From Leuconostoc mesenteroides subsp. mesenteroides ATCC 8293 (lineage in GTDB: Bacteria; Bacillota; Bacilli; Lactobacillales; Lactobacillaceae), in assembly GCF_000014445.1 (NCBI RefSeq), contig NC_008531.1:1085001-1149000 (forward strand): 64,000 nt of DNA, written 5' to 3'. The notes beneath the pieces were generated by a model, which was not told the origin of the DNA, searched no databases, and saw nothing but the letters and a program-made list of their open reading frames with translations. The position numbers were made by a program, and so were the translations under genes. Positions 1 through 64,000 of the stretch are shown here, in pieces. How positions within the stretch are numbered: the stretch's first letter is position 1; each line of letters opens with the position of its first letter.

Positions 1-1
1 A

Positions 2-655
2 TCGGCGCCAGTATATTTACCAGAGGATTACCACTCTTCCAATAAAAAATACAATGTTTTGATTTTAATGCACGGTTGGTCGATGACGGATGAGGATTTT
101 ACAGCAGGACGTGCTGATGACAAAGCACCAATAATAGCTGACTTAATGAAGAACGAAAAAACGCCATTTATTGTCGTGACGCCAACATATTATCCCAATC
201 GTTCGTTTGTGACCAATAGCTGGGATGATGATCGACCATTAAATGAACGATTTTCTAAAGTTGAGGTGACAGAAGTGCTTAAGGCAATTAAGGCAAAATA
301 TCGCGTCTATGATTCGCGAGATCATTATGCTTTTGCTGGTTTTTCAATGGGATCCGTCACAACTTGGGATGTACTAGAAAATCAATTAGACAAGTTCCGT
401 TATTTTCAGATGATGGCTAGTGGCTATGACGGGGATATGGTAGCTTTAAGACAACGATTACAACAGTCGGATTTGTCTTTTGATGCTACCATCAGTGCTG
501 GCAGTAACGACAGCACAATTTACGGCGCCCGAGATTCAGCTAGAAGTTTACAAGAATTTAAAAATGTTCGATTGTTTACTGATCGTGGCGGTGAACATAA
601 TTTACCTAGTGCGATGCGTCAATTGAAGTATGGTATGACATATTTCTTCAAGTAA
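2..655 (+). CDS. alpha/beta hydrolase (esterase), 5' end cut off by window
   Basis: The reading frame is open from base 2, so the annotated TTG at 59 is internal and the true start lies outside the window. The visible part begins APVYLPEDY and runs into LILMHGWSMTDEDF, the beta-strand and oxyanion region of esterase D/feruloyl-esterase-like alpha/beta hydrolases. GFSMGS holds the nucleophile Ser (codon near 344), and GGEHNLP near 590 holds the likely catalytic His; the Asp of SAGSND near 510 may complete the triad. Family knowledge suggests hydrolysis of an ester or a small acylated substrate; the substrate cannot be read from sequence. An intrinsic terminator follows directly, so it is not in the MerR-controlled operon downstream. 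Confidence 0.8.
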   Translation, partial: SAPVYLPEDYHSSNKKYNVLILMHGWSMTDEDFTAGRADDKAPIIADLMKNEKTPFIVVTPTYYPNRSFVTNSWDDDRPLNERFSKVEVTEVLKAIKAKYRVYDSRDHYAFAGFSMGSVTTWDVLENQLDKFRYFQMMASGYDGDMVALRQRLQQSDLSFDATISAGSNDSTIYGARDSARSLQEFKNVRLFTDRGGEHNLPSAMRQLKYGMTYFFK

Positions 656-671
656 CTGGTAACAACAAATT

Positions 672-718
672 AAAAAGTGTACCTAATTTTGAGTTATAAA
701 AAGTAGGTACACTTTTTT
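672..718 (+). terminator. intrinsic terminator after the hydrolase
   Basis: Perfect 14-bp inverted repeat AAAAAGTGTACCTA / TAGGTACACTTTTT with an 18-nt loop, ending in a T-run. It separates the hydrolase from the next operon. Confidence 0.85.
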
Positions 719-739
719 AATACAGTATTAATGTTTTAC

Positions 740-770
740 TTGACTTAGAGTGTACTTCAAGGTGTTTAAT
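740..770 (+). promoter_or_regulatory. MerR-type promoter 1 (19-bp spacer)
   Basis: TTGACT (740-745) and TTTAAT (765-770) are separated by 19 bp, the over-long spacing typical of MerR-activated promoters. The dyad CTT-AG-AGT-GT-ACT-TC-AAG (744-761) fills the spacer. It fits CTTNNAGTNNACTNNAAG, shared by three other promoters in the window. It drives the gene at 802 and probably the two after it. Confidence 0.85.
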
Positions 771-801
771 AAAATTATTAAATGAAAAGAGGAAAATTTA
801 C

Positions 802-1434
802 ATGAACATTTTAATTCTTGGCGCAGCAGGGCAAATTTCTCAACAACTAACAACCCGCTTGATCAATGAAACAGATACAAATTTAACATTATTTGCGCGT
901 AATGCCGAAAAGCGTTTGTCAATGTATAAGAATAATAATCATGTTCGATTGATTTCTGGTGAATTTGAAGATGAATCTTTACTAGCTGAATCAATGCAAG
1001 GGCAAGATGTTGTATATGCTAACTCTGATCGTAATATGCAACCAATATTAGCGGCCATGAAAAAGGCAGGCGTTAAACGGATTATTATTGCAGGTGCATT
1101 AAGCATTTACGATGAAGTTGGTGGGGCATTTGGCAAATGGAATCGGTCAATGATGGGACCTACACCGGATTCTAGAAAGAAAATGATTTCAGATGTTGAA
1201 AATTCAGGTTTGGATTACACTTATATGCGAATGACTTGGTTGTATAACCAAAAAGGTAACGTTGCTTATGCTACAACTCAAAAGGGTGAACCATTCGTTG
1301 GTGCACAGGTTACTCGTGAAGCAATTGTACAATATATTCTAGATTTGTTAGCAAATCCAAATCGTGATTTGCAAGTTAGTGTTGGCATATATGAACCTGG
1401 AACAGAAGATATGGCAAAGCCTAGTTTTTATTAA
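802..1434 (+). CDS. NAD(P)-binding oxidoreductase, NmrA/atypical SDR-like
   Basis: A 210-residue single-domain Rossmann protein. The N-terminus MNILILGAAGQISQQL carries the glycine-rich dinucleotide motif GxxGxxx (residues 7-13), and VKRIIIAGALSIYDE is the typical beta5 segment of atypical short-chain dehydrogenases/NmrA-like proteins. No classical YxxxK pair is evident, so catalytic activity versus redox sensing is undecided. The start is the ATG at 802, preceded by AGAGGA. First gene after MerR-type promoter 1, followed by a flavodoxin and a flavocytochrome, which suggests a role in electrophile or carbonyl stress (inference). Confidence 0.8.
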   Translation: MNILILGAAGQISQQLTTRLINETDTNLTLFARNAEKRLSMYKNNNHVRLISGEFEDESLLAESMQGQDVVYANSDRNMQPILAAMKKAGVKRIIIAGALSIYDEVGGAFGKWNRSMMGPTPDSRKKMISDVENSGLDYTYMRMTWLYNQKGNVAYATTQKGEPFVGAQVTREAIVQYILDLLANPNRDLQVSVGIYEPGTEDMAKPSFY

Positions 1435-1530
1435 GAAACCATCACGGTATACGCGATATACTGTCAAACGACTTATTGCCACACCACTGTTAAAAAGCGC
1501 CTGGCGCTGTTTTCCTAAGGAGGAGACATT

Positions 1531-2208
1531 ATGAAAGTTCGTATCACCATTTTTGGTGTTGTCATTATTGCTCTTGTAGCAGCTATTTTTACTTTTAATT
1601 CTCGTAATCAGAGAAACCAGTCAACCACGACTACATCAACACAAAACAGATCATCTAAGCCTGTTAAGTCTGCTAATAGTGGTAAAACATTAGTCGTTTA
1701 TTTTTCAAGAAGAGAGGCTGCTTCCAGCATCTATAAAGATAAACCGCTACCTATTGGTAATACCAAGCGGATTGCGGGTATGATTGCCAAGAAGACTGGT
1801 GGAACTGAATATGAAATTATTCCAGCAAAGTCCTATCCACGCGACTTTAAAACAACTTCAGAAGTTGCACAACGTGAACTAGATGAAAATGCCCGTCCTA
1901 AAATTAAAAATCCGCTACCAGATGTTTCAGGTTATAATACAGTTTTTGTTGGTGCACCAGTATGGTGGGGCGATTATCCTATGGTAGTCCATACATTTTT
2001 GGATGCAGTGGACTTAAATGGAAAAAATATTGTACCTTTTGCAACTTCAGAGGGATCTGGGCTAGGCAATTTCGATTCAGTGTTATCTAGTCAATATCCA
2101 AATGCAAAAGTCTTGGAAGGTCACTTTGAACGTGGTAAAGATGTTGCGGACAGACGTTCTAGTGTCGAGTCAAATGTTAATAGATGGCTGAATGGTTTGG
2201 GATATTAG
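1531..2208 (+). CDS. membrane-anchored flavodoxin
   Basis: Residues 5-23 form one hydrophobic anchor, followed by a Ser/Thr/Asn-rich linker and a flavodoxin domain from about residue 55: TLVVYFSRREA with IGNTKRIA is the FMN phosphate loop, and VFVGAPVWWGDYP is the second FMN-contact loop. Flavodoxin_4-type proteins carry electrons between reductases and acceptors; here the domain would face outside the membrane if the N-terminal segment is an anchor or signal. The RBS AAGGAGG is strong. A 97-nt gap with a short GC-rich palindrome (AGCGCC/GGCGCT) separates it from the upstream gene. The next gene starts 3 nt after its stop, so the two are probably translationally coupled partners. Confidence 0.85.
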   Translation: MKVRITIFGVVIIALVAAIFTFNSRNQRNQSTTTTSTQNRSSKPVKSANSGKTLVVYFSRREAASSIYKDKPLPIGNTKRIAGMIAKKTGGTEYEIIPAKSYPRDFKTTSEVAQRELDENARPKIKNPLPDVSGYNTVFVGAPVWWGDYPMVVHTFLDAVDLNGKNIVPFATSEGSGLGNFDSVLSSQYPNAKVLEGHFERGKDVADRRSSVESNVNRWLNGLGY

Positions 2209-2211
2209 TTT

Positions 2212-3480
2212 ATGAAACAATCAAAGATAGACTTTTTGCTAACTTGGGCGGTAGTATTAGTTGTTTTACCGATGCCATTAATTTATACATTTAATCAGGG
2301 TTTAGTGGATTCTGCTGCCAATATTCGGACATATGATTTCGGCATTCTAGCCTATGTTTGGTGGTTGGTCATTGTTTATTTATCAACGAGACCTAAATGG
2401 ATTGAACGTTTTATACCGTTGCCAAAAATGTATATGATGCATGGTTTGTTGGCTATCATTGCATTACTATTTGCAACCCTTCATGAGCAAATGAGTTTTA
2501 CCTATCATGCACCGATTAGATTAACAGGAGATTTTGCCTGGTACCTATCGATATTTGGTATTGTTTATGCTGTTTTATTCATGTCTAATTGGTTAATTGA
2601 TCGTATACCATTGGTTATGACAACAAAAAACAAGCTTAAATTTTTATTGAAACACCAAGTATCGATTTGGGTTCACCGCTTACATTTTGTTATGATTGGT
2701 TTGATTTGGTTTCATGTCCACTTAATTCCTCGTGTAACACAACTATCTAATTTCTTAATTATTTTTGATTTATATACGTTGGCAGCTTTAGCTTCTTACG
2801 TTTATGTCAAGTTGATACGAGACACGAGAAAAAATAGCGGTATATTAGTTGAAAATCGAGCATTAGATGTTAAAACACAAATGATTACTGTTCGTCTAGG
2901 AAAGTTTGCGCCTGAGTATCAAGCTGGAGATATTTATTTTATCAAAATAGAAGGCTTTTCAAACGAAGCACACCCATTTTCTGTTGCTTCGGCGCCCAAA
3001 AAGGATAATAGATTAGTTAGTTTTGTCATTCAAAATGTTGGCGATTATACACAAAATATTAATCGCATACCATTAAGATCGAAGGTAAAGTTGGAAGGCC
3101 CATTTGGTCAATTTGATAAATTGATTCGTGGACTGCCAGATGATCAACCGATTATTCTCTATGGGTTAGGTTCTGGTGCAGCGCCAATGTTAAGTCTTGC
3201 TCAACAATTTCATGAAAAAGCCATTCATGTGATATGGAGTGCCAGAAGAGATAGTCGATTATATTTAGATAATGAATTTAAACCAATTGATGTGCAGTAC
3301 ACTTCTAAAAATGGTCGATTTAGTCCGGAAGAGCTAAGTCAAGTCCTAACTGCGTCAGAAATAAAAAATGGTATTTTTATCATTGTAGGTGGATCAGCAA
3401 CAGTCCTTCGAGTGAGGAAAATGTTGAAAAAAATTGGTGTCAATAATGCCAGATTAATAGATGAACGTCTAATCATGTGA
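2212..3480 (+). CDS. ferric-reductase-like transmembrane flavoprotein (FNR fold)
   Basis: 422 residues. The N-terminal half (about 1-205) has six or so hydrophobic helices with several His residues (MHGLL, LHEQ, VHRLHF, FHVHL) that could ligate haem as in ferric reductase/NOX-type domains. The C-terminal half is ferredoxin-NADP reductase-like: HPFSVASAP is the FAD-binding motif, LYGLGSGAAP the pyridine-nucleotide loop, and VGGSATVLR the terminal NAD(P) region. It would move electrons from NAD(P)H across the membrane, plausibly to the anchored flavodoxin encoded 3 nt upstream (inference). There is no good RBS of its own, consistent with coupling. A terminator follows. Confidence 0.85.
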   Translation: MKQSKIDFLLTWAVVLVVLPMPLIYTFNQGLVDSAANIRTYDFGILAYVWWLVIVYLSTRPKWIERFIPLPKMYMMHGLLAIIALLFATLHEQMSFTYHAPIRLTGDFAWYLSIFGIVYAVLFMSNWLIDRIPLVMTTKNKLKFLLKHQVSIWVHRLHFVMIGLIWFHVHLIPRVTQLSNFLIIFDLYTLAALASYVYVKLIRDTRKNSGILVENRALDVKTQMITVRLGKFAPEYQAGDIYFIKIEGFSNEAHPFSVASAPKKDNRLVSFVIQNVGDYTQNINRIPLRSKVKLEGPFGQFDKLIRGLPDDQPIILYGLGSGAAPMLSLAQQFHEKAIHVIWSARRDSRLYLDNEFKPIDVQYTSKNGRFSPEELSQVLTASEIKNGIFIIVGGSATVLRVRKMLKKIGVNNARLIDERLIM

Positions 3481-3532
3481 ATAAATTTCTGAGCTATCAC
3501 AATCAATTATTCAAGAACATACTGATTATTAT

Positions 3533-3558
3533 AAAAAGCTGTCCTAGGATAGCTTTTT
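3533..3558 (+). terminator. intrinsic terminator
   Basis: AAAAAGCTGTCC / GGATAGCTTTTT with a 2-nt loop and a T-run closes the first MerR-controlled operon. Confidence 0.75.
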
Positions 3559-3584
3559 ATTTCACCAAAATTAAGACGTTTTAG

Positions 3585-3615
3585 TTGACTTTGAGTGTGG
3601 TCTAGGGTTTAGACT
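3585..3615 (+). promoter_or_regulatory. MerR-type promoter 2 (degenerate right half-site)
   Basis: TTGACT (3585-3590), a 19-bp spacer, then TAGACT (3610-3615). The left half of the dyad (CTT-TG-AGT) is intact, but the right half reads GGT-CT-AGG instead of ACT-NN-AAG. It precedes the aldo/keto reductase at 3660. Weaker or altered MerR control is the expected consequence (inference). Confidence 0.7.
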
Positions 3616-3659
3616 AGCATTGTTGAAGTATTAGTAATGTTGGAAGGAGTAGAATTATT

Positions 3660-4649
3660 GTGAAAACCAGATTTTTGGGAAGTGACAACCATTCAATTGA
3701 AGTCAGTACAATCGGATTAGGAACGATGGGTATGAGTTTTGCCTATGGTCATTTACCTGATGAACAATCAATGATCCCAGTTCTACAAGAAGCTGTGGAA
3801 ATGGGAGAACATTTCATCGATACGGCAGAGGTCTATGGCCCATTTACCAATGAGTCTTTAATTGGCAAGGCTTTATATCCTTATCGTCATGACATGGTTA
3901 TTGCGACTAAAGGTGGCATTCAAATTGTCAATGGTAAACAAGTAATTGATGGCCATCCACAAACTTTAGAAAACTCAATAGAGGGTTCATTAAAAAGATT
4001 AAAAGTTGATGCTATTGATTTATATTACCTACATCGTGTTGATACGAGTGTGCCAATTGAAGAAGTTGCTGATTTCATGGGCCGTATGATTAAAGCCGGT
4101 AAAATAAAGCATTGGGGCCTTAGTGAAGCTGGGGTTCAGACAATTCGTAAAGCACATGCCATCACACCTTTAACAGCCGTTGAAAGTGAATATTCGCTCT
4201 GGTACCGAGAACCAGAAGAGCAACTATTACCGACACTAAAAGAGTTAGGCATTGGGTTTGTCCCATTTAGTCCGCTAGGTAAGGGATTTCTAACTGGTAC
4301 CATGTCAGTTGATCAACCGCTCTCAAGTGATGATGTGCGTTCAACATTACCTCGTTTTAAACAAGACGCTATGGTAGCTAACATGAAATTAGTTGATATC
4401 ATTCAAAACTTTGCTAAAACCAAAGATGTTACTAATGCACAAATTGCACTAGCTTGGTTGTTAGCTCAAGATGAGTCGATAGTCCCTATTCCCGGTACAA
4501 CTAAGATTCAAAGAATACGTGAAAATATCGATGCCGAAAAAGTCATTTTATCACCAACAGAACTGAAGGCTCTGACAGAGGCAGCTAATACTGTTAAAAT
4601 CGTCGGGAATCGGTATAATGAAGAACTTGCTAAAAGAGCAGGCAATTAG
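3660..4649 (+). CDS. aldo/keto reductase
   Basis: A 329-residue TIM-barrel aldo/keto reductase of the larger type, like AKR11-13 or YhdN-type enzymes. The catalytic tetrad is visible: Asp54 and Tyr59 (FIDTAEVYGP), Lys84 (IATKGG) and His125 (YYLHRVD). The C-terminal GTTKIQRIRENI binds the NADP phosphate. It would reduce aldehydes or ketones with NADPH. Translation starts at GTG 3660 behind GGAAGGAG. It is followed 32 nt later by a cupin gene and then a CMD-like gene with no terminator between, so the three form an operon under MerR-type promoter 2. Confidence 0.9.
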   Translation: MKTRFLGSDNHSIEVSTIGLGTMGMSFAYGHLPDEQSMIPVLQEAVEMGEHFIDTAEVYGPFTNESLIGKALYPYRHDMVIATKGGIQIVNGKQVIDGHPQTLENSIEGSLKRLKVDAIDLYYLHRVDTSVPIEEVADFMGRMIKAGKIKHWGLSEAGVQTIRKAHAITPLTAVESEYSLWYREPEEQLLPTLKELGIGFVPFSPLGKGFLTGTMSVDQPLSSDDVRSTLPRFKQDAMVANMKLVDIIQNFAKTKDVTNAQIALAWLLAQDESIVPIPGTTKIQRIRENIDAEKVILSPTELKALTEAANTVKIVGNRYNEELAKRAGN

Positions 4650-4681
4650 TAATACGTATCATAAAAAAAGGAGTTAGTTTT

Positions 4682-5128
4682 ATGACAATTGCGAATGATT
4701 TATCTAAAAGTGTCATTTTCCCTTTAGGTGAAAAAATAACAAATAATTATTTTATAGGTGATGCTTATTTACAAATGATAGTTTCCAAACCCACAACATC
4801 TACTGGTGCTGTTGGGAATGTTACTTTTGCACCTGGGACTAGAAATAATTGGCATTCACATACAAAAGGTCAGACGCTTTTTATTACTGGCGGTGAAGGA
4901 TGGTATCAAGAAGAAGGTAAGCCAGCAGAAAAATTAGTGGCGGGTACTGTCAAAGTTATTCCTGCAAATGTTAATCATTGGCATGGCGCAACCTCTGATT
5001 CTTGGTTCGTACATTTGGCGATTGCACCAGGCACAACAACGTGGCAAGGTCCGGTTGATGATCAGCAGTATATTGATGCAGAAAATGGTGAAGCTGTTTT
5101 TGAAACAAAAGGAGAAAATGATGGTTGA
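4682..5128 (+). CDS. cupin-domain protein
   Basis: A 148-residue single cupin barrel. Motif 1 is WHSHTKGQTLFITGGEG with His58, His60 and Gln64, and motif 2 is NHWHGA with His99/His101; these would hold one divalent metal. This class is often encoded beside CMD-family proteins and aldo/keto reductases, and is annotated as cupin or quercetin-dioxygenase-like, but no reaction is certain. RBS AAAAGGAG. Its last 8 nt overlap the CMD-like gene, indicating translational coupling. Confidence 0.85.
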   Translation: MTIANDLSKSVIFPLGEKITNNYFIGDAYLQMIVSKPTTSTGAVGNVTFAPGTRNNWHSHTKGQTLFITGGEGWYQEEGKPAEKLVAGTVKVIPANVNHWHGATSDSWFVHLAIAPGTTTWQGPVDDQQYIDAENGEAVFETKGENDG

Positions 5129-5438
5129 GAAGCAGACAGCAGGACACGATAAATTAGGCGAATTTGCACCAAAATTTGCAGAATTAAACGATGATGTTTT
5201 GTTTGGTGAGGTATGGTCACGAGAATCAGAGTTATCCGCCCACGATCGTTCAATAATTACGATTTCCGCACTGATTTCTGGCGGTAATATGGAACAAGCT
5301 GGGCATCACATGACGTTGGGTAAAAAGAACGGTATTACGCAAAAAGAGATTTCAGAGATGATCACACACCTTGCATTTTATGTCGGGTGGCCTAAAGCTT
5401 GGTCGGCATTTAATATTGCCAAAGAAATTTGGAATTAA
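5121..5438 (+). CDS. carboxymuconolactone decarboxylase (CMD)-family protein
   Basis: 105 residues with the all-helical CMD core: HDRSIITISALISGG, the GHHM segment, and the second helix pair ITHLAFYVGWPKAWSA. The CxxC pair of AhpD-type peroxidase partners is absent, so it belongs with the gamma-carboxymuconolactone decarboxylase-like branch rather than thiol-active AhpD. The start at ATG 5121 is chosen because GGAG at 5111 is correctly spaced; ATG 5118 is an alternative. The frame is open further upstream, but only inside the cupin gene. It is co-translated with the cupin. Confidence 0.85.
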   Translation: MVEKQTAGHDKLGEFAPKFAELNDDVLFGEVWSRESELSAHDRSIITISALISGGNMEQAGHHMTLGKKNGITQKEISEMITHLAFYVGWPKAWSAFNIAKEIWN

Positions 5439-5442
5439 ATGC

Positions 5443-5473
5443 TTGACTTGAAGTTAACTCTAAGGTGTTTAAT
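5443..5473 (+). promoter_or_regulatory. MerR-type promoter 3
   Basis: TTGACT (5443-5448), a 19-bp spacer, then TTTAAT (5468-5473). The dyad CTT-GA-AGT-TA-ACT-CT-AAG is a perfect match to the shared pattern. It starts 4 nt after the CMD stop codon and drives the SDR and probably the first of the two small aldo/keto reductases. Confidence 0.85.
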
Positions 5474-5506
5474 AAAGATATTGAAAAGAAAAGGAGAATT
5501 GTACGC

Positions 5507-6250
5507 ATGGCCGATTCAAAAGTAATTGTTATAACTGGTGCCTCATCTGGTATTGGTGAAGCTATTGCTAAAAAGCAAGCAGCAGCCGGAGACAAGATTG
5601 TTTTAGGTGCACGTCGTGAGGAAAACTTGAAACAAATTAAGGCAGATATTGAAGCTGGCGGAGGTCAAGCAGAGTATTTAGTAACTGATGTCACAGATGT
5701 TGAGCAAGTTAAAGCGTTGGCTCAAAAAGCTATGGATGCCTATGGCCGTATTGATGTTTGGATCAACAATGCAGGATTGATGCCTCATTCATTATTAATT
5801 GATGCCAGAATTGACGATTGGAATCGCATGATTGACGTTAACTTGAAAGGTACGTTGTACGGTATTGCTGCTGCACAGCACATCTTCCATGATCAAAATA
5901 CAGGTCACTTCATCAACTTGGGTTCTGTGGCTAGTCTTTATTCACATGCTGGTGGAGCGGTTTATTCAGCTACTAAATGGGCTGTTAAAGCCATCTCTGA
6001 AAGTTTACGCGAAGAAGAAGCGCAAGCTGGTAAAAATGTTCGTGTGACATCACTTTATCCTGGTGCAATTGAATCAGAATTGGTTGCTAATATGACGGAT
6101 TCAAAGCGTCGTGAAGCAACAGCTGAATTTTACAAGAACTTTGCCATTCCAGCTGAACGTATTGCGCAAATTGTTAATGATGTCTTGAATATGCCAACAG
6201 ATACGACACTGAACGAAATTGTTGTACGGCCAACAACTCAAGTACAATAA
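5507..6250 (+). CDS. short-chain dehydrogenase/reductase
   Basis: A 247-residue classical SDR. It has the cofactor motif TGASSGIGE (residues 10-18), NNAG (87-90), catalytic Ser140 (NLGS) and the YSATK pair (Tyr153, Lys157). This is the serine 3-dehydrogenase/YdfG-like group that acts on small hydroxy or keto compounds; the substrate is undetermined. The start is ATG 5507 behind AAAGGAGAA. An in-frame upstream ATG at 5465 lies inside the promoter and is rejected. An aldo/keto reductase follows 44 nt later. Confidence 0.9.
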   Translation: MADSKVIVITGASSGIGEAIAKKQAAAGDKIVLGARREENLKQIKADIEAGGGQAEYLVTDVTDVEQVKALAQKAMDAYGRIDVWINNAGLMPHSLLIDARIDDWNRMIDVNLKGTLYGIAAAQHIFHDQNTGHFINLGSVASLYSHAGGAVYSATKWAVKAISESLREEEAQAGKNVRVTSLYPGAIESELVANMTDSKRREATAEFYKNFAIPAERIAQIVNDVLNMPTDTTLNEIVVRPTTQVQ

Positions 6251-6294
6251 ATTATAATATACTTTTTGGAAAAATTATTTAATGGAGAAAAAAT

Positions 6295-7161
6295 ATGAAC
6301 TTTAAAACACTTAATAATGGTGCGCAAATGCCTCAACTAGGATTTGGTGTATTCCAAATTCCTGCTGAAGAAACAAAGCAAGCAGTTGTTGATGCGATTA
6401 ATGCAGGCTATCGCTCAATTGATACAGCTCGTGTTTATGGTAATGAAGCAGAAACTGGTCAAGGTGTCAATGAAGCGATTGCTAATGCTGTTGTGGCACG
6501 TGAAGAACTTTTCTTGACAACAAAATTGTGGCTTTCAGAATTTTCTTACGAAGCAGCAAAAGGAGCAATTGATGATTCGCTAAAAAAATTGGGTACGGAT
6601 TATGCAGATTTAATCTTATTACACCAACCTTATGGTGATGTTTACGGTGCCTACAAAGCTTTGGCAGAAGCACAAGCTGATGGTAAAGTAAAATCAATTG
6701 GTATTTCTAATTTTTATCCAGCTAAGTTTGTTGAATTTATTAAAGTTATTAAAACAATGAATTTGCCAGTACCACAAATTGATCAAATTGAGTTCCACCC
6801 ATATTATCAAGAAAAAGTTGCTCGTCAATTGCATGATAAGTATGGTGTACAGATTGAAGCATGGGGACCACTTGGCCGTACTGCAAACAAGTATGATACT
6901 TTCCATCAACCAGAGCTTGTTGAAATTGCTGCAAAGCATGATAAGTCTGTGGGACAAGTAGTCCTTCGTTGGATTATGCAGTCGAATATTATTACAGTAG
7001 CAAAGTCAGTTAATCCAAGTCGTATGGCAGAAAATATTGACATCTTTAACTTTGAACTTGATGATGATGATATGAAAAAAATTGAAACACTTGATAAAAA
7101 TGAACCAATTTTTAATCACTTGGATATCAGTACAGTTGAAAGAATGTATGGTTGGGTGTAA
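6295..7161 (+). CDS. aldo/keto reductase (AKR5-like)
   Basis: A 288-residue aldo/keto reductase of the short 2,5-diketogluconate-reductase type. The catalytic residues are visible in SIDTARVYGNE (Asp, Tyr), TTKLW (Lys) and LLHQPYGD (His). The cofactor-binding tail VAKSVNPSRMAENIDIF is complete. RBS TGGAGAA. It is closely related to the gene at 7329 (both have GFGVFQ, the LLHQPY core and the same C-terminal layout), so the pair looks like an old tandem duplication that later diverged. Probably co-transcribed with the SDR upstream. Confidence 0.9.
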   Translation: MNFKTLNNGAQMPQLGFGVFQIPAEETKQAVVDAINAGYRSIDTARVYGNEAETGQGVNEAIANAVVAREELFLTTKLWLSEFSYEAAKGAIDDSLKKLGTDYADLILLHQPYGDVYGAYKALAEAQADGKVKSIGISNFYPAKFVEFIKVIKTMNLPVPQIDQIEFHPYYQEKVARQLHDKYGVQIEAWGPLGRTANKYDTFHQPELVEIAAKHDKSVGQVVLRWIMQSNIITVAKSVNPSRMAENIDIFNFELDDDDMKKIETLDKNEPIFNHLDISTVERMYGWV

Positions 7162-7214
7162 TCGGTACAGTTAATGTAGTAAAAGTAAATTTATCAAAAA
7201 AATTATAGTTAGTA

Positions 7215-7245
7215 TTGACTTTGAGTGTACTCTAAGGTCTATGCT
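7215..7245 (+). promoter_or_regulatory. MerR-type promoter 4
   Basis: TTGACT (7215-7220), a 19-bp spacer, then TATGCT (7240-7245). The dyad CTT-TG-AGT-GT-ACT-CT-AAG matches the shared pattern perfectly. It precedes the aldo/keto reductase at 7329 and, further on, the MerR gene itself, so the regulator may be autoregulated through this site. Confidence 0.85.
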
Positions 7246-7270
7246 ATATGTATTAACAAAGAAAGGGAAT

Positions 7271-7322
7271 GTGTTAGATAGTGTGCACTGACTAAATGAG
7301 CAGACAAATCAACACAAAGTGA
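7271..7322 (+). other. leader with two tiny upstream ORFs
   Basis: The transcript from MerR-type promoter 4 has an unusually long leader. It contains GAAAGGGAAT followed by GTG (7271-7291, MLDSVH then stop), and a second small ORF at 7296-7322 (MSRQINTK then stop). The AKR start codon at 7329 has only a poor AAGTG ahead of it. Re-initiation or leader-peptide control is possible but unproven. Confidence 0.35.
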
Positions 7323-7328
7323 TTAATC

Positions 7329-8207
7329 ATGGAATATAAAACATTAGCAAGCGACATCAAAATGCCAGTATTGGGGTTTGGTGTTTTCCAAGTGCAAGAA
7401 AAAGGAGCAGCCAAACAAGCTGTTATTGATGCCATCAAAACAGGATATCGTTTGATCGATACTGCTGCTAGTTATGGTAACGAGCGTGAAGTTGGTGAAG
7501 GTATCGCTGAAGCCATTGAAACAGGTTTGGTAACACGCGAAGAATTGTTCGTTACGTCAAAGATGTGGGTTCAAGATGTTTCAGCTGATAAGGCTGCGGC
7601 AGCTATTCAAGCATCACTTGATCGTTTGAAGTTGGACTATTTGGATTTGTATTTGTTACACCAACCATACAATGATGTCTTTGGTGCATGGCGTGCAATG
7701 GAAGCAGCATACAAGGCTGGACAATTAAAAGCTATTGGTGTTTCAAACTTTGATATTGCACAGTTGACAAACTTGGCTGAGTTCTCAGAAATTAAGCCAA
7801 TGTTGAACCAGATCGAAGCTAACCCATTCCAACAAAATAAAAAAGATGCTGCTTACTTTGCAGAATATGGCGTTCAAGTTGAGGCATGGGCACCATTTGC
7901 AGAAGGTAAGAATGGTTTGTTCTCAAACGAATTGTTGCAAGGTATTGCAGACAAATACAACAAGTCAATTGCACAAGTTGTCTTGCGTTGGTTAACACAA
8001 CGAGACATCATTGTTGTTGCAAAGTCGGTTAAGCCGGAACGTATGGCACAAAATTTGGATGTGTTAGACTTCAAACTAACTGATGAAGAAATGCAAGAAA
8101 TTGCAACATTGGACACTAATATTAGTCAATTCTTTGACCATGCTGATCCTGATATGATTAAATGGATGGCAGGTCGTGAAATCAGCTATGATGTGACGGC
8201 TGATTAA
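7329..8207 (+). CDS. aldo/keto reductase (AKR5-like), second copy
   Basis: 292 residues, the same family as the gene at 6295. Catalytic residues lie in LIDTAASYGNE (Asp, Tyr), VTSKMW (Lys) and LLHQPYND (His), with the cofactor tail VAKSVKPERMAQNLDVL. It likely reduces small aldehydes, ketoaldehydes or diketones with NADPH. The ribosome site directly before ATG 7329 is weak while the leader carries two tiny ORFs. It is followed 32 nt later by the MerR regulator without a terminator, so the regulator is probably co-transcribed with this target. Confidence 0.9.
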   Translation: MEYKTLASDIKMPVLGFGVFQVQEKGAAKQAVIDAIKTGYRLIDTAASYGNEREVGEGIAEAIETGLVTREELFVTSKMWVQDVSADKAAAAIQASLDRLKLDYLDLYLLHQPYNDVFGAWRAMEAAYKAGQLKAIGVSNFDIAQLTNLAEFSEIKPMLNQIEANPFQQNKKDAAYFAEYGVQVEAWAPFAEGKNGLFSNELLQGIADKYNKSIAQVVLRWLTQRDIIVVAKSVKPERMAQNLDVLDFKLTDEEMQEIATLDTNISQFFDHADPDMIKWMAGREISYDVTAD

Positions 8208-8239
8208 TTCAAAGTAAAAGATAATTAATTGGTGCAAAT

Positions 8240-8626
8240 ATGAATATTAAAAAAGCTGCTGAGACAACTAAATTAACTGCAGATACGATTCGTTATTACG
8301 AGCGAGTTGGCATCATTGGCGCAGTACCAAGATTAGAGAATGGTATTCGAGATTTTGATGAAAGAAGTTTAACACAACTACATTTTGCTAAAATAATGAG
8401 AAACGCTGGTATGAGTATTGAAGCATTAAAGCAATACATTGATTTGATATATGAAGACAATGAAGCTACTATACCTGCACGAAAAGCGATGTTGGTGGAT
8501 GCAGCTGATGAAATGGATCAAAAAATCAATGATTTGGTTGTTGCTAGAGATTATTTGAGAAGCAAAGTAGATAATTATTACGGGCATATGCGTGACATGG
8601 AGCAAAAATTAGTAAGTGATGAATAA
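8240..8626 (+). CDS. MerR-family transcriptional regulator
   Basis: 128 residues. The N-terminal winged helix starts IKKAAETTKLTADTIRYYERVG, the classic MerR recognition helix, and a long dimerisation coiled coil follows (about residues 75-120). There is no cysteine anywhere, so it cannot sense through a metal-thiolate or reactive thiol as AdhR/NmlR or metal-type MerR proteins do; a non-covalent ligand is more likely (inference). Its genomic neighbours have four promoters with MerR-type 19-bp spacers and one shared dyad, making this protein the obvious candidate regulator. No strong RBS precedes it. Confidence 0.9.
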   Translation: MNIKKAAETTKLTADTIRYYERVGIIGAVPRLENGIRDFDERSLTQLHFAKIMRNAGMSIEALKQYIDLIYEDNEATIPARKAMLVDAADEMDQKINDLVVARDYLRSKVDNYYGHMRDMEQKLVSDE

Positions 8627-8718
8627 GTCTATGTTCATTACAATGAATAACACTAAAAACTGAAAAATATAAATCAACATCTCTTCATAAAATTAATTTT
8701 CAATGCGAAAATATAGTA

Positions 8719-8746
8719 TTGATTAGGCCGTGTAACATTTTATAAT
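8719..8746 (+). promoter_or_regulatory. probable sigma-70 promoter of the aldehyde dehydrogenase
   Basis: TTGATT (8719-8724), a 16-bp spacer, then TATAAT (8741-8746), 32 nt before the ALDH start codon. The MerR dyad is absent, so this gene appears outside the MerR regulon. Confidence 0.6.
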
Positions 8747-8778
8747 TCAGTATATTTAGTAATGAAAGGTCGAATAAT

Positions 8779-10185
8779 ATGAGTTATCAAACAATCAATC
8801 CATTAACAGATGAAGTGATTAAAACATATGACAATCATGATGATGCCTATGTCGAAAAAGCAATTGCAAAGGGTCATGCACTGTATAAAAAATGGCGTAA
8901 TGATCCTGTTGAAAGTCGTGCCGCAGCGTTGAATAAAGTGGCTGACGTGATGGAAGCACAAACGGATGAGTTAGCCAAAGTCTTGACCCTTGAAATGGGA
9001 AAACGTTTCCTAGAAGCGCAAGGCGAGGTTGCTATTTGTGTATCAATTGCACGTTATTATGCCAAAAATGCAGCGGAATTTTTGAAACCAGAACCAATTG
9101 AATCATCGATTGGACCAGCCCAAACCATTTCAAGACCAACTGGTGTCTTGATGACAGTTGAGCCTTGGAACTTCCCATACTATCAGATTATGCGTGTCTT
9201 TGCGCCTAACTTCATGGTGGGTAACCCAATGCTATTGAAGCATGCAAGTTACACGCCAATGGCTGCTGGTGCTTTTGAAAAAGTTGTTAGCGAAGCAGGC
9301 TTACCAGACGGTGCTTTTACTAATCTTTACGTTGACTATGATCAAGTTAATCATATTATTGCAGACGATCGTGTTCAAGGTGTGGCATTGACAGGATCAG
9401 AACGCGCTGGACAACTCATTGCTGCGGAAGCTGGTAAGAGCATGAAGCAGAGTTCACTTGAACTTGGTGGTAGTGATCCATTTATTGTGTTGGAAGATGC
9501 TGATCTTTCAGAAATTAAGAAAATTATTGGTGGCGCACGGTTGTATAATGCTGGGCAAGTCTGCACATCATCAAAACGCTTTATCGTCACAGAAAATAAC
9601 TATGATGCAGTGTTAGATATGCTCAAAACAGCGTTTGCTGAAGCAAAAATTGGGGATCCAATGGACGCAACGACAACGTTGGCACCATTGAGTACTTCAA
9701 ACGCTAAGCAGAACCTGACAAAGCAAGTTAAGTTAGCCGTAGAAGCAGGGGCAACGCTTGCGTATGGTAGCGTAGAACAAAACTTGCCAGCTGCACAATT
9801 TGAGCCAGTCATTTTGACAAACATTACTAAGGAAAACCCAGCATTTTATCAAGAATTCTTTGGTCCAGTTGGACAAGTATACAAAGTCAAGGACGAAGAA
9901 GAAGCAATTGCTTTAGCCAATGATTCGCACTATGGTTTGAGTGGTGTTGTGTTTGGTGGTTCAGCTGATCATGCTGCGGAAGTTGCTTCACAACTAGAAA
10001 CAGGTGCAGTCTTTGTGAACAGTTTTGGTGGGACATTACCAGAATTACCATTCGGTGGTGTTAAAAATTCAGGATACGGTCGTGAATTAGGTCGCTTCGG
10101 TATTGAAACATTCGTCAACAAAGAAACAATTGTGACGAAGCATGAACCAATTGATTTAAATGATGCATTTGGTGGGTTCGTTTAA
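8779..10185 (+). CDS. gabD: NAD(P)-dependent aldehyde / succinate-semialdehyde dehydrogenase
   Basis: A 468-residue complete ALDH. Catalytic Cys262 sits in AGQVCTSSKR, the general-base Glu228 in SSLELGGSDP, and the C-terminal motif ELPFGGVKNSGYGREL is present. The length and the EPWNFPYYQ segment (Asn of the oxyanion hole) match the GabD/succinate-semialdehyde group common in lactic acid bacteria, but other aldehydes are possible. Together with the aldo/keto reductases it gives both oxidation and reduction routes for aldehydes. It has its own promoter and a terminator after the stop. Confidence 0.85.
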   Translation: MSYQTINPLTDEVIKTYDNHDDAYVEKAIAKGHALYKKWRNDPVESRAAALNKVADVMEAQTDELAKVLTLEMGKRFLEAQGEVAICVSIARYYAKNAAEFLKPEPIESSIGPAQTISRPTGVLMTVEPWNFPYYQIMRVFAPNFMVGNPMLLKHASYTPMAAGAFEKVVSEAGLPDGAFTNLYVDYDQVNHIIADDRVQGVALTGSERAGQLIAAEAGKSMKQSSLELGGSDPFIVLEDADLSEIKKIIGGARLYNAGQVCTSSKRFIVTENNYDAVLDMLKTAFAEAKIGDPMDATTTLAPLSTSNAKQNLTKQVKLAVEAGATLAYGSVEQNLPAAQFEPVILTNITKENPAFYQEFFGPVGQVYKVKDEEEAIALANDSHYGLSGVVFGGSADHAAEVASQLETGAVFVNSFGGTLPELPFGGVKNSGYGRELGRFGIETFVNKETIVTKHEPIDLNDAFGGFV

Positions 10186-10192
10186 AGACAAC

Positions 10193-10255
10193 AAAAACAT
10201 TATTGACATTCCAGCAAAATAAAGCCATGCTGAGATTGAGATAGTGTTTTTTTTT
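10193..10255 (+). terminator. terminator after the aldehyde dehydrogenase
   Basis: AAAAACATTAT pairs with ATAGTGTTTTT (one G-T pair) around an inner CAGC/GCTG stem, and is followed by a run of T. Confidence 0.6.
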
Positions 10256-10273
10256 GAATATAGGTAAAGAAAT

Positions 10274-11149
10274 ATGAGCTATAAACTCCGTCAGCAAGCT
10301 TTTGTTGTGTCAACTGTGGTTATATTTGTATTATTAATAATTCTAATGGTCGCTAATTTATTGCCTAAAGACATAAAAAGGAACAACCAAGTTGATTATA
10401 ACAATATCCCAACATTCTTTTTTCATGGCGGTGGCAGTAATTATCATGCGGAAGATCAAATGGTTAGCGCGGCACAAAAAGATGGTGTAACTTCGACAGT
10501 AATAATTGCGTTCGTTAGTAAAACAGGAAAAGTCAGGCTGAGTGGTAATATTCCTGAAAACGCGAAAAATCCAATAATCAAAGTTAATTACGCAGATAAT
10601 CGTGAATTAAATTATAATAAACACGGTTATTATGCAACAAATGTTGTTAAAAAAGTTACCTCAATCTATCATTTTAAAAAAATGAATATGGTAGGACATT
10701 CAGTAGGTAATATCTCAATTATTTATTATATGTTGCAAAATGAGCATAAAAGAAACATGCCTATTTTGCAAAAATCAGTGAACATAGCGGGACATTTTGC
10801 AGGATTAAAGTTTAATCATATTCCAAAGTCCATTCAAGAACCCGCTAACTTATCATTGAATAAGGATGGAAAACCAAATAAGATGAATGAAAGTTTTCAA
10901 CAGATGGCAAGAATAAGAACGGATTATCCTGCAAAACAATTGGCAATTTTGAATATTATTGGTGATATTGGCAACAAAGCTGATGGCACAGTATCAAATA
11001 ATTCATCATTATCACTGAAGTATATTATTGGTAATCGTGCTAAAACCTATCGTGTGCAAAAAATTGTAGGTAAAAATGCTCGTCATTCAATATTACATGA
11101 AAATAAAAGAGTTGATCAAATTTTAATCGACTTTTTGTGGTATAAGTAA
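10274..11149 (+). CDS. DUF915-type alpha/beta hydrolase, membrane-anchored or secreted
   Basis: 291 residues. The N-terminal hydrophobic segment (about residues 9-30) is an uncleaved anchor or signal peptide. FFFHGGGSN gives the oxyanion loop, and MVGHSVGN carries the nucleophile Ser143; NARHSILHEN near the C-terminus holds the probable catalytic His. This matches the DUF915 family of cell-surface hydrolases common in Lactobacillales, whose substrate is unknown. The ribosome site AGGTAAAG is modest. It stands alone, after the ALDH terminator. Confidence 0.8.
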   Translation: MSYKLRQQAFVVSTVVIFVLLIILMVANLLPKDIKRNNQVDYNNIPTFFFHGGGSNYHAEDQMVSAAQKDGVTSTVIIAFVSKTGKVRLSGNIPENAKNPIIKVNYADNRELNYNKHGYYATNVVKKVTSIYHFKKMNMVGHSVGNISIIYYMLQNEHKRNMPILQKSVNIAGHFAGLKFNHIPKSIQEPANLSLNKDGKPNKMNESFQQMARIRTDYPAKQLAILNIIGDIGNKADGTVSNNSSLSLKYIIGNRAKTYRVQKIVGKNARHSILHENKRVDQILIDFLWYK

Positions 11150-11155
11150 GAAAAA

Positions 11156-11613
11156 ATCTATTATTGTAGGCTTTATGGATTCGGAGGTGACGACTATTCA
11201 AGAGCAACTATTGGCTACTTCCGAAGCATGAGAGAGAAGTACGTGGTGAAGACACCTGATTTCAAACAATTGGCCCCTGATGAAGCGGGAAAGAGGCCAT
11301 ATGCCTTGTACCGAGATGGCTATGCTTATTACGCACAGAATTATACCCACCTAAACTCATCCTTTATTTATACAATAAGTAGTCAATGAACTTGATGACG
11401 TTTGATGCCTCAGAGAACGTGCATTTAATTAATGAGCGTCTGTTGATGATGGCAGAGAAAACGGCGGATACTTTCTATTCGACCGAAAAAACATATTCCA
11501 ATGCAACTGGTATAAAAGATCGCGAATTGTCCTTATTTGAAGATGCACAACATATTGAGACATATTGGAAACCAGACTATGTTAAGCAAGAGTCAGAGAA
11601 ACTGATACAATAG
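11156..11613 (+). pseudogene. remnants of one or two unrecognised genes
   Basis: An open frame runs from about 11156 (LYGFGGDDYSRATIGYF...) to a TGA at 11387-11389, with no start codon until ATG 11228. A second frame begins at ATG 11386, overlaps that stop as ATGA, and runs 75 residues to 11613. Neither has a convincing ribosome site. The continuous coding character across a one-base shift suggests one decayed gene, or the tail of one and a small second one. I do not recognise the family. Confidence 0.45.
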
Positions 11614-11734
11614 TTATCTGATAGGCAATAATTTTTAAAATTTGTCCACGGAACATCGGAATAAATTTACCAATTAAAGTTGACATAACAAACGCTATAC
11701 AAAGTAACGCTATATCAACGTTTCAAAGGTGTCA

Positions 11735-11785
11735 AAAATAAGGTTTCCAAAAAAACTTTCACAAAGTCTTTGGAAGCCTTATTTT
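11735..11785 (+). terminator. inverted repeat / terminator
   Basis: AATAAGG-TTTCCAAA pairs with TTTGGAA-CCTTATT, with T-rich sequence after it. It would isolate the toxin locus from upstream transcription. The bases from 11614 to 11734 hold nothing I can identify. Confidence 0.6.
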
Positions 11786-11847
11786 ATTACTCATTTTTGA
11801 AAATTTCACAAGCGTTTAAGCTTTAGACCAATTGCCAAATTTAGGTG

Positions 11848-11856
11848 TGATATACT
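11848..11856 (+). promoter_or_regulatory. extended -10 promoter of the type I toxin mRNA
   Basis: TGATATACT is an extended -10 (TGN-TATACT) about 100 nt before the toxin start codon. The -35 is weak. This leaves a long structured leader, as is usual for type I toxin mRNAs. Confidence 0.55.
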
Positions 11857-11954
11857 AGTTACAGCAAACAAGTTAAGATGGTGGCTATCCCGAGTGGAGG
11901 TGGTGCTTATGGTGTTAAAACTGTAAACCCAGATTCTAGGAAAGGAGATGCCTA

Positions 11955-12059
11955 GTGTCCGTTTCGGATACTTTACAGCTAATGATTGGTTTTGGGACAT
12001 TTGTCTTGATGCTGGTTGGATTAGTTGTTGAGCTGATAAAAAACAGCAATAAAAAATGA
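11955..12059 (+). CDS. type I toxin, putative holin-like (Hol-Tox) peptide
   Basis: A 34-residue peptide beginning MSVSDTLQLMIGFGTF and ending VELIKNSNKK, with the GTG at 11955 read as Met. A single hydrophobic helix spans about residues 7-28, followed by a basic tail. This is the layout of the Hol-Tox/TxpA-BsrG class of Gram-positive membrane toxins. AGGAAAGGAG lies 6-7 nt before the GTG. The mRNA leader is about 90 nt and includes a 5-codon ORF (MVLKL). A convergent antisense RNA overlaps the 3' end of the message, the arrangement of TxpA/RatA-type systems. Likely role: plasmid maintenance (inference). Confidence 0.75.
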   Translation: MSVSDTLQLMIGFGTFVLMLVGLVVELIKNSNKK

Positions 12060-12170
12060 CCACTCTTAACTTTGGAATAGAGTTAGTGGTCATTAATTAA
12101 TCATTATACTTAGCCACCGTCTAAAACGGGTTTGCTAGGAGTCGTAGTTCGCGCTACGGCTCTTTTCTAT
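12051..12170 (-). ncRNA. probable antisense antitoxin RNA of the type I toxin
   Basis: On the minus strand, TTGTGA and TATAAT (-10 at 12177-12182) form a promoter. The transcript would run leftwards about 120 nt and end at the hairpin AATGACCACT/AGTGGTCATT (12055-12094), which is followed by T6 on this strand only. The toxin mRNA lacks a T-run at that hairpin and would read on to 12162, so the two RNAs would be complementary for roughly 100 nt at their 3' ends. Size and end points are predictions. Confidence 0.6.
12139..12167 (+). terminator. terminator of the toxin mRNA
   Basis: GAGTCGTAG / CTACGGCTC (one G-T pair) with a 6-nt loop, followed by TTTTC. Confidence 0.65.
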
Positions 12171-12224
12171 GTCTTTATTATAGCATAGCTTTTAACTTTG
12201 TCACAAATTTAATGTTTTGTTCGC

Positions 12225-12253
12225 TTGCTTAATCGAACGCTTGTTCGTATAAT
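12225..12253 (+). promoter_or_regulatory. SOS (LexA/DinR) box overlapping the Y-polymerase promoter
   Basis: CGAACGCTTGTTCG (12234-12247) is a perfect CGAAC-N4-GTTCG box of the Gram-positive LexA type. It lies between TTGCTT (12225-12230) and TATAAT (12248-12253), touching the -10. LexA bound here would block polymerase. Confidence 0.85.
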
Positions 12254-12285
12254 GAATTATACACAATTGTTTTTGGAGGTTGCTG

Positions 12286-13608
12286 ATGGAAAACGCAATC
12301 ACAACTGAATATGATTATAGCAAAGAAAACCGTGGCGTGTTCTTCCTAATTGATTCAAAAAGTTTCTACGCCAGTGTTGAAAATGTTGAGCGGGGCTTTA
12401 ATCCATTAAAGGGCGATTTAGTCGTGATGTCTGAACAAGCAAACACGAATGGTGGTTTAGTCCTAGCGGCATCACCAACAGCTAAGAAGGACTTAGGCAT
12501 TAGTAATGTGATGCGCCAGCGTGATTTACCTGATGTGCATGGCTTGTTTATCGCACACCCTAGGATGAATAATTATATTGCTGAAAACCTAAAAATCAAT
12601 AATATTTATCGTCAATATACCGATGATATTAATTTGCTGCCGTACTCGATTGATGAGTCTATTTTAGACGTAACCCACTCTTGGCGGTTGTTTGGTAAAA
12701 CTCCTGAGGAAGTAGCTTTTAAAATTCAAAAGCAAGTTAGAGCGGAAACGGGTGTCTATTTAACAGTTGGCATTGGTGACACGCCTGTGCTCGCAAAAAT
12801 AGCCTTAGATATTGAAGCGAAACACACTAGAAACCTGATGGGTGTTTGGCACTATGAGGATGTGCCGACAAAATTATGGCCAATTACGAAACTGGATGAT
12901 GTCTGGAGTATTGGTTCCCGCACAGCACATAAACTTGAAGTGATGGGTATCCATTCAATGTACGATTTGGCGCATCAGGACCCTTATCAATATAGAGCCA
13001 AAATGGGATTGGTTGGCGAGCAATTGTTTGCCTTATCTTGGGGCATTGATCGTACAGATATGGCTGAGGTGGTCGTGCCTAAAAGCAAATCATATAGTAA
13101 TTCCCAGGTATTGCCTCGTGATTATAAACGAAAAGAAGAGATTGAGATTGTTGTTCGTGAAATGGCTGATCAAGTGGCGACCAGGATTAGATCACATAAG
13201 AAACAAACTTGTTTGGTAAGCTTGTTCATCGGGTATTCTTTTGCCGAAAGTGAACGCCAGGGAAGTCATGGTTTTAGAAAGCAACAAAGGATTGATCCAA
13301 CTAATGATACCCGAAAATTAATGGCTATCATGGTGGCTTTGTTTGAAAGGCATTGGCATGGTGAAGTGATTCGTAATATCGGGATTGATTATGGCGGCTT
13401 AATTGAAGACACTGGCGTGCAACTTGACCTCTTTGAGCAACCAGAAAAATCAATTAAATTCAACAAGATTGATCAAGTCGTTGATGAAATTCGAAAACGC
13501 TTTGGTACCACGGCTCTGATGCGAGCAATGTCAAAAGAAAAAGGTGGTACGGCGATTAACCGTGCCAGCCTCGTTGGTGGACATAACGGAGGTAACAGTT
13601 ATGAATGA
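12286..13608 (+). CDS. Y-family DNA polymerase (UmuC/UvrX-like)
   Basis: 440 residues. The catalytic acidic residues are in FFLIDSKSFYASVE (Asp23) and PYSIDESILD (Asp123, Glu124). A helix-hairpin-helix region (DDVWSIGSRTAHKLEVMGI) and the little-finger domain follow. This is the plasmid/phage-borne UvrX/ImpB group of translesion polymerases. The start is ATG 12286 behind GGAGG (12275-12279). The SOS box at the promoter gives DNA-damage control. It overlaps the next gene by 8 nt; together with the YolD-like and MazG-like genes it forms an SOS operon. Confidence 0.92.
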   Translation: MENAITTEYDYSKENRGVFFLIDSKSFYASVENVERGFNPLKGDLVVMSEQANTNGGLVLAASPTAKKDLGISNVMRQRDLPDVHGLFIAHPRMNNYIAENLKINNIYRQYTDDINLLPYSIDESILDVTHSWRLFGKTPEEVAFKIQKQVRAETGVYLTVGIGDTPVLAKIALDIEAKHTRNLMGVWHYEDVPTKLWPITKLDDVWSIGSRTAHKLEVMGIHSMYDLAHQDPYQYRAKMGLVGEQLFALSWGIDRTDMAEVVVPKSKSYSNSQVLPRDYKRKEEIEIVVREMADQVATRIRSHKKQTCLVSLFIGYSFAESERQGSHGFRKQQRIDPTNDTRKLMAIMVALFERHWHGEVIRNIGIDYGGLIEDTGVQLDLFEQPEKSIKFNKIDQVVDEIRKRFGTTALMRAMSKEKGGTAINRASLVGGHNGGNSYE

Positions 13609-13969
13609 TGCAGAATTTAGTAAGATGATTAACAATTACTTTCAAAACGACTATCGCGAGCGTGGCAAGGTGAAGTGGAATGGCTATTTCCTGTCGGACC
13701 ATACCTCAGCTTTAAAGCGTGAAGCACAGAACAAAAATGCCGTACCTGTTAAACTGCCAATGATGTCCTTAACGGCTTGTCAAAATATCTTGCGTCATGC
13801 CTCAGCGAATTATGAATTTGTGACTGTACAACAAAATATTGAGGACACGGACGGTCAAATAGTACCTAACCTAACAGGTTTGGTCGATGGTTTTTCTGAT
13901 TTGGGTGTCTATATTAATGAATCCTATATTGCCTTTGAAAATATTAGAGCGGTGGTGAAAGAAGAATGA
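13601..13969 (+). CDS. YolD-like protein
   Basis: 122 residues. The segment YRERGKVKWNGYFLSDHTSALKRE resembles the start of YolD-like proteins, which are nearly always encoded next to UvrX-type polymerases in Firmicutes and may modulate them; the biochemical role is unknown. The start ATG 13601 has GGAGGTAAC ahead of it and overlaps the polymerase stop. It overlaps the following gene by 4 nt (ATGA). Confidence 0.75.
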   Translation: MNDAEFSKMINNYFQNDYRERGKVKWNGYFLSDHTSALKREAQNKNAVPVKLPMMSLTACQNILRHASANYEFVTVQQNIEDTDGQIVPNLTGLVDGFSDLGVYINESYIAFENIRAVVKEE

Positions 13970-14220
13970 ATCAAATTGATGCTATCATTGTAGATATTAA
14001 AAAGATGTTTGCTAAACAACCTAACACAATCTATGAGGTGAGAGTGGTTGATCAAATATACTCAAAGAAGGTTAACATTTTCTTTGAATACTATAAAATT
14101 GGCAAAGCAACACACTCACAACAAATAGCTCGCTTAGATAGTGAGTACAGAGAACAGATACCTGAAATCATTGCTAAAATTCGCAAAGAAACAGGGTTAA
14201 CAGTTAATACCAACATTTAA
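13966..14220 (+). CDS. small hypothetical protein of the SOS operon
   Basis: 84 residues, charged, predicted mixed alpha/beta, with no recognised motif. It begins within an ATGA overlap with the YolD-like gene and is followed 16 nt later by the MazG-like gene, so it is co-translated with the damage-response operon. No cysteines and no membrane segment. Confidence 0.75.
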   Translation: MNQIDAIIVDIKKMFAKQPNTIYEVRVVDQIYSKKVNIFFEYYKIGKATHSQQIARLDSEYREQIPEIIAKIRKETGLTVNTNI

Positions 14221-14236
14221 TCAAAGGAAATTCAAA

Positions 14237-14557
14237 ATGATAATTGATGAACATAGACAATGGCTAATAAATTTTTATAAACAACGTGACTGGTATCAAT
14301 ATTCACCATTTATCCGTCTCAACTTTTTGATGGAAGAAGTTGGTGAGCTGGCACAAACAGTACGAGCCATTGAATTGGGACGTGATCACCCTGGTGAAAC
14401 ATCACAAACATCGACGCAACTTAATGAGCATCTTAAAGAAGAATTAGCTGATGTTTTGGATCAAGTTTTAATTTTGAGTGATAAATATCAGCTAGATGTG
14501 GACGACTTAATTGTCCAAAGTGAAACAAAGCTGAAAAAGCGCTTTCATGAAGACTAA
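14237..14557 (+). CDS. MazG-like nucleotide pyrophosphohydrolase
   Basis: 106 residues with the EExxE...ExxD metal site of MazG/dUTPase-type all-alpha NTP pyrophosphohydrolases: LMEEVGELAQ (Glu33, Glu34, Glu37) and KEELADVLDQV (Glu69, Asp72). The enzyme would hydrolyse unwanted (d)NTPs to NMP and pyrophosphate. It is the last gene of the SOS-boxed operon, which fits a role in cleaning the nucleotide pool during damage replication (inference). The RBS AAAGGAAAT is adequate. Confidence 0.88.
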   Translation: MIIDEHRQWLINFYKQRDWYQYSPFIRLNFLMEEVGELAQTVRAIELGRDHPGETSQTSTQLNEHLKEELADVLDQVLILSDKYQLDVDDLIVQSETKLKKRFHED

Positions 14558-14574
14558 AGATTCATGCTATAATG

Positions 14575-14670
14575 ATAAACGTAAATGATACCAGTGGCAT
14601 TTACAACGCGCTTAACCATTGGATACTGAATGTTATTGTTCGGTAAAAGCTCTGATTATCAGGGCTTTTT
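14575..14670 (+). ncRNA. possible small RNA with its own -10 and terminator
   Basis: TATAAT lies right after the MazG-like gene (about 14567-14573) and a terminator sits 95 nt on. Between them is a perfect 7-bp stem GTAAATG (14581-14587) / CATTTAC (14598-14604) and no ORF. The -35 is poor, so this may instead be the 3' end of the operon mRNA. Confidence 0.35.
14645..14670 (+). terminator. terminator of the SOS operon / small RNA
   Basis: AAAAGCTCTG / CAGGGCTTTTT with a 5-nt loop and a T-run; it sits between convergent genes. Confidence 0.75.
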
Positions 14671-14676
14671 ATTTTG

Positions 14677-14940
14677 TTATGAATTGTGATGACGCGGCCA
14701 ATATATCATTAGTGCTAAGGCAAGTGACAGAATGAGAATAATTAGCACCAGCATCACTAAGATACTTTTGATGCCAAAAGCAATAGCTAGGCTTATCAAA
14801 ATAATAAGTGGTAAATAAAAGTACCAATACGAAATCAAATGACCAACAAATAGGATACTCAAATACAGGATGGTGCCAATGATGTGGCCGAACAGCCAAA
14901 ATAGAAACATTGCTAATAAACATAAACAAAAAATTAACAT
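14677..14940 (-). CDS. small multi-pass membrane protein
   Basis: 87 residues, almost entirely hydrophobic, with about three transmembrane helices and a short polar C-terminus (WPRHHNS). AGGAGG precedes ATG 14940 at correct spacing, which selects this frame over an overlapping one. It is the last gene of a minus-strand cluster of small plasmid genes (15487 to 14677). No family recognised. Confidence 0.65.
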   Translation of the reverse strand: MLIFCLCLLAMFLFWLFGHIIGTILYLSILFVGHLISYWYFYLPLIILISLAIAFGIKSILVMLVLIILILSLALALMIYWPRHHNS

Positions 14941-14952
14941 GATTTTATCCTC

Positions 14953-15276
14953 CTATTCGGATAGTTTTGTCAGACAGAGAGAAAAAAGCTCCTTTGTCAC
15001 TGAGGGATAGTTCAATAGATTCTTAATATCAAAGTGCGTTTTCGTATAAGCGCAGACCAGATAACCAAAATACCAGTCATGGCCTGATTCACTCAGACCA
15101 TCTGGGTGGTCAACAAAAAGACGTTGCAATCGCTTTAAAATACGCGGACCAAAAATAGCATCGTCAAAGATTGCTTGTGCTAAATCTGGGTAGATATATT
15201 GGCCATTGCTTTCTAAAATGACTAATCCGTTGGCATTAGTAATGGTAGACAATGTTTTAGTTGTGAGTTTTGACAT
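14953..15276 (-). CDS. hypothetical protein
   Basis: 107 residues, soluble, starting MSKLTTKTLST behind AAGGAG; the frame is open further upstream but without a ribosome site. Contains DLAQAIFDDAIFGPRILKRLQRLF and a Trp/Tyr-rich centre (HDWYFGYLVCAY). No recognised domain. It overlaps the upstream small membrane-protein gene by 20 nt and is 12 nt from the next, so the three are one operon. Confidence 0.65.
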   Translation of the reverse strand: MSKLTTKTLSTITNANGLVILESNGQYIYPDLAQAIFDDAIFGPRILKRLQRLFVDHPDGLSESGHDWYFGYLVCAYTKTHFDIKNLLNYPSVTKELFSLCLTKLSE

Positions 15277-15487
15277 GAGTTTTCTCCTTATGGGGCAGGT
15301 GACCAGTGTCAATCCAGCTACGCGTCGCTTTATAAGCGGACTGCTTAAAAGCCAAGCATGCTAAGACATAAAAGCCAGCCAGGGTGAGCAAAACATACAG
15401 CATCGTGCCATTGATGACCATTAATAAAATATCCAAACTGATAATTGATGTGGCAATAGTAGTGATAACTTTGGTAATTCGATTCAT
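15257..15487 (-). CDS. small membrane protein
   Basis: 76 residues. Two hydrophobic helices (about residues 8-28 and 30-45) precede a basic, His-rich tail. The start is ATG 15487 with AAGGAG; the open frame continues upstream, but that part overlaps an inverted repeat and has no ribosome site. First gene of the small minus-strand operon. A shared 18-nt leader motif lies about 35 nt upstream. Confidence 0.6.
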   Translation of the reverse strand: MNRITKVITTIATSIISLDILLMVINGTMLYVLLTLAGFYVLACLAFKQSAYKATRSWIDTGHLPHKEKTHVKTHN

Positions 15488-15803
15488 AGTAGTTCTCCTT
15501 GAGTATGTACGCACCAGGCAGAAACTTTTTCCTGTCGGCCCTGCCTGTGATTGGTGTGTTATTTCGTTTTGACGAAGAACATGAGGACACAAGCAGCGCA
15601 GAATACAAGGGTGAGCGTAGCGAATTTACGAAGCCCTTGTATTTTGTGCTAGTGCTTGTTGCTGTGGTATCATCACCACAGCTTACAAGTCACTGGTTGT
15701 GGCACAATGTTTGACTCAAAGCGAAGTGGCACCCAAGAGCTTGGCAGGACTAGCGTAGCGTGTTTGATCCCGCTTGCGGGTCTGGGGAACACGGCAAAAA
15801 ATT
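15488..15803. other. gene-free region rich in inverted repeats
   Basis: No convincing gene. It contains the leader motif AAACTTTTTCCTGTCGGC (15522-15539), a 10-bp inverted repeat AATACAAGGG (15602-15611) / CCCTTGTATT (15634-15643), a second repeat GCTGTGGT/ACCACAGC just downstream, and the GC hairpin CCCGC-TT-GCGGG near 15770. It could hold an origin, a transfer site or regulatory RNA; nothing decides between them. Confidence 0.5.
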
Positions 15804-15911
15804 TTACCGCTCATCATCTTCACGCGCAATCATAATCACACCGACTAGGTAATATAAAATATAGACCAGCATGGCAATTAGCATGAGAAGTTTAAAAACG
15901 AATACACCCAT
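15804..15911 (-). CDS. 35-residue single-helix membrane peptide
   Basis: ATG 15911 is preceded by AGGAG at the right distance. The peptide begins MGVFVFKLLMLIAML, has one transmembrane helix (about residues 5-29) and ends with the acidic/basic tail AREDDER. It lies between other small minus-strand plasmid genes. It could be a small accessory membrane peptide or a toxin-like peptide; no family recognised. Confidence 0.55.
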   Translation of the reverse strand: MGVFVFKLLMLIAMLVYILYYLVGVIMIAREDDER

Positions 15912-15933
15912 AAACACACACTCCTATCTGTGA

Positions 15934-16152
15934 TTAAAATTCCTCGTAGTCCGTTGTCTCTTGTTTGTACTCCGCACTGATTTCACGTAAATCTAAATCA
16001 TCTGCTCCTAAAATCACTTTTTCATCAAAATAGTGACGTTTACCAATTTCAACAGCTTGTATCAGCTTCTGCTCATCTGTGAGTGTATCAGGGACATTAA
16101 CTGCCACTGTTCTAACCAATGTTTCCATAAATTTAACGTTGACGATTGCCAT
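15934..16152 (-). CDS. DpnD/PcfM-like small protein
   Basis: 72 residues. The pattern VKFMETLVRTVAVNVPD...AVEIGKRHYFDEKVILGADDLDL resembles the DpnD/PcfM family found on Gram-positive conjugative elements, function unknown. The ribosome site AAGGAG precedes ATG 16152. It is preceded on the same strand by a broken small gene and sits in an operon-like row of short plasmid genes. Confidence 0.6.
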   Translation of the reverse strand: MAIVNVKFMETLVRTVAVNVPDTLTDEQKLIQAVEIGKRHYFDEKVILGADDLDLREISAEYKQETTDYEEF

Positions 16153-16162
16153 ATTATTCTCC

Positions 16163-16375
16163 TTAAATTGTGGTTCTTAGGGTAACGTGTTTACCCTCAG
16201 CCAATTCTTCCGTGATAAATGCACTTAATCGCAGTGCTTCATCATCTGATAAATCTATTTCACCTGAGTCATTGCTAGTGGACTCACTGACGTGAATTTA
16301 ACTACCGCCCATAGGAAATTCAGTAGACCATGAAAAGTAACGTATGGCTATCTTTTCAATCACTTCATCATTCAT
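16163..16375 (-). pseudogene. small gene interrupted by an in-frame stop
   Basis: From ATG 16375 (behind CAGGAG) the frame reads MNDEVIEKIAIRYFSW... to a TAA at codon 26 (16298-16300), then stays open in the same frame to 16163, including DLSDDEALRLSAFITEELAEG. A single nonsense change would explain this. The start overlaps the stop of the upstream gene by 8 nt, as in an intact operon. A sequencing error is the other explanation. Confidence 0.6.
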
Positions 16376-16811
16376 TGTTATTAGTCTCCTGTTGGTTTTG
16401 CGTGTAATAGGTGAGTCCGTTTTCTTCAACTTGATTGAACATTTGGATAAAGTCCTTATCAAGGATATTTTTCTTTTTGTTCAATTCAAATTGTGACCAA
16501 GTAAATTCCATTGCTTGATATTGACTAGGGGTAAGACTGCTCGGCTTTACTTTGGTATCAAGGCAGAGCATAGCTTGATAAAACAACTTTGGGCTTTCTT
16601 TTTGCAAGGCTTGTAAAGTGTTAAAAATGGTGTTGACTAATGAGATACTAACATTGGCTTCAACCATTTCTTCAAAGCCTTTACTTAATTGCGCTTTATA
16701 GTGATTAGTTGGCACTTTGGTCTCATTGAACAAATAAGTCATATCAGCGATTGATTGTGCCATTTTGGCGATTGGTAATTTGCTAAAGTCATCATAGAAT
16801 TGCTTTGTCAT
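16368..16811 (-). CDS. hypothetical protein
   Basis: 147 residues, soluble and probably all-helical, starting MTKQFYDDFSKL behind GGAG (16818 region). It contains several helical stretches (KGFEEMVEANVSISLVNTIF) and a basic KKKN patch. It overlaps the upstream gene by 20 nt and the downstream broken gene by 8 nt. No recognised domain; typical of small accessory genes next to plasmid transfer regions. Confidence 0.65.
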   Translation of the reverse strand: MTKQFYDDFSKLPIAKMAQSIADMTYLFNETKVPTNHYKAQLSKGFEEMVEANVSISLVNTIFNTLQALQKESPKLFYQAMLCLDTKVKPSSLTPSQYQAMEFTWSQFELNKKKNILDKDFIQMFNQVEENGLTYYTQNQQETNNNE

Positions 16812-17031
16812 TATTTTTCTCCAGTTCATCAACATTGACTAATTTAATATTGTTGCTGTATTGGGTGGCTAAAAAGGCAAACGTGTCTTTCAAAATATAA
16901 TCTGTAGAACGATTAACGCCATAGATTTGTAAATAAATTGGGTAGCCATGCGTGAGAACAACTTGCTTATCAGTTGAGGCATAACGTACGGTATGACCGC
17001 TGTTGCGAATGAGTTGATAATAAACTTCCAT
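16792..17031 (-). CDS. hypothetical protein
   Basis: 79 residues starting MEVYYQLIRNSGHTVRY, with GAAAGG upstream. The open frame continues beyond this start, but the extra part crosses the leader motif at 17049-17067. Mixed alpha/beta with no membrane segment; unrecognised. First gene of the minus-strand row that runs to 15804. Confidence 0.6.
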   Translation of the reverse strand: MEVYYQLIRNSGHTVRYASTDKQVVLTHGYPIYLQIYGVNRSTDYILKDTFAFLATQYSNNIKLVNVDELEKNNDKAIL

Positions 17032-17048
17032 AAGAAATAAACCTTTCC

Positions 17049-17067
17049 AAAACTTTTTCCTGTTGGC
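17049..17067 (-). repeat. leader motif, second copy
   Basis: AAACTTTTTCCTGTTGGC on the plus strand is the same 18-mer (one difference) as at 15522-15539. Read on the minus strand, both copies lie 18-35 nt upstream of the first start codon of a small-gene operon, suggesting a shared leader or regulatory element. Confidence 0.5.
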
Positions 17068-17121
17068 AATCGCTCCAATTGAGCTGGTTACATCGTGACG
17101 GGTAACAATTGGCATGATAAC

Positions 17122-17173
17122 CAAAGAAACACAAGGATTGCGCAGCAACTTGCCACGTCCTTGTGTTTCTTTG
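17122..17173. repeat. 16-bp perfect inverted repeat
   Basis: CAAAGAAACACAAGGA (17122-17137) and TCCTTGTGTTTCTTTG (17158-17173) with a 20-nt loop. The core ACAAGG/CCTTGT is shared with the repeat at 15602-15643, and both lie at the same side of the shared 18-nt leader motif. Confidence 0.75.
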
Positions 17174-17282
17174 TAGAGAGTGTTTGGCGCTTACGCCTTA
17201 CAGACTCTTTATCATGCGATTGTGAAAACGGCACAGAGCAAACAGAACAATTTGGTGCGATGCGAACGGAAGTGAGCCTTTT

Positions 17283-17334
17283 GACCCCCAATTAACTTTA
17301 CTGGTGTGGTATTAACCACGCCTGTCAAGTTAAT
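17283..17334. repeat. 52-nt hairpin repeat, copy A
   Basis: Direct repeat of 18526-18577 with about five differences. It folds as a near-complete hairpin: ATTAACTTTAC, then GGTGTGGT, a 4-nt loop, ACCACGCC and GTCAAGTTAAT. It is preceded by GCCTTTTGACCCCC. From 17335 to 17665 I see no reliable gene. Confidence 0.75.
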
Positions 17335-17665
17335 GTTCAGGGGGACTGGGGGAAGGACTATGATTAAAAATAGTCATTTTTTTTTGAGAAATTGACTGAG
17401 CAATAGCGTCAAGCACTGTATCAATTGACACACTCGCTGAAATCCAAACATCCATTGGTTCGTTTATAAATTTTTGTATTCGTAACCATTTGACATGTGG
17501 ACAAAGCAACGCAAAAAAATAACCCAACTTATTGACTTCAGAACATTGATAGTGTCTATAATATAAAGGGTATTGTTGCAATTAAAATGAAAAAATATCA
17601 TTGGAAGAGTGCCTTCATCACTGAATTTAATATTGGCATGAGAACAGAGTAGTTAGGTGGAAATA

Positions 17666-18259
17666 ATGGTTAATTTGTCATTACAAGGTTCTATGGCTGT
17701 GGGGAAAACTACTGCCTTAAGGCTTATTGAAAAACATGATTCTACAATTCATATTAGTCATGAAAAAAATAAACAGGTTGTTGATGAAATCAGGAATAGA
17801 AAATTAGACAAAAATAGATACAACGACTATATAGAAATACAAAGATTATTTATTTTAAACGAGGTTAAAAGATATCAATTGGCTTCTCAATATAATTGTT
17901 CCATAATGGATTTTGGAGCAGAAGAGATTGAATTCTACACGTTAAATTATCCAAAAGCAATCGGAATTGATTGGGAAGTAGCTAAACCTTTAGAAACAGA
18001 GCTACAACTTTTAAAAAGATGTTTCCCGAAAAGAATTCTTTACTTAAATGCTGCAAACGAAACATTAGTAGAACGAAAAAAAAGAGATATCTCAAGAAAC
18101 AGAGAATTTTTTGATTTCTATGTTCAAAAATTATTACCCTTAAAGCGAGAATGGTTTTTTAATCAGGATGTTGTTGATGTTATAGAAGTCGATAGTAAAT
18201 CAGAGAGAGAAGTAAGTGATTCCGTTTATGAATGGATTGGTATCCAAATGAATAAATAG
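17666..18259 (+). CDS. P-loop kinase-like protein
   Basis: 197 residues. The Walker A motif GSMAVGKTT (residues 8-16) is at the extreme N-terminus, followed by an alpha/beta core and RILYLNAANETLVERKKRDISRNREFF, which resembles the LID/Arg-rich region of nucleoside, nucleotide or dephospho-CoA-type kinases. The substrate is unknown. It is more AT-rich than the conjugation genes around it and stands alone between two copies of the 52-nt hairpin, so it looks like inserted cargo. The start ATG 17666 follows AGGTGG. The 18301-18342 inverted repeat probably terminates it. Confidence 0.7.
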   Translation: MVNLSLQGSMAVGKTTALRLIEKHDSTIHISHEKNKQVVDEIRNRKLDKNRYNDYIEIQRLFILNEVKRYQLASQYNCSIMDFGAEEIEFYTLNYPKAIGIDWEVAKPLETELQLLKRCFPKRILYLNAANETLVERKKRDISRNREFFDFYVQKLLPLKREWFFNQDVVDVIEVDSKSEREVSDSVYEWIGIQMNK

Positions 18260-18300
18260 CGACTGTCATTTGTTCCGATACTAAAAAGATCAACTACATT

Positions 18301-18342
18301 AAAGGTGAAGATTATTCTCGATGGAGATAAATTTTCACCTTT
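18301..18342 (+). terminator. inverted repeat after the P-loop kinase gene
   Basis: AAAGGTGAA / TTCACCTTT, 9 bp, loop 24 nt. The T-run is short, so this is only a probable terminator. 18343-18472 has no recognised feature. Confidence 0.45.
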
Positions 18343-18472
18343 TGAGATTTACTTTAACATTTGAAGGATGCAACATATTTAACCCCTAGATTTTTTTAGC
18401 TTTTTAGCTTGTTAGAGTTTTGGTAGTCACAAAAGCAAGAATGGATGGTGCATAACAGCCAGCAGGCAGGAA

Positions 18473-18524
18473 AGCCATCACATTTAAACGGTTTGGAAAT
18501 CGTTTAAATGTGATGGCTTTTTTT
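18473..18524 (+). terminator. strong intrinsic terminator
   Basis: AGCCATCACATTTAAACG pairs with CGTTTAAATGTGATGGCT (18 bp) around an 8-nt loop, followed by T7. It isolates the transfer operon that starts downstream. Confidence 0.9.
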
Positions 18525-18525
18525 G

Positions 18526-18577
18526 AACCCCCAATTAACTTTACGGGTGTGGTATCAACCATGCCTGTAAAGTTAAT
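18526..18577. repeat. 52-nt hairpin repeat, copy B (oriT/ssi candidate)
   Basis: Perfect 11-bp arms ATTAACTTTAC (18534-18544) and GTAAAGTTAAT (18567-18577) enclose GGTGTGGT-ATCA-ACCATGCC, so nearly all 44 nt pair. It lies between a strong terminator and the first transfer promoter, the usual place for oriT in Gram-positive transfer modules. No nic site can be assigned. Confidence 0.7.
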
Positions 18578-18611
18578 TTTTTTTTTTGTGGGCTGGAGGA
18601 ATTTGTGTTGT

Positions 18612-18662
18612 CTCAGGAAAAACCATTTACTTTTATGAGGTTATTTAAAAGGTTGGTATATT
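18612..18662 (+). promoter_or_regulatory. transfer-operon promoter, copy 1 of 3
   Basis: Conserved CTCAGGAAAAACCATTTAC followed by TTTTATGA (18612-18638), then exactly 18 nt and the -10 TATATT (18657-18662). The same layout recurs at 30671 and 37618. There is no proper -35, so an activator binding the conserved block is likely (inference). Confidence 0.75.
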
Positions 18663-18694
18663 GACCCTATATTAAACAAAAAGGGAGCTACAAA

Positions 18695-18961
18695 ATGGCT
18701 AAAAAAACGATTGACCAACAAATTAAAGAAAAGCAAACACGTTTGGATGAACTAGATTTACAGGCAAAAGCAATTCAAGACGAAAAGCGCGCGATTAAAA
18801 AAGACATCAAACAACTTAATGATTCCCTGGTGGCTGAATTGGGAAGGTCACTGTTAGCCAAAATGAATTTGGAAACAGATGACATTGACCAGGCATTTGC
18901 TGAATTGAATCACTTGCCAATTGACAAACAAGTTGGAGGACAAGCCCATGGCGATCAGTAA
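18695..18961 (+). CDS. small coiled-coil protein, first gene of transfer operon A
   Basis: 88 residues. Residues 1-45 (MAKKTIDQQIKEKQTRLDEL...) form a strongly predicted coiled coil, and the C-terminal half has ETDDIDQAFAELNHLP. The RBS is AAAGGGAG. It overlaps the next gene by 14 nt. Small coiled-coil proteins at the head of Gram-positive transfer operons are often accessory DNA-transfer factors, but I cannot assign a family. Confidence 0.75.
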   Translation: MAKKTIDQQIKEKQTRLDELDLQAKAIQDEKRAIKKDIKQLNDSLVAELGRSLLAKMNLETDDIDQAFAELNHLPIDKQVGGQAHGDQ

Positions 18962-21215
18962 GGAAGAACGTTCGCAACTCAAGCTGTTACCAATTCGTGG
19001 CTATTGCGATTGGAAGGGTATTCCATACACGACGGACACTCCCACTGAGTTACGTATGGTTGATCATGACAGTTTAGTTGTTAGAACAAAATTAAACCGC
19101 TTTGTCTGGAACTCAACTGGCGTTAAAGGTGACTTGGTTGATTTCATTCACTACTACGAATTAGGCAAATCAGACGGGGACAGTAAAGGTGCCGCTATTA
19201 AAAATCAACTGGCCTACGCGCGCTTTGTCAAAGGTGAAAATATTGATGTCTCTAAACTTTATGAAGACAGCACGCCTCGTTACAAGTTTGATTATGATAA
19301 AGTCTTCAAAACCCAGGAAACAAACGTGGCTAAAGATTATTTAGTTAATCAACGCAAGCTCAATCCACAGTTCGTTGACAATTTATTGAAAAGTGGCGCA
19401 GTGGTGCAAGGTAGCCGTTACCGTGAAGGTGATAAGCTGCATCAAAACCCCGTCATCTTCCCCTGGAAGGATGTGAATGGCAAAATTGTGGGCGCTGATC
19501 GTCAAGGGACTGAACAAGACTTTGAACATTACAAAAAACGTGGCACATCCAAAAAAATCTTTGCTGGCAGTGGTACCTCAACGGGATATAACCTCTCATT
19601 TGGATCAGGCGACAAAACATTAATTTTATTTGAAAGTCCAATTGACTTATTGAGTTATGCGCAACAAAATCATCAAGATATGGTGAAAAGTAACGCCACA
19701 CTATTGTCTGTGTCTGGTACTGATGCCAAACGTGGCTTGCAATATTTGAATGATGCGGTTGCTGCCAAGCGAGCCAAATTCAATAAGATTATTGTGGCTT
19801 TTGACAACGATGTCGCAGGGTTTAAAGCCGCTGATTACTTTGATCGTTTTAGTTTTAAAAATCCAATTACTGGTGAAGCGATTGAAGCAGGGCGTCATAT
19901 TCCCTTACAAGGCAAAGATTGGAACGAACAATTGAAAGCAGGTGTTACAGGGCGGCGCGTTATGAGTATGACGGATAATGCTAATCGCTTAGATGCCTTA
20001 GAAAAACTTGCAGTGCAAGAGACACAAACAGGCAAACCAGATTATGTGGATGTCAAAATGAGTACCATTCAACCTGTTAAGCCAGCAGTTGACGAAAAAA
20101 CACCTAAAAAGAGTAAAGAACGTCGTTCCAAAGCTGATCGTCGTAAGGAAAATGCTTTGAAGAATAAGCAGATAATTCAAGAGGCAATGGGAAAGGTGGC
20201 CAAGTACCAACAAGATCCCGCTGAACTTAAAAAGCTCCTTGACTTTACCGCGACTGGCTTAAATTATTCGGCTCGTAATTCAATGTTGATTCAACTACAA
20301 AATCCAAAAGCCACCTTGTTAAAAGGCTACAAACAATGGTCTGCTGATGGCATTCAAGTCAATAAAGGTGAGAAGGGCATCAAAATATTTGGTGCCCCAA
20401 CAAACTTAAAGACGATTATTGCTGAAAATGGCGAAAAAATACGCTGGTCTGATGCAACGCCAGAGCAAAAGCAATTAGCTAATAACAAGCAATTGGAAGT
20501 CCGCAGTGTGAAACATTATCCAGTCGAAACGGTGTTTGATGTTCGGCAAACTAATGCCACTGCTGCGCAGTTGCCCAGCATGCTACCCAATCGTCCCATT
20601 GACTTAGCAACGGATAAAAGCCCAAAACATTTGGATGCGGCCTATAAAACGTTGTTGAAGTTCGCCGACAAACTTAAAGTGCCCGTCATTGACCAAGGTG
20701 TAGATGAACAAATTGCCAAGCGGCCAATGACCTGGCAGGGACAAGCAAAAGGGGCCTTTGTTCAATCAAAAACCAATAAGGATGAAAAATATATCCTATT
20801 GCGCAGTGATCTTACCCCAACCGATAAAATCCACACCTTAGCATACGAAATAGCGCACGCGCAGCTTCATTCTTTGCAGAGTCAAAATAATTGGCCCACA
20901 GCCATTAAAGAAACGCAGGCAGAGTTATCCAGCTATGTGATTACTAAAAACCTAGGCATTGAGCCTGGTGAGAAAAGCGTTGATTATATTGCGGGTTGGT
21001 CGAAGAATTTAAAGGCGCTAGAGGGTCAAAATACTGGCAAAATCATTAGTCAAGCACTCAAAGCTAGTACGGATGTTACTCAGTATCTATCGGATAACTT
21101 GAGCAACGGTGAAGTCCGTCAACCAAAAACAACAAAATTGCTTAAGCCTGATAAGTTAGCGGTTGTTGAACAAAACTATCAGGCCATTAATCAAACAAGT
21201 ACACGACACATGTAA
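18948..21215 (+). CDS. LtrC-like Toprim/ArdC protein of the conjugation region
   Basis: 755 residues, start ATG 18948 behind GGAGG. Residues 8-80 resemble the DUF3991 zinc-ribbon-like primase N-terminus. A Toprim domain follows, with Glu229 (LFESPID) and Asp286/Asp288 (AFDNDVAG). A basic linker leads to an ArdC-like ssDNA-binding domain (about 410-490, NYSARNSMLIQLQNP), and an ImmA/IrrE-like region follows (about 600-690). The metallopeptidase motif reads LAYEIAHAQLH: Tyr633 replaces the first His of HExxH, so protease activity is doubtful. Likely role: protecting or priming the single strand during transfer (inference from the LtrC/ArdC families). Confidence 0.8.
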   Translation: MAISKEERSQLKLLPIRGYCDWKGIPYTTDTPTELRMVDHDSLVVRTKLNRFVWNSTGVKGDLVDFIHYYELGKSDGDSKGAAIKNQLAYARFVKGENIDVSKLYEDSTPRYKFDYDKVFKTQETNVAKDYLVNQRKLNPQFVDNLLKSGAVVQGSRYREGDKLHQNPVIFPWKDVNGKIVGADRQGTEQDFEHYKKRGTSKKIFAGSGTSTGYNLSFGSGDKTLILFESPIDLLSYAQQNHQDMVKSNATLLSVSGTDAKRGLQYLNDAVAAKRAKFNKIIVAFDNDVAGFKAADYFDRFSFKNPITGEAIEAGRHIPLQGKDWNEQLKAGVTGRRVMSMTDNANRLDALEKLAVQETQTGKPDYVDVKMSTIQPVKPAVDEKTPKKSKERRSKADRRKENALKNKQIIQEAMGKVAKYQQDPAELKKLLDFTATGLNYSARNSMLIQLQNPKATLLKGYKQWSADGIQVNKGEKGIKIFGAPTNLKTIIAENGEKIRWSDATPEQKQLANNKQLEVRSVKHYPVETVFDVRQTNATAAQLPSMLPNRPIDLATDKSPKHLDAAYKTLLKFADKLKVPVIDQGVDEQIAKRPMTWQGQAKGAFVQSKTNKDEKYILLRSDLTPTDKIHTLAYEIAHAQLHSLQSQNNWPTAIKETQAELSSYVITKNLGIEPGEKSVDYIAGWSKNLKALEGQNTGKIISQALKASTDVTQYLSDNLSNGEVRQPKTTKLLKPDKLAVVEQNYQAINQTSTRHM

Positions 21216-21228
21216 AAGGAGCAAACAC

Positions 21229-21711
21229 ATGTCACAAGAAAACATTCAAGAAGTTACAGGCTTTATCACAGGCATTACAAAGTCTGCGGAAGTTAATATT
21301 TTATCCTTCCAGGAAAAGGGTCAACCAGGTGCCATTGCATTGACAATTGAAACCAGACGCTACCACGAATTATTCCCAGCAGGCGATCCAATTTTAGGCA
21401 TTGAAATGGTGGCCGTATTACAACAAGTTGGCAAGAAACTACAAGTGGTGTCAATTTATGATCCCGAAGGTGATTGTATTGCCGCTGATGAAGTGCCAGA
21501 ACTTGGCCTATTGAATCATCAATTAGATGATGTCAAAAACACTGATGTCTACACAAGTTTACCCGCTGATCGTCAAAAAGCAGTTGATCACATTGATGCG
21601 AGTACAAGCGAATTAGAAGAATTAGCCAGAGAACATGATGCTGCCAATCAAGTCCCTGAAAGCAATACGAATTATGGTGATCCCGTCACCGACCAGGGAG
21701 GGAATGAATGA
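21229..21711 (+). CDS. conjugation-region hypothetical protein
   Basis: 160 residues, soluble and acidic. The N-terminal two-thirds (ENIQEVTGFITGITKSAEVNIL...) looks like a small beta-rich, possibly OB-like fold; the C-terminal third is charged and probably disordered. Start ATG 21229 behind AAAGGAG; overlaps the AAA+ gene by 4 nt (ATGA). An OB-type single-strand-binding role is possible but not shown. Confidence 0.7.
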   Translation: MSQENIQEVTGFITGITKSAEVNILSFQEKGQPGAIALTIETRRYHELFPAGDPILGIEMVAVLQQVGKKLQVVSIYDPEGDCIAADEVPELGLLNHQLDDVKNTDVYTSLPADRQKAVDHIDASTSELEELAREHDAANQVPESNTNYGDPVTDQGGNE

Positions 21712-23606
21712 TTGAATTAAAACAAAACAATACCACACCTTACCTTGATCGCTATACAACAGACATTAGCGCCAAAGTGATGTCTGCTCCAGAAAAATAT
21801 CATGCCTACGAACGTGAAAGCATTACACGTCGTATCATGGTCTCTCTGATGAAACAAATTCAAAATGCGCCTTTATTAGTTGGGTTACCTGGCGTTGGTA
21901 AAACAGCTATTGTAGAGGATTTGGCACGTCAATTGTTAAGTACCTCAGTTTCTTCCCTCAAAGGCAAGCACTTAGTTCAAATTAGTTTGGCCAACTTGAT
22001 GAAAAGCAGCGATGGTGAGTCATTTGCGCATAAGTTTCAAGCGATTATTGATGAATTGATTGCTAATAAAGATACTGTGATTGCTTTTATTGATGAAATT
22101 CATCAAATTGTTGGCACTGGTGCTGAAACATCAGGTAGTTCATTGGATGCGGGTAATATTATTAAACCAGCCCTGAGTCGTGATGATCTCCAAATTATTG
22201 GGGCGACGACTACGAAAGAATTTCACGAATATGTGGCGCGTGATGGTGCACTGATGCGGCGATTTGATTTGATTGAAGTGCCAGAATTAAGCTTTGAACA
22301 AACGAAAAACGTTTTATCTAAAGTCGCCTTACAACTCAATAACGGTATTGAAGTGCCAGAAACAGTACAAGACAGAATTATGGCACTATCACAACGCTAT
22401 ATCACTGACCGTTACTTTCCTGAAAAGGCAATTATGTTGCTGGATGGTGCGTTAAGTGTAGCACGCCTAGATAATCGACCAACACTGTCAAATCAAGACG
22501 TAGCTACGATTATCCATGATGATTATCATGTGCCTGAATATGTCATTAATCAAACGACTGATGAACGATTATTGAACTTGTTACCAAGACTCAAAAGCCA
22601 GGTGATTGGTCAAGACACAGCCTTAGAAAAAGTTGCGATGAAACTGACTAATCGTGAGGCAGGACTAGCCGACACTTCAAAGCCTGAGTCATTTCTCTTT
22701 ATGGGTCCAACTGGTGTTGGTAAAACTGAGACAGCTAAGCAACTAGCGCTAAATCTATTTGGTAATAAACAGAACTTTATTCGATTTGATATGTCTGAGT
22801 TCAAGTTTGCAGGGACTAGCCTAGAAAGATTTAAAGATCAGCTCACAACTAGAGTCAGGCACACACCTTACGCCGTATTATTGTTGGATGAAATTGAAAA
22901 GGCTGATCCAGAAGTCATGGATTTACTTTTGCAGGTCTTAGATGATGGTCGTTTGAGTGATGAATATGGTCGTGTCATTAATTTTAAAGACTTAATCATT
23001 GTCATGACAACTAACTCAGGGGCAACAGCAGTGATGAATCGTGATGCCAAATCAGATGCTGTTAAAGAAGACAAAAAGCGTCAAGCAAACTTTGAAGAAC
23101 AACTCGAAATTGCCTTGCAAAGTGATGGTTACCGTCCTGAGTTTATCGCTAGAATTGGTGCCATTATTGTCTTTGATGTCTTAAAGATGGCGGATATGGT
23201 GCGAATTGTTGAATTGAAGTTGTCACGACTCAATCAAAAAGCACAAGAGAGTGGTTTCAATATTGTTTTTGACACACAAGAGGTGGCACGCTATATCCCA
23301 TCATTTGACCTGGGCTTTGAGTATCTAAATGGTACACAGGAAGTCAGCTCACCAATTGCCAACTACATCGCAGACGTTGGTTATAAACCGTCTCGAGGAG
23401 TCAGACCAATTGATGACACGATTGCTACGTATGTGAGTGATCCAGTGTCTGCCGCAATTATCCAAAAGCGACAAGGACTAGGACAGGACTTTGATACTTT
23501 CATCTTTAGAGCCATTGGTAATCCACCATCTTTGACAAGTCCTTATGGTGAATGGCAAGTCGTGGTTTCCACAGCTAAGGAGGCAGCAGACAATGAAGCT
23601 ATTTAA
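21708..23606 (+). CDS. Clp-type double AAA+ ATPase in the transfer operon
   Basis: 632 residues with two AAA+ modules as in ClpA/ClpB/ClpC: Walker A1 GLPGVGKT (about 62-69), Walker B1 AFIDEIHQ (about 126-133), Walker A2 GPTGVGKT (about 332-339), Walker B2 LLLDEIEKA (about 392-400), sensor MTTNSG, and a C-terminal ClpB-D2 small domain. The Clp N-domain and any obvious long middle coiled coil are missing. Such proteins unfold or remodel substrates. It overlaps the VirD4/TrsK-like gene by 14 nt, so the two are translated together and may act on the same complex (inference). Confidence 0.85.
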   Translation: MIELKQNNTTPYLDRYTTDISAKVMSAPEKYHAYERESITRRIMVSLMKQIQNAPLLVGLPGVGKTAIVEDLARQLLSTSVSSLKGKHLVQISLANLMKSSDGESFAHKFQAIIDELIANKDTVIAFIDEIHQIVGTGAETSGSSLDAGNIIKPALSRDDLQIIGATTTKEFHEYVARDGALMRRFDLIEVPELSFEQTKNVLSKVALQLNNGIEVPETVQDRIMALSQRYITDRYFPEKAIMLLDGALSVARLDNRPTLSNQDVATIIHDDYHVPEYVINQTTDERLLNLLPRLKSQVIGQDTALEKVAMKLTNREAGLADTSKPESFLFMGPTGVGKTETAKQLALNLFGNKQNFIRFDMSEFKFAGTSLERFKDQLTTRVRHTPYAVLLLDEIEKADPEVMDLLLQVLDDGRLSDEYGRVINFKDLIIVMTTNSGATAVMNRDAKSDAVKEDKKRQANFEEQLEIALQSDGYRPEFIARIGAIIVFDVLKMADMVRIVELKLSRLNQKAQESGFNIVFDTQEVARYIPSFDLGFEYLNGTQEVSSPIANYIADVGYKPSRGVRPIDDTIATYVSDPVSAAIIQKRQGLGQDFDTFIFRAIGNPPSLTSPYGEWQVVVSTAKEAADNEAI

Positions 23607-26600
23607 AAAAGATTATCGTGCCGAAAGACAATTCATGCGCGAAAGTTACATTCGTTGGCGTGGTCGTCCCTGGTTCTTGTGGTTGTATGGCATTATAGCA
23701 ACTATTGGTGTGATATTTATATCGCTTTACGTCACGATTATTGTTGACTTGTTAATAAGAGTGGTTGGCCCATATATTCAAGCCTTCAAGTTTTATATGC
23801 AAAGTGGTGTTGCTCATTGGCCTGAATTCAATGATGTCATGAACATGACCGCGACTGTGCTCAATCCACTCAATATTTTCACTATTCTGTCTCGACTAAC
23901 TTTAGTGACAAGCATTGTACTAATCCTTTGCTTGTTACTCCTACTCAAAAAATATGTCTTCCAACGCATCTATGACTGGTATCAATTGTTTAGAGACCAA
24001 ACGCGTAATACTAACCGTTTTGCGGAAGTCCGTGAAGTGGATAAGGTTTACAAATTGATTCCTGATCGCAATAAGAATTTTAAGGGTCACCCAGGACAAC
24101 CAGTGCTGCACACACAAGGATACACCTTCGAATTCTTTATGATTCATCCGTTCCTGTGGGCGTGGCAATGGTTTAAGCGGCCACTAGGTATGAATTCACT
24201 AGAATTTAGCGGGGTGTACAAAAAAATACGTCCCGTTTTACTGGAACGTTTGCCAAAGCTATTTGAAAAGCAACTGAATGTTCAAGGCGGTTTTGATGGT
24301 TTTTATTGGGTGGATACCAGTAACACCCATTCAAAGACAACTGGGATGACGCGTTCTTCAAAAGACCAAATGCGAGGCTATACCTTAATTGACATCATTT
24401 GTCGTGCCGAAATCAAATGGAACATTATTGATACTGATGCCAAAAACGAAGATGCCAAAATGAGTTACAAGTCATTACGCACAGCAGGTTATGACGTGAA
24501 ATTACTCAATATCATGGAGCCAAGTGAGTCTGAGTCCTGGAATCCTCTTGAAATTGCGATTGATTATGCCTTTGATGGGGATTGGGACAGTGCCAATACG
24601 GAATTGCGTAAGGTTGTACAAGTCATTGGTGGATCAAGTGGTGAAGAAAGTAGTCACAAAGATATTTGGGATAGTGCCGCTGAAAGTACCATCCAGGCAG
24701 TCATGCTCACGGTGCTAGATATTTCTGTACGTCACCAGGACAAATCAATGGTGACCATCTCAAACGTCCTGCAATTCATCAATGATATGAACAAGTTCAC
24801 GGATAAAGAAGGTGATGGCTTAACTAAGTACATTACTAACATTGGTAAACTACCGCGAACACCAGCGCGCAATATGATTATTCTAAACGCCGCTGAGTAC
24901 CTATCTGCCACAGGGGATACCAAATCATCAATTTCTTTCTCAGTTATGAATCGTTTGAATTTGTTTGCCTCAGAGTCAATCACACGTTTGACAACCTTCA
25001 ACACTATCAATTTGACCGATTTAGGGTTTCCAAGAATGCTAAAGATTAAGTTCTCTGCCTGTTATAAAGGCGTCCATGTGAGCATTCATGTTTATGAATC
25101 AGGTAAAAAGCATGCAATAGAAAAGGACAAGCTAACTGTGTCCCAATCAGGCACGCTAACTTATCCGATTCATAACCATTTACCCGTCTCATGGCAAATT
25201 GAGTTGTCACTCGATAATGATGGCAATTCAATTGCGATGCGTAAACAGTCGTTTACGTTGACTGGTAAGATTGTACAACGAAAATTACTCAATGGCAAGA
25301 TTAAGCGTGACTTGTTTTCTAAGCAGCCTGTCATCCAATGCCTGGTTGATCAGATTAAACCACAAGGCACTACTGAGACACCAGGTGTCAACTTGCGTTA
25401 CTCAGAAAATCCAATGGCAGTCTTCATCATCACGCCACAATCTAACGATGATTTTTCCGCTTTGGCCAGCTTGTTTATCTCACAAGTTTTCTCAGTCAAT
25501 ACGGACATTGCATCAACGATTACCCGCAGGAAAATGGACAGTTGGATACTTTATAAGCTCAATGAGTTTTCTATGTTCCCACGTATTCCAGGCTTCACCA
25601 ACATTCTAACGCGTGGTTTAACCTATGGGCATTTGGTTGATTTGTATATTCAAACCTTAACACAACCACGATTGCATTATTCTGAAATGGAAACCAATGA
25701 CATCAATGGTAACACGGGTAACTGGTTCCACATTTTAACTAATGATGAGCAAACGAATGAAGCCTTATCCAAGCAATTAGGTGAGGTTGAAGTCCAAACC
25801 GAATCAGTCAATTCACAGATTGGGTTAGATCGTCAAGATCGTGGTAATCGCCATGCACAAGTTAGCAAGGTTCGGCTGTTGGATGCCAAAGAAATTAGTG
25901 AATTGAGTCCTCGTGAAATGATTACCATCCGTACGATCAAACGTGCTGATAAGAAGGGGCGTTCTGTTCGCCCTTTGCCAATTTTCTCTACGGGTGCTTA
26001 CCGAATGCCGTTTGCCTATGAATTATTGGGTAAGCAGTATTCACTTGATTACTATACGGCAGACTTGAACATCAAAGCGCAGCATAACGATTTGAAATAT
26101 GATGACCTCTATCATGACTTTGTGCCTTACTTTGATGAACTTGATCAACAAGTCCAACTAGAAATTGAGGAAGACGGCGCAAGTGGCAATCAAATTGATA
26201 ATCGTCAAATCAATACGTTAGCTGATGATGAAATCAACAACATTTTGGCCAAAGCGCATCAAGGTATCGAAACAGCCACAGTGCAAACACAACAAGAACT
26301 CTCTGATGAGGAACGTTACTTAAAGTGGAAACATGACTTTAACCCTGATGAGCCTTTTATGACCGAAGAACAACTAGACAATGTTGAGCTACGTCAAATT
26401 GTAGAGAAATCCATCAAAATGAGGATACCACGCTCAAATAAGACCGAAGAACAAAACAGTGCCGTTGCTTACTTAAATCGTGGCAAATATTTGACACTTT
26501 CTGGCAACAACAATAACGGTAAAGTTCTAAGATTACTAAACAACGAACCCGCATACATGTGGGAAATTTATAAGCAGCTCAACGCTGCAACAATTCAAGG

Positions 26601-26613
26601 AGAAGTCGAATGA
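23593..26613 (+). CDS. VirD4/TrsK-like coupling protein with degenerate Walker motifs
   Basis: 1006 residues, start ATG 23593 (AAGGAGG). Two N-terminal membrane regions (about 20-55 and 95-118) precede a TraG/TrsK-like core: ESWNPLEIAIDYAFDGDWD, AVFIITPQSNDDFSALASLF and the C-terminal GRG/TGNWFHILTNDEQTNEALSKQLG block all follow coupling proteins. The P-loop reads SNTHSKTT (about 243-250), with Ser in place of the Gly of GKT, and Walker B reads LNEF (Asn657-Glu658) rather than DEF. About residues 475-580 hold an inserted beta-rich domain. It would link relaxosome and secretion channel; ATP use is questionable. Confidence 0.8.
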   Translation: MKLFKKDYRAERQFMRESYIRWRGRPWFLWLYGIIATIGVIFISLYVTIIVDLLIRVVGPYIQAFKFYMQSGVAHWPEFNDVMNMTATVLNPLNIFTILSRLTLVTSIVLILCLLLLLKKYVFQRIYDWYQLFRDQTRNTNRFAEVREVDKVYKLIPDRNKNFKGHPGQPVLHTQGYTFEFFMIHPFLWAWQWFKRPLGMNSLEFSGVYKKIRPVLLERLPKLFEKQLNVQGGFDGFYWVDTSNTHSKTTGMTRSSKDQMRGYTLIDIICRAEIKWNIIDTDAKNEDAKMSYKSLRTAGYDVKLLNIMEPSESESWNPLEIAIDYAFDGDWDSANTELRKVVQVIGGSSGEESSHKDIWDSAAESTIQAVMLTVLDISVRHQDKSMVTISNVLQFINDMNKFTDKEGDGLTKYITNIGKLPRTPARNMIILNAAEYLSATGDTKSSISFSVMNRLNLFASESITRLTTFNTINLTDLGFPRMLKIKFSACYKGVHVSIHVYESGKKHAIEKDKLTVSQSGTLTYPIHNHLPVSWQIELSLDNDGNSIAMRKQSFTLTGKIVQRKLLNGKIKRDLFSKQPVIQCLVDQIKPQGTTETPGVNLRYSENPMAVFIITPQSNDDFSALASLFISQVFSVNTDIASTITRRKMDSWILYKLNEFSMFPRIPGFTNILTRGLTYGHLVDLYIQTLTQPRLHYSEMETNDINGNTGNWFHILTNDEQTNEALSKQLGEVEVQTESVNSQIGLDRQDRGNRHAQVSKVRLLDAKEISELSPREMITIRTIKRADKKGRSVRPLPIFSTGAYRMPFAYELLGKQYSLDYYTADLNIKAQHNDLKYDDLYHDFVPYFDELDQQVQLEIEEDGASGNQIDNRQINTLADDEINNILAKAHQGIETATVQTQQELSDEERYLKWKHDFNPDEPFMTEEQLDNVELRQIVEKSIKMRIPRSNKTEEQNSAVAYLNRGKYLTLSGNNNNGKVLRLLNNEPAYMWEIYKQLNAATIQGEVE

Positions 26614-28712
26614 CAAATCTATTCACGGGTATCAATACATTAGCTGATAGTTTACCAACGTTACCTAATAATGGGCCGACAGCTGATTTTTACACGCAAT
26701 GGTCGCAATACCTGTCACCATTGCCCCATATATTTTTAACATTGATCATGTTATTCATGCACAGTATCGCGTTAATTTTTTATTACATTGCTAATGCGGT
26801 CTTCACAGCATACCAATCATCATTCAAGTTATTGGACTTTATGAATATCTTTTTCCAGCCTAATAGTGATGTTTATCAAAATTGGAATCTAGGTAATATC
26901 CTCAAAGACTTCCTGTACTTGGGGTTTGTGATATTTGGTATTATGATGATGGTGCAGTGGATTCAATACACCGCTACTTCTGGTCGCAAAGGTAGGGAAT
27001 GGCCTAAGGGTATAACCATTACAGTTGCCGTTATCACGGCTTTACCCTGGGCGATTGGATTGATGAGCGGCATTGGGACAGCCACGGTCAATGATACATC
27101 CGGTACAAAGGACAAGAACATTGTTACACAATTATGGCAGGGTAATTCTACTAATTTAAAGGAATTAGCAAAAAATAATTTTGATTTATCAAAATATAAG
27201 AACCAACATGTTTTAACTAATGATCAAATTGAAGGTTCAGATTTCCACTCAGTGATGAGTGATGCTGGTTACACCGACGGTTTAAGTGACGCTCAAAAGT
27301 CTGTATTTACCAAAAAAATAGGTGGCAATGGCAACATGGTTGATATTACCGGTGACTCACTTGTTCTGGGTAAGACATTTGCGGATGATTATCCAGTGAT
27401 GAAAACAAACTGGTTAGGAATTATTGGTGGTGAGATCGTCTTTATTATTGTCGTAGCTGGGGCAATTGTCCGTTTGCTATCGTCTGTTTATAAAATGGCT
27501 TTTATGGCAGGTTCAATTGTTTACTTTGGCCTCAGAGATGGCACACAAGGCAAACGTGTCCAACAAGTTCTGGGAATGATTGAGGGACAAATAACAGGTA
27601 TTGTCATGATGCCAATTTCATTAATCTTCTTCTTTGCCTGGGTAGAATTTGCCTTTAATACCATTAATGGTTTAGGTCTAGATATGTGGCCATTTACAAT
27701 TTTGTCGATTGCCGCTCTGCTATCTGGTGGTAAAGGGCTCGCAGTTGGCTTTGAAATGATTGAACAATGGACTGGTGTTCGCTCAGGCCATAATCCTGTT
27801 GCTTCGATGATGTTAGCCAATCAAGCTGCTCACATGGTAGGTGGCGCCACAAGGGTTGCCAAGAAAAATATTGGCAAGGGTCTCAACGCAATTTCACCAG
27901 AACAGAAAAAGAAGAATCGTGAACTAGGTAAGAAGATTGCCAACTCAGGTGGCAATCAAGGCTTAGATAATAGTAAAGCACTGACTGATCATAGCTTAAA
28001 TGATACTGGTGTCGCTGCATCCGCACAAGCCACAGGTAAGGCGGCAAAGGCGGCTGAGGTAGCAGGACGTACAGTCGGAGCAATGAAACATCCAGGTAGT
28101 TTATTGAAAAACACTGGTCGTGCGGCTGGTGATAAAGTTAAAGGTGGCGTGAATAAAGCCGTTGGCAATGTCAAAGATTATGCTGGTGGTGTCGCCGACA
28201 ACTTTGCAGGAGGACAACAAGCCGTTGAAGCCTTTAATAAACGTCATTCACCTGTGACACCAAAAGCAAACAGCGGTGATACACCATCTTCTTCTCAACC
28301 ACGTAATGTGCATGAAGCACTTTCAAAGGCTGTCACAGATTCACCTAATTCTCATCCAAAGGATACAGCAAATAAGTCTCAATCTAACATAAGCCACGCT
28401 ATGTCAGATGCACACCGTGGCTTACCTACTAGAACTAATTCACCCAAGTCTAGCGCTGCTGATTCAACTAAGCCAATTGTGAGTGGTGGAACAGTTGTTC
28501 AACCTAAGGGAGTCGGTGCAACACCAGCAACCATGTCACGTCCAAACACCCCACGTTTGAGCGGTACATTGCCTGGCAAAAAGTCGGTGACTCAACCGTT
28601 GACAGCAGCGCAACAAAAAGAAAAGGATCGCGCCTGGGCTGAGAGTGTTATTGCAAAACAAAAAGCAAAAATGCAGAATCAACAAAGTGTATCAAGTAAA
28701 GAAGACAAGTGA
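26610..28712 (+). CDS. VirB6/TrsL-like polytopic membrane protein (CD3337/EF1877-like)
   Basis: 700 residues. The N-terminal 400 contain about seven membrane helices (for example HIFLTLIMLFMHSIALIFYY, and several between residues 95-165 and 270-390), with an extracytoplasmic loop between about 160 and 265. The C-terminal 300 residues are hydrophilic, Ala/Gly/Lys-rich and low in complexity, probably cytoplasmic and disordered. This layout is that of the CD3337/EF1877 mobilome membrane proteins, regarded as VirB6-like channel parts of Gram-positive type IV systems. Begins in an ATGA overlap with the coupling-protein gene. Confidence 0.8.
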   Translation: MTNLFTGINTLADSLPTLPNNGPTADFYTQWSQYLSPLPHIFLTLIMLFMHSIALIFYYIANAVFTAYQSSFKLLDFMNIFFQPNSDVYQNWNLGNILKDFLYLGFVIFGIMMMVQWIQYTATSGRKGREWPKGITITVAVITALPWAIGLMSGIGTATVNDTSGTKDKNIVTQLWQGNSTNLKELAKNNFDLSKYKNQHVLTNDQIEGSDFHSVMSDAGYTDGLSDAQKSVFTKKIGGNGNMVDITGDSLVLGKTFADDYPVMKTNWLGIIGGEIVFIIVVAGAIVRLLSSVYKMAFMAGSIVYFGLRDGTQGKRVQQVLGMIEGQITGIVMMPISLIFFFAWVEFAFNTINGLGLDMWPFTILSIAALLSGGKGLAVGFEMIEQWTGVRSGHNPVASMMLANQAAHMVGGATRVAKKNIGKGLNAISPEQKKKNRELGKKIANSGGNQGLDNSKALTDHSLNDTGVAASAQATGKAAKAAEVAGRTVGAMKHPGSLLKNTGRAAGDKVKGGVNKAVGNVKDYAGGVADNFAGGQQAVEAFNKRHSPVTPKANSGDTPSSSQPRNVHEALSKAVTDSPNSHPKDTANKSQSNISHAMSDAHRGLPTRTNSPKSSAADSTKPIVSGGTVVQPKGVGATPATMSRPNTPRLSGTLPGKKSVTQPLTAAQQKEKDRAWAESVIAKQKAKMQNQQSVSSKEDK

Positions 28713-28774
28713 AACTTTTAATTTGTAGGCTAATACGGTAACATTAACAGTAGTTGATTTTAGGGAGTATACTG

Positions 28775-29290
28775 ATGGAGAAAATTAAGCTAAATAAAAT
28801 TTGGATTACAATTGTGGTGATTGGAATTATCGTTATCGGAATTTTGTTAGCCATGTTGCACCAACAAAAACAAAACAGTCCTGAGGCACAATCATCAAGT
28901 TACGTGTCAAGTGCTAAGGCTTCATCCGTCTCAACCTCGGTTCAAGACAAGAACAATGAAAAAGCCTATGCTAAAAAAGCTGCAAAAATGAGTGGTCACG
29001 TCCTGGAAATAAATGGAAAAGAGTATTTTACATCATGGACAAAAGCCGATTTCCAAAAATGGGCTAACTCCTATATGTCAATGAATTTGGATGATCGGCA
29101 TAAAGATGGTGTGAAGGAAAGCTTTGGCACATCTACCACTATTGAAAATAGCGATACTCAAATGCTATATCCTTTAGATAATTGGGCTAAGGAAATACAA
29201 GATAAGGGAACCCCGTCAAACTACTTTAATACAGTGAAAGAGTTCAATAAACAATACCCAGGTGTTAATCCTGATGATATAAAGAAATAG
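28775..29290 (+). CDS. membrane-anchored extracytoplasmic protein
   Basis: 171 residues, start ATG 28775 behind AGGGAG. One N-terminal helix (about residues 8-29) is followed by a Ser/Gln-rich linker and a soluble domain containing MSGHVLEINGKEYFTSWTKADFQKW. No lipobox Cys. The family is unrecognised. It ends transfer operon A and is closed by a bidirectional terminator; an envelope-side accessory role in transfer is likely from position. Confidence 0.65.
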   Translation: MEKIKLNKIWITIVVIGIIVIGILLAMLHQQKQNSPEAQSSSYVSSAKASSVSTSVQDKNNEKAYAKKAAKMSGHVLEINGKEYFTSWTKADFQKWANSYMSMNLDDRHKDGVKESFGTSTTIENSDTQMLYPLDNWAKEIQDKGTPSNYFNTVKEFNKQYPGVNPDDIKK

Positions 29291-29297
29291 CTAATCT

Positions 29298-29335
29298 AAA
29301 AGGCGGTGATTACTTAAAAATCACTGCCTTTTGTT
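29298..29335. terminator. bidirectional terminator between operon A and the par genes
   Basis: AAAAGGCGGTGAT / ATCACTGCCTTTT with a 9-nt loop; T-runs on both strands. Confidence 0.8.
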
Positions 29336-29345
29336 TTGTTCTAAA

Positions 29346-29627
29346 TTATTTTGATTGATTTAAGACTTGTTCTAATACTAGATCTACAAAGGCACTTGAT
29401 GAGCGGAATCCTTGTTTGGTTGCTAATTTCTCAATGCCTTGTTTTATTTCAGGGCGAATGGTGTAAGTCGTTTGTATTTTACGACTACTATGATTTGAAG
29501 AAGGTAGTTTGAATCCGTCTCCTAGCGATACCTCTGATTGTGGTTCGTCTCGACTAAAGGCATCTGCCATTTGTTTTTGAGCGCTGGCTTCATCAAACAT
29601 ACGGGAGTCTTTTTTATCGTAATCCAT
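29346..29627 (-). CDS. ribbon-helix-helix partner of ParA
   Basis: 93 residues. The N-terminal half is disordered and charged; the C-terminal 45 residues (RKIQTTYTIRPEIKQGIEKLATKQGFRSSSAFVDLVLEQVL) show the beta-strand plus two helices of ribbon-helix-helix DNA-binding proteins. This is the usual centromere-binding partner in type Ib plasmid partition, encoded directly after parA with a 1-nt TAATG overlap. It probably binds the AT-rich repeats upstream of parA and also represses the operon (family knowledge). Confidence 0.8.
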   Translation of the reverse strand: MDYDKKDSRMFDEASAQKQMADAFSRDEPQSEVSLGDGFKLPSSNHSSRKIQTTYTIRPEIKQGIEKLATKQGFRSSSAFVDLVLEQVLNQSK

Positions 29628-30406
29628 TATTTCACACTTTCTAATAGCTTTTGATAAGCATCATAAATTTGCTGCAGGGTTTTCGGGTTGCGCTTGGCTT
29701 GTTCTAAATCAAACACTGGGGTTTTAAGCATGGTTGAACTATTAAACACTTCACGCTCATTTAAGACAGCGACAAGGTTTTCAATTTGGTCAATAAGTTG
29801 CCCAAACTCATGACTTGAACGGGTATTATGCTTTACACGATTTGCAAGGTACAAAACTTTCGCTTCAATCAGTGATTCGCGTGTTCTAATATCAACGGCA
29901 TCATCACGGAACTCTTTCATCCGTAAATCAAATTGTTGTTTTGATTGAATAAAACCATACTCTGAGGGTTCTAGTGGCACCACAACATAATCAGAAACGG
30001 CAATCATATTCTTCGTTAACGTTCCGAATTCTGGATGGGTGTCAATTAGAATATAGTCATAATCTTTGATTTCCTCAAGGTGATCTTGAAGCCACATCAT
30101 CATCAAAAAGTTTTTATTATTCTTTGATTGTAATGTACCTTCTAATTCGTCTAAATGAGGGCTAGCAGGTAACAAACCTAATTGTGGGGTAATTTGTCTA
30201 ATTTGGGCTAAACCGCCTGTAAAGACGTCATATAGCGTATTTTTATTAGTATAGCTTTCATAGGTAGAGGACAAGTTACCTTGATAGTCTGAATCAATTA
30301 ACAAAACCTTGTAGCCTTGTCGAACCAGAAAACTTGCAAAGTTAAATGTCATCGTTGTTTTACCAACGCCACCTTTAGATGCTGAAAATGTAATTGTTTT
30401 ACTCAT
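29627..30406 (-). CDS. parA: ParA-family partition ATPase
   Basis: 259 residues. The deviant Walker A KGGVGKTT occupies residues 11-18; Walker A' VLLIDSDYQGN and Walker B YILIDTHPEF follow. There is no N-terminal helix-turn-helix domain, so it is a type Ib ParA/Soj-like protein. It would move plasmid copies apart over the nucleoid together with the small RHH protein encoded next. Its presence is the clearest sign that this region is, or was, a low-copy plasmid. RBS AAGGAG precedes ATG 30406. Confidence 0.9.
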   Translation of the reverse strand: MSKTITFSASKGGVGKTTMTFNFASFLVRQGYKVLLIDSDYQGNLSSTYESYTNKNTLYDVFTGGLAQIRQITPQLGLLPASPHLDELEGTLQSKNNKNFLMMMWLQDHLEEIKDYDYILIDTHPEFGTLTKNMIAVSDYVVVPLEPSEYGFIQSKQQFDLRMKEFRDDAVDIRTRESLIEAKVLYLANRVKHNTRSSHEFGQLIDQIENLVAVLNEREVFNSSTMLKTPVFDLEQAKRNPKTLQQIYDAYQKLLESVK

Positions 30407-30419
30407 GATGAAGCTCCTT

Positions 30420-30620
30420 AGTTATTTTATTTGTCAAAACGAAATAACGATGAAACCATCAATCCAGGCATGTAAAACTTGTTTACATATATATATTATA
30501 TCATACGTATAACATGTATATCAATATACTATACTTTAAATATAGGTAAAGGTATGTTTGTGTTATAAGATGAATATATACACATCTATCAATATCTTAT
30601 ATAGATTGGATACACAAAAA
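30420..30620. promoter_or_regulatory. AT-rich par promoter / centromere (parS) candidate
   Basis: Directly upstream of parA, this is the most AT-rich stretch nearby. It has alternating TA runs (30489-30505), two TATCAATAT repeats (about 30520 and 30591) and related TATACA/TGTATA words. This is the expected position for the RHH-binding centromere and parA promoter. Exact sites cannot be assigned by eye. Confidence 0.45.
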
Positions 30621-30640
30621 GATAACAAGCAAATCATTGT

Positions 30641-30666
30641 CTCCTGTTCGTGCAGGGGCTTTTTCT
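30641..30666 (+). terminator. weak terminator before transfer operon B
   Basis: CTCCTG / CAGGGG with a 6-nt loop, then GCTTTTTC. It lies just before the second copy of the transfer promoter motif. Confidence 0.5.
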
Positions 30667-30670
30667 TTGG

Positions 30671-30721
30671 CTCAGGAAAAACCATTTACCTTTATGACAT
30701 TCTTTCGATACCTTGTACACT
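30671..30721 (+). promoter_or_regulatory. transfer-operon promoter, copy 2 of 3
   Basis: CTCAGGAAAAACCATTTACC plus TTTATGA (30671-30697), then 18 nt and the -10 TACACT (30716-30721). Spacing is identical to the copies at 18612 and 37618. Confidence 0.75.
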
Positions 30722-30776
30722 GACCACAGATTGAACTTCAATCCAGGCAAAAATAACTTGTTAAAGGAGAAATTAT

Positions 30777-31106
30777 ATGTATGAACACTTTACCCCTGGA
30801 CGCAATATTTGGAAGAAAGTGTCACGGTGGATGTTTTTCACGATGGAACGAATCTTCGTATTAGTCATTGTTTTTGGGATTACTTACCTGATGATTAAAT
30901 CATTCTATCCCTACAATATTGGCAAGTATGGGCTGATTCTAATTGTCAGTAATGCGTTACTAGCTGGCTTTTTAATTTTACCTAGTCCAAGTAACCCAAT
31001 GGGTCTCATGTATCAAGAAATCCTACGTGGCATCTTAAAGTCCAGCAAGCACGCCACAGGTGATCTAACTGCGATTACTGAAAACAAGAAACGAGAGGAA
31101 AAATAA
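30777..31106 (+). CDS. DUF5592/VirB3-like membrane protein
   Basis: 109 residues with two membrane helices (about 25-45 and 53-71: VLVIVFGITYLMI, LILIVSNALLAGFLIL). The gene order, just before a TrsD-like and a VirB4-like gene, and the PxxPxNP-type loop match the short VirB3/PrgI-type inner-membrane components (DUF5592 in lactobacilli). RBS AAAGGAG. Stop and next start overlap (TAATG). Confidence 0.65.
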   Translation: MYEHFTPGRNIWKKVSRWMFFTMERIFVLVIVFGITYLMIKSFYPYNIGKYGLILIVSNALLAGFLILPSPSNPMGLMYQEILRGILKSSKHATGDLTAITENKKREEK

Positions 31107-31759
31107 TGGGAATAAAAGCTAAACAAGCACAAAAGGGAAAGGGTTTAACAGTTGTCAAACAAGCACTTGATAATCGCAAACCAATTCCAATCTACTTTGC
31201 TTTACCTTATAAAGACATTTTGAATAAAAAAGGGCATCCAATTTTATTGGCAGATGATACATACGCTGACATGCTCAATTTACCTGGAAAAGATTTGGAT
31301 TTCCTGAATGCTGAAGGCGATAAGAGTTCCAACGCCATTATCGCTGACTTTCACCAGTTGCTATCAGTTTACGTGGAGGACTTTGATATTTTCATTAGTC
31401 AACTACCCGCTGACACGCGAATCCAGCAAGCTTCATGGGGACAAGAGTTAGTGAGAGTGGAAAGCCAATTGAATAGTGTTGACCTAGATGATCGTCATTA
31501 TCAACAATTGTTAATGATGCGCCAAACTATTTTGCAAGAAATTAATATTGAAAAAAATGTGGTCGGTGACATTAAACATCAAGAATATACCGCTGTGATC
31601 TATGGCAAGACGTTAGCTGCCTTAGATAAAAATCGCCGTGACTTTATGGCACACGCAGGCATGGCGTTTACACCTGAGCCAGTCTCAATTAATCGTAAAA
31701 AGATGGTCATGTACCAAATTAACAATCCTGGGGAAACCTTAGAACTGGAGGAAAAATAA
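31106..31759 (+). CDS. TrsD/TraD-like conjugation protein
   Basis: 217 residues, soluble, no membrane segment, mostly helical. By size and position (between the VirB3-like and VirB4 genes) it corresponds to TrsD of staphylococcal pGO1/pSK41-type systems, whose biochemical role is unknown. A central segment (RVESQLNSVDLDDRHYQQLLMMRQTILQEI) is a probable coiled coil. The next gene begins 2 nt after its stop. Confidence 0.65.
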   Translation: MGIKAKQAQKGKGLTVVKQALDNRKPIPIYFALPYKDILNKKGHPILLADDTYADMLNLPGKDLDFLNAEGDKSSNAIIADFHQLLSVYVEDFDIFISQLPADTRIQQASWGQELVRVESQLNSVDLDDRHYQQLLMMRQTILQEINIEKNVVGDIKHQEYTAVIYGKTLAALDKNRRDFMAHAGMAFTPEPVSINRKKMVMYQINNPGETLELEEK

Positions 31760-31761
31760 GC

Positions 31762-33717
31762 ATGCGCACAAGTTTAAATACAGCAAAACGTTCCGCATTG
31801 AAAGCACGCGGCTATAATTTAGAACTCATTGAGGAAGTTCAAAACCCTAGTGGCATTGAATTTCATACCACTTACTTTGATGATGGTATGGCAAGTAGTG
31901 CCATTGTCAATGTCTATGACTATCCCAAGAATGAACAGTTACAAGGCTGGTTCAAAGAGTTAATCAATCACAAGAACACCATTGTAGACATCAAGATTGG
32001 GACTGAGAACAAGTTTGAAGTGCAAAAAGCACTTGAGACAGCTACTAACACGTTGCGTAGTAAGGCACGTAGTGAAGTGACCTCACAAGGTGACGCGTTG
32101 GAAGCCGAACAAGATGCTGACATTACACTCCAAGACTTGAATGAAGCCCGCAATGGTCGTGAAATTTACAAACGTGTCTACGTTAGATTATTGATATCAG
32201 ATGTTTCTCCAGAAGAATTACGTCGTCGTGTTAAAGAAATTCAACAACAGCTTTCTAACTACCGCATGAAAGTTTATCCTTCTGAGCAATTAACCCACTT
32301 CCAACAGTTCTTTATGCCAGCAATGTCAATTGAAAATCAAACGATTAAGGACAAAGGGTTCCCAATGAAAGCCTATGCTTTAGCTGGTTCTTATGCCTTT
32401 AATCAAACCTTTATTGCACATCCTCGTGGTTCATACATGGGCTTAACCATGCAACGTGGTGAAGTTATGTATGATCCTAGCTACAATGACCACCGAACAC
32501 AGTTAACCGCTTATAACCTAGTTGTGGGTGGAGAGCGCTCAGGTAAAAGCTCGTTTGCCAAAAAGAACTTGGGGCCATTAGTTTCTCGCGGTGATACAGT
32601 TTGGGTATTTGATAAGTCTAATGAATGGCGTGATCTAGTGAATTACTATTACGGTGTCACTCTGACGCTTGATGGTAGTCAAAACATCATTAATTTGATG
32701 CAAGTGTTTGGCACTGTCCTTGATGCAAATGGCAATGTTGATGTCATTGCAAGTTTCAACCAGCATCGTACAAAAGTGATTACGTACTACGCGACACTTA
32801 ATCCACAAGCCGACAAGAAAGAATTAGAAATGTTGGGTAACCTAATTACTGATTTCTATGTTGAACGGCGTATGTGGTCATTGTCACCAAAAGACAACCC
32901 GCAAGATTTACGTGTAATCGGGCTACGAAATGAAGCCTATCCAATTCTCGAAGATTTTCAAACCTTCCTAGAAACCCGTAACATGCTGACGCGCAACATG
33001 ACACAGCCTGCCGTAGAACGTTTGGATAACATCTTATCGACAATTAGCAGCTTAATACAAAATCATGGCGACATGGTTAATGGTGTAACGACCATGCCTG
33101 ATCTGTCTGGTGAGCGTTTGATTCGTTTTGATACTAGCGGTCTTTCAAGATTTGAAGATGATCTCTACAACGCGCAATATTTTACCATTTTGTCTTTGAT
33201 GGAAAGCTACATCACGATTAATGGAACACAACAACGTGAGCGCATTAAGCGTGGTGAAGTTTCAACTCAGGCCAACGACAATGGTAATCCACCAAAATAC
33301 TTCTGGTGGATACAGGATGAAGCGGATGATATTTTCAATGCTAAACATTCATTAGGCATAACCTTTGGCGATAACATGATGGCACAACATGGTAAAGATT
33401 TTTTCGGGATGTTTGCTATCTTCCCAGGACTCAAAAACGTTGTGCCAACGGGTAATGCCTCAGACACTGAGGCTAGTCGTGCCGCATCTTCCTTCTTCGG
33501 CCGATTCCCAAAGCAAACGATTGGACGTCTATCAAAAACGGATACAACCCGTTTACGTAGTGTGGTGAGTGAAACTAATATCACTGATGGTCAACTACAA
33601 GCGTTACAAGGATTGGATCAAGGTGATTTCTTAATGAACTTGGTGGGTAAGCAAGCTACGTTCATGCACGTTGATCTTAATGACTCAGAAATTAATTTGT
33701 TTGGTGGAGGACTGTAA
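31762..33717 (+). CDS. VirB4/TrsE-like conjugation ATPase
   Basis: 651 residues. Walker A GGERSGKSS lies at about residues 256-264 and Walker B FWWIQDEADD at about 515-523; the N-terminal domain (1-200) is of the VirB4/CagE type. It is the universal ATPase of type IV secretion, powering assembly and substrate transfer at the inner membrane. Unlike the coupling protein of this element, both nucleotide motifs are intact. The ribosome site GGAGG overlaps the end of the TrsD-like gene. A 64-residue membrane protein starts 1 nt after its stop. Confidence 0.9.
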   Translation: MRTSLNTAKRSALKARGYNLELIEEVQNPSGIEFHTTYFDDGMASSAIVNVYDYPKNEQLQGWFKELINHKNTIVDIKIGTENKFEVQKALETATNTLRSKARSEVTSQGDALEAEQDADITLQDLNEARNGREIYKRVYVRLLISDVSPEELRRRVKEIQQQLSNYRMKVYPSEQLTHFQQFFMPAMSIENQTIKDKGFPMKAYALAGSYAFNQTFIAHPRGSYMGLTMQRGEVMYDPSYNDHRTQLTAYNLVVGGERSGKSSFAKKNLGPLVSRGDTVWVFDKSNEWRDLVNYYYGVTLTLDGSQNIINLMQVFGTVLDANGNVDVIASFNQHRTKVITYYATLNPQADKKELEMLGNLITDFYVERRMWSLSPKDNPQDLRVIGLRNEAYPILEDFQTFLETRNMLTRNMTQPAVERLDNILSTISSLIQNHGDMVNGVTTMPDLSGERLIRFDTSGLSRFEDDLYNAQYFTILSLMESYITINGTQQRERIKRGEVSTQANDNGNPPKYFWWIQDEADDIFNAKHSLGITFGDNMMAQHGKDFFGMFAIFPGLKNVVPTGNASDTEASRAASSFFGRFPKQTIGRLSKTDTTRLRSVVSETNITDGQLQALQGLDQGDFLMNLVGKQATFMHVDLNDSEINLFGGGL

Positions 33718-33718
33718 G

Positions 33719-33913
33719 ATGAAGTTGCCACATCCATTAAAGAAGGCGCGTGATAACCGTGAAAAAATGAAACAAGAGGCGCAACAAATCGTTGAAAACT
33801 ATGACAAAGGTCAAAAGCCTCAACCAGTGGATAACAAAATTATTTGGTATGTCATTGGTGGTTTTGTTTTTGTTTTTATTCTCAAAGGCCTCAGCCTTTT
33901 AATGGGAGGTTAG
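33719..33913 (+). CDS. small single-helix membrane protein of transfer operon B
   Basis: 64 residues. A basic N-terminal half (MKLPHPLKKARDNREKMK) precedes one C-terminal membrane helix (about 41-60). It starts 1 nt after the VirB4 stop and ends 3 nt before the VirB1-like gene, so it is clearly part of the operon. No family recognised; a small channel accessory is the simplest view. Confidence 0.75.
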   Translation: MKLPHPLKKARDNREKMKQEAQQIVENYDKGQKPQPVDNKIIWYVIGGFVFVFILKGLSLLMGG

Positions 33914-33916
33914 ACC

Positions 33917-35167
33917 ATGTTAGAACGTTGGATGCAAGATAAAAAGCGTCGCTTGTATGTCATCATCGGCATCATCACTACAGCAATTCTGTCAATATCA
34001 GTTATTGCCTTAATGTGTGTCATGGTCTTTTCAACACAGAATGCCAATTGTTGGAATGATGATACAACCATTGATGATGGTGGCACTTCAATCGGTGGCG
34101 ATTGGAAAGATCCCAACTCAGCAACGCACAAAGCCATACAACATGCAATTGACCGTTTTCATAAAGAAATTAAAATGTCAGGCGACAATATCGCTGCTGC
34201 AATTGCGATTGGTCTTAGAGAAAGTGGCTTTAATTCGAAAGCCGTCAATCCGGCTGGCTCGGTAAAAGGCATTTGGCAGTGGGGTGCTGGAGGTATTAAC
34301 GGAAATCGCTATGGTGACACAGCTGATACAGTGCAAGCACAAGTTCAACTGGCAATCAATGAATTGCATAGTAGTCATAAAGCAACTCTAATTGGCTTAG
34401 CGGCCGCTAACAACATTAACAGTTCAATGGTGGCTTGGGATACAAAGTTTGAAGGGGTCGGAGAAAATGATCCACAACGAAAAGTCGCCGACACCGCAAA
34501 AACTGCCGAAGAAGTCAAAAAGGTTTTCAAACTAGATTATGCAGGTGATATTGATGTCTTTGATGGCGGCAACAACGACTCGGGTTCTAGTGATACCTCA
34601 AGCGATGCCAATTCAAGTGCTATGTCTGATGCCTCATGTGACACAGGGTTGGATACCAACACAGATGGCTTACCAGTTAAAGGAAAATACAACATAACAG
34701 GTGGCTATCCAAACTATGCAGGCCTAACAGGCGCAGAACATTATGGTGTCGATTTTCAAACCGTCAACCACACTATGACTGGTGGTGAAAGTAATGTGTA
34801 CGCTGTTCATGATGGCACGGTAGTAGCCAAAAGCTTTGATAGCGTTGGGGGTAATTGGCTAGTGATTAAAGGCACTGACGGGGTGTTTACCTATTACGGT
34901 CACGCACCAACTCAGTCAGCCATTGTTGTCAATACAGGTGATAAGCTTTCTGCTGGTCAACACATTAGTCATGAAGGACAAACTGGTGAAGCAACAGGTA
35001 TTCACGTTCACTTCGCCGTACAAACAAAAGATCAATACAATTGGGCGCCCGAAAGTAAAGGACTAAAATCCCCTGGACTTTATCTCAAGTTACCCGCAAA
35101 GGCAGGTACTAACGTTGTTATTCCTAGTGGGCCATTTGATTCTAGTACAGGCAAAACAGATAAATAG
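33917..35167 (+). CDS. VirB1-like peptidoglycan hydrolase (lysozyme-like + M23)
   Basis: 416 residues. An N-terminal helix (about 13-38) anchors the protein outside. A lysozyme-like/transglycosylase domain follows (about 70-180), with a probable catalytic Glu102 in IGLRESGF and the GIWQWG loop. After a Ser/Asp-rich linker comes an M23 endopeptidase domain (about 255-390), with zinc ligands in EHYGVDF and the HVHF motif. It corresponds to TrsG/TraG-type wall hydrolases that open the murein for the conjugation channel. Confidence 0.88.
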   Translation: MLERWMQDKKRRLYVIIGIITTAILSISVIALMCVMVFSTQNANCWNDDTTIDDGGTSIGGDWKDPNSATHKAIQHAIDRFHKEIKMSGDNIAAAIAIGLRESGFNSKAVNPAGSVKGIWQWGAGGINGNRYGDTADTVQAQVQLAINELHSSHKATLIGLAAANNINSSMVAWDTKFEGVGENDPQRKVADTAKTAEEVKKVFKLDYAGDIDVFDGGNNDSGSSDTSSDANSSAMSDASCDTGLDTNTDGLPVKGKYNITGGYPNYAGLTGAEHYGVDFQTVNHTMTGGESNVYAVHDGTVVAKSFDSVGGNWLVIKGTDGVFTYYGHAPTQSAIVVNTGDKLSAGQHISHEGQTGEATGIHVHFAVQTKDQYNWAPESKGLKSPGLYLKLPAKAGTNVVIPSGPFDSSTGKTDK

Positions 35168-35179
35168 GAGTATTCAAAT

Positions 35180-35605
35180 ATGAATAAATTAAAGAAATGG
35201 GGCATTGCAGTGTTCTCTTTAGCTGTCATTGCGATATTGACTGCGATTGGTGGAACTTATTACTACAACACAGAGGTGAATGGTTATCCAGATACCAAGA
35301 ACTTCGCTGACAAGATTGATCAGTTAGATGGCAGTAGCAAGCAAAAGACAGTCTTAATCTTCCATAAGCCTGGTTGCCCTGACTGTAAGAAAGCGCGTAG
35401 AACGATTAAAAAGACGATCAAGACACATCAAAAGACAATTGATTATGTTGTCATCAACGTCAAGAAGTCTGATGCACAAGCATATCTTGCTAAGTACGGC
35501 GTGACACAAGTACCCACAGTGATTGCTTTAAAAGGTAATCAAGTGATTGACAGTACCAGTTCAAACAACAACAAAACAATTGCCAAAGTGGTCGCAGGAG
35601 ATTAA
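35180..35605 (+). CDS. membrane-anchored thioredoxin-like protein
   Basis: 141 residues. One N-terminal helix (about 8-28) is followed by a thioredoxin fold with HKPGCPDCKK (Cys66, Cys69; a CPDC active site) and the cis-Pro region VTQVPTVIA. It faces outside and could form or isomerise disulfides in secreted transfer proteins. Thioredoxin-like genes occur at this place in pGO1/pSK41-type and lactobacillar transfer regions. RBS AGGAG; the next gene begins 2 nt after it. Confidence 0.85.
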   Translation: MNKLKKWGIAVFSLAVIAILTAIGGTYYYNTEVNGYPDTKNFADKIDQLDGSSKQKTVLIFHKPGCPDCKKARRTIKKTIKTHQKTIDYVVINVKKSDAQAYLAKYGVTQVPTVIALKGNQVIDSTSSNNNKTIAKVVAGD

Positions 35606-35607
35606 CC

Positions 35608-36165
35608 ATGACAAAATTCAATTTAAAATGTGTTTACGCGTTTGTGTTAACGCTTGCTTGCCTGTTTTTAGTCCAGCAAGGACTTAGCTATCAACGCACG
35701 GTCAAGAGTGTGAATATCGTGCATCAAGAAATCAAGGCAACAAAAGCTAAGTCAAATCAGTATAGGGTTCAAGCTAAACAACTTGATAAGGTTAAAACCG
35801 CTGATATTCGAGATATGCAAAACATTCAAAAAATTGGCAATACATTTCTCAATGAAATGTTTGCGATCTTACCAAAGTTAAATAAGTCAGATGCTAAAAG
35901 CAGTGTAGCAACCGATGACGTTGTGTCAGCTTTTCTAGGGGCAACGTTTGGTGGTGATGTGGATGAAGGTGTGCCAACTTTTCATTTAGAAAGCAATGAT
36001 ATTGTCTATTTCAAAGCAGCCGATGGCTCAGGTCTAGGATTTGGGACGGTTAAATATAAATTAGGCAAAGAGGAAACCAGCACAACACTATTGATGCACA
36101 TTGAAAATGGCAAAATTACAGAACTCCAAACGGGTGCTGTAAAAGATACCTCAGGAAGGAAATAA
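35608..36165 (+). CDS. membrane-anchored conjugation protein (TcpC/VirB8-like candidate)
   Basis: 185 residues with a membrane helix at about 7-26, a short coiled coil, then a soluble domain (about 90-180) rich in beta strands (TFHLESNDIVYFKAADGSG...). Size, topology and pairing with a similar downstream gene suggest an NTF2-like VirB8/TcpC-type scaffold, but sequence motifs are too weak to be sure. It is 2 nt from both neighbours. Confidence 0.6.
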   Translation: MTKFNLKCVYAFVLTLACLFLVQQGLSYQRTVKSVNIVHQEIKATKAKSNQYRVQAKQLDKVKTADIRDMQNIQKIGNTFLNEMFAILPKLNKSDAKSSVATDDVVSAFLGATFGGDVDEGVPTFHLESNDIVYFKAADGSGLGFGTVKYKLGKEETSTTLLMHIENGKITELQTGAVKDTSGRK

Positions 36166-36167
36166 CC

Positions 36168-36764
36168 TTGACAAAAGTAAATAAAAAAATAGCCTTATTG
36201 TGGGCTATTCCAGTGTTGATGGTGGCTGCTGGACTGGGTTTTTGGTTAGCTACTCAAGTCGCTGTTAAAATGCATCAAAGTGCATCAAATGAACTAGCCG
36301 TGCAACAAAGCAAACTCATCAACAAGAAATCAAAGATCGGTACGATACTGGATTCAAAGCAACCTAATGTTTCGGCTGCCTCTACTTTGCTTGATAAACT
36401 ATTTACTCTCGATTGGACAATTGCCTCTCAAAAGGAATTTGATGCTAAAGCCAAACAGATGACACCTTATGTGACTCAGGAGGTCGTCAAAAATAGTTTA
36501 GATTTCAAGGCTGATCCCGATAAAATGATTACACAGACAGGTGTGGTAATGACTTATGATCACATGGATTTCTTACCCACCTCAGCAAGTGCCACAGAAG
36601 TGAAGGGGAAGGTAATTGTTTTTGTTAAAAGCCATCTCAAGGACTCGGCAGATGCCACCACACGTTTTGTCTATAATGTCAGCTACAATCCTAAAACAAA
36701 TCTCGTGACACAATTAGACCGCATCGGAACTTATCAATTACAAAGTGACAGCAGTGTGTTGTAG
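36168..36764 (+). CDS. VirB8/TcpC-like membrane-anchored protein
   Basis: 198 residues starting at TTG 36168, chosen because AGGAAGGA lies directly upstream and the frame has no better start. One membrane helix (about 9-31) is followed by a coiled linker and a globular domain (about 65-195) whose pattern (LLDKLFTLDW... and VKGKVIVFVKSHLKDSADATTRFVYNV) suits an NTF2-like VirB8/TcpC fold. It is the last gene of transfer operon B. Confidence 0.6.
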   Translation: MTKVNKKIALLWAIPVLMVAAGLGFWLATQVAVKMHQSASNELAVQQSKLINKKSKIGTILDSKQPNVSAASTLLDKLFTLDWTIASQKEFDAKAKQMTPYVTQEVVKNSLDFKADPDKMITQTGVVMTYDHMDFLPTSASATEVKGKVIVFVKSHLKDSADATTRFVYNVSYNPKTNLVTQLDRIGTYQLQSDSSVL

Positions 36765-36927
36765 CATAAAATAAATAATCAACATTTTTTGATTAGATTA
36801 TAAAGCTCATTTTCAAAATTCTTATTCACAAATGTTTGATAAATTATAAATTTTAATTTGTGCTATAATAATATTCTAATATATCTTATATAAATTAACA
36901 TTTTAAAGAAGAAGGATTTTATTAACA

Positions 36928-37551
36928 ATGAATAAATTGTTACTTACTGCTTATGGATTTTCAACACCAAAAATTATAAATGTTGCTCAAAAAATGATTC
37001 AAGAGAATAAAATAACAAAGGCTTGTATTATTTCCACATCTTGGCCAAAAGAAAAACAAAAGCACCCTCAGATGCAACAAATAAAAAGAGATCTCCTCAG
37101 CATGAATATACAGCAAGTAGATTTCTTAGATGTGGAATTTGAAGATGCTAACAAACTCTTTGATTACGACCTAATTTTTCTGAATGGGGGCTATCCATTT
37201 TACCTTTTGCATTTTATCAAAAAAAGTGGTGCTGATCAGATTTTGAAGAAAATAAACCAAAATGGAGGACTTATATTCGGTTTAAGCGCCGGTTCAATTA
37301 TTTTAGGCCCTTCCATAGCTCTGATGCAGTACCTTTATCCAGAAGATAATCAGTTTAATGACTCGAATTTAGATGGCCTTAATTTAACAGATATTCATGT
37401 GTATCCACACTTTAAAGAAATGCTAACCCGCGATCCCACAATAAAAGATAAAATTAATAAATATGAAAATGAAACCGGAATTAACATTACAAGACTTAAT
37501 AACGACCAAGCCTTAGCAGTTAATAACGACACTCAAACTTTTTTGGATTGA
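36928..37551 (+). CDS. peptidase E-like (S51) protein
   Basis: 207 residues. NGGYPFYL and FGLSAGSIILG (nucleophile Ser120) and the later DIHVYPHF (His) form the elbow and active site of the S51/peptidase E and class I glutamine-amidotransferase-like fold. Peptidase E cleaves Asp-X dipeptides, but many relatives have other roles. It has its own promoter (TATAAT about 36863) and a terminator, is more AT-rich than its neighbours, and splits transfer operons B and C, so it is inserted cargo rather than a transfer gene. Confidence 0.8.
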   Translation: MNKLLLTAYGFSTPKIINVAQKMIQENKITKACIISTSWPKEKQKHPQMQQIKRDLLSMNIQQVDFLDVEFEDANKLFDYDLIFLNGGYPFYLLHFIKKSGADQILKKINQNGGLIFGLSAGSIILGPSIALMQYLYPEDNQFNDSNLDGLNLTDIHVYPHFKEMLTRDPTIKDKINKYENETGINITRLNNDQALAVNNDTQTFLD

Positions 37552-37573
37552 GTGTCGTTGAATTATTTTTTGT
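37528..37573 (+). terminator. terminator of the peptidase E gene
   Basis: CGACACTCA / TGAGTGTCG with a 12-nt loop; the left arm lies inside the coding end. A T-run follows. Confidence 0.7.
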
Positions 37574-37585
37574 AAATTAACTAAA

Positions 37586-37611
37586 GCTCATCCCGTTGGA
37601 TGGGCTTTTTT
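37586..37611 (+). terminator. terminator preceding transfer operon C
   Basis: GCTCATCC / GGATGGGC with a 4-nt loop and T6, directly before the third promoter motif. Confidence 0.85.
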
Positions 37612-37617
37612 GTTTGC

Positions 37618-37668
37618 CTCAGGAAAAACCATTTACCTTTATGACAATTTTTTGATTCTTGTTATTCT
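37618..37668 (+). promoter_or_regulatory. transfer-operon promoter, copy 3 of 3
   Basis: CTCAGGAAAAACCATTTACC plus TTTATGA (37618-37644), then 18 nt and the -10 TATTCT (37663-37668). It precedes the pilin-sortase-adhesin operon. Confidence 0.75.
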
Positions 37669-37713
37669 GTGCGTGTGTTGATAACACAACAAAGAAAAAG
37701 GAGGACTTTTTGA

Positions 37714-38103
37714 ATGAAAAAGTCAAATGCACATAACAAGTTTCTATGGGAGCGTCATCCGATTTCACGCTTACAACAAACATTAGCGGGATTGGTTGCT
37801 TCATTACCAATGTGGCTACCGACTGTTGCCTCAGCGGATATTGGTGATGCTGCCAAAACAAGTGGTTCAAAGGTCATCACAATTCTTTATATTGTGTTGA
37901 TCGTTGTTGGCGCTATTTGTTTATTGATTGGTTTCATCATGCGTGCTACTGGTAATGAACAGATGGCGCAAAAGAGTAACAGCAAGCTAATGCACGCCAT
38001 GTTCGGTATTGGTGGTGGTGCCTTAACTGGCCTACTGTTGACATGGATTTGGCAAACTGCCACAACTGCTGGTGGCGGAAACGTCATCAACTGGCCATTC
38101 TAG
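37714..38103 (+). CDS. VirB2/TrbC-like pilin or small channel protein
   Basis: 129 residues. A long signal peptide (to about residue 42, ending TVASADIG) is followed by two membrane helices (about 53-75 and 92-115) separated by a short basic loop (MRATGNEQMAQKSNSK). This is the layout of VirB2/TrbC pilins and related small Gram-positive channel subunits. It is the first gene of operon C, behind GGAGG. A Gly-rich stretch (FGIGGGALTG) begins the second helix. Confidence 0.75.
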   Translation: MKKSNAHNKFLWERHPISRLQQTLAGLVASLPMWLPTVASADIGDAAKTSGSKVITILYIVLIVVGAICLLIGFIMRATGNEQMAQKSNSKLMHAMFGIGGGALTGLLLTWIWQTATTAGGGNVINWPF

Positions 38104-38118
38104 ACGGGGGAATAAAAG

Positions 38119-40257
38119 ATGTTTGGGAAGAAAAAACAAACTAGTATCGGTGATCCATTTTTTACCCGCGTTGAACAAACTGAAATTGATTTCAATGATG
38201 AGGTGATTCAAGACCTGGCTGAAAAAAGTGGGATAAGTGAAAGCTGGCCGAATGTATCACTGTCAGGGCTACAACAATTCGCTGCTGGTTTGGTCAATGA
38301 TGTGGTGCGTGCAGGTGATCATGATGTTCGTTTAGGCAATGTCGTCTACTTTATTACAAACGAAAAAGGTCGTGCTGAGCCAACCGGATTAAGTTGGGAA
38401 AGAGCGACACTAACAGCAGGGTTTGAAAACATTGTTGTTAGTACCGCTGATCATATTTTTAACGACACAGAAATTCGTCAAGATGAAGATATGACTTATG
38501 AAATTATTGTTGAGGCCTTACAACCTCTGATGGATGCCGTGCTTGCAGATGGTAGTCTGTCATCAGATGATTTGCCAGATATACCTTCTGAGGAACAGTT
38601 TAGACAAGCGCGTGAAACTGGTGAAGTCCTAACAGTTGAGCCTAATAAGTTCCAACGCACAACGATTGAAGTAAAGCCACTGGTTCAAGCTGTTGACAAT
38701 GAAACTAGTGACCAATCAGAGGAAAAGGTCGTAAAGACTGTATCTGCTATTCCTAAGATAGTTGAACGGCCAAAGCAGCCTGCAAGTGGTGACATAGTGA
38801 AACCAATTGTTCAAGCTGTTGTTCCGACTCAAGACAACTCAGAGGGTGTCATGACCGAAAATGATCCCACACAGAAGTTAGTTGATCGTGTCAACCTGGC
38901 ACCAAATGCATTTGAGATGAGTGATGTCAAAGCTGATTTACCTGCGGAACACCCCGATTACGTGGTTAGTCGTTTGAACGCAGACAAAGCCAAAGCAAAT
39001 GACTTTCTGAATGATACCAGCAACATTTACACGCAAAAGATACGCAAAGCGATGTCCGACTTGTTGAAGCAAGAACAAGCAAAGACTAAAGCAGCAGTTG
39101 AACAGTTACGTGACACTAATGTTTCTGAGACGGTTGATGCACAAATGAAAGAAGAACGGGCAACAGAATTTGAAACACGTTATGCACAAGCACATCGGGC
39201 TCGTGAAGCAGGTTATCGCACGGCTGTGGAAGATGAGAATGCGCGTCATGATAATACACTCAAAACGCTTAAAAGTGAGTTTGTCAGCGACCTAGAGGCT
39301 TTGAAAGTATCTGTTAATCAAGAGCTGGATAACTGGTTTATAGAACGTTCAAAAGACTTGCAAAGTAATCTTCAAGCCACAGTAGACGATCAGGTCTCAG
39401 AAGTGACGTCACAAGCGCAAACAGAGACGCTAACCAGTCTTAAAGCTTTGCGTGATGAGTTATTAGCTCAAAACACACAATCCTTGCTAGACATGCATCA
39501 AAAGCTGGAAGAAGACATCAGTAACAAGCGGGCACAATATCAAGCTGAGCATGAAAAAGCAATGATCAGTGCCACTGAGTTGGAAAGTGCTAAAACGCAT
39601 GCTGGTAGCCTCAGTGAACTTGAGCAACAAGTCCAAATTTTGAAGCAAACTAATTTAAACCTCGAGCAACAATTAAAAGGTAAAGATGCTGTCAATAATG
39701 ATGAGGTCTCACAACTCAAGCAACAGCTACAAATGCTTCAAAATGCGACCAAAACTCAGACTCATGATGAAACTAACCAACAATTGATGACTTTGTTAGC
39801 AGCGCAAATGAAGCAGCCTCAAGTTGAACAAAAGAAAACAAGTGCTTGGCAATCAGCGGCGATTGGTGTTTTGGCTGTTCTGGCTATCGGTGGTGCGGGC
39901 TTTGGTGGTTATGTAATGGCCCAACACAAAACAGATAGCGCCACCGCACAATCATCAAAAGCAGTCTCTGCGAGTAGTCACAATGAAGGCAGCGCAACCG
40001 TAACCTTAGCACCTAAATCATCTGAGGCTGGTTCTTCTTCAAAGGTTAGTGCTTCAAGTAGTCAATCAAGTTCGTCTAGCTCATCTAGCTCACAAGCTAA
40101 CAGTTCTTCTACGTTAGCTGACCGTTACCATGTCGGTGAAGACGTTGATGCCACAATCAATGGTCAAACCGTCACAGCTAAAGTCGTTTCTGTACAAGAC
40201 AAAACCATTACAGTGCATCATGATGGCTACGATTACGTTGTACCATTTGACAATTAG
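38119..40257 (+). CDS. large coiled-coil membrane protein of transfer operon C
   Basis: 712 residues. The N-terminal 110 form a soluble domain; residues about 275-560 are heptad-rich coiled coil (repeated Lys/Glu/Gln stretches such as EQQVQILKQTNLNLEQQL). One membrane helix lies at about 575-597 (AAIGVLAVLAIGGAGFGGYV), then a Ser-rich linker and a small C-terminal domain (YHVGEDVDATINGQTV...). Topology suggests a long cytoplasmic stalk with a small outside domain. Unrecognised; encoded between the pilin-like and sortase genes. Confidence 0.65.
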   Translation: MFGKKKQTSIGDPFFTRVEQTEIDFNDEVIQDLAEKSGISESWPNVSLSGLQQFAAGLVNDVVRAGDHDVRLGNVVYFITNEKGRAEPTGLSWERATLTAGFENIVVSTADHIFNDTEIRQDEDMTYEIIVEALQPLMDAVLADGSLSSDDLPDIPSEEQFRQARETGEVLTVEPNKFQRTTIEVKPLVQAVDNETSDQSEEKVVKTVSAIPKIVERPKQPASGDIVKPIVQAVVPTQDNSEGVMTENDPTQKLVDRVNLAPNAFEMSDVKADLPAEHPDYVVSRLNADKAKANDFLNDTSNIYTQKIRKAMSDLLKQEQAKTKAAVEQLRDTNVSETVDAQMKEERATEFETRYAQAHRAREAGYRTAVEDENARHDNTLKTLKSEFVSDLEALKVSVNQELDNWFIERSKDLQSNLQATVDDQVSEVTSQAQTETLTSLKALRDELLAQNTQSLLDMHQKLEEDISNKRAQYQAEHEKAMISATELESAKTHAGSLSELEQQVQILKQTNLNLEQQLKGKDAVNNDEVSQLKQQLQMLQNATKTQTHDETNQQLMTLLAAQMKQPQVEQKKTSAWQSAAIGVLAVLAIGGAGFGGYVMAQHKTDSATAQSSKAVSASSHNEGSATVTLAPKSSEAGSSSKVSASSSQSSSSSSSSSQANSSSTLADRYHVGEDVDATINGQTVTAKVVSVQDKTITVHHDGYDYVVPFDN

Positions 40258-40267
40258 GCGGTGAACT

Positions 40268-41149
40268 ATGGCAATCAACATTGAACAAGTCAAGCGCCGT
40301 CGAACGACAGCGCAACCTAGACGTCCAAATTTCCATCGTTTGAAAAGGCACCATCCAATTCTAAAAACACTGTTATTAGCCATGATTGGCATCTTAATTG
40401 TCACCGGCGCTGTGATTTACGGTAACCATACGCAGTGGCAAACAGCGCAGAAGGTTCAAAAAGCTAGTCATAAGGCTGTTGCTAAAGCAAAAAAACAACC
40501 TGTTGTCAAAGCAAGTCAAGTCAAACAAGTGGCGGCACAGACAAGTGTCAAACCTGATTACTCAGGGACTGGCGGTTTAACTAGCAAAAAAGATATGTTA
40601 AAACTAGCCCAAAGCAATCAAGCTGAAATCCTACGTGGACATGTGGCTGTGCCAAGTTTTAGCATTAATGAGCCAATCTATGAAGGCACAAGTAACCACG
40701 TCTTAGCCATTGGTGCGGGCATGAATGCACCCAACCTAAAGTTTGGAACTGGATTAGTCCCAATATTTGCTCACAATATGGGTGATTATAACGCCGTGTG
40801 GCCATACCATCCTACCAAGTTTAGTACGCTACAAAACATGACTGAAAAAACCATCATCGGGAAAGATATTTATCTCTCTGATGGTCATACAGTTTATCGT
40901 TATAAAGCGACCAAATTAGATTATGGTATCGCTGTGGGCGTGATGAATCAAGAACTAGCTGTTGAGAACACAGGCAAACCAAAGGTTAAATTGATTGTTT
41001 GTTTGGAAGATCAAGAATTTTGGCAGCAAGTTAAAGCGAGTCACTACACAAATTTCACCGCTAAAAAGCGAATCGTGCTGACGGGTGAATTAGTTGGTCA
41101 ACAATCAATTAATTCCCTGGACAGCAATTTAAAGCAACAACTGCAATAA
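40268..41149 (+). CDS. sortase
   Basis: 293 residues. An N-terminal membrane helix (about 33-52) is followed by the sortase barrel from about residue 120: GHVAVPSFSINEPIYEG is the usual first strand region, IFAHNM holds His169, KLIVCLED holds Cys245, and AKKRIVL holds Arg268, giving the full catalytic triad. The Cys loop (VCLED) differs from the usual TLxTC. A surface adhesin with an atypical sorting signal is encoded 65 nt downstream, so this is probably a dedicated enzyme that anchors it to the wall. Confidence 0.85.
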   Translation: MAINIEQVKRRRTTAQPRRPNFHRLKRHHPILKTLLLAMIGILIVTGAVIYGNHTQWQTAQKVQKASHKAVAKAKKQPVVKASQVKQVAAQTSVKPDYSGTGGLTSKKDMLKLAQSNQAEILRGHVAVPSFSINEPIYEGTSNHVLAIGAGMNAPNLKFGTGLVPIFAHNMGDYNAVWPYHPTKFSTLQNMTEKTIIGKDIYLSDGHTVYRYKATKLDYGIAVGVMNQELAVENTGKPKVKLIVCLEDQEFWQQVKASHYTNFTAKKRIVLTGELVGQQSINSLDSNLKQQLQ

Positions 41150-41214
41150 AACTTATTAAATAGTAAGGGTAGCAAATCACCACCCTTCAAAAATCGGAAG
41201 AGAGAATATTTATT

Positions 41215-43233
41215 ATGTCACATAACATTAAACACAAACTACGCCATCGTATTTTTGAAGGCGCAGCCATTGCCACGATTATGATTCCAATGGCTTCACC
41301 AATCATTGCACATGCCACGGATACCCCAACACCTGTTAGGCTCTCTTCAACTGGGACGAAAGTGAAAATTGATGACGCAGATTTGCAAAAAGCCATTGCT
41401 GATGCCAAAACCGCTGGTGTGGACTTAACGCAAGAAAAGACTGATACACAAACAGTTAAATCTAGCGAAATAGCATCCGCCAAAAGTAAGATCACTGACA
41501 CCTACAAGACACAGGTTTCAACGCTTGAAGCTGCTACTAAAAAGCAGACCACCGCTAACACTGACTACGCTACCAAAGAGGCGCAGTATCAAAAAGATTT
41601 AGCTCAGTATAACAAAGATGAAGCCGCCTATGAGGCAGAAATTGCTAAACATAAAGATGATACGCCTATCGCTGACAAGAATGGCATCAAGGTTAATGGT
41701 GATTATAATGAAGCTGGTAAAGGCTCACTAGATTACTACAAAAATTTTGATGTTGTCGTTGATGGTTCAAAGGTGAAAGACTTTGCATCTGTTTCTGATT
41801 TAGGTTGGAACAAAGATAGTAAGGTCACTGCAATTGGTAAAACACAAGTTTTGAATACTGACAGCACAAACTTTAATGCCCCTTCAAAGGATATGTACCT
41901 AATTAAGGATTTCAATAAGGGACAACAGTTCAAGATTGTAAATGTTGGGACTGATAAGATTACAGGTAAAAAAATCAACGCGATCATTACCTTTACCAAT
42001 ACGGTTAAAAGTACCGGCTCTGATTCACATTACCTAGCCGTTGGTAAGCAAGATATGGATGGTCAAACTAATGATTCTGTCCGTTTTGAATATCTTAATA
42101 CCGATGGGGTCAAGACTAAAATCAATTATGAATACTCTGATGGTAAAGCGGCCAATTTGGTAACCGCGTTCGCCATTGGTGACGTTGATGTCTTACAAGG
42201 TATGCAGACTGACTATGGTAATGTCACGCAATTGAGTCCCAAAGACAATGGTCTAGAGATTGACAAGAATGCCCCTTCTGGATTATTCGGCACTTATACG
42301 ACAAGTGCTGCTGGTTTGGACGGTTTTAACGACACACCGCTTGGAACGGTCGGTTTAGTAGGAACTGGTTCAAGCTTCACGTATAACTTCTTTGATGAAT
42401 ACACTAAAAATGCCACCAAAGCAGATACGACGGCAAGCAATGTTATTACCGAAAAGGGTGGCTTGGTTAATGCCTGGAAGGCTTTGGGAACACAATATAA
42501 TCTATTTGGTTCCTCTGCGGCTCTAAATGTAGTGACACCACCTGTTAAGCCAACACCACCAACAAAGGAAACGGTCAAGGCTAGTTACAAGCTCAGCGAA
42601 TTATACACAACGCCAGAGCCACACAAGTCAGAAACAGATGATAGTGGTAAGGACAACAACGGTCAAAACGTTAAGCCAGGTCAAACTTTGAAATACAAGT
42701 TGACGTGGGATTTGAAAGGTTTAGAAGCCATTGACGTGGATAAGGATACTTTGGCTAAGGGCTTGTCATTCATGGATGATTATGATGAGACTAAGCTAGA
42801 TATTACTGATCAAACTAAAAAAGATTTCACTGTCATTGATGCTAAAACACAAAAGTCAGTGATGGATGAACTCCAACAAGATTGGGATATCAAGAACGGT
42901 AAGTGGACATTGAAGGCCAAGAACGTGCAAGACTTTTTGACTAATCATGCAGGTCATGAATTCACAATCACGTTTAATCCAGTGATTAAAAAGGATGCCA
43001 CAAGTACGGTGACAAACACTGCGGTTCAAAAGGACTTTGGTCAGGATTTTGATACTGAAACAGTGAAGAATCTAATCACGCCTGATACGCCAAAGCCAGA
43101 TACACCATCAACGCCTAATACAAGTTATGGTGAAGCGCCAAAGGGTTGGTTATATGGGGCGATTGCAGCGATTGCATTAGCAGGCGCCGCATTTGGGTTC
43201 CGCAAGCCAATCAAGAAGTGGTTCCATAAGTAA
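41215..43233 (+). CDS. wall-anchored aggregation-substance / antigen I/II-like adhesin
   Basis: 672 residues. The signal peptide ends near residue 33 (PIIAHATDT). A heptad-rich alpha region (about 50-150, YQKDLAQYNKDEAAYEAEI) resembles antigen I/II A-repeats; a central beta-rich region (about 155-440) resembles the GbpC/V-type lectin domain; a C-terminal isopeptide-type domain (about 460-620) follows. The end has NTSYGEA (635-641), a hydrophobic helix and a basic tail, a sorting signal lacking LPxTG. PrgB-type adhesins promote mating aggregation, the likely role here. Confidence 0.8.
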   Translation: MSHNIKHKLRHRIFEGAAIATIMIPMASPIIAHATDTPTPVRLSSTGTKVKIDDADLQKAIADAKTAGVDLTQEKTDTQTVKSSEIASAKSKITDTYKTQVSTLEAATKKQTTANTDYATKEAQYQKDLAQYNKDEAAYEAEIAKHKDDTPIADKNGIKVNGDYNEAGKGSLDYYKNFDVVVDGSKVKDFASVSDLGWNKDSKVTAIGKTQVLNTDSTNFNAPSKDMYLIKDFNKGQQFKIVNVGTDKITGKKINAIITFTNTVKSTGSDSHYLAVGKQDMDGQTNDSVRFEYLNTDGVKTKINYEYSDGKAANLVTAFAIGDVDVLQGMQTDYGNVTQLSPKDNGLEIDKNAPSGLFGTYTTSAAGLDGFNDTPLGTVGLVGTGSSFTYNFFDEYTKNATKADTTASNVITEKGGLVNAWKALGTQYNLFGSSAALNVVTPPVKPTPPTKETVKASYKLSELYTTPEPHKSETDDSGKDNNGQNVKPGQTLKYKLTWDLKGLEAIDVDKDTLAKGLSFMDDYDETKLDITDQTKKDFTVIDAKTQKSVMDELQQDWDIKNGKWTLKAKNVQDFLTNHAGHEFTITFNPVIKKDATSTVTNTAVQKDFGQDFDTETVKNLITPDTPKPDTPSTPNTSYGEAPKGWLYGAIAAIALAGAAFGFRKPIKKWFHK

Positions 43234-43251
43234 CAACAAAGTACAAGATTA

Positions 43252-43280
43252 AACAGTGCCTTAGGGCATTGTTTTTTTGT
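43252..43280 (+). terminator. terminator of transfer operon C
   Basis: AACAGTGCC / GGGCATTGTT with a 3-nt loop and T7. Confidence 0.8.
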
Positions 43281-43750
43281 TTCTCCTTATCCAGAGATAA
43301 AATAATGAACAATAAACCTTGTTTTGTTCTTCACAAAGTGGTATATTAAAAGTGTTCAGAGGGGGTATTGACATGTGATATTGACAGTCTGTTTTCCTAA
43401 ACATATCATTTCTTTTTTGAAAATTATCACGTCTCACTTCACGAATTTAACAATATCTCATGGTCTCTCAGAACATATTTCTTAAGTTAAACAGTGAATC
43501 TTTACTCCAGGTTGACTGCGCAAATAGAGCCGTCCTTTGATGGCTTTTTTTGTGTGTGATTTTGAACAATCATACTTGACAAGCCAAAAAGACACGGCAA
43601 ATTGATGGTTATAACATTAAACCGTTAGTACAATAATATTAGAAAATATAGATCAATAACTTAGGTAAAAGCAAGTCTATTATCTATATCAATACAAGTA
43701 TACACGTCTACATACGATAAACATATTGATGTGTATGTTAGCATATATAT
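43281..43750. other. gene-free region with a terminator and par-like AT-rich repeats
   Basis: No gene seen. It has two close TTGACA words (about 43367-43390), a terminator at 43528-43551 that could end a short unknown transcript, and an AT-rich tail (43640-43750) with TATCAATA, TATACAC and palindromic ACATAC/GTATGT words that resemble the stretch upstream of parA. It could be a second partition or replication-related site. The left end of an IS30 element follows. Confidence 0.4.
43528..43551 (+). terminator. orphan terminator
   Basis: AGCCGTC / GATGGCT with a 4-nt loop followed by T7; no gene upstream within 290 nt. Confidence 0.6.
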
Positions 43751-44777
43751 GGTAGATTGTAAAATTAAACCGAACACTTGAATAAAAAAGCCGCAGCGCC
43801 TTTAATGGTAATTGCCTAAAATAACCATAAAGGAACTGCGACTCATGACTAGTTTATCATCTCAAGAACGCACTGTCATTCAAACTTTACTCGAATTGAA
43901 TTATTCTGTTCGTGCCATTGCGCGCTTTATTAAACGCTCTCCTTCAACCGTTTCGATTGAAATTCATCAAGTTACACCCTATAAAGCTGAGATTGCTCAT
44001 GCGTTGGCATTGAAAAAACGTCATCTACGTGGTCGTCATGACACGCTAACACCAGCTATCGCTGTCTTTTTGAATCACCACATTGGTATATTGAAGTGGT
44101 CACCAGAAACCGCTGCGCATGTTTTAGGGTTACCTTTCAAAACGATTTATAATTGGCTCAATGCTGGTCGACTCAAACTATCATTGGCTGATTTACCTGA
44201 CAAAGGTATCCGTCAAAAGCGTCAATCTGATGGTAGACGACAAGTATTTGTGCATGGTCGTTCGATTGAAACGAGACCTGAAAGTGTGAAAGCACGACAA
44301 ACCTTTGGACATTTTGAAGTTGACACCATGCAATCGGGTAAAAGACGTGGCGATGTGCTGGTGACAATTACTGAAAGACTAAGCCGGCAACATATTGTGA
44401 GGCAAGTTAGTGGTCGCAATAGTCAGGCAGTGACACCAGTCTTAATTCGTTTTTTTCAAGGGATCAAAAATGCCAAGTCAATCACTGTTGATCGTGGGCG
44501 AGAATTTGCAAAATATAACGAAATCGAGCAAAAACTAGGCATTCCAGTCTATTTTGCGCACCCGTATTCACCTGAAGAACGTGGGAGTAATGAGATATTA
44601 AATCGATACGTCCGTCGTTTTATACCGAAAGAACGTAAAATTGAAACAGTTAGCGCCAAAGAATTAGATCAAATTAATCATTGGATCAATGCGAGACCAA
44701 TGAAAACACTCAACTGGCAATCACCACGAAAGGTTTTTCAGCAGTTTGCAGTGTTCGGTTAATTCTTTCAATCTACC
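43751..44777 (+). mobile_element. IS30-family element, copy 1 (IS1070-like)
   Basis: 1027 bp. Imperfect terminal inverted repeats begin GGTAGATTG and contain CCGAACACT at both ends. The flanks are ATAT-rich on both sides (ATATAT / ATATATATA), so the target duplication cannot be read exactly. One transposase gene fills it. Length, ends and host fit IS1070 of Leuconostoc as I remember it; identity should be confirmed by alignment. Confidence 0.9.
43845..44762 (+). CDS. IS30-family transposase (copy 1)
   Basis: 305 residues from ATG 43845 (MTSLSSQERT), behind AAAGGA; an in-frame TTG upstream at 43812 is less likely. The N-terminal helix-turn-helix (YSVRAIARFIKRSPSTVSIEI) binds the IS ends. The DDE catalytic core is present: FEVDTMQSG, TVDRGREF and the Glu of EERGSNEILNRY. 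It appears intact. It differs from copy 2 by one residue (Lys versus Ile in LALKxRH). Confidence 0.93.
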   Translation: MTSLSSQERTVIQTLLELNYSVRAIARFIKRSPSTVSIEIHQVTPYKAEIAHALALKKRHLRGRHDTLTPAIAVFLNHHIGILKWSPETAAHVLGLPFKTIYNWLNAGRLKLSLADLPDKGIRQKRQSDGRRQVFVHGRSIETRPESVKARQTFGHFEVDTMQSGKRRGDVLVTITERLSRQHIVRQVSGRNSQAVTPVLIRFFQGIKNAKSITVDRGREFAKYNEIEQKLGIPVYFAHPYSPEERGSNEILNRYVRRFIPKERKIETVSAKELDQINHWINARPMKTLNWQSPRKVFQQFAVFG

Positions 44778-44915
44778 ATATATATAAACTATAACAGCAT
44801 TAAAACGTTGATACCAAGCTATTTGCGCAGTTATTCACTTTTGTTTTTCTTAACATTTAAACTATTGACCGAATGTCATTTTTATAGTCTTATTGAGAGA
44901 AGGAATAATTGCCAC

Positions 44916-45941
44916 ATGACTAAGAAAAATCCAAAATCAAAGTACGCTCGCTTAGATTTTAGCGAGCGTGTGACGATACAAAATATGATAGATGACGGCA
45001 AAACTAATGCAGAAATTGCTCGTAAACTAAATCGTCCTCGTGCAACCATCACACACGAACTAAAACGCAATGCACGCGTTATTATTTGGCGTGGCAAAAC
45101 CAAGATATTACGACATACATACGAACCGGTACAAGCAGCTAGACGCGCTGAGTATCACCAGTCAAAGTCACATCATTCACAGCCAAAAATTACGCCAAAA
45201 AAACGTGAAAAGATTGATTATTATCTCAAAAAGAAACATTGGTCGCCAGAACAAATTGCACATGGTGTGCCACGAATTGGTGTTTGCACACGAACAATCT
45301 ATAACTGGATACTTAATCGCAACCTGAGTGCGACATTAAATGATTTACCGCTTAAAGGCAAAAGGCGCAGGCATCTTAGGGCAAAACCAGTTAATCCAGA
45401 ACATAAACGGATGATGATTGAAACACGTTCAATACACAACCGTCCAGAAGTCATCAATAATCGTTCAACATTTGGTCATTGGGAAATTGATGGGGTGATG
45501 AGTCCTCAAGATTCCCAATCTTTCGTGATCACATTTGTGGAACGAAAAACACGTTTTATGGTTGGTGTCAAAGCTAAGAGTAAGAGTTCAGATGATGTCA
45601 AAACAGCCCTAGATACCTTTATGTCAAGGTTTGAAAATGTTTGTGAAAGCATCACATGTGACCGCGGCACAGAATTCACCAGTAGTTTATTTATTTATAG
45701 CATTGAAGATACATACGGTAAAAAGTTATATTACGCTGATCCACAATCACCAGGTCAACGTGGTACAAACGAACGCATGAATCGTGAATTAAGGCGTGTA
45801 TTTCCTGCTGGTTATGACTTTACTAAGATTACCCAACGTAAGCTTCAAAACGCCATTCAGGACATTAATGAGCGTCCTAGAAATGTGCTCAGGTTCAAAA
45901 CACCTGAAAAAGTCTTTACCAAGCGAATCATGGTAGCTTAA
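44916..45941 (+). CDS. IS30-family transposase of a different element
   Basis: 341 residues from ATG 44916 (MTKKNPKSKY), with AGAAGGAA ahead. The helix-turn-helix (TNAEIARKLNRPRATITHELKRN) and full DDE triad (HWEIDGVM, TCDRGTEF, GQRGTNERMNRE) are present, so it looks intact. It is clearly diverged from the IS1070-like transposases on either side. Element ends are uncertain: AAGCTATT (44815 region) and AATAGCTT (45990 region) could belong to imperfect terminal repeats, giving about 1.18 kb. Confidence 0.88.
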   Translation: MTKKNPKSKYARLDFSERVTIQNMIDDGKTNAEIARKLNRPRATITHELKRNARVIIWRGKTKILRHTYEPVQAARRAEYHQSKSHHSQPKITPKKREKIDYYLKKKHWSPEQIAHGVPRIGVCTRTIYNWILNRNLSATLNDLPLKGKRRRHLRAKPVNPEHKRMMIETRSIHNRPEVINNRSTFGHWEIDGVMSPQDSQSFVITFVERKTRFMVGVKAKSKSSDDVKTALDTFMSRFENVCESITCDRGTEFTSSLFIYSIEDTYGKKLYYADPQSPGQRGTNERMNRELRRVFPAGYDFTKITQRKLQNAIQDINERPRNVLRFKTPEKVFTKRIMVA

Positions 45942-46352
45942 TCATCAATAGCTGCTAAAAATCGCTAATTGTTAAGACAGTGCAAAGTCAATAGCTTTGG
46001 GCTGCATTTTTGCGTATAATAATAACCAGATAAACACGAATTAAGTGCTTGATTAGCTTAAAAAAGTCAAAATGGCAATGCAAAAACTAAATATGCGACC
46101 AACATTAAACATCAAAAACAAATTATGGTAGTGGAAATTTAGAAACGCAAAACCATAAACAGCACAAAAACAGTCTTTGTAATCAGATTGTAAACAAATC
46201 CGCTATCACAACAGCGACAACGGATTAGGCAAAATAAAATCTATTTTTTTAGATTATTTGTTACTTTGAGGGTTGACAAATTCAGTTCGTCTTTTAGTTA
46301 ACATAATATATATTATCGAAAGTAAATATTTTAAAATAAAAATTATAATTAC
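45942..46352. other. gene-free stretch between the IS30-type gene and the NUDIX gene
   Basis: No ORF with coding character. The first about 55 nt are probably the right end of the preceding insertion element. The rest is AT-rich with no clear hairpin or promoter that I can defend. Confidence 0.5.
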
Positions 46353-46826
46353 CTACACTATCAATTGTTTATACAACGCTTTAAGAATATACCAATCTGA
46401 GTAATCAATATTTGCCATATTTAATATCTGAATAAGTGGAATCCATTGCGTTTTATTATTTTCATCTTCACTGGCATTATATATGAACTCTTTTGAGACA
46501 GAGCTATTAACATGTGAAACATAAACAACCCTAAGATGCTCTCTTTCATTTGTGGATCTTTGAACTGAAAAGGAATCCAAATACGCAATGTGATTCAAAT
46601 TCAAGTGAACCTCCTCACTGGTTTCTCTGAGAGCTGCATCTATTGGCTTTTCTCCTGGTTCAATATGTCCTGAAGGCAGTTCCCACTGTTCCCGCCACGT
46701 ATTCCATCCCACGAGTACTTTACTATCATCCAGTATAATAACGGTGGCGCTTGAAAGAATTGTCTGATTTTGATGGATTAATGATTTGTAGGAAATATTT
46801 TTTTGTTCCATTTTAATTTTATTCAT
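46353..46826 (-). CDS. NUDIX hydrolase
   Basis: 157 residues. The NUDIX box lies at about 53-75: GHIEPGEKPIDAALRETSEEV matches Gx5Ex7REUxEExGU except for the final Gly. NUDIX enzymes hydrolyse nucleoside diphosphates linked to another group; the substrate is unknown. GAGGG precedes ATG 46826. It is divergent from a HAD phosphatase gene whose start lies only 17-40 nt away, and which has been split by the second IS copy, so the pair was probably one functional unit before the insertion. Confidence 0.85.
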   Translation of the reverse strand: MNKIKMEQKNISYKSLIHQNQTILSSATVIILDDSKVLVGWNTWREQWELPSGHIEPGEKPIDAALRETSEEVHLNLNHIAYLDSFSVQRSTNEREHLRVVYVSHVNSSVSKEFIYNASEDENNKTQWIPLIQILNMANIDYSDWYILKALYKQLIV

Positions 46827-46874
46827 TATGCTTCAGACCCTCATGAATAAGCTGTATACTAAAAATATGAATAT

Positions 46875-47901
46875 GGTAGATTGTAAAATTAAACCGAACA
46901 CTTGAATAAAAAAGCCGCAGCGCCTTTAATGGTAATTGCCTAAAATAACCATAAAGGAACTGCGACTCATGACTAGTTTATCATCTCAAGAACGCACTGT
47001 CATTCAAACTTTACTCGAATTGAATTATTCTGTTCGTGCCATTGCGCGCTTTATTAAACGCTCTCCTTCAACCGTTTCGATTGAAATTCATCAAGTTACA
47101 CCCTATAAAGCTGAGATTGCTCATGCGTTGGCATTGAAAATACGTCATCTACGTGGTCGTCATGACACGCTAACACCAGCTATCGCTGTCTTTTTGAATC
47201 ACCACATTGGTATATTGAAGTGGTCACCAGAAACCGCTGCGCATGTTTTAGGGTTACCTTTCAAAACGATTTATAATTGGCTCAATGCTGGTCGACTCAA
47301 ACTATCATTGGCTGATTTACCTGACAAAGGTATCCGTCAAAAGCGTCAATCTGATGGTAGACGACAAGTATTTGTGCATGGTCGTTCGATTGAAACGAGA
47401 CCTGAAAGTGTGAAAGCACGACAAACCTTTGGACATTTTGAAGTTGACACCATGCAATCGGGTAAAAGACGTGGCGATGTGCTGGTGACAATTACTGAAA
47501 GACTAAGCCGGCAACATATTGTGAGGCAAGTTAGTGGTCGCAATAGTCAGGCAGTGACACCAGTCTTAATTCGTTTTTTTCAAGGGATCAAAAATGCCAA
47601 GTCAATCACTGTTGATCGTGGGCGAGAATTTGCAAAATATAACGAAATCGAGCAAAAACTAGGCATTCCAGTCTATTTTGCGCACCCGTATTCACCTGAA
47701 GAACGTGGGAGTAATGAGATATTAAATCGATACGTCCGTCGTTTTATACCGAAAGAACGTAAAATTGAAACAGTTAGCGCCAAAGAATTAGATCAAATTA
47801 ATCATTGGATCAATGCGAGACCAATGAAAACACTCAACTGGCAATCACCACGAAAGGTTTTTCAGCAGTTTGCAGTGTTCGGTTAATTCTTTCAATCTAC
47901 C
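46875..47901 (+). mobile_element. IS30-family element, copy 2 (IS1070-like)
   Basis: 1027 bp with the same ends as copy 1 and the same orientation, almost identical in sequence. Flanks read GAATAT on the left and ATATACT on the right; treating ATAT as a 4-bp target duplication restores the HAD reading frame. Confidence 0.92.
46969..47886 (+). CDS. IS30-family transposase (copy 2)
   Basis: 305 residues from ATG 46969, same as copy 1 except for Ile in LALKIRH. HTH and DDE residues are complete. Its close identity with copy 1 implies recent transposition or duplication within this replicon. Confidence 0.93.
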   Translation: MTSLSSQERTVIQTLLELNYSVRAIARFIKRSPSTVSIEIHQVTPYKAEIAHALALKIRHLRGRHDTLTPAIAVFLNHHIGILKWSPETAAHVLGLPFKTIYNWLNAGRLKLSLADLPDKGIRQKRQSDGRRQVFVHGRSIETRPESVKARQTFGHFEVDTMQSGKRRGDVLVTITERLSRQHIVRQVSGRNSQAVTPVLIRFFQGIKNAKSITVDRGREFAKYNEIEQKLGIPVYFAHPYSPEERGSNEILNRYVRRFIPKERKIETVSAKELDQINHWINARPMKTLNWQSPRKVFQQFAVFG

Positions 47902-48473
47902 ATATACTAAATAATTATACGGCCGTTTTTATCGATCGTGATGGTACTATTGGTGGTAACGGCCATTATCAGTCACTCAATGATTTCGAACTTTTTCCTT
48001 ATGCGCTTTCTTCAATCGCAAGATTAAAAGCACATGGAATGAGTGTATTTGCGCTATCAAATCAAACCCACATTGAAAAAGGCGATATGAACTATTATGA
48101 CTTCTTCAATTCACTGATTAAAATGGGGTTTGATGATGCGTTCATTTACCCTCATTCCGAACAAACAAACTGTAATTGTCGAAAACCTAAAAAAGGATTA
48201 ATTGAACAAGCTCATCGTAAATACAATTTTCAAAACAAACAATCCATCATTATTGGTGACCGATTTTCATCAGATATTCAATTAGCTCAGAATTGTCAAA
48301 TGTTGGGTATTCATGTTGCAACAGGTAAATTCGAACCTCAATATTTTATTGACAATCAAAATCAACAAAAAAAGAATATTATTACAGTTCAGAACCTCGA
48401 AAGTGCCGTAAATTACGTTCTTAGTAATTAGATAATAATATCATTTTTGAAAATATTAACTACTACTTACTGA

Positions 48474-48839
48474 TCAATCACCCAACAACATTTCAATAGC
48501 TAACACCCCGTAATGTCTCTCCTGTTCGGGAGTATATATTTCATAAGTATCGTTAACTATTTTTTCGATATTATCAGTTGAATTACTACCAACCTTTGCA
48601 CCATTAAATTGCGCATAGAGATCAGCAAACGTAGTGAACTTGTATAATTGTTTTACACTAACCATTATTTGATTGTTATTCTCTAAATCAGTAAATAAGA
48701 TTTTATGCCCAATTTTTAATTGTGCTCGCTTCTCATCATAGAGTCCTATTTCAATTGTTTTTGTACCCCGCTGCACTAAAACAAATTGATCGTGATTTAA
48801 TCCCATTAACATAATTACCTTCTCCATCTTAAATGCCAT
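48474..48839 (-). CDS. ASCH-domain protein
   Basis: 121 residues. VLVQRGTKTIEIGLYDEKRAQLKIGHKILF matches the ASCH pattern (G.K..E.RL.D.K...I..G..I.F), a PUA-like RNA-binding fold; some members are nucleoside or RNA-processing enzymes. Starts at ATG 48839, with an alternative at 48827. It stands between a HAD gene remnant and cadD on the minus strand and may share the cadD transcript. Confidence 0.75.
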   Translation of the reverse strand: MAFKMEKVIMLMGLNHDQFVLVQRGTKTIEIGLYDEKRAQLKIGHKILFTDLENNNQIMVSVKQLYKFTTFADLYAQFNGAKVGSNSTDNIEKIVNDTYEIYTPEQERHYGVLAIEMLLGD

Positions 48840-48864
48840 TACCTATCATTATATACTAAAGGTT

Positions 48865-49479
48865 TTAATAGATTAACAGTAATAGGTGCTGAAGAGTTCC
48901 GGCTTCTACTAAGACATATAGCCCTAATGAAACATACACAATTAACTGAACTAAATCGCCTTGTTTACCAAAAAATGCCTTTACGATTGGTACGTTTACC
49001 AACTTATATGCTGCCACAATCACAGCCGTCAAGATAATAATAAACAGGACTAAAATGACCGGTAAGATTTGAACATTTAGCATCGTAAAATATGGTATAT
49101 ATAGTGCCATATTATCGGCGCCACAGGCAGAAAAAGTGATTACCAACACGTTCCAAAGAATAGCGTCTGGTTTAATTATCTTTAATTTTTCTTCTATCTC
49201 TTCCCCTTCGTCTTCTTTACTAAAATACCCCCTTACCCCGATTATGATCGGAATAATACCCAACAATCCAAGAAGCCATTCCTCCGGAACTTGCTGTAAT
49301 GCAAGCGCAATAATAATTGAAGTAAGTACTAGTAATCCATTTCCTAAGTACGCGCCTAAAACAACTAATTTCGTATCATGTTTTGTACTATATTTTCCAA
49401 AGAGCAAGAGTAGAACAACAAAATAATCCGTTGTTGTCCCTATATAAGAAAAAATTGCTGTCAATACATCTTTTAACAT
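48865..49479 (-). CDS. cadD: CadD-family cadmium resistance transporter
   Basis: 204 residues, five or six membrane helices, with a charged cytoplasmic loop (KEDEGEEIEEKLKIIKPD) in the middle and the FSACGADNMALYIPYF motif typical of the CadD/LysE-like cadmium transporters. It exports or sequesters Cd(II), possibly Zn(II). Start ATG 49479 behind CAGGAG. An ArsR/CadC-type operator overlaps its promoter, but no cadC/cadX regulator is encoded next to it. Confidence 0.85.
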   Translation of the reverse strand: MLKDVLTAIFSYIGTTTDYFVVLLLLFGKYSTKHDTKLVVLGAYLGNGLLVLTSIIIALALQQVPEEWLLGLLGIIPIIIGVRGYFSKEDEGEEIEEKLKIIKPDAILWNVLVITFSACGADNMALYIPYFTMLNVQILPVILVLFIIILTAVIVAAYKLVNVPIVKAFFGKQGDLVQLIVYVSLGLYVLVEAGTLQHLLLLIY

Positions 49480-49492
49480 AAAAGTCTCCTGA

Positions 49493-49549
49493 TTTATACA
49501 TGAATTTATTTTCATGTATAAATAGTAACATACTTACTGGATTTTACAA
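49493..49549 (-). promoter_or_regulatory. cadD promoter with ArsR/CadC-type operator
   Basis: Minus-strand promoter TTGTAA (49544-49549), 16 bp, TACTAT (49522-49527). Next to the -10 lies a perfect 12-bp inverted repeat TTTATACATGAA (49493-49504) / TTCATGTATAAA (49511-49522), containing the TGAA-N6-TTCA core of ArsR/SmtB-family operators. Confidence 0.75.
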
Positions 49550-49566
49550 GTGTTTATTATGATATC

Positions 49567-49600
49567 AAAAAAAGAAACCAAATTTTATTGGTTTCTTTTT
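49567..49600. terminator. terminator of the cytidine deaminase gene
   Basis: AAAAAGAAACCAA / TTGGTTTCTTTTT with a 6-nt loop; functional on either strand. Confidence 0.85.
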
Positions 49601-49611
49601 GCTTAATATCA

Positions 49612-50025
49612 TCATTCACGCATATGTCCCCACCACTTAGGTAGTAGCTCTTTCAAGGTAACAGACTCTCTATTGTCATAATCTACCATAATTTCAGTAT
49701 TTTCGTTTTCTGAAGAAAGTTGCATTAAAAATTCACGGCAAACGCCACATGGCATACCCGTAATACCGACTGGAGCCTCATCTCTAAAAGCAATGAGTCG
49801 CTTTATTTTAGTTTGATCGCTATTTAAATACATATTCAACGCAGCTGTTCTCTCGGCACAAAGGTTCATTGTTCCACATAGACCTTCAATACAAAATCCA
49901 GTATATATATCGCCATTTTCTGCCTCCAAGGCACTAACAACATGATGCGCATAGATAAATTCATTTACTTCTGTCGGACGATACTGTTTTTTAGCAGCTT
50001 CATATAGCTTTTGCCAAATATCCAT
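49612..50025 (-). CDS. cytidine deaminase-like protein
   Basis: 137 residues. The zinc site is CAE at 56-58 (NLCAERTAAL) and PCGVC at 92-96 (Cys93, Cys96), as in homotetrameric cytidine/blasticidin-S deaminases. It converts (deoxy)cytidine or an analogue to the uridine form. The start ATG 50025 follows AAAGGGG; the upstream open frame has no ribosome site. Single-gene unit with a terminator. Confidence 0.88.
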   Translation of the reverse strand: MDIWQKLYEAAKKQYRPTEVNEFIYAHHVVSALEAENGDIYTGFCIEGLCGTMNLCAERTAALNMYLNSDQTKIKRLIAFRDEAPVGITGMPCGVCREFLMQLSSENENTEIMVDYDNRESVTLKELLPKWWGHMRE

Positions 50026-50212
50026 TTTATCAAACCCCTTTACATTACTGAGGATATTATAACACATGCCAAAGAATTGAATTAAAGTTACACATACGCT
50101 CTTATGATAAATATGTGTGGCTTTCAAATTCTCAGAATATTTTGTTTTAATAATTCACTCGTTTAAGTCATGATATAATGGTCTAAATAAATAACGAAAC
50201 TCAGGTTGTAAA

Positions 50213-50674
50213 ATGAATAACTGTGAAATATGCCGAAGAATAAAAATGATTGAAGAAGGCACTAATCCTTACTTTGTTGCTGAACTAGAAACAGGGTATG
50301 TTGTTATTGGTGATCATCAATATTTTGAAGGATATACTTTGTTTTTGTCTAAAAAACACGTAACCGAGCTGCATTATTTACAAACAGATTTCAAACGCAA
50401 ATTTTTGGAAGAAATGTGTCTTGTTAACGAAGCCGTTGCGCTAGCTTTTGACGCTGAAAAAATGAATTGTGAACTACTTGGTAACGGCGACGCACACGTC
50501 CATTGGCACTTATTCCCTAGGCACAAAAATGATACGCCAACACCAGGGCCAGTTTGGTGGTTAAACAGGAAAATCATGTTCAATGAAAATAACTGCCCAA
50601 CACAAGAAAAACTTACGCAACTAAGAAACAAGCTGTCTAGGGAATTAAAATTAGTTCTTCGTAAAAGTATATAA
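50213..50674 (+). CDS. HIT-family protein
   Basis: 153 residues. The histidine triad AHVHWHLFPRH places His95, His97 and His99 as the nucleotidyl-binding motif, and CEICRRI at the N-terminus looks like half of a zinc site. HIT enzymes hydrolyse or transfer nucleoside monophosphates from dinucleotides or adenylated compounds. Stand-alone gene, divergent from the cytidine deaminase, with a TATAAT-like -10 about 50170. ATG 50213 has a weak ribosome site. Confidence 0.88.
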   Translation: MNNCEICRRIKMIEEGTNPYFVAELETGYVVIGDHQYFEGYTLFLSKKHVTELHYLQTDFKRKFLEEMCLVNEAVALAFDAEKMNCELLGNGDAHVHWHLFPRHKNDTPTPGPVWWLNRKIMFNENNCPTQEKLTQLRNKLSRELKLVLRKSI

Positions 50675-50779
50675 AAAAGTTACGTCTTTGCTTAAATAGC
50701 AAGTTTATACAATACCTTCTTTTTAGAACATGTTTTAATAATATACATGGAAAATTTTGCAAAGAAGGAAAAATTAAAA

Positions 50780-51187
50780 ATGAAAATGAAGTGTGTTGTA
50801 ATAGTAGATCCTGAACTGCCAATTGGTCTGGTTGCCAATACAGCAAGCATATTAGGTCGTTCATTAGGAAAAGCGCATCCTGAAATCAACGGAGAAGATA
50901 CTTACGATAAAAATGATCAACTTTACCCTGGCATTGTCAATATCCCTATTCCTATTTTAAAAGCTGATTCAAATAAAATTAACGAGATTCACCGTCAAGC
51001 TAACCAGTATGAAGAAATTGAGGTTATTTCGTTTGTGGACGTAGCACAACAAGTCAATAATTATGAAGAATATAAAGCAAAGCTCAAGCAGAGTACAGAT
51101 GAGGATCTTAACTTTTTGGGGATTTGTTTATATGGCAGCGAAAAGAAAGTCAATCATTTTAGCGGCAGCTTACCAATGTTAAGATAA
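50780..51187 (+). CDS. DUF2000-family protein
   Basis: 135 residues from ATG 50780 (MKMKCVVIVDPELP) behind AAGGAAAAA; the upstream in-frame start is less well supported. The N-terminal segment PIGLVANTASILGRSLG and the later IPIPILKAD are typical of DUF2000, a peptidyl-tRNA-hydrolase-like fold of unknown role. Its last 9 nt overlap the 3' end of the convergent AraC-type regulator gene, a frequent partner of DUF2000 genes. Confidence 0.8.
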   Translation: MKMKCVVIVDPELPIGLVANTASILGRSLGKAHPEINGEDTYDKNDQLYPGIVNIPIPILKADSNKINEIHRQANQYEEIEVISFVDVAQQVNNYEEYKAKLKQSTDEDLNFLGICLYGSEKKVNHFSGSLPMLR

Positions 51188-51955
51188 TTGTAATTGATAC
51201 TTTTTTGGTGAAACACCGTGATATTGCTTGAAAAGTTTGTCAAAATGACTTTCGTCAAAAAAACCATTTTGATGAGCAATTTCCGACATCGACAAATTTG
51301 TATTATCTAACAAGTCCTTCACAGCTCTATTCATACGATAGTTCATTAAATATTTTGCTGGTGAGATATGAAAAGTTTCTTTGAACAAACGAGTAAAGTA
51401 ATATTTACTCAATCCTGATATGTTAGCTAGTGTCTCTACTTTACACTCACTATGAAAATTATTAGAAATATAATGTTGAACACTTTCGAATCGTCTAGTC
51501 TCCATATTTTCTACTGAATTCACGGTCCAAAAAGATAATATTTCTTCATCATCGAGTACATTAATGATTTTCGTCAATATATTCGTAGGAGACAGTTCAT
51601 ATACAGCAGAATCCATAATCATTTTAACCTGCTGCATTTGCCTGCTAGTTAATTTAATCGTCATTGGTTGATTAAACTGATCTTCAAGTGCATTCGATGC
51701 TATATATAGCATCGTGTAGCGCCAGTTCACTATGTCTATTGGCTGACACCAATGGACTAACTGACTAGGAATAATGACCAAAGTATTCTTTTTAATGTGC
51801 CTCACTTTATCAATATTTGCAATACAACTGCCACCTTCAACAATGCCAATCGATAAAAAATCATGATATTGATATCTTGCAGTTTGAAGTTCGTGTGCGC
51901 ATCTTTTTATAATTAGGCTCTGATTTACAAGGCTTCTACTGTAATTAATTGTCAT
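51179..51955 (-). CDS. AraC-family transcriptional regulator (DUF2000-linked)
   Basis: 258 residues. The N-terminal about 140 form a cupin-like ligand domain; the C-terminal 95 hold two helix-turn-helix motifs (VETLANISGLSKYYFTRLF and MSEIAHQNGFFDESHFDKLF) of AraC type. It is convergent with the DUF2000 gene and overlaps it by 9 nt, so it may regulate that gene or itself. No clear operator found. Confidence 0.88.
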   Translation of the reverse strand: MTINYSRSLVNQSLIIKRCAHELQTARYQYHDFLSIGIVEGGSCIANIDKVRHIKKNTLVIIPSQLVHWCQPIDIVNWRYTMLYIASNALEDQFNQPMTIKLTSRQMQQVKMIMDSAVYELSPTNILTKIINVLDDEEILSFWTVNSVENMETRRFESVQHYISNNFHSECKVETLANISGLSKYYFTRLFKETFHISPAKYLMNYRMNRAVKDLLDNTNLSMSEIAHQNGFFDESHFDKLFKQYHGVSPKKYQLQLS

Positions 51956-51987
51956 ACGATATATTATATCCTAACTTCTAGTAATTT

Positions 51988-52016
51988 AAAAAAGCAGATG
52001 ACAAGTCTGCTTTTTT
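51988..52016 (-). terminator. terminator of the two-component operon
   Basis: AAAAAGCAGA / TCTGCTTTTTT with a 7-nt loop, 15 nt after the response-regulator stop. Confidence 0.85.
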
Positions 52017-52031
52017 AGTACGAAAAATATG

Positions 52032-52679
52032 TTAATCAATATCAATCAGATTATTTTTAACAGCTAAAGCCACGGCTTGAACTCCTGTTGATACGTTCAT
52101 TTTGATGTAAATGTCAGTTAAATTAGACTTTATAGTCCGTTCTGAAAGATGCATCTCTAGAGCAATGAGCTTAATTTTAACCCCTCGAGCAACACGAGAT
52201 AATATTTTAAGTTCTTTTTCTGATAAATTGTAGTCTTGTGTTTCTCCTGGACTTGTTTCTGTATGATTCTGAGAGAATAGAATGTCTGAAATCTGGTTTT
52301 GTAACACCATGTTTCCAGTTATTGCACTATCAATTGTTGTAAAAATCGTTTCGATACTAGCATCTTTTAATAAATAACCCTTCGCTCCTAACTTCAACAT
52401 CCGCTGTATATTCACAACATTATCAAAGGTTGACAGTACCACGACAGGAAGGTCCGGAAAATGATCATGAATGAAAGACATAACCTCAAAGCCATCCTTT
52501 TTAGGCATTTTAATGTCTAATAGAACTAAGTCAACTTGAGATTTCTTGATAATATCAATAGCTTCATCCCCATCAGCTGCTTCATAAGCAACATCGTAAT
52601 CTGAATGACTTTCAAAAATTAATTTAATTCCTTCACGAATAATAAAATGATTATCAACAATCATTATCTTACTGGTCAT
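52032..52679 (-). CDS. NarL/LuxR-type response regulator
   Basis: 215 residues. The receiver domain has the phospho-acceptor Asp55 (LVLLDIKMPKKDG) with Asp9 nearby; the C-terminal LuxR helix-turn-helix (LSEKELKILSRVARGVKIKLIALEMHLSERTIKSNLT) binds DNA. It overlaps the kinase gene by 11 nt. The adjacent MMPL transporter gene, on the same strand upstream of the kinase, is the likely target. Confidence 0.92.
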   Translation of the reverse strand: MTSKIMIVDNHFIIREGIKLIFESHSDYDVAYEAADGDEAIDIIKKSQVDLVLLDIKMPKKDGFEVMSFIHDHFPDLPVVVLSTFDNVVNIQRMLKLGAKGYLLKDASIETIFTTIDSAITGNMVLQNQISDILFSQNHTETSPGETQDYNLSEKELKILSRVARGVKIKLIALEMHLSERTIKSNLTDIYIKMNVSTGVQAVALAVKNNLIDID

Positions 52680-53877
52680 TTTGCCACCTCAATTTAGTTG
52701 GAATTTGAATTTGAATTTCAGTCCCTTCACCTATATGGCTTTTGACTAATAGCTTACCTTCCAATTGTTCCACACGCTCTTGGATTGATTTAAGGCCAAA
52801 GTGCTTGTGTTTTCTTTTGCCATTTTCCACATTAAAGCCAACGCCATAATCAATAATGCTAATCCGTAATTGATCATCCATGTCAATTTTAACAATTGCG
52901 ACATCTGTTTTGGAATGCCTAACCACATTTGTCAACGATTCAGAAATAATTCTAGATACTTCCTCGTACACATCTTCAGAAACACGCATATCTGAAGTGC
53001 TTTTTATGCGCACACTTAGACCATAATTTTCATAAAACACTTTTGACAATAACTCAAGTCGATCATATAAATTGATGTTTTTGCTGTTATCTTTTCGCAT
53101 ATCAAAGACAATTTCACGTGCTTCCTTTAGTGTTGTTCGTGACAATGAAATCGTTTTTTCTATCTCTTCACTAGCCCGTTCAGTTTTATCAGATGCCATC
53201 AAGGATTTAATTCCTTCTAATTGCATTGTCACGCCGGCTAACCCTTGCATAAGCGTGTCATGAAGATCTCGGCCAATACGGTTTCGTTCATTTTGCTTCG
53301 AAATTTCTTTGACTTCTGTATAGGTCAATTGTAACTCATCCAGTAAATGCTGAGTTTTAACTAACTCACTAACTTGCCTTTGATAGAATCGCCATGCCAA
53401 GAAAATAATTACATTGAGAAAAGTAGAAGCTTGCAATACAATCAACGCCATTAAGGGACCAAAATTAACCCACTCTATTATAAGAAACACAACCTGAAGT
53501 GGCACTAATAATAAGGCCATTTTTTTGAACTCGATGTTAAACAACGTCAATAATTGTAAACCGACTACTGGCAACATGCCCATATATAGAACAACTTCAG
53601 AAGGAATAAGCAAAATACCTGCCAGAACAATCAAAATAAATTGCGCAGAAATAAAGAATTTTTTACTAAAATTGATGACCGTCCTACTAAAAAAGTTTAA
53701 ACACAAATGCAAAAACACCACATTGAAAAACAATGCAGAGTTTATTGATTGGACAGCACCATATTCGGTTTTAAAATAGGACGCTAAGAAGTAAATCATC
53801 ATACTCCAAAAAATCATTGGCCAACGGTATATCATCATGATATGCTTATTCATTTCAACATCTAGATTTTTTCTCAT
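52669..53877 (-). CDS. sensor histidine kinase (HisKA_3)
   Basis: 402 residues from ATG 53877, behind GGAAGGGAA. Five or six membrane helices (about 15-165) have very short loops, so the signal is probably sensed in the membrane, as in envelope-stress kinases. A coiled linker leads to the HisKA_3 motif NRIGRDLHDTLMQG (His206) and the HATPase domain (SLTNVVRHSKTD, DYGVGFN, HFGLKSIQERV). Partner of the LuxR-type regulator downstream. Confidence 0.92.
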   Translation of the reverse strand: MRKNLDVEMNKHIMMIYRWPMIFWSMMIYFLASYFKTEYGAVQSINSALFFNVVFLHLCLNFFSRTVINFSKKFFISAQFILIVLAGILLIPSEVVLYMGMLPVVGLQLLTLFNIEFKKMALLLVPLQVVFLIIEWVNFGPLMALIVLQASTFLNVIIFLAWRFYQRQVSELVKTQHLLDELQLTYTEVKEISKQNERNRIGRDLHDTLMQGLAGVTMQLEGIKSLMASDKTERASEEIEKTISLSRTTLKEAREIVFDMRKDNSKNINLYDRLELLSKVFYENYGLSVRIKSTSDMRVSEDVYEEVSRIISESLTNVVRHSKTDVAIVKIDMDDQLRISIIDYGVGFNVENGKRKHKHFGLKSIQERVEQLEGKLLVKSHIGEGTEIQIQIPTKLRWQNDQ

Positions 53878-53954
53878 ACGTAGATTCCCTTCCAAAAACA
53901 TTCATACTCAATTATTTTATCATAGTACCAAACTTATAGAACTGATATTAGTGA

Positions 53955-56069
53955 TTAATCGATTTTTACGTTAGGCAATATTTTATCCAACCATTTTGGC
54001 AGGTACCAACTCGCCTTTCCAAACAGATCAATTGTAGCTGGTACAAGAATTAGTCTTACCAATATCGCATCGAACAAGATTCCAGATGCTAATACTAATC
54101 CCATCGACTTTACAATGGCATCACTAGCGAAAATAAATCCAGAGAAGACCGCCATCATAATAAGTGCCGCCGCCACGACAGCTGGTCCACTATCTCGCAT
54201 GCCTAAGATTACTGCCTGCCTAGTGTTCTCTGTTTTTAGATAGTGCTCGCGAATTCGACTGACCAAGAAGACTTCATAATCCATAGCTAATCCAAACATA
54301 ATACCAATAACAAGAACTGGTAAGAAATTAAGTATTGCGCCCTTGGCTGGAATACCAAACAAGTTAATGAAGTGGCCATCTTGTGCTATAAACACAATAG
54401 CGCCCAATGTTGCCCCTAATGATAACACAAATCCTAGCACCGCAACCAATGGAATCAGCAAGGATCTAAATACGACTGTCAACAAAATGAATGCGAATAG
54501 CACGATAATAATTGCGAACTTTGGCAAAGCCTTCATTAATGCATCAGACATATCGATATTGATGGCAGTAGATCCTGTAACATACAACCTTGGCAAACCC
54601 TTTTTTTGATTCAAGTCACGTATCTTATGAACGAGCTTCTTAGTTTTAACAGCATTGGCATCCGTTTTGGGAATGACCGTAATCATCTGATAATCGTTAT
54701 CTTTACTTGGCATAGCTTGTGAAACAGTGGCTACATTTCCTAAATCTTTAATCTCATTAACACTATCGCTCACCTTTACCATGTTATCTGTTTTTAGTAA
54801 CACGACCAATGTTGCTTGACTACCCTCGCCATAGGCTTCTGTCATCAAATCATATGCGCGTCGTTCAGTTAGTTTTTCTGACTTAACCGAATCGTTAGGT
54901 AGTCCAAGGTTAATATGTGTGAATGGTGTTGCAATAACACCCAGTACCACGACCACCAACATTGTTAATAGTAACTTATATTTGGTTACTAGCTCACCCC
55001 AACCACCTTCAATGCGCATTTTACTTGCAAATTGTAACAATCGGTTTGGCTTTTTGCCGGTAACTCGATCACCTAATACGACCAGCATCGCTGGTACAAA
55101 AGTCAAGGAAGTTAAAATTGCAGTAAGAATGGCCAAAGAAGCAGTAATACCCATCACTGAGAGCATATCAATGCCAAGGACTGTCATACCTAATAAAGCG
55201 ACAATGACTGTTGCCCCAGCAAATATCACCGACGTACCTGCGGTAGACATCGCTGCCGATAAGGCATCTTTTTTTGATTTATTTTGCTGTAATTCTTGTC
55301 TGTAACGTGAAATGATAAATAAAGCATAATCAATTCCGACTGCCAATCCCATCATTCCAACTAATGACATTGAGAAAGTTGCTACTGATAAGAAGTTCGT
55401 TGAAATCAAAACCAACATCATACCAGTCACCAGACCCAATAGAGCTGATAAAATAGGAATTCCAGCGACCAATAGTGAAGCAAAAGTAATTGCTAAAATC
55501 ACAAATGCAATAGCCAAGCCAACCACTTCAGCCTGCTCACCATTATCCATACCTGAAATCGTAACATCATTTGAAGTTAGTTCTGTTTGAATACTTTTGT
55601 GTCGTGTAATCTTTATTGACTTCTCTAATGCGTCAACTGTTTTTTCTGAAACATTTTCGCCTTTTTGCTTATATATCACCCTAGCTGTAGCAGTCATGCC
55701 ATCTTTACTGTAACTATTTAACATAGCTGGCAAAATCACCATTTTGACATGGCTGTTTTTTTGTACATCTTGAAATAGTTCTGCCATGACTTGCTGATTT
55801 TTATCAGTAGTTAATGCTTTACCATTATTTGAGTGTAGTACAATTTGTACCTGACCACCATTTTGCCTAGTACTTGGAAACTCCTTTTCCATTAGTTTAT
55901 TAGCTCTTTCAGACTGTGACCCCTGAATAGACATCCCCGCACTATCAAAATGAATACCAAAGCTAAGAGCCGCACCAACTGATACAGCAATTGTTATGAA
56001 AAATGCCACAATTGTCAGCTTGGCATGCCGATATATCCACCGTCCTAATTTACTAAGTAATTGCCCCAT
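53955..56069 (-). CDS. MMPL/RND-type membrane transporter
   Basis: 704 residues with about twelve membrane helices in two halves, each half preceded by a large extracytoplasmic domain (about 35-185 and 395-505), and conserved GxxDYxxF segments (GLAVGIDYALFIIS and FGLAMDYEVFLVS). MMPL proteins export lipids, peptides or drugs using the proton gradient. It sits directly upstream of the sensor kinase gene on the same strand, and an inverted repeat lies before it, suggesting control by the two-component system. Confidence 0.9.
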   Translation of the reverse strand: MGQLLSKLGRWIYRHAKLTIVAFFITIAVSVGAALSFGIHFDSAGMSIQGSQSERANKLMEKEFPSTRQNGGQVQIVLHSNNGKALTTDKNQQVMAELFQDVQKNSHVKMVILPAMLNSYSKDGMTATARVIYKQKGENVSEKTVDALEKSIKITRHKSIQTELTSNDVTISGMDNGEQAEVVGLAIAFVILAITFASLLVAGIPILSALLGLVTGMMLVLISTNFLSVATFSMSLVGMMGLAVGIDYALFIISRYRQELQQNKSKKDALSAAMSTAGTSVIFAGATVIVALLGMTVLGIDMLSVMGITASLAILTAILTSLTFVPAMLVVLGDRVTGKKPNRLLQFASKMRIEGGWGELVTKYKLLLTMLVVVVLGVIATPFTHINLGLPNDSVKSEKLTERRAYDLMTEAYGEGSQATLVVLLKTDNMVKVSDSVNEIKDLGNVATVSQAMPSKDNDYQMITVIPKTDANAVKTKKLVHKIRDLNQKKGLPRLYVTGSTAINIDMSDALMKALPKFAIIIVLFAFILLTVVFRSLLIPLVAVLGFVLSLGATLGAIVFIAQDGHFINLFGIPAKGAILNFLPVLVIGIMFGLAMDYEVFLVSRIREHYLKTENTRQAVILGMRDSGPAVVAAALIMMAVFSGFIFASDAIVKSMGLVLASGILFDAILVRLILVPATIDLFGKASWYLPKWLDKILPNVKID

Positions 56070-56136
56070 TAATATATTTCTCCTTCTAAGTTAATATATT
56101 GACTATATCAACAAAAAGAGACTTACACATCGTACC

Positions 56137-56159
56137 AAAGGGCACACTTTTTGCCCTTT
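56137..56159. promoter_or_regulatory. candidate operator between the MMPL and GNAT genes
   Basis: AAAGGGCA (56137-56144) and TGCCCTTT (56152-56159) form an 8-bp inverted repeat with a 7-nt spacer, and a third half-site TAGGGCAA follows. It lies between divergent genes with poor -35 elements; the LuxR-type regulator encoded nearby is a possible binder (inference). Confidence 0.55.
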
Positions 56160-56213
56160 AGGGCAATTGTGATTGATATGGTATACTAAGTAACTAAATA
56201 CGAGGAGATAACA

Positions 56214-56675
56214 ATGTTAAGATTAGAAAAAATGACAGCAACGCATTTTGATGACTATATGAGTAGATCAATCAAAGAATACGCTTTGGAAAAAGTGCAA
56301 GCTGGTAGTTGGACACAGGAAGATTCGCTGGGTAATGCAAAACTAACATATGACCGACTATTGCCAGATGGATTAAACACTCCAGATAACTTTCTCTTCT
56401 CCATTATCAATGATGACAACGTTATTGGCTATATTTGGCTTGGAGCAGACAGTGAAAACAAGAACATCGCTTTTATTTTTGACTTTGAAATTTACGATAC
56501 CTATCAAAATAATGGTTTTGGCTCTCAAGCCATTGCACTAGCTTCCACAAAAGCAAAAGCGCTGGGGTTCACCTCAATTGGCTTACATGTTTTTGGTACT
56601 AATTCTCGCGCTATACATGTTTACGAGAAAACTGGCTTTGAAATAACTGATATAAAGATGCAGAAAAAACTATAA
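56214..56675 (+). CDS. GNAT-family N-acetyltransferase
   Basis: 153 residues with the GNAT fold: IGYIWLGADSENKNIAFIFDFEIYDTYQNNGFGSQAI contains the acetyl-CoA loop (Q/RxxGxG/A as QNNGFG), and NSRAIHVYEKTGFEI is the typical C-terminal motif. The substrate is unknown. ATG 56214 follows AGGAG; the -10 TATACT is about 56180. Divergent from the MMPL gene and followed by a very strong terminator. Confidence 0.88.
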   Translation: MLRLEKMTATHFDDYMSRSIKEYALEKVQAGSWTQEDSLGNAKLTYDRLLPDGLNTPDNFLFSIINDDNVIGYIWLGADSENKNIAFIFDFEIYDTYQNNGFGSQAIALASTKAKALGFTSIGLHVFGTNSRAIHVYEKTGFEITDIKMQKKL

Positions 56676-56719
56676 AAAAAGAGCAGAGATATAGTCAACT
56701 ATATCTCTGCTCTTTTTTT
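56674..56719. terminator. strong bidirectional terminator
   Basis: About 20 bp perfect stem (GAGCAGAGATATAGT / ACTATATCTCTGCTC flanked by A and T runs) with a 4-nt loop, between the convergent GNAT and FAD oxidase genes. Confidence 0.92.
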
Positions 56720-58088
56720 ATGCATATCTAGATTGGTTTATGATGTGTTTTGAATCATATTTTTTAACAACCTTTTGCAATCGTTCACGCGTATCACGTG
56801 ACCATGCTTTTGTTGTTTCTGACTTACTGGTATCACTGGAATAAGCACCATACACACCACATCCATGCTCTTGTAGCGGTTTGAATAATTGATTCAATAA
56901 ACCTGATTGTGTGATGTCTCCCCACATAGCAACAAACAACGTTGCCTCACGAAATGACCAAGCATCAAAATCAGGCGACAACTGATTTATAGGACCATCA
57001 ATAGCGCGCACTTCAATACCCATGACTGCACTAGATTTTAACATGGTATGCAATGCATTCAGTAAATGATCATCAATTTTAGTTAACAGTACATTTTTGA
57101 CATAGACGTTATTCGCCCCTTCGTGTGGTAAATGCGGTGCCTGGACTAATGTATGATAACTCAAATTGCTCTCATCTTGCTTTTCAACTTTGGCGATGTT
57201 TAGTGCGTCAGTAAAATATTTTTCGCACAAATCTGTTTTTTCACCGCACCAGATGTTAGTTGCCTGCACCGAAATAATACTTGAATTACTGTCATTTTTG
57301 GTTAGCATTAATAAACTACTCATATCTTCAGTCGCAGTTGTTATCCAAGAATGCCATGCAAACAAAAAATGTGATAAGTCGAATACGTTATATGATAACT
57401 TTTGCAAACCGATTGGTACTCTTTGTCCTGATTTTGCTGGTTCGACTTTGTCGGCTTGAAAAATAAACTCAGTAACGATACCGACTTGTGAACCTCCGCC
57501 ACGAATTGCCCAAAATAGGTCGCTATTTTCTTCTTTGTTAACATTACGCTTCTTGCCATCAGCGGTAATGATAGTTGCACCTAGTATTTGATCAGTGGTC
57601 AATCCTTGTTTCCGCACGAGTAAACCTAACCCACCGGAAGTTGCTAAACCACCAACGCCGGTGTCGCCAAAGTCACCACTAGACAAAACTAAATCGGCTT
57701 TACTAATTTTGTCAGCCACGTCACCCCAAACTGCACCGGCTTGGACTTTAACAAGACCTTTAGCCTCATCAAGTATGTTTACTTGGTTCATCTGTGATAG
57801 GTCAATAATGATACCACCATCATTAACTGAATAATTAGTTATGCCGTGCCCACCACTACGAACAGAAAAAGGAATTTGATGTCCAACAAAACGCTGCACA
57901 TTTCCAGCGTACTCAACCACGTGCGAAACTTGTTCATCATTTTCAGCCATGAATACTAATCTAGGATGCCCTACCTTAAAATAATTAGAACTAACAGACT
58001 CGTACTTACCGCTATTTTTTGTAACTGCTATGTTACTTAATGTGGCGGGTAACGCTGGCCATTTCTGTTGATTATCACTGTCTGTCAT
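56718..58088 (-). CDS. FAD-linked oxidase (berberine bridge enzyme-like)
   Basis: 456 residues. The FAD-binding type 4 domain has PFSVRSGGHGITNYS with His81, the 8-alpha-histidyl FAD attachment site. The Cys of the second covalent link is absent (GDTGVGG in place of the Cys-containing motif), so FAD is probably bound by one bond. The C-terminal BBE motif (LQKVVKKYDSKHIIN) is present. Such enzymes oxidise sugars, alcohols or secondary metabolites. It follows an MFS transporter by 26 nt on the same strand, so the pair is probably one operon. Confidence 0.87.
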   Translation of the reverse strand: MTDSDNQQKWPALPATLSNIAVTKNSGKYESVSSNYFKVGHPRLVFMAENDEQVSHVVEYAGNVQRFVGHQIPFSVRSGGHGITNYSVNDGGIIIDLSQMNQVNILDEAKGLVKVQAGAVWGDVADKISKADLVLSSGDFGDTGVGGLATSGGLGLLVRKQGLTTDQILGATIITADGKKRNVNKEENSDLFWAIRGGGSQVGIVTEFIFQADKVEPAKSGQRVPIGLQKLSYNVFDLSHFLFAWHSWITTATEDMSSLLMLTKNDSNSSIISVQATNIWCGEKTDLCEKYFTDALNIAKVEKQDESNLSYHTLVQAPHLPHEGANNVYVKNVLLTKIDDHLLNALHTMLKSSAVMGIEVRAIDGPINQLSPDFDAWSFREATLFVAMWGDITQSGLLNQLFKPLQEHGCGVYGAYSSDTSKSETTKAWSRDTRERLQKVVKKYDSKHIINQSRYA

Positions 58089-58114
58089 TAGACTAATTTC
58101 TCCTTTACTATGAA

Positions 58115-59314
58115 CTAGCTCAATGTATTTTCACGTTTTGAATTATTAGCAAGAAAAAATAAATAAGTTAAAATCGCAAACGCAGCAAAAAATAAAAATG
58201 GTAACTTTATGTTAATTTGATAAATAAATGAACCAAACAATGGTGACACAATTCCAGCTATTGCTTGGGTCATAGCAACAGTACCTGCAACTGCTCCTTG
58301 TTGATCCTGTGAAACAACAAGTGAAGCACCAGCAGATAGTGAACTCATTCCAAACGCAGCTCCTGCACCAATCAAAATGTAGCTTACCACTAACATCCAA
58401 AAGGCACTAGCTACAGTAATCAATAACAAGCCAAGCACAAGTAATGGAATTCCGACAATCATCATCTTACGAGCAGAAAAATTTAGTACTTTAATTTGCA
58501 AAATTTGTGTCAACATTAATGTTACGCCTAATATAACAAACAGCAGAGACGAGGTCTTCGCACTTTGAACAACCGTTTGACCAATATTGTCATGTAAATA
58601 TAGCGATGTTAGTAACTGTAACCCAACCACAACGAACATCACAGAACATCCAACTAACAACCAGCTCAATAATTTAACCGAGAAAAACTTTTTTGACCCA
58701 GTTTCTTTTTTGTCGGTAGCGTGTGTTTCGTTAATTGACACCTGTCTTTTGGGTAAAATAGCCGTCATAATAACGGTAAACAACAACAAGAGAACAATGG
58801 TTGTATAAAAAGGCAAATATAGATTACCAGTTGTTGAAATCACCCCACCAATAATTGGCCCCAAGACCATTGCTAACCCTGTTGCAAAGCCAAGGGATGA
58901 CATGTCTTTTGCACGATCTTTGGTCGTTGAAATATCTGCCATATAAGCATTTGCCGCCGTTGGTGTCGTTGTCATGAATATGCCCAGCAAGAACCTAGTG
59001 CCCATCAATCCATAAAAGAATAATGGTACTGCTTTTGACGACGCAATTGACATATGAAACAAGATCACGTAAAGAATGAAGAATACCCCCATCCCGAACA
59101 GTCCAATAATCATCACGATTCTACGACCAAATATATCACTCATTTTCCCCCATATTGGTGCAAACAGTAACATTGCCGCAGCACCGAGAGAAATCATAAT
59201 ACCAATTTGACTTGGTATCATGTGTGCTTTAGTTGAAATTGCTGACAAAACTGGCATGGTAATGTAAATTCCCAAATACGACACCAGTGTCGCAACAAAG
59301 AGTTTCTTTTTCAT
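58115..59314 (-). CDS. MFS efflux transporter
   Basis: 399 residues, twelve predicted helices. The loop 2-3 motif GKMSDIFGRRIVMIIG is the MFS motif A, and GLAMVLGPIIGG is the motif C typical of drug:H+ antiporters, so export is likely. The ribosome site (AAAGGAA) lies inside a hairpin directly upstream of the ATG. It precedes the FAD oxidase gene; together they could oxidise and export one compound. Confidence 0.88.
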   Translation of the reverse strand: MKKKLFVATLVSYLGIYITMPVLSAISTKAHMIPSQIGIMISLGAAAMLLFAPIWGKMSDIFGRRIVMIIGLFGMGVFFILYVILFHMSIASSKAVPLFFYGLMGTRFLLGIFMTTTPTAANAYMADISTTKDRAKDMSSLGFATGLAMVLGPIIGGVISTTGNLYLPFYTTIVLLLLFTVIMTAILPKRQVSINETHATDKKETGSKKFFSVKLLSWLLVGCSVMFVVVGLQLLTSLYLHDNIGQTVVQSAKTSSLLFVILGVTLMLTQILQIKVLNFSARKMMIVGIPLLVLGLLLITVASAFWMLVVSYILIGAGAAFGMSSLSAGASLVVSQDQQGAVAGTVAMTQAIAGIVSPLFGSFIYQINIKLPFLFFAAFAILTYLFFLANNSKRENTLS

Positions 59315-59372
59315 AAAATAAAAAATTCCTTTCCTTAATCAAATACTCTAGTGATTAATGTAAAGGAATTTC
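59315..59372 (-). promoter_or_regulatory. hairpin that includes the MFS ribosome site (attenuator or terminator)
   Basis: On the minus strand AATTCCTTT pairs with AAAGGAATT and TTAATCA with TGATTAA around a 10-nt loop; T6 follows, then ATG after 11 nt. The hairpin could be the terminator of the upstream AraC gene, an attenuator, or a translational switch for the MFS gene. Confidence 0.5.
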
Positions 59373-59432
59373 ATGTGGTATACTGCTCTATTTTGGTAAT
59401 TCTAGCCCAATCGTTCAATGAGCCTACTAAAC

Positions 59433-60368
59433 TTAGTTTTTATAAAGTTGACGATACATTTTAGGTGTCATTTGTTTTTCCTTTTTAAAAAAGGCTGAGA
59501 ACTTACTTGTATTCATATAACCAACTTCGTTGGCAATAAAAGTAATACTGGCCTGACTATCCTTTAGTAAAGCACAGGCATATTCCAAGCGCGCAGACAT
59601 CAAGAAACTGTGAATTGACTGGTAATATGTGGCTTTAAACAATTTCTGCATGGTCGTTTGACCAATATCATATTGTCTAGCCAACTGCTGCAAAGTTAAC
59701 TTTTCACCGATGTGATTCAGCAAATAGCCATGAATAGCATAAATTTTCTTAATATCTCTTGTTGGAAAATAAGTTTTCGGTAAAATAGCTTCGTGCGCCT
59801 CATCTGAATTAAGATATAATAATAATTCCGCTATTTTCAATCGTAAAAATTGCAATTGATTCGTTACTTCAACCGCTTCAAAATCTTTAAAAAACCGTTC
59901 AATAAACTCTGTTTTTATCAAGATATAATCTTGGTCGGATAAATAATACTTAGTAATGCTATCAATTAGCTGGTCATTACCAACAAGCCTTATAAAATCG
60001 TCACTAACTTTCTGGCGATTGATCAGCAATGTAATGCCTTGATATTGGCCACTAACGCTAGAATAGTGATTATTATCATCAAAACTTTGAGCTATTTTCA
60101 AAAAACCCGGTTCCAGAAAAATTGTCTCTTGATTATTTTTGATTAAGTTAACAGATCCATTGTAGGAAAAATCTAAGCGCAACACTTGGTCAGAAAAAGT
60201 TATCGCCCCATAATACCTATCGAAAGAATAGTCATGTATCACCAAATCCAAGCCTTGTGTTAACTTTATCGCAATTGGTTGAAGATTTCCCGAATTACTA
60301 AATAGATCGGTTTTATTTACTTTATTTATGTGTTTTAAAAAATTTAAATAGTTATTTTTATTCGTCAT
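59433..60368 (-). CDS. AraC-family transcriptional regulator (butA-linked)
   Basis: 311 residues. The C-terminal about 100 contain two helix-turn-helix motifs (LTLQQLARQYDIGQTTMQKLF and SITFIANEVGYMNTSKFSAFFKKE), and the last residues end in MTPKMYRQLYK. The N-terminal 200 are an unassigned ligand domain. Starts at ATG 60368 (or TTG 60371), 9 nt after the butA stop, with no clear ribosome site, so it depends on coupling. It may regulate butA or the MFS/oxidase operon. Confidence 0.85.
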   Translation of the reverse strand: MTNKNNYLNFLKHINKVNKTDLFSNSGNLQPIAIKLTQGLDLVIHDYSFDRYYGAITFSDQVLRLDFSYNGSVNLIKNNQETIFLEPGFLKIAQSFDDNNHYSSVSGQYQGITLLINRQKVSDDFIRLVGNDQLIDSITKYYLSDQDYILIKTEFIERFFKDFEAVEVTNQLQFLRLKIAELLLYLNSDEAHEAILPKTYFPTRDIKKIYAIHGYLLNHIGEKLTLQQLARQYDIGQTTMQKLFKATYYQSIHSFLMSARLEYACALLKDSQASITFIANEVGYMNTSKFSAFFKKEKQMTPKMYRQLYKN

Positions 60369-60377
60369 CAAAGACTA

Positions 60378-61139
60378 TTATACATAATTAATCCCACCAT
60401 CAACTAAAATAGATTGACCGGTGATATAATTTGATTTGTCATCAGCCAAAAATGACACTAGGTTAGCAACATCAGCTGGTTCTTCACCACGACCCAATGC
60501 AATACCATCAATATATTCTTGCTTTGTCTCTCCTAATGGACGGTCGTAAATTTTAGCCATTGCAGCATCAATTTGATCCCACATTGGTGTCAAGACGATA
60601 CCAGGGCAATAGGCATTTACAGTAATTTTGTCTTTTGCTAGCTCTTTGGCAGCAGCTTGTGTAATACCACGTACCGCAAACTTGGTAGCTGAATAAATAC
60701 CTAGCAACTCAACGGCTTGGTGCCCAGCAATAGAACAAGCATTAATAATCTTTCCACCTCTGCCTTGTTTCTTAAATTGTTTAGCGGCAGCTTGAATACC
60801 ATATATTGTTCCGTTGACGTTGATGTTGAAAATCTTAGTAATTTCATCAGGCTTAGCGTCTACAATGGCAGCAATTTGTGCAATCCCTGCATTGTTCACA
60901 AAAACATCTAATTGACCAAAGTCGTTCACAACGTCATCAACTAACTTGAACATATCCTCATGACTTGAAATGTCAACGTAGTACCCTTTTGAGTCATTAC
61001 CAACTTCTTCGGCAACTTTCACCGCATTATCTTTGTTTAAATCAGCGACTGCGACAGTGAAACCGTCTGATGCGAGTTGCTTAACAATACCCTCACCAAT
61101 TCCTTGTCCACCACCAGTAACAACTGCAACTTTAACCAT
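60378..61139 (-). CDS. butA: diacetyl/acetoin reductase (2,3-butanediol dehydrogenase)
   Basis: 253 residues, classical [12 protein letters not shown] (8-16) binds NAD(H), NNAG is at 82-85, and the catalytic Ser136, Tyr149 and Lys153 are in ACSIAGH and [18 protein letters not shown] and the C-terminal [10 protein letters not shown] match the acetoin(diacetyl) reductase group (ButA/BudC), which reduces diacetyl to acetoin and acetoin to 2,3-butanediol, using NADH. Common in Leuconostoc-type citrate metabolism. RBS AAGGAGG and a good promoter precede it. Confidence 0.9.
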
Positions 61140-61169
61140 GTGAATTTCCTCCTTTTTAATTACAACTAC

Positions 61170-61198
61170 ATTATAAACTTGTAAGCCTTTACATTCAA
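61170..61198 (-). promoter_or_regulatory. butA promoter
   Basis: Minus strand: TTGAAT (61193-61198), 17 bp, TATAAT (61170-61175). The spacer holds the short dyad TGTAA-AGGC-TTACA, a possible operator. Confidence 0.7.
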
Positions 61199-61244
61199 GT
61201 AGTGAAATAATTTTGTGAATAATAAAACTTTAATACAAAAAGGT

Positions 61245-62387
61245 TCAAGTTCTGACCACTTTTCGTATATGTTGCGGTCGCCCAATCAAAAATCCAAATG
61301 GCGGAACTTTGTAAAAGAAGTAAGATAGCGCATATCCCATGAGTGCCGTTATTATATAAATGAAAGGTAACATAACTAATAGCACCCAACCATTACCAGA
61401 AGGTAGTGATGATAATAGCACAAACATTAACGCCAACGGTAGGGTCTGTGACAAATATATGCCGAATGATATTTTGGCCCCAATAGCAACAAAATTAGTG
61501 ATCCATTTTGGCAAATAGTTTTTTCGTAGATCGGCATAACGTAAACCTAGCCAAACAATGTAACCAATGATCACTACATCATAAATAAAAATAAACGGCT
61601 GATGAACTTCTTCTGCTTTGTTTAACGTCAGGTTTAATACATGAACATTATAAAAGTATAGAAGTACTGTTCCACAAGCAAAAACCAACGATGATATGCC
61701 AAACCATATATGCCATTTACGTATAAAAACTACGAATTCTTGATAATGTATCGCCGCGTAGCCACCCATAATAAAATAAAATTGATAAACAAAAACATTA
61801 AAACCATAGTTTTTTAATAGATATGGCCATCCACTTGTACCAATATTTGGTAATTGATATTTAATGAAGACAAGCATTCCTAACTGAACAACTGCTGAAA
61901 TTACAACTATCATATGATGATACGACAAAAAACGTTTAAACAGCCAAACAATCAACGGAAAGATAAGATACAGTTGCATCGTAACCAAAATATAATACAT
62001 ATAGTAATTATCAGCATAAACTGACAAATGCGCCCAATTTTCTAAAAAATCCCCAAGTGATGAATGGTTTTCTGCTCCTGTTAAAATAGCTGTCCAACTT
62101 AAGTAAGGGATCAAAACACCGAGGTATCTTTTTTTCCAAAACTTTAAAATTTGCATTGGCTTAAAGTAATTATTCATGAATAAGACTAAGCCTGTCACAA
62201 ACATAAAACCCATTCTCGTGAAATGCAGTGAAATGTGAGTTGCCATCAGAATTTCATAGGGCATTGAATGAGTAGAGATCTTATGCGTGACTAAGGTAGT
62301 CGTATGATTAGCAAGGACGCCCAAAATGAAAACTATCCTGAAAAAGTCAACTTCAAATAAGTAAATCCGTTTATTTGATTGTTGCAT
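61245..62387 (-). CDS. membrane acyltransferase (acyltransferase 3 family)
   Basis: 380 residues from ATG 62387, with about ten membrane helices and the acyltransferase_3 hallmarks LFEVDFFRIVFILGVLANH near the N-terminus (helix with an H/N end) and many Tyr/Trp-rich loops. The family O-acylates surface sugars or polymers such as peptidoglycan or capsule. It overlaps the AMP-ligase gene by 17 nt, so the ligase may provide the activated acyl group (inference). Confidence 0.82.
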   Translation of the reverse strand: MQQSNKRIYLFEVDFFRIVFILGVLANHTTTLVTHKISTHSMPYEILMATHISLHFTRMGFMFVTGLVLFMNNYFKPMQILKFWKKRYLGVLIPYLSWTAILTGAENHSSLGDFLENWAHLSVYADNYYMYYILVTMQLYLIFPLIVWLFKRFLSYHHMIVVISAVVQLGMLVFIKYQLPNIGTSGWPYLLKNYGFNVFVYQFYFIMGGYAAIHYQEFVVFIRKWHIWFGISSLVFACGTVLLYFYNVHVLNLTLNKAEEVHQPFIFIYDVVIIGYIVWLGLRYADLRKNYLPKWITNFVAIGAKISFGIYLSQTLPLALMFVLLSSLPSGNGWVLLVMLPFIYIITALMGYALSYFFYKVPPFGFLIGRPQHIRKVVRT

Positions 62388-63900
62388 GCTGCATTTCACC
62401 TTTCAGACGTTCAATTAATTGTGCCCTTAAAATTTTACCAGTTTGATTTCGAGGGAATGCCCCCGTAATTAAATACTCTGAAGGTTGTTCATACTTAGCT
62501 AATTCTTTTGAAATTTTTCCCCTAATTTCATCAATCTCTTGATTATGATCACTCGAATTATTCAGATGTAGTGCTGCTACAACTCTCTCACCATATAATT
62601 CATCAGGCAGCCCAATAACAGCGACTTCTGTTACGAACTGAAACTGAGAAATAATCCCCTCCACCTTAGCAGGAGCTACTTTTTCTCCACCATGGTTGAT
62701 GATTTCTTTTATTCGACCAATCACGTACAGATAGCCCTCTTCGTCAAAATAACCAATATCTCCGGTTCGAAAATAACCGTCTACTAAAATATTGTCTTTA
62801 GGATCCAGATATGCTTGTAGTACTCTAGGTCCTCTTATTACGATTTCTCCATGCTGATTGGGTTTGTAAGTGATACCATAGACTGATGAATGAATCGCTA
62901 TGTCCGTATCTACCACTGGGCCAACTGAACCAACTTTTGGCTTATCTAACGGATTAATTGAAACAACTGTTGTCGACTCTGTCATACCATAACCTTCTTG
63001 AACCTTAACATTAAATCTGCGCTCAAAGTCTGTTAATAATTGCTCAGGGAGCGAAAAGGAGGCTGAACGCACATATTCAAGGTGTACTGCTTTTTTTACT
63101 TTTTCGTACTGTTGATTACTATTTTGATTTTTTAGTAAAATATTAATAATTGTTGGTACAACTGACAACCAAGTAACTTGGTACTTCGCGACAATAGTCC
63201 AAAATTGACTTGCAGAAAACTTTGGCGCTACAATGACTCGACAGCCATTAATTCGTGAAGTAACCGTTGATACAATCTGTGCATTGATATGAAACATTGG
63301 CATAACAATTAAAGCATGATCGCTTTCTTTAATATTTTGACTTTTTGTAACAGCTTGCGTAGCCAATAATATTTTTTTATTAGTGATACCGACTCTTTTG
63401 GGTTTTCCAGTTGTCCCAGAAGTATTTAAGATTAAAGCTAGTTGTTGTTCATCATCATCGGCTATTTTCCTTACAGAAGTGCCGTTGAATGAAAAAAGAT
63501 TTACCAGATGACTTAAAACTTCAAATGATCTTTCTGAAAGTATCTCTTGATTTGCTAATTCCATACGAAGGCGATCACTAACAATCGCTCCAGAATATCG
63601 GTAGGCGGTAAATTCACTAAGAATTTCTTTAATGCCTGTCGTTTCGGCAACAGGATGTGCTATAGCACCAATTTCCCATAAGGCTTGTTCGATAATAGTT
63701 ATCCAAATTGAATTCTCTAATCCAATCAGGACGACATCACCCCTCTGAATATTTTGATTAATAAATTGTTCTCGAAATAAATGGATGGCCTCTTTAGTTT
63801 CTTTTCCTGTTAACTTTATTTCACTCTTTACGTCTATTAATTGAATTTCATTTTCGTGTAATTCTAATTGTTTATTCAATCTATCGAGCAATACTGACAT
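62371..63900 (-). CDS. AMP-forming acyl/amino-acid ligase
   Basis: 509 residues. The P-loop of ANL enzymes ILNTSGTTGKPKRVG lies at about 163-177; EGYGMTESTT, YFRTGDIGYFD and the C-terminal GRIKEIINHGGEKV and NQTGKILRAQL (catalytic Lys) are all present. It would adenylate an acyl group and pass it to CoA or a carrier protein. A truncated gene precedes it on the same strand and a membrane acyltransferase follows, a layout reminiscent of DltA/DltB-type surface modification. RBS AAGGTGG. Confidence 0.85.
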   Translation of the reverse strand: MSVLLDRLNKQLELHENEIQLIDVKSEIKLTGKETKEAIHLFREQFINQNIQRGDVVLIGLENSIWITIIEQALWEIGAIAHPVAETTGIKEILSEFTAYRYSGAIVSDRLRMELANQEILSERSFEVLSHLVNLFSFNGTSVRKIADDDEQQLALILNTSGTTGKPKRVGITNKKILLATQAVTKSQNIKESDHALIVMPMFHINAQIVSTVTSRINGCRVIVAPKFSASQFWTIVAKYQVTWLSVVPTIINILLKNQNSNQQYEKVKKAVHLEYVRSASFSLPEQLLTDFERRFNVKVQEGYGMTESTTVVSINPLDKPKVGSVGPVVDTDIAIHSSVYGITYKPNQHGEIVIRGPRVLQAYLDPKDNILVDGYFRTGDIGYFDEEGYLYVIGRIKEIINHGGEKVAPAKVEGIISQFQFVTEVAVIGLPDELYGERVVAALHLNNSSDHNQEIDEIRGKISKELAKYEQPSEYLITGAFPRNQTGKILRAQLIERLKGEMQHATIK

Positions 63901-63919
63901 ATTTTATCTACCACCTTCT

Positions 63920-64000
63920 TTAGTTTGTCGTGTTCAGCACAGTATCTTTAATTGTGATTTTCTTGTTTATCAACCCTTCTTCGTAAAATAAATTAGCAAT
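63920..64000 (-). CDS. 3' end of an upstream gene (cut by window)
   Basis: On the minus strand an open frame enters from the right edge and ends at a TAA (63920-63922), 19 nt before the ligase start. The visible 26 residues begin IANLFYEEGLINKK. It is too short to assign; a small carrier protein or any other operon partner is possible. Confidence 0.5.
   Translation of the reverse strand: MANLFYEEGLINKKITIKDTVLNTTN

Follow-up and report, generated by a model that had tools for sequence, protein, structure and literature searches.

A shared, element-specific box probably coordinates three transfer operons of a putative conjugative element in Leuconostoc mesenteroides

The transfer machinery of a mobile element carried by a food bacterium is probably controlled jointly by an element-specific factor, as suggested by a 27-nt box repeated before three blocks of transfer genes in Leuconostoc mesenteroides subsp. 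mesenteroides ATCC 8293. In the window, i.e., the whole 64,000-nt stretch of DNA that was analyzed and to which all coordinates refer, exact copies of the box occupy positions 18612–18638 (copy A), 30671–30697 (copy B), and 37618–37644 (copy C), all on the plus strand. Allowing up to three mismatches retrieved no additional match in the window (shuffle expectation 0.00) or elsewhere in the 2.08-Mb genome, which holds exactly three copies. The motif had been reported at these three sites in an initial annotation made from the sequence, and the genome-wide search proposed there returned only the transfer-operon sites, not many unrelated places. Several predicted transfer operons are thus each preceded by an identical box at a constant location, the shared-box arrangement familiar from vir-like regulons.

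In agreement with the initial annotation, 18 nt separate the end of each box from a −10 hexamer: TATATT (18657–18662, TGn extended), TACACT (30716–30721), and TATTCT (37663–37668, TGn extended) for copies A, B, and C, respectively. A common −10 offset as good as that observed arose in 0 of 2000 shuffles (p 0.0005, scored with our own −10 weights). Copies B and C overlap at their ends with a near-consensus −35, ATGACA (5/6; 30694–30699 and 37641–37646), located 16 bp 5′ of the −10, while copy A has a weak −35-like ATGAGG (3/6; 18635–18640) at the same spacing. The earlier statement that no consensus −35 is present therefore holds for a perfect TTGACA but fails for copies B and C. Each box lies 3′ of a plus-strand terminator-like hairpin, at 18533–18578 (20-pair stem and T tail), 30641–30658, and 37583–37608; such sites number 24 in the scanned region vs 15.7 in shuffled sequence, and a single match is not proof of a terminator.

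Judged by their position, the box sites would drive three predicted plus-strand operons. Operon A (18695–29290), delineated by gene order with genes assigned by Pfam, NCBIfam, and synteny, comprises genes for a small coiled-coil protein (A1), a Toprim/ArdC primase-like protein, A3, a ClpB-like AAA+ protein, a VirD4 coupling protein (Pfam match above cut-off), a membrane protein, and A7. A divergent minus-strand pair (29346–30406), a ribbon–helix–helix (RHH)-like protein and a ParA identified by Pfam, separates it from operon B (30777–36764), proposed in part from synteny, which encodes B1, B2, a VirB4-like ATPase (B3), B4, a lysozyme/M23 hydrolase (B5), a thioredoxin-like protein (B6), B7, and B8. 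B3 matched the NCBIfam VirB4 model below cut-off, and its plasmid relatives are annotated as conjugal transfer ATPases. A peptidase S51 gene (36928–37551) follows operon B and precedes the terminator and box C. Operon C (37714–43233), proposed from Pfam domains and synteny, encodes C1 and C2, neither with a Pfam match, a sortase-like protein just below cut-off, and an antigen I/II-type adhesin with domains above cut-off. With its predicted VirB4-like and VirD4-like ATPases, the element appears to bear the mark of a conjugative element with type IV secretion; Pfam and NCBIfam gave no relaxase family match among the scanned element proteins. In PLSDB, relatives of VirD4 and VirB4 were found at the protein level only (<60% identity), and the operon A promoter region had no match.

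Within the genus, the box is present in 7 of 19 Leuconostoc genomes, with three copies in each. Across these 21 sites, 0, 2, and 1 of the 27 box columns vary in copies A, B, and C, and 36, 27, and 18 columns, respectively, vary in the 45 nt 5′ of the box. Only 1 of 30 columns varies in the 30 nt 3′ of the −10 of operons B and C, as does 1 of 18 in the C spacer, so that the box there is no more conserved than the sequence that follows it. A search of 397 genomes of the family with a 24-nt core (up to three mismatches) gave, beyond the seven carriers, just four single three-mismatch matches vs two for a reversed control.

Syntenic elements in other Leuconostoc, in Weissella, and in two further genera carry their own, different box before the same gene blocks. 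In 11 of the 13 Leuconostoc/Weissella elements, de novo repeat searching retrieved an element-specific triple 5′ of A2, B1, and C1; in the two other genera, G128 displays four box copies, whereas G039 has three and a fourth that is shorter. The distant element G380 gave no triple in the same search, and in G150a the A box is unlike the B and C boxes. Of the 11 box classes, 10 displayed an exact shared −10 offset (shuffle p 0.0005–0.0055); for G039 the test was not significant (p 0.14). In nine classes, box identity was 0.89 between operons of one element vs 0.38 for the same operon across elements, the former being high partly by construction, since the boxes were chosen for repetition. Across all classes, the value of 0.38 is close to that of the 30 nt downstream (0.42). 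For the element of L. rapi, compared with that of the window, the box is 0.44–0.52 identical, the 30 nt downstream are 0.73–0.90 identical, and the VirB4-like protein is 96% identical. The boxes of G229a and G101 hold, in our reading, terminator-like hairpins.

One Weissella oryzae genome contains two elements that possess different boxes despite being 93–94% identical on both flanks, which suggests that the determinant of box identity lies between the flanks. The 30-nt box of one of these elements also occurs 5′ of the anti-repressor gene of a prophage, where its distance to the −10 is unchanged. This copy retains the 30 nt and the distance, the spacer sequence is not kept, and the second arm of the hairpin is missing. 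Four box patterns (two for the window box, one for the G229a type, and one for the G389 type) found nothing in viral_contigs, and box searches of INPHARED returned chance-level matches only (best E 0.4).

A trans-acting factor that acts at the box and controls the three operons together is our main reading, to which we assign a probability of about 0.7. Supporting it are the fixed box, the constant distance to the −10, the concerted replacement between elements, and the same spacing at the prophage promoter; the common factor put forward in the initial annotation is thus well supported. Each promoter would be composite, with a terminator-like hairpin that blocks read-through from adjacent genes, an element-specific box of ∼20–27 nt at or overlapping a weak −35, a spacing of 16–18 bp, and a σA-type −10 that is often extended. 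A DNA-binding factor recognizing the box would bring all three operons under joint control, and a shift of its specificity between related elements would be followed by a change of all boxes of an element together, resulting in a private code. We infer that the factor is a protein and is encoded by the element, as well as its sign and that transcription truly begins at these sites. With regard to sign, we lean modestly toward an activator touching RNA polymerase in a class II-like manner, an arrangement in which the GC core would lie close to −42.

Box geometry across elements bears on this preference. In all four G128 copies, the box core stops 39 nt short of the −10, as opposed to 29 nt in G229b and 28 nt in G365 (three of three copies each). 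If the cores correspond as we read them, that of G128 lies one helical turn further upstream, as would be expected for an activator contacting polymerase. In the competing view, the box serves as a common operator for a repressor encoded by the element, which would hold the three operons off in the absence of a signal, as known from other conjugative plasmids of Gram-positive bacteria. This view makes up the smaller part of the probability given above; it seems rather unlikely to us, though more plausible than the remaining alternatives. Promoters capable of unaided firing are suggested by ATGACA at two window promoters, TTGTCA at all three G229a promoters, and, at 19-bp spacing, TTTACA in the types of G259a and G389. 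Having a good −35, two of the three window promoters could work without an activator. Furthermore, relaxases and repressors of pNP40 and pUC11B are described as binding conjugation promoters near the −35/−10 region in the excerpt of PMC10873654. A box that lies upstream of the −35 or merely touches it, however, does not cover the −35/−10 region, and that of G128 sits a further turn upstream. In G229b, G365, and G398, the best hexamers at 16–19 bp score no more than 3/6, 3/6, and 4/6, respectively.

The remaining alternatives fare worse. It is quite improbable that the factor is the RHH protein beside ParA (29346–29627), acting like omega or ParG, even though this protein lies between operons A and B and alone in the tra block has a recognized DNA-binding fold, an assignment based on our reading of the alignment with no family match. 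Three Leuconostoc elements whose boxes are unrelated have almost identical DNA-contacting strands in this protein, the same is true among four Weissella elements with differing boxes, and a P2 or ParA match is absent from G389 (45,000 bp examined) and G150b (30,885 bp), both of which keep the triple box. ParA/P2 was likewise not found in L085, L087, or L088. The initial annotation's remark that no regulator gene accompanies the operons stands for helix–turn–helix proteins; this gene went unmentioned there. Still less probable is a dedicated alternative σ factor using the box as its −35, which the annotation had offered beside an activator: the constant distance to the −10 would fit, but the −10s are of σA type, near-consensus −35s exist, 20–27 nt is long for a −35, and no σ domain was detected among the scanned element proteins save sub-cut-off region 4 matches inside 316-aa IS30 transposases. 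The least credible proposal regards the repeats as terminators or the target of a guide RNA in place of a protein site. Hairpins do adjoin the boxes or, as noted for G229a and G101, lie within them, yet the hairpin is not kept between classes, and the prophage copy retains box and spacing without a second arm. A guide-RNA target was dropped, given that 14 elements yielded no additional partial box copy at a consistent place (contiguous exact matches only).

A wider reading can be advanced only tentatively. It holds that related conjugative elements, forming a family found in Leuconostoc, Weissella, and two or more other genera, use element-private boxes to run their transfer operons, in one case apparently together with an integrase gene and in another with a SpaA-type pilin-like gene. 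The boxes would be swapped together when factor specificity changes, rendering co-resident elements orthogonal, and a prophage would have captured a box before its anti-repressor gene, wiring induction to element activation. If true, private boxes changing together would provide a transfer regulon with a natural specificity code. Several box versions already exist in food bacteria and are usable for swap experiments, and the copy in the prophage hints at a direct link of conjugation to prophage induction that is testable in a single strain.

A close precedent is the vir regulon of the Ti plasmid, whose vir box is read by VirG. There, too, several transfer operons have one box just 5′ of the promoter and respond to one factor; in contrast, the present box is private to each element with fast turnover, and scanning of element proteins detected no response regulator. 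In pSM19035, omega-type RHH proteins are global regulators. A ParA-linked RHH-like gene is also present here, but its recognition strand does not follow the change of box, which is evidence against this protein reading it. The plasmid pLS20 shares with the element a design that includes terminators and a membrane protein of the pLS20_p028 family (operon A, above cut-off). According to the excerpt of PMC8955417, pLS20 expresses an operon of >30 kb from a main promoter, Pc, and the terminators inside it are read through by conAn antitermination, unlike the three promoter-like regions predicted here, which share a box and each follow a terminator-like hairpin. Rfam matched the window at only two places, each close to 12 kb. 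Among lactic acid bacteria, pNP40 and pUC11B possess three and five conjugation promoters, respectively, which are controlled by repressors and relaxases; the excerpt of PMC10873654 mentions no shared element-specific box. In the parts of both sources that were compared (PMC8955417, PMC10873654), conjugation genes of Gram-positive systems are described as one or few repressed operons. Among the papers listed by searches of open-access PMC text, none concerned the element or the box, judged by titles and the starts of abstracts.

Candidates for the factor were sought with Pfam and NCBIfam scans, sliding-window identity, and structural models of two fast-evolving cytoplasmic proteins, and none emerged. 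The scanned element proteins, which do not include all very short ORFs, yielded no σ or helix–turn–helix regulator and no domain of a response-regulator-type activator. When elements that share a box and elements that differ in it were compared by sliding-window identity, no clear specificity switch tracking the box emerged in any tra-block protein. The A1 model displays a long helix and a short one (pLDDT 75.9); that of A3 is weak (pLDDT 64.1). By profile, A1 is detectable in G398 and not in G128, G039, G380, or G373, and its universality is therefore not established. The ClpB-like AAA+ protein also exceeds the cut-off of the Pfam σ54-activator ATPase model (26.0 bits, cut-off 20.2), but this score is far below its Clp/AAA matches and was taken as a cross-hit. 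Leading-region genes (15934–17148, minus strand) appear a less likely source of box specificity, since this region differs little between the two W. oryzae elements despite their unlike boxes, the counterpart DNA being 93.1% identical over 3,107 bp. Four corresponding proteins of that pair are 78–97% identical, with the lowest value for the protein closest to the tra block; G229a carries one extra gene in its leading region.

The initial annotation had described one 27-nt motif before all three transfer operons of the Leuconostoc mesenteroides element, and its pattern is exact in each copy (box A, 18612-18638; box B, 30671-30697; box C, 37618-37644). A genome-wide motif search identified these copies, located on the 2.04-Mb contig, as the sole matches in the 2.08-Mb genome. 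The -10 begins after exactly 18 nt in all three, as claimed; the accompanying statement that none has a consensus -35 needs correction for B and C, which display ATGACA at 16 bp. A terminator-like hairpin precedes each copy, with the -10 coming after (24 hairpin sites of this kind in the scanned region versus a shuffle mean of 15.7). By family matches, the operons, taken as gene blocks grouped by gene order, encode Toprim/ArdC, ClpB-like, VirD4, and pLS20_p028-family proteins (operon A, 18695-29290); a lysozyme/M23 hydrolase, a thioredoxin-like protein, and a VirB4-like ATPase whose NCBIfam match is below cut-off (operon B, 30777-36764); and an antigen I/II-type adhesin and a sortase-like protein that scores just under the Pfam cut-off, alongside C1 and C2, which gave no family match (operon C, 37714-43233).

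Within the genus Leuconostoc, this box occurs in 7 of 19 genomes, in three copies each. Searching 397 genomes of the family with a 24-nt core and up to 3 mismatches retrieved, beyond those seven, just four single 3-mismatch matches. In the box-bearing genomes, variation is greatest in the 45 nt upstream and nearly absent from the box and the -10; in operons B and C, the stretch after the -10 is as constant as the box. Syntenic elements of lower identity contain different sequences repeated before the same operons, and 20 stretches from them gave no match to the window's box at fewer than 8 mismatches.

Such element-specific boxes were sought de novo in 17 elements by collecting 26-nt windows that recur at three or more distant places, positions not being assumed. 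One repeat upstream of A2, B1, and C1 (genes numbered by order in each operon) was found in 11 of the 13 Leuconostoc and Weissella elements, three of the 11 having one box type in common; the third copy in G101 extends into a run of N. Several elements also display further repeats that are not upstream of all three operons together. Among four more distant elements, G128 contains four copies, the fourth (G128:C1 44280-44300, minus strand) preceding a gene whose product has a pilin-like SpaA domain, and G039 contains three plus a shorter fourth. G373 possesses a different, palindromic repeat, and the search recovered no such repeat in G380. At G039:C4 ~31016 (L163:3017), a box stands before a 118-aa gene without a family match, followed by a tyrosine integrase, an arrangement that would tie transfer to excision or integration. 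In pattern searches, the boxes of G017 (L. rapi; 19 genomes) and G128 (5 genomes) were confined to their own elements, and the G389-type box, present in 3 of 7 Weissella genomes, occurred solely in elements of that kind. A 17-nt fourth copy in G398 (L156:466, minus strand) precedes a leading-region gene, whose family is also present in seven other Weissella elements.

The sequence, position, and spacing of the boxes were directly observed, as was their concerted change. For 11 box classes, we scored whether one common downstream offset gives -10-like hexamers in all copies, using our own -10 weights and 2000 shuffles of the downstream sequence per class. Such an offset was obtained in 10 classes (p 0.0005-0.0055) and was not significant in G039 (p 0.14). 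The distance from the end of the GC core to the -10 is 39 nt in G128 (all four copies), 29 in G229b, and 28 in G365. Across nine classes, counted without G128, G039, G101, and G150a, boxes compared between the operons of a single element have an identity of 0.89 (27 comparisons), against 0.38 when the same operon is compared across elements (108 comparisons); the corresponding values are 0.57 and 0.39 for the spacers and 0.39 and 0.42 for the 30 nt downstream. Over all classes, therefore, the box is about as diverged between elements as its surroundings. The sharp contrasts are the high box identity within elements and the pair formed by the window's element and G017, with box identities of 0.44-0.52 and downstream identities of 0.73-0.90.

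A fourth site in W. oryzae (L176:2423-2452, G229:C25) shares 30 nt with the box of element G229a, with 3 mismatches to the longer G229a pattern. Its 9,791-bp contig is prophage-like, its genes matching families of phage transcription regulators (termed CI- and Cro-like by position), anti-repressor, Sak4-like, SSB, primase, and RusA-like proteins. The site sits between the Cro-like and anti-repressor genes; 17 nt separate the shared box from TATTCT, the same -10 spacing as in the element, and the spacer sequence is unrelated to the element's. This copy, one case in one genome, shows that box and spacing can stand outside tra genes. As it retains both with the hairpin arm lost, it counts against reading the repeats as terminators, despite the hairpin before each of the window's copies. 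Concerted, element-private turnover together with the prophage copy makes these boxes more noteworthy than those of an ordinary regulon.

We infer that a DNA-binding factor acts in trans at the boxes. Of the original proposal of a common activator or alternative sigma factor, the common factor is supported and an alternative sigma factor is unlikely. A repressor acting at the box is spoken for by good -35s in part of the box classes and by the repressors described for conjugation clusters in lactococci (PMC10873654); the placement of the box ahead of the -35 and its shift by one helical turn in G128 make an activator somewhat more likely. In pLS20, a main promoter and antitermination serve one long operon (PMC8955417), whereas here boxes stand before three gene blocks.

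The initial annotation saw no obvious regulator gene beside the boxes; of the proteins scanned from the window's element, none was recognized as an HTH regulator. Two W. oryzae elements have flanks that are 93.1% (3,107 bp) and 94.1% (3,252 bp, truncated where the fetched sequence stops) identical while their tra blocks and boxes differ, which suggests that the tra block or its vicinity holds the determinant, if this is element-encoded. The ribbon-helix-helix-like protein beside ParA (29346-29627, minus strand) keeps its recognition strand across elements with different boxes, and comparison with stretches from two box-retaining elements gave a match to neither protein. G150a (G150:C9; L084, L159) is a mosaic, its A box differing in type from the one shared by its B and C boxes, and so constitutes a natural test of where box specificity is encoded; most of it aligns to G259b at 88-97%, with one 311-bp piece at 78%. 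Sliding identity between elements revealed no domain clearly changing along with the box; G150a departs within VirD4, A7, and VirB4. The putative factor could be an unassigned protein, the product of an uncalled short ORF, or encoded elsewhere.

Over 11660-46330, the extent to which related elements' DNA aligns, the type IV secretion set looks full, and the scanned proteins gave no relaxase or tyrosine/serine integrase family match. The left end of the element has Rfam matches (11841-12180) to rli28 (plus strand) and RatA (minus strand, just above cut-off), which possibly mark a type I toxin-antitoxin locus. The genes at 43812-44762 and 46936-47886 encode nearly identical 316-aa IS30-type transposases; a different IS30-type gene between them (44808-45941) also adjoins the element, at 93% identity, in G010, G013, and G018. 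A flanking gene (60378-61139) recurs in G010 and G013, where box C is ~11-13 kb away, and in G018, where the distance is 54 kb, suggesting a chromosomal neighborhood common to these genomes; it is also present in the box-free G001.
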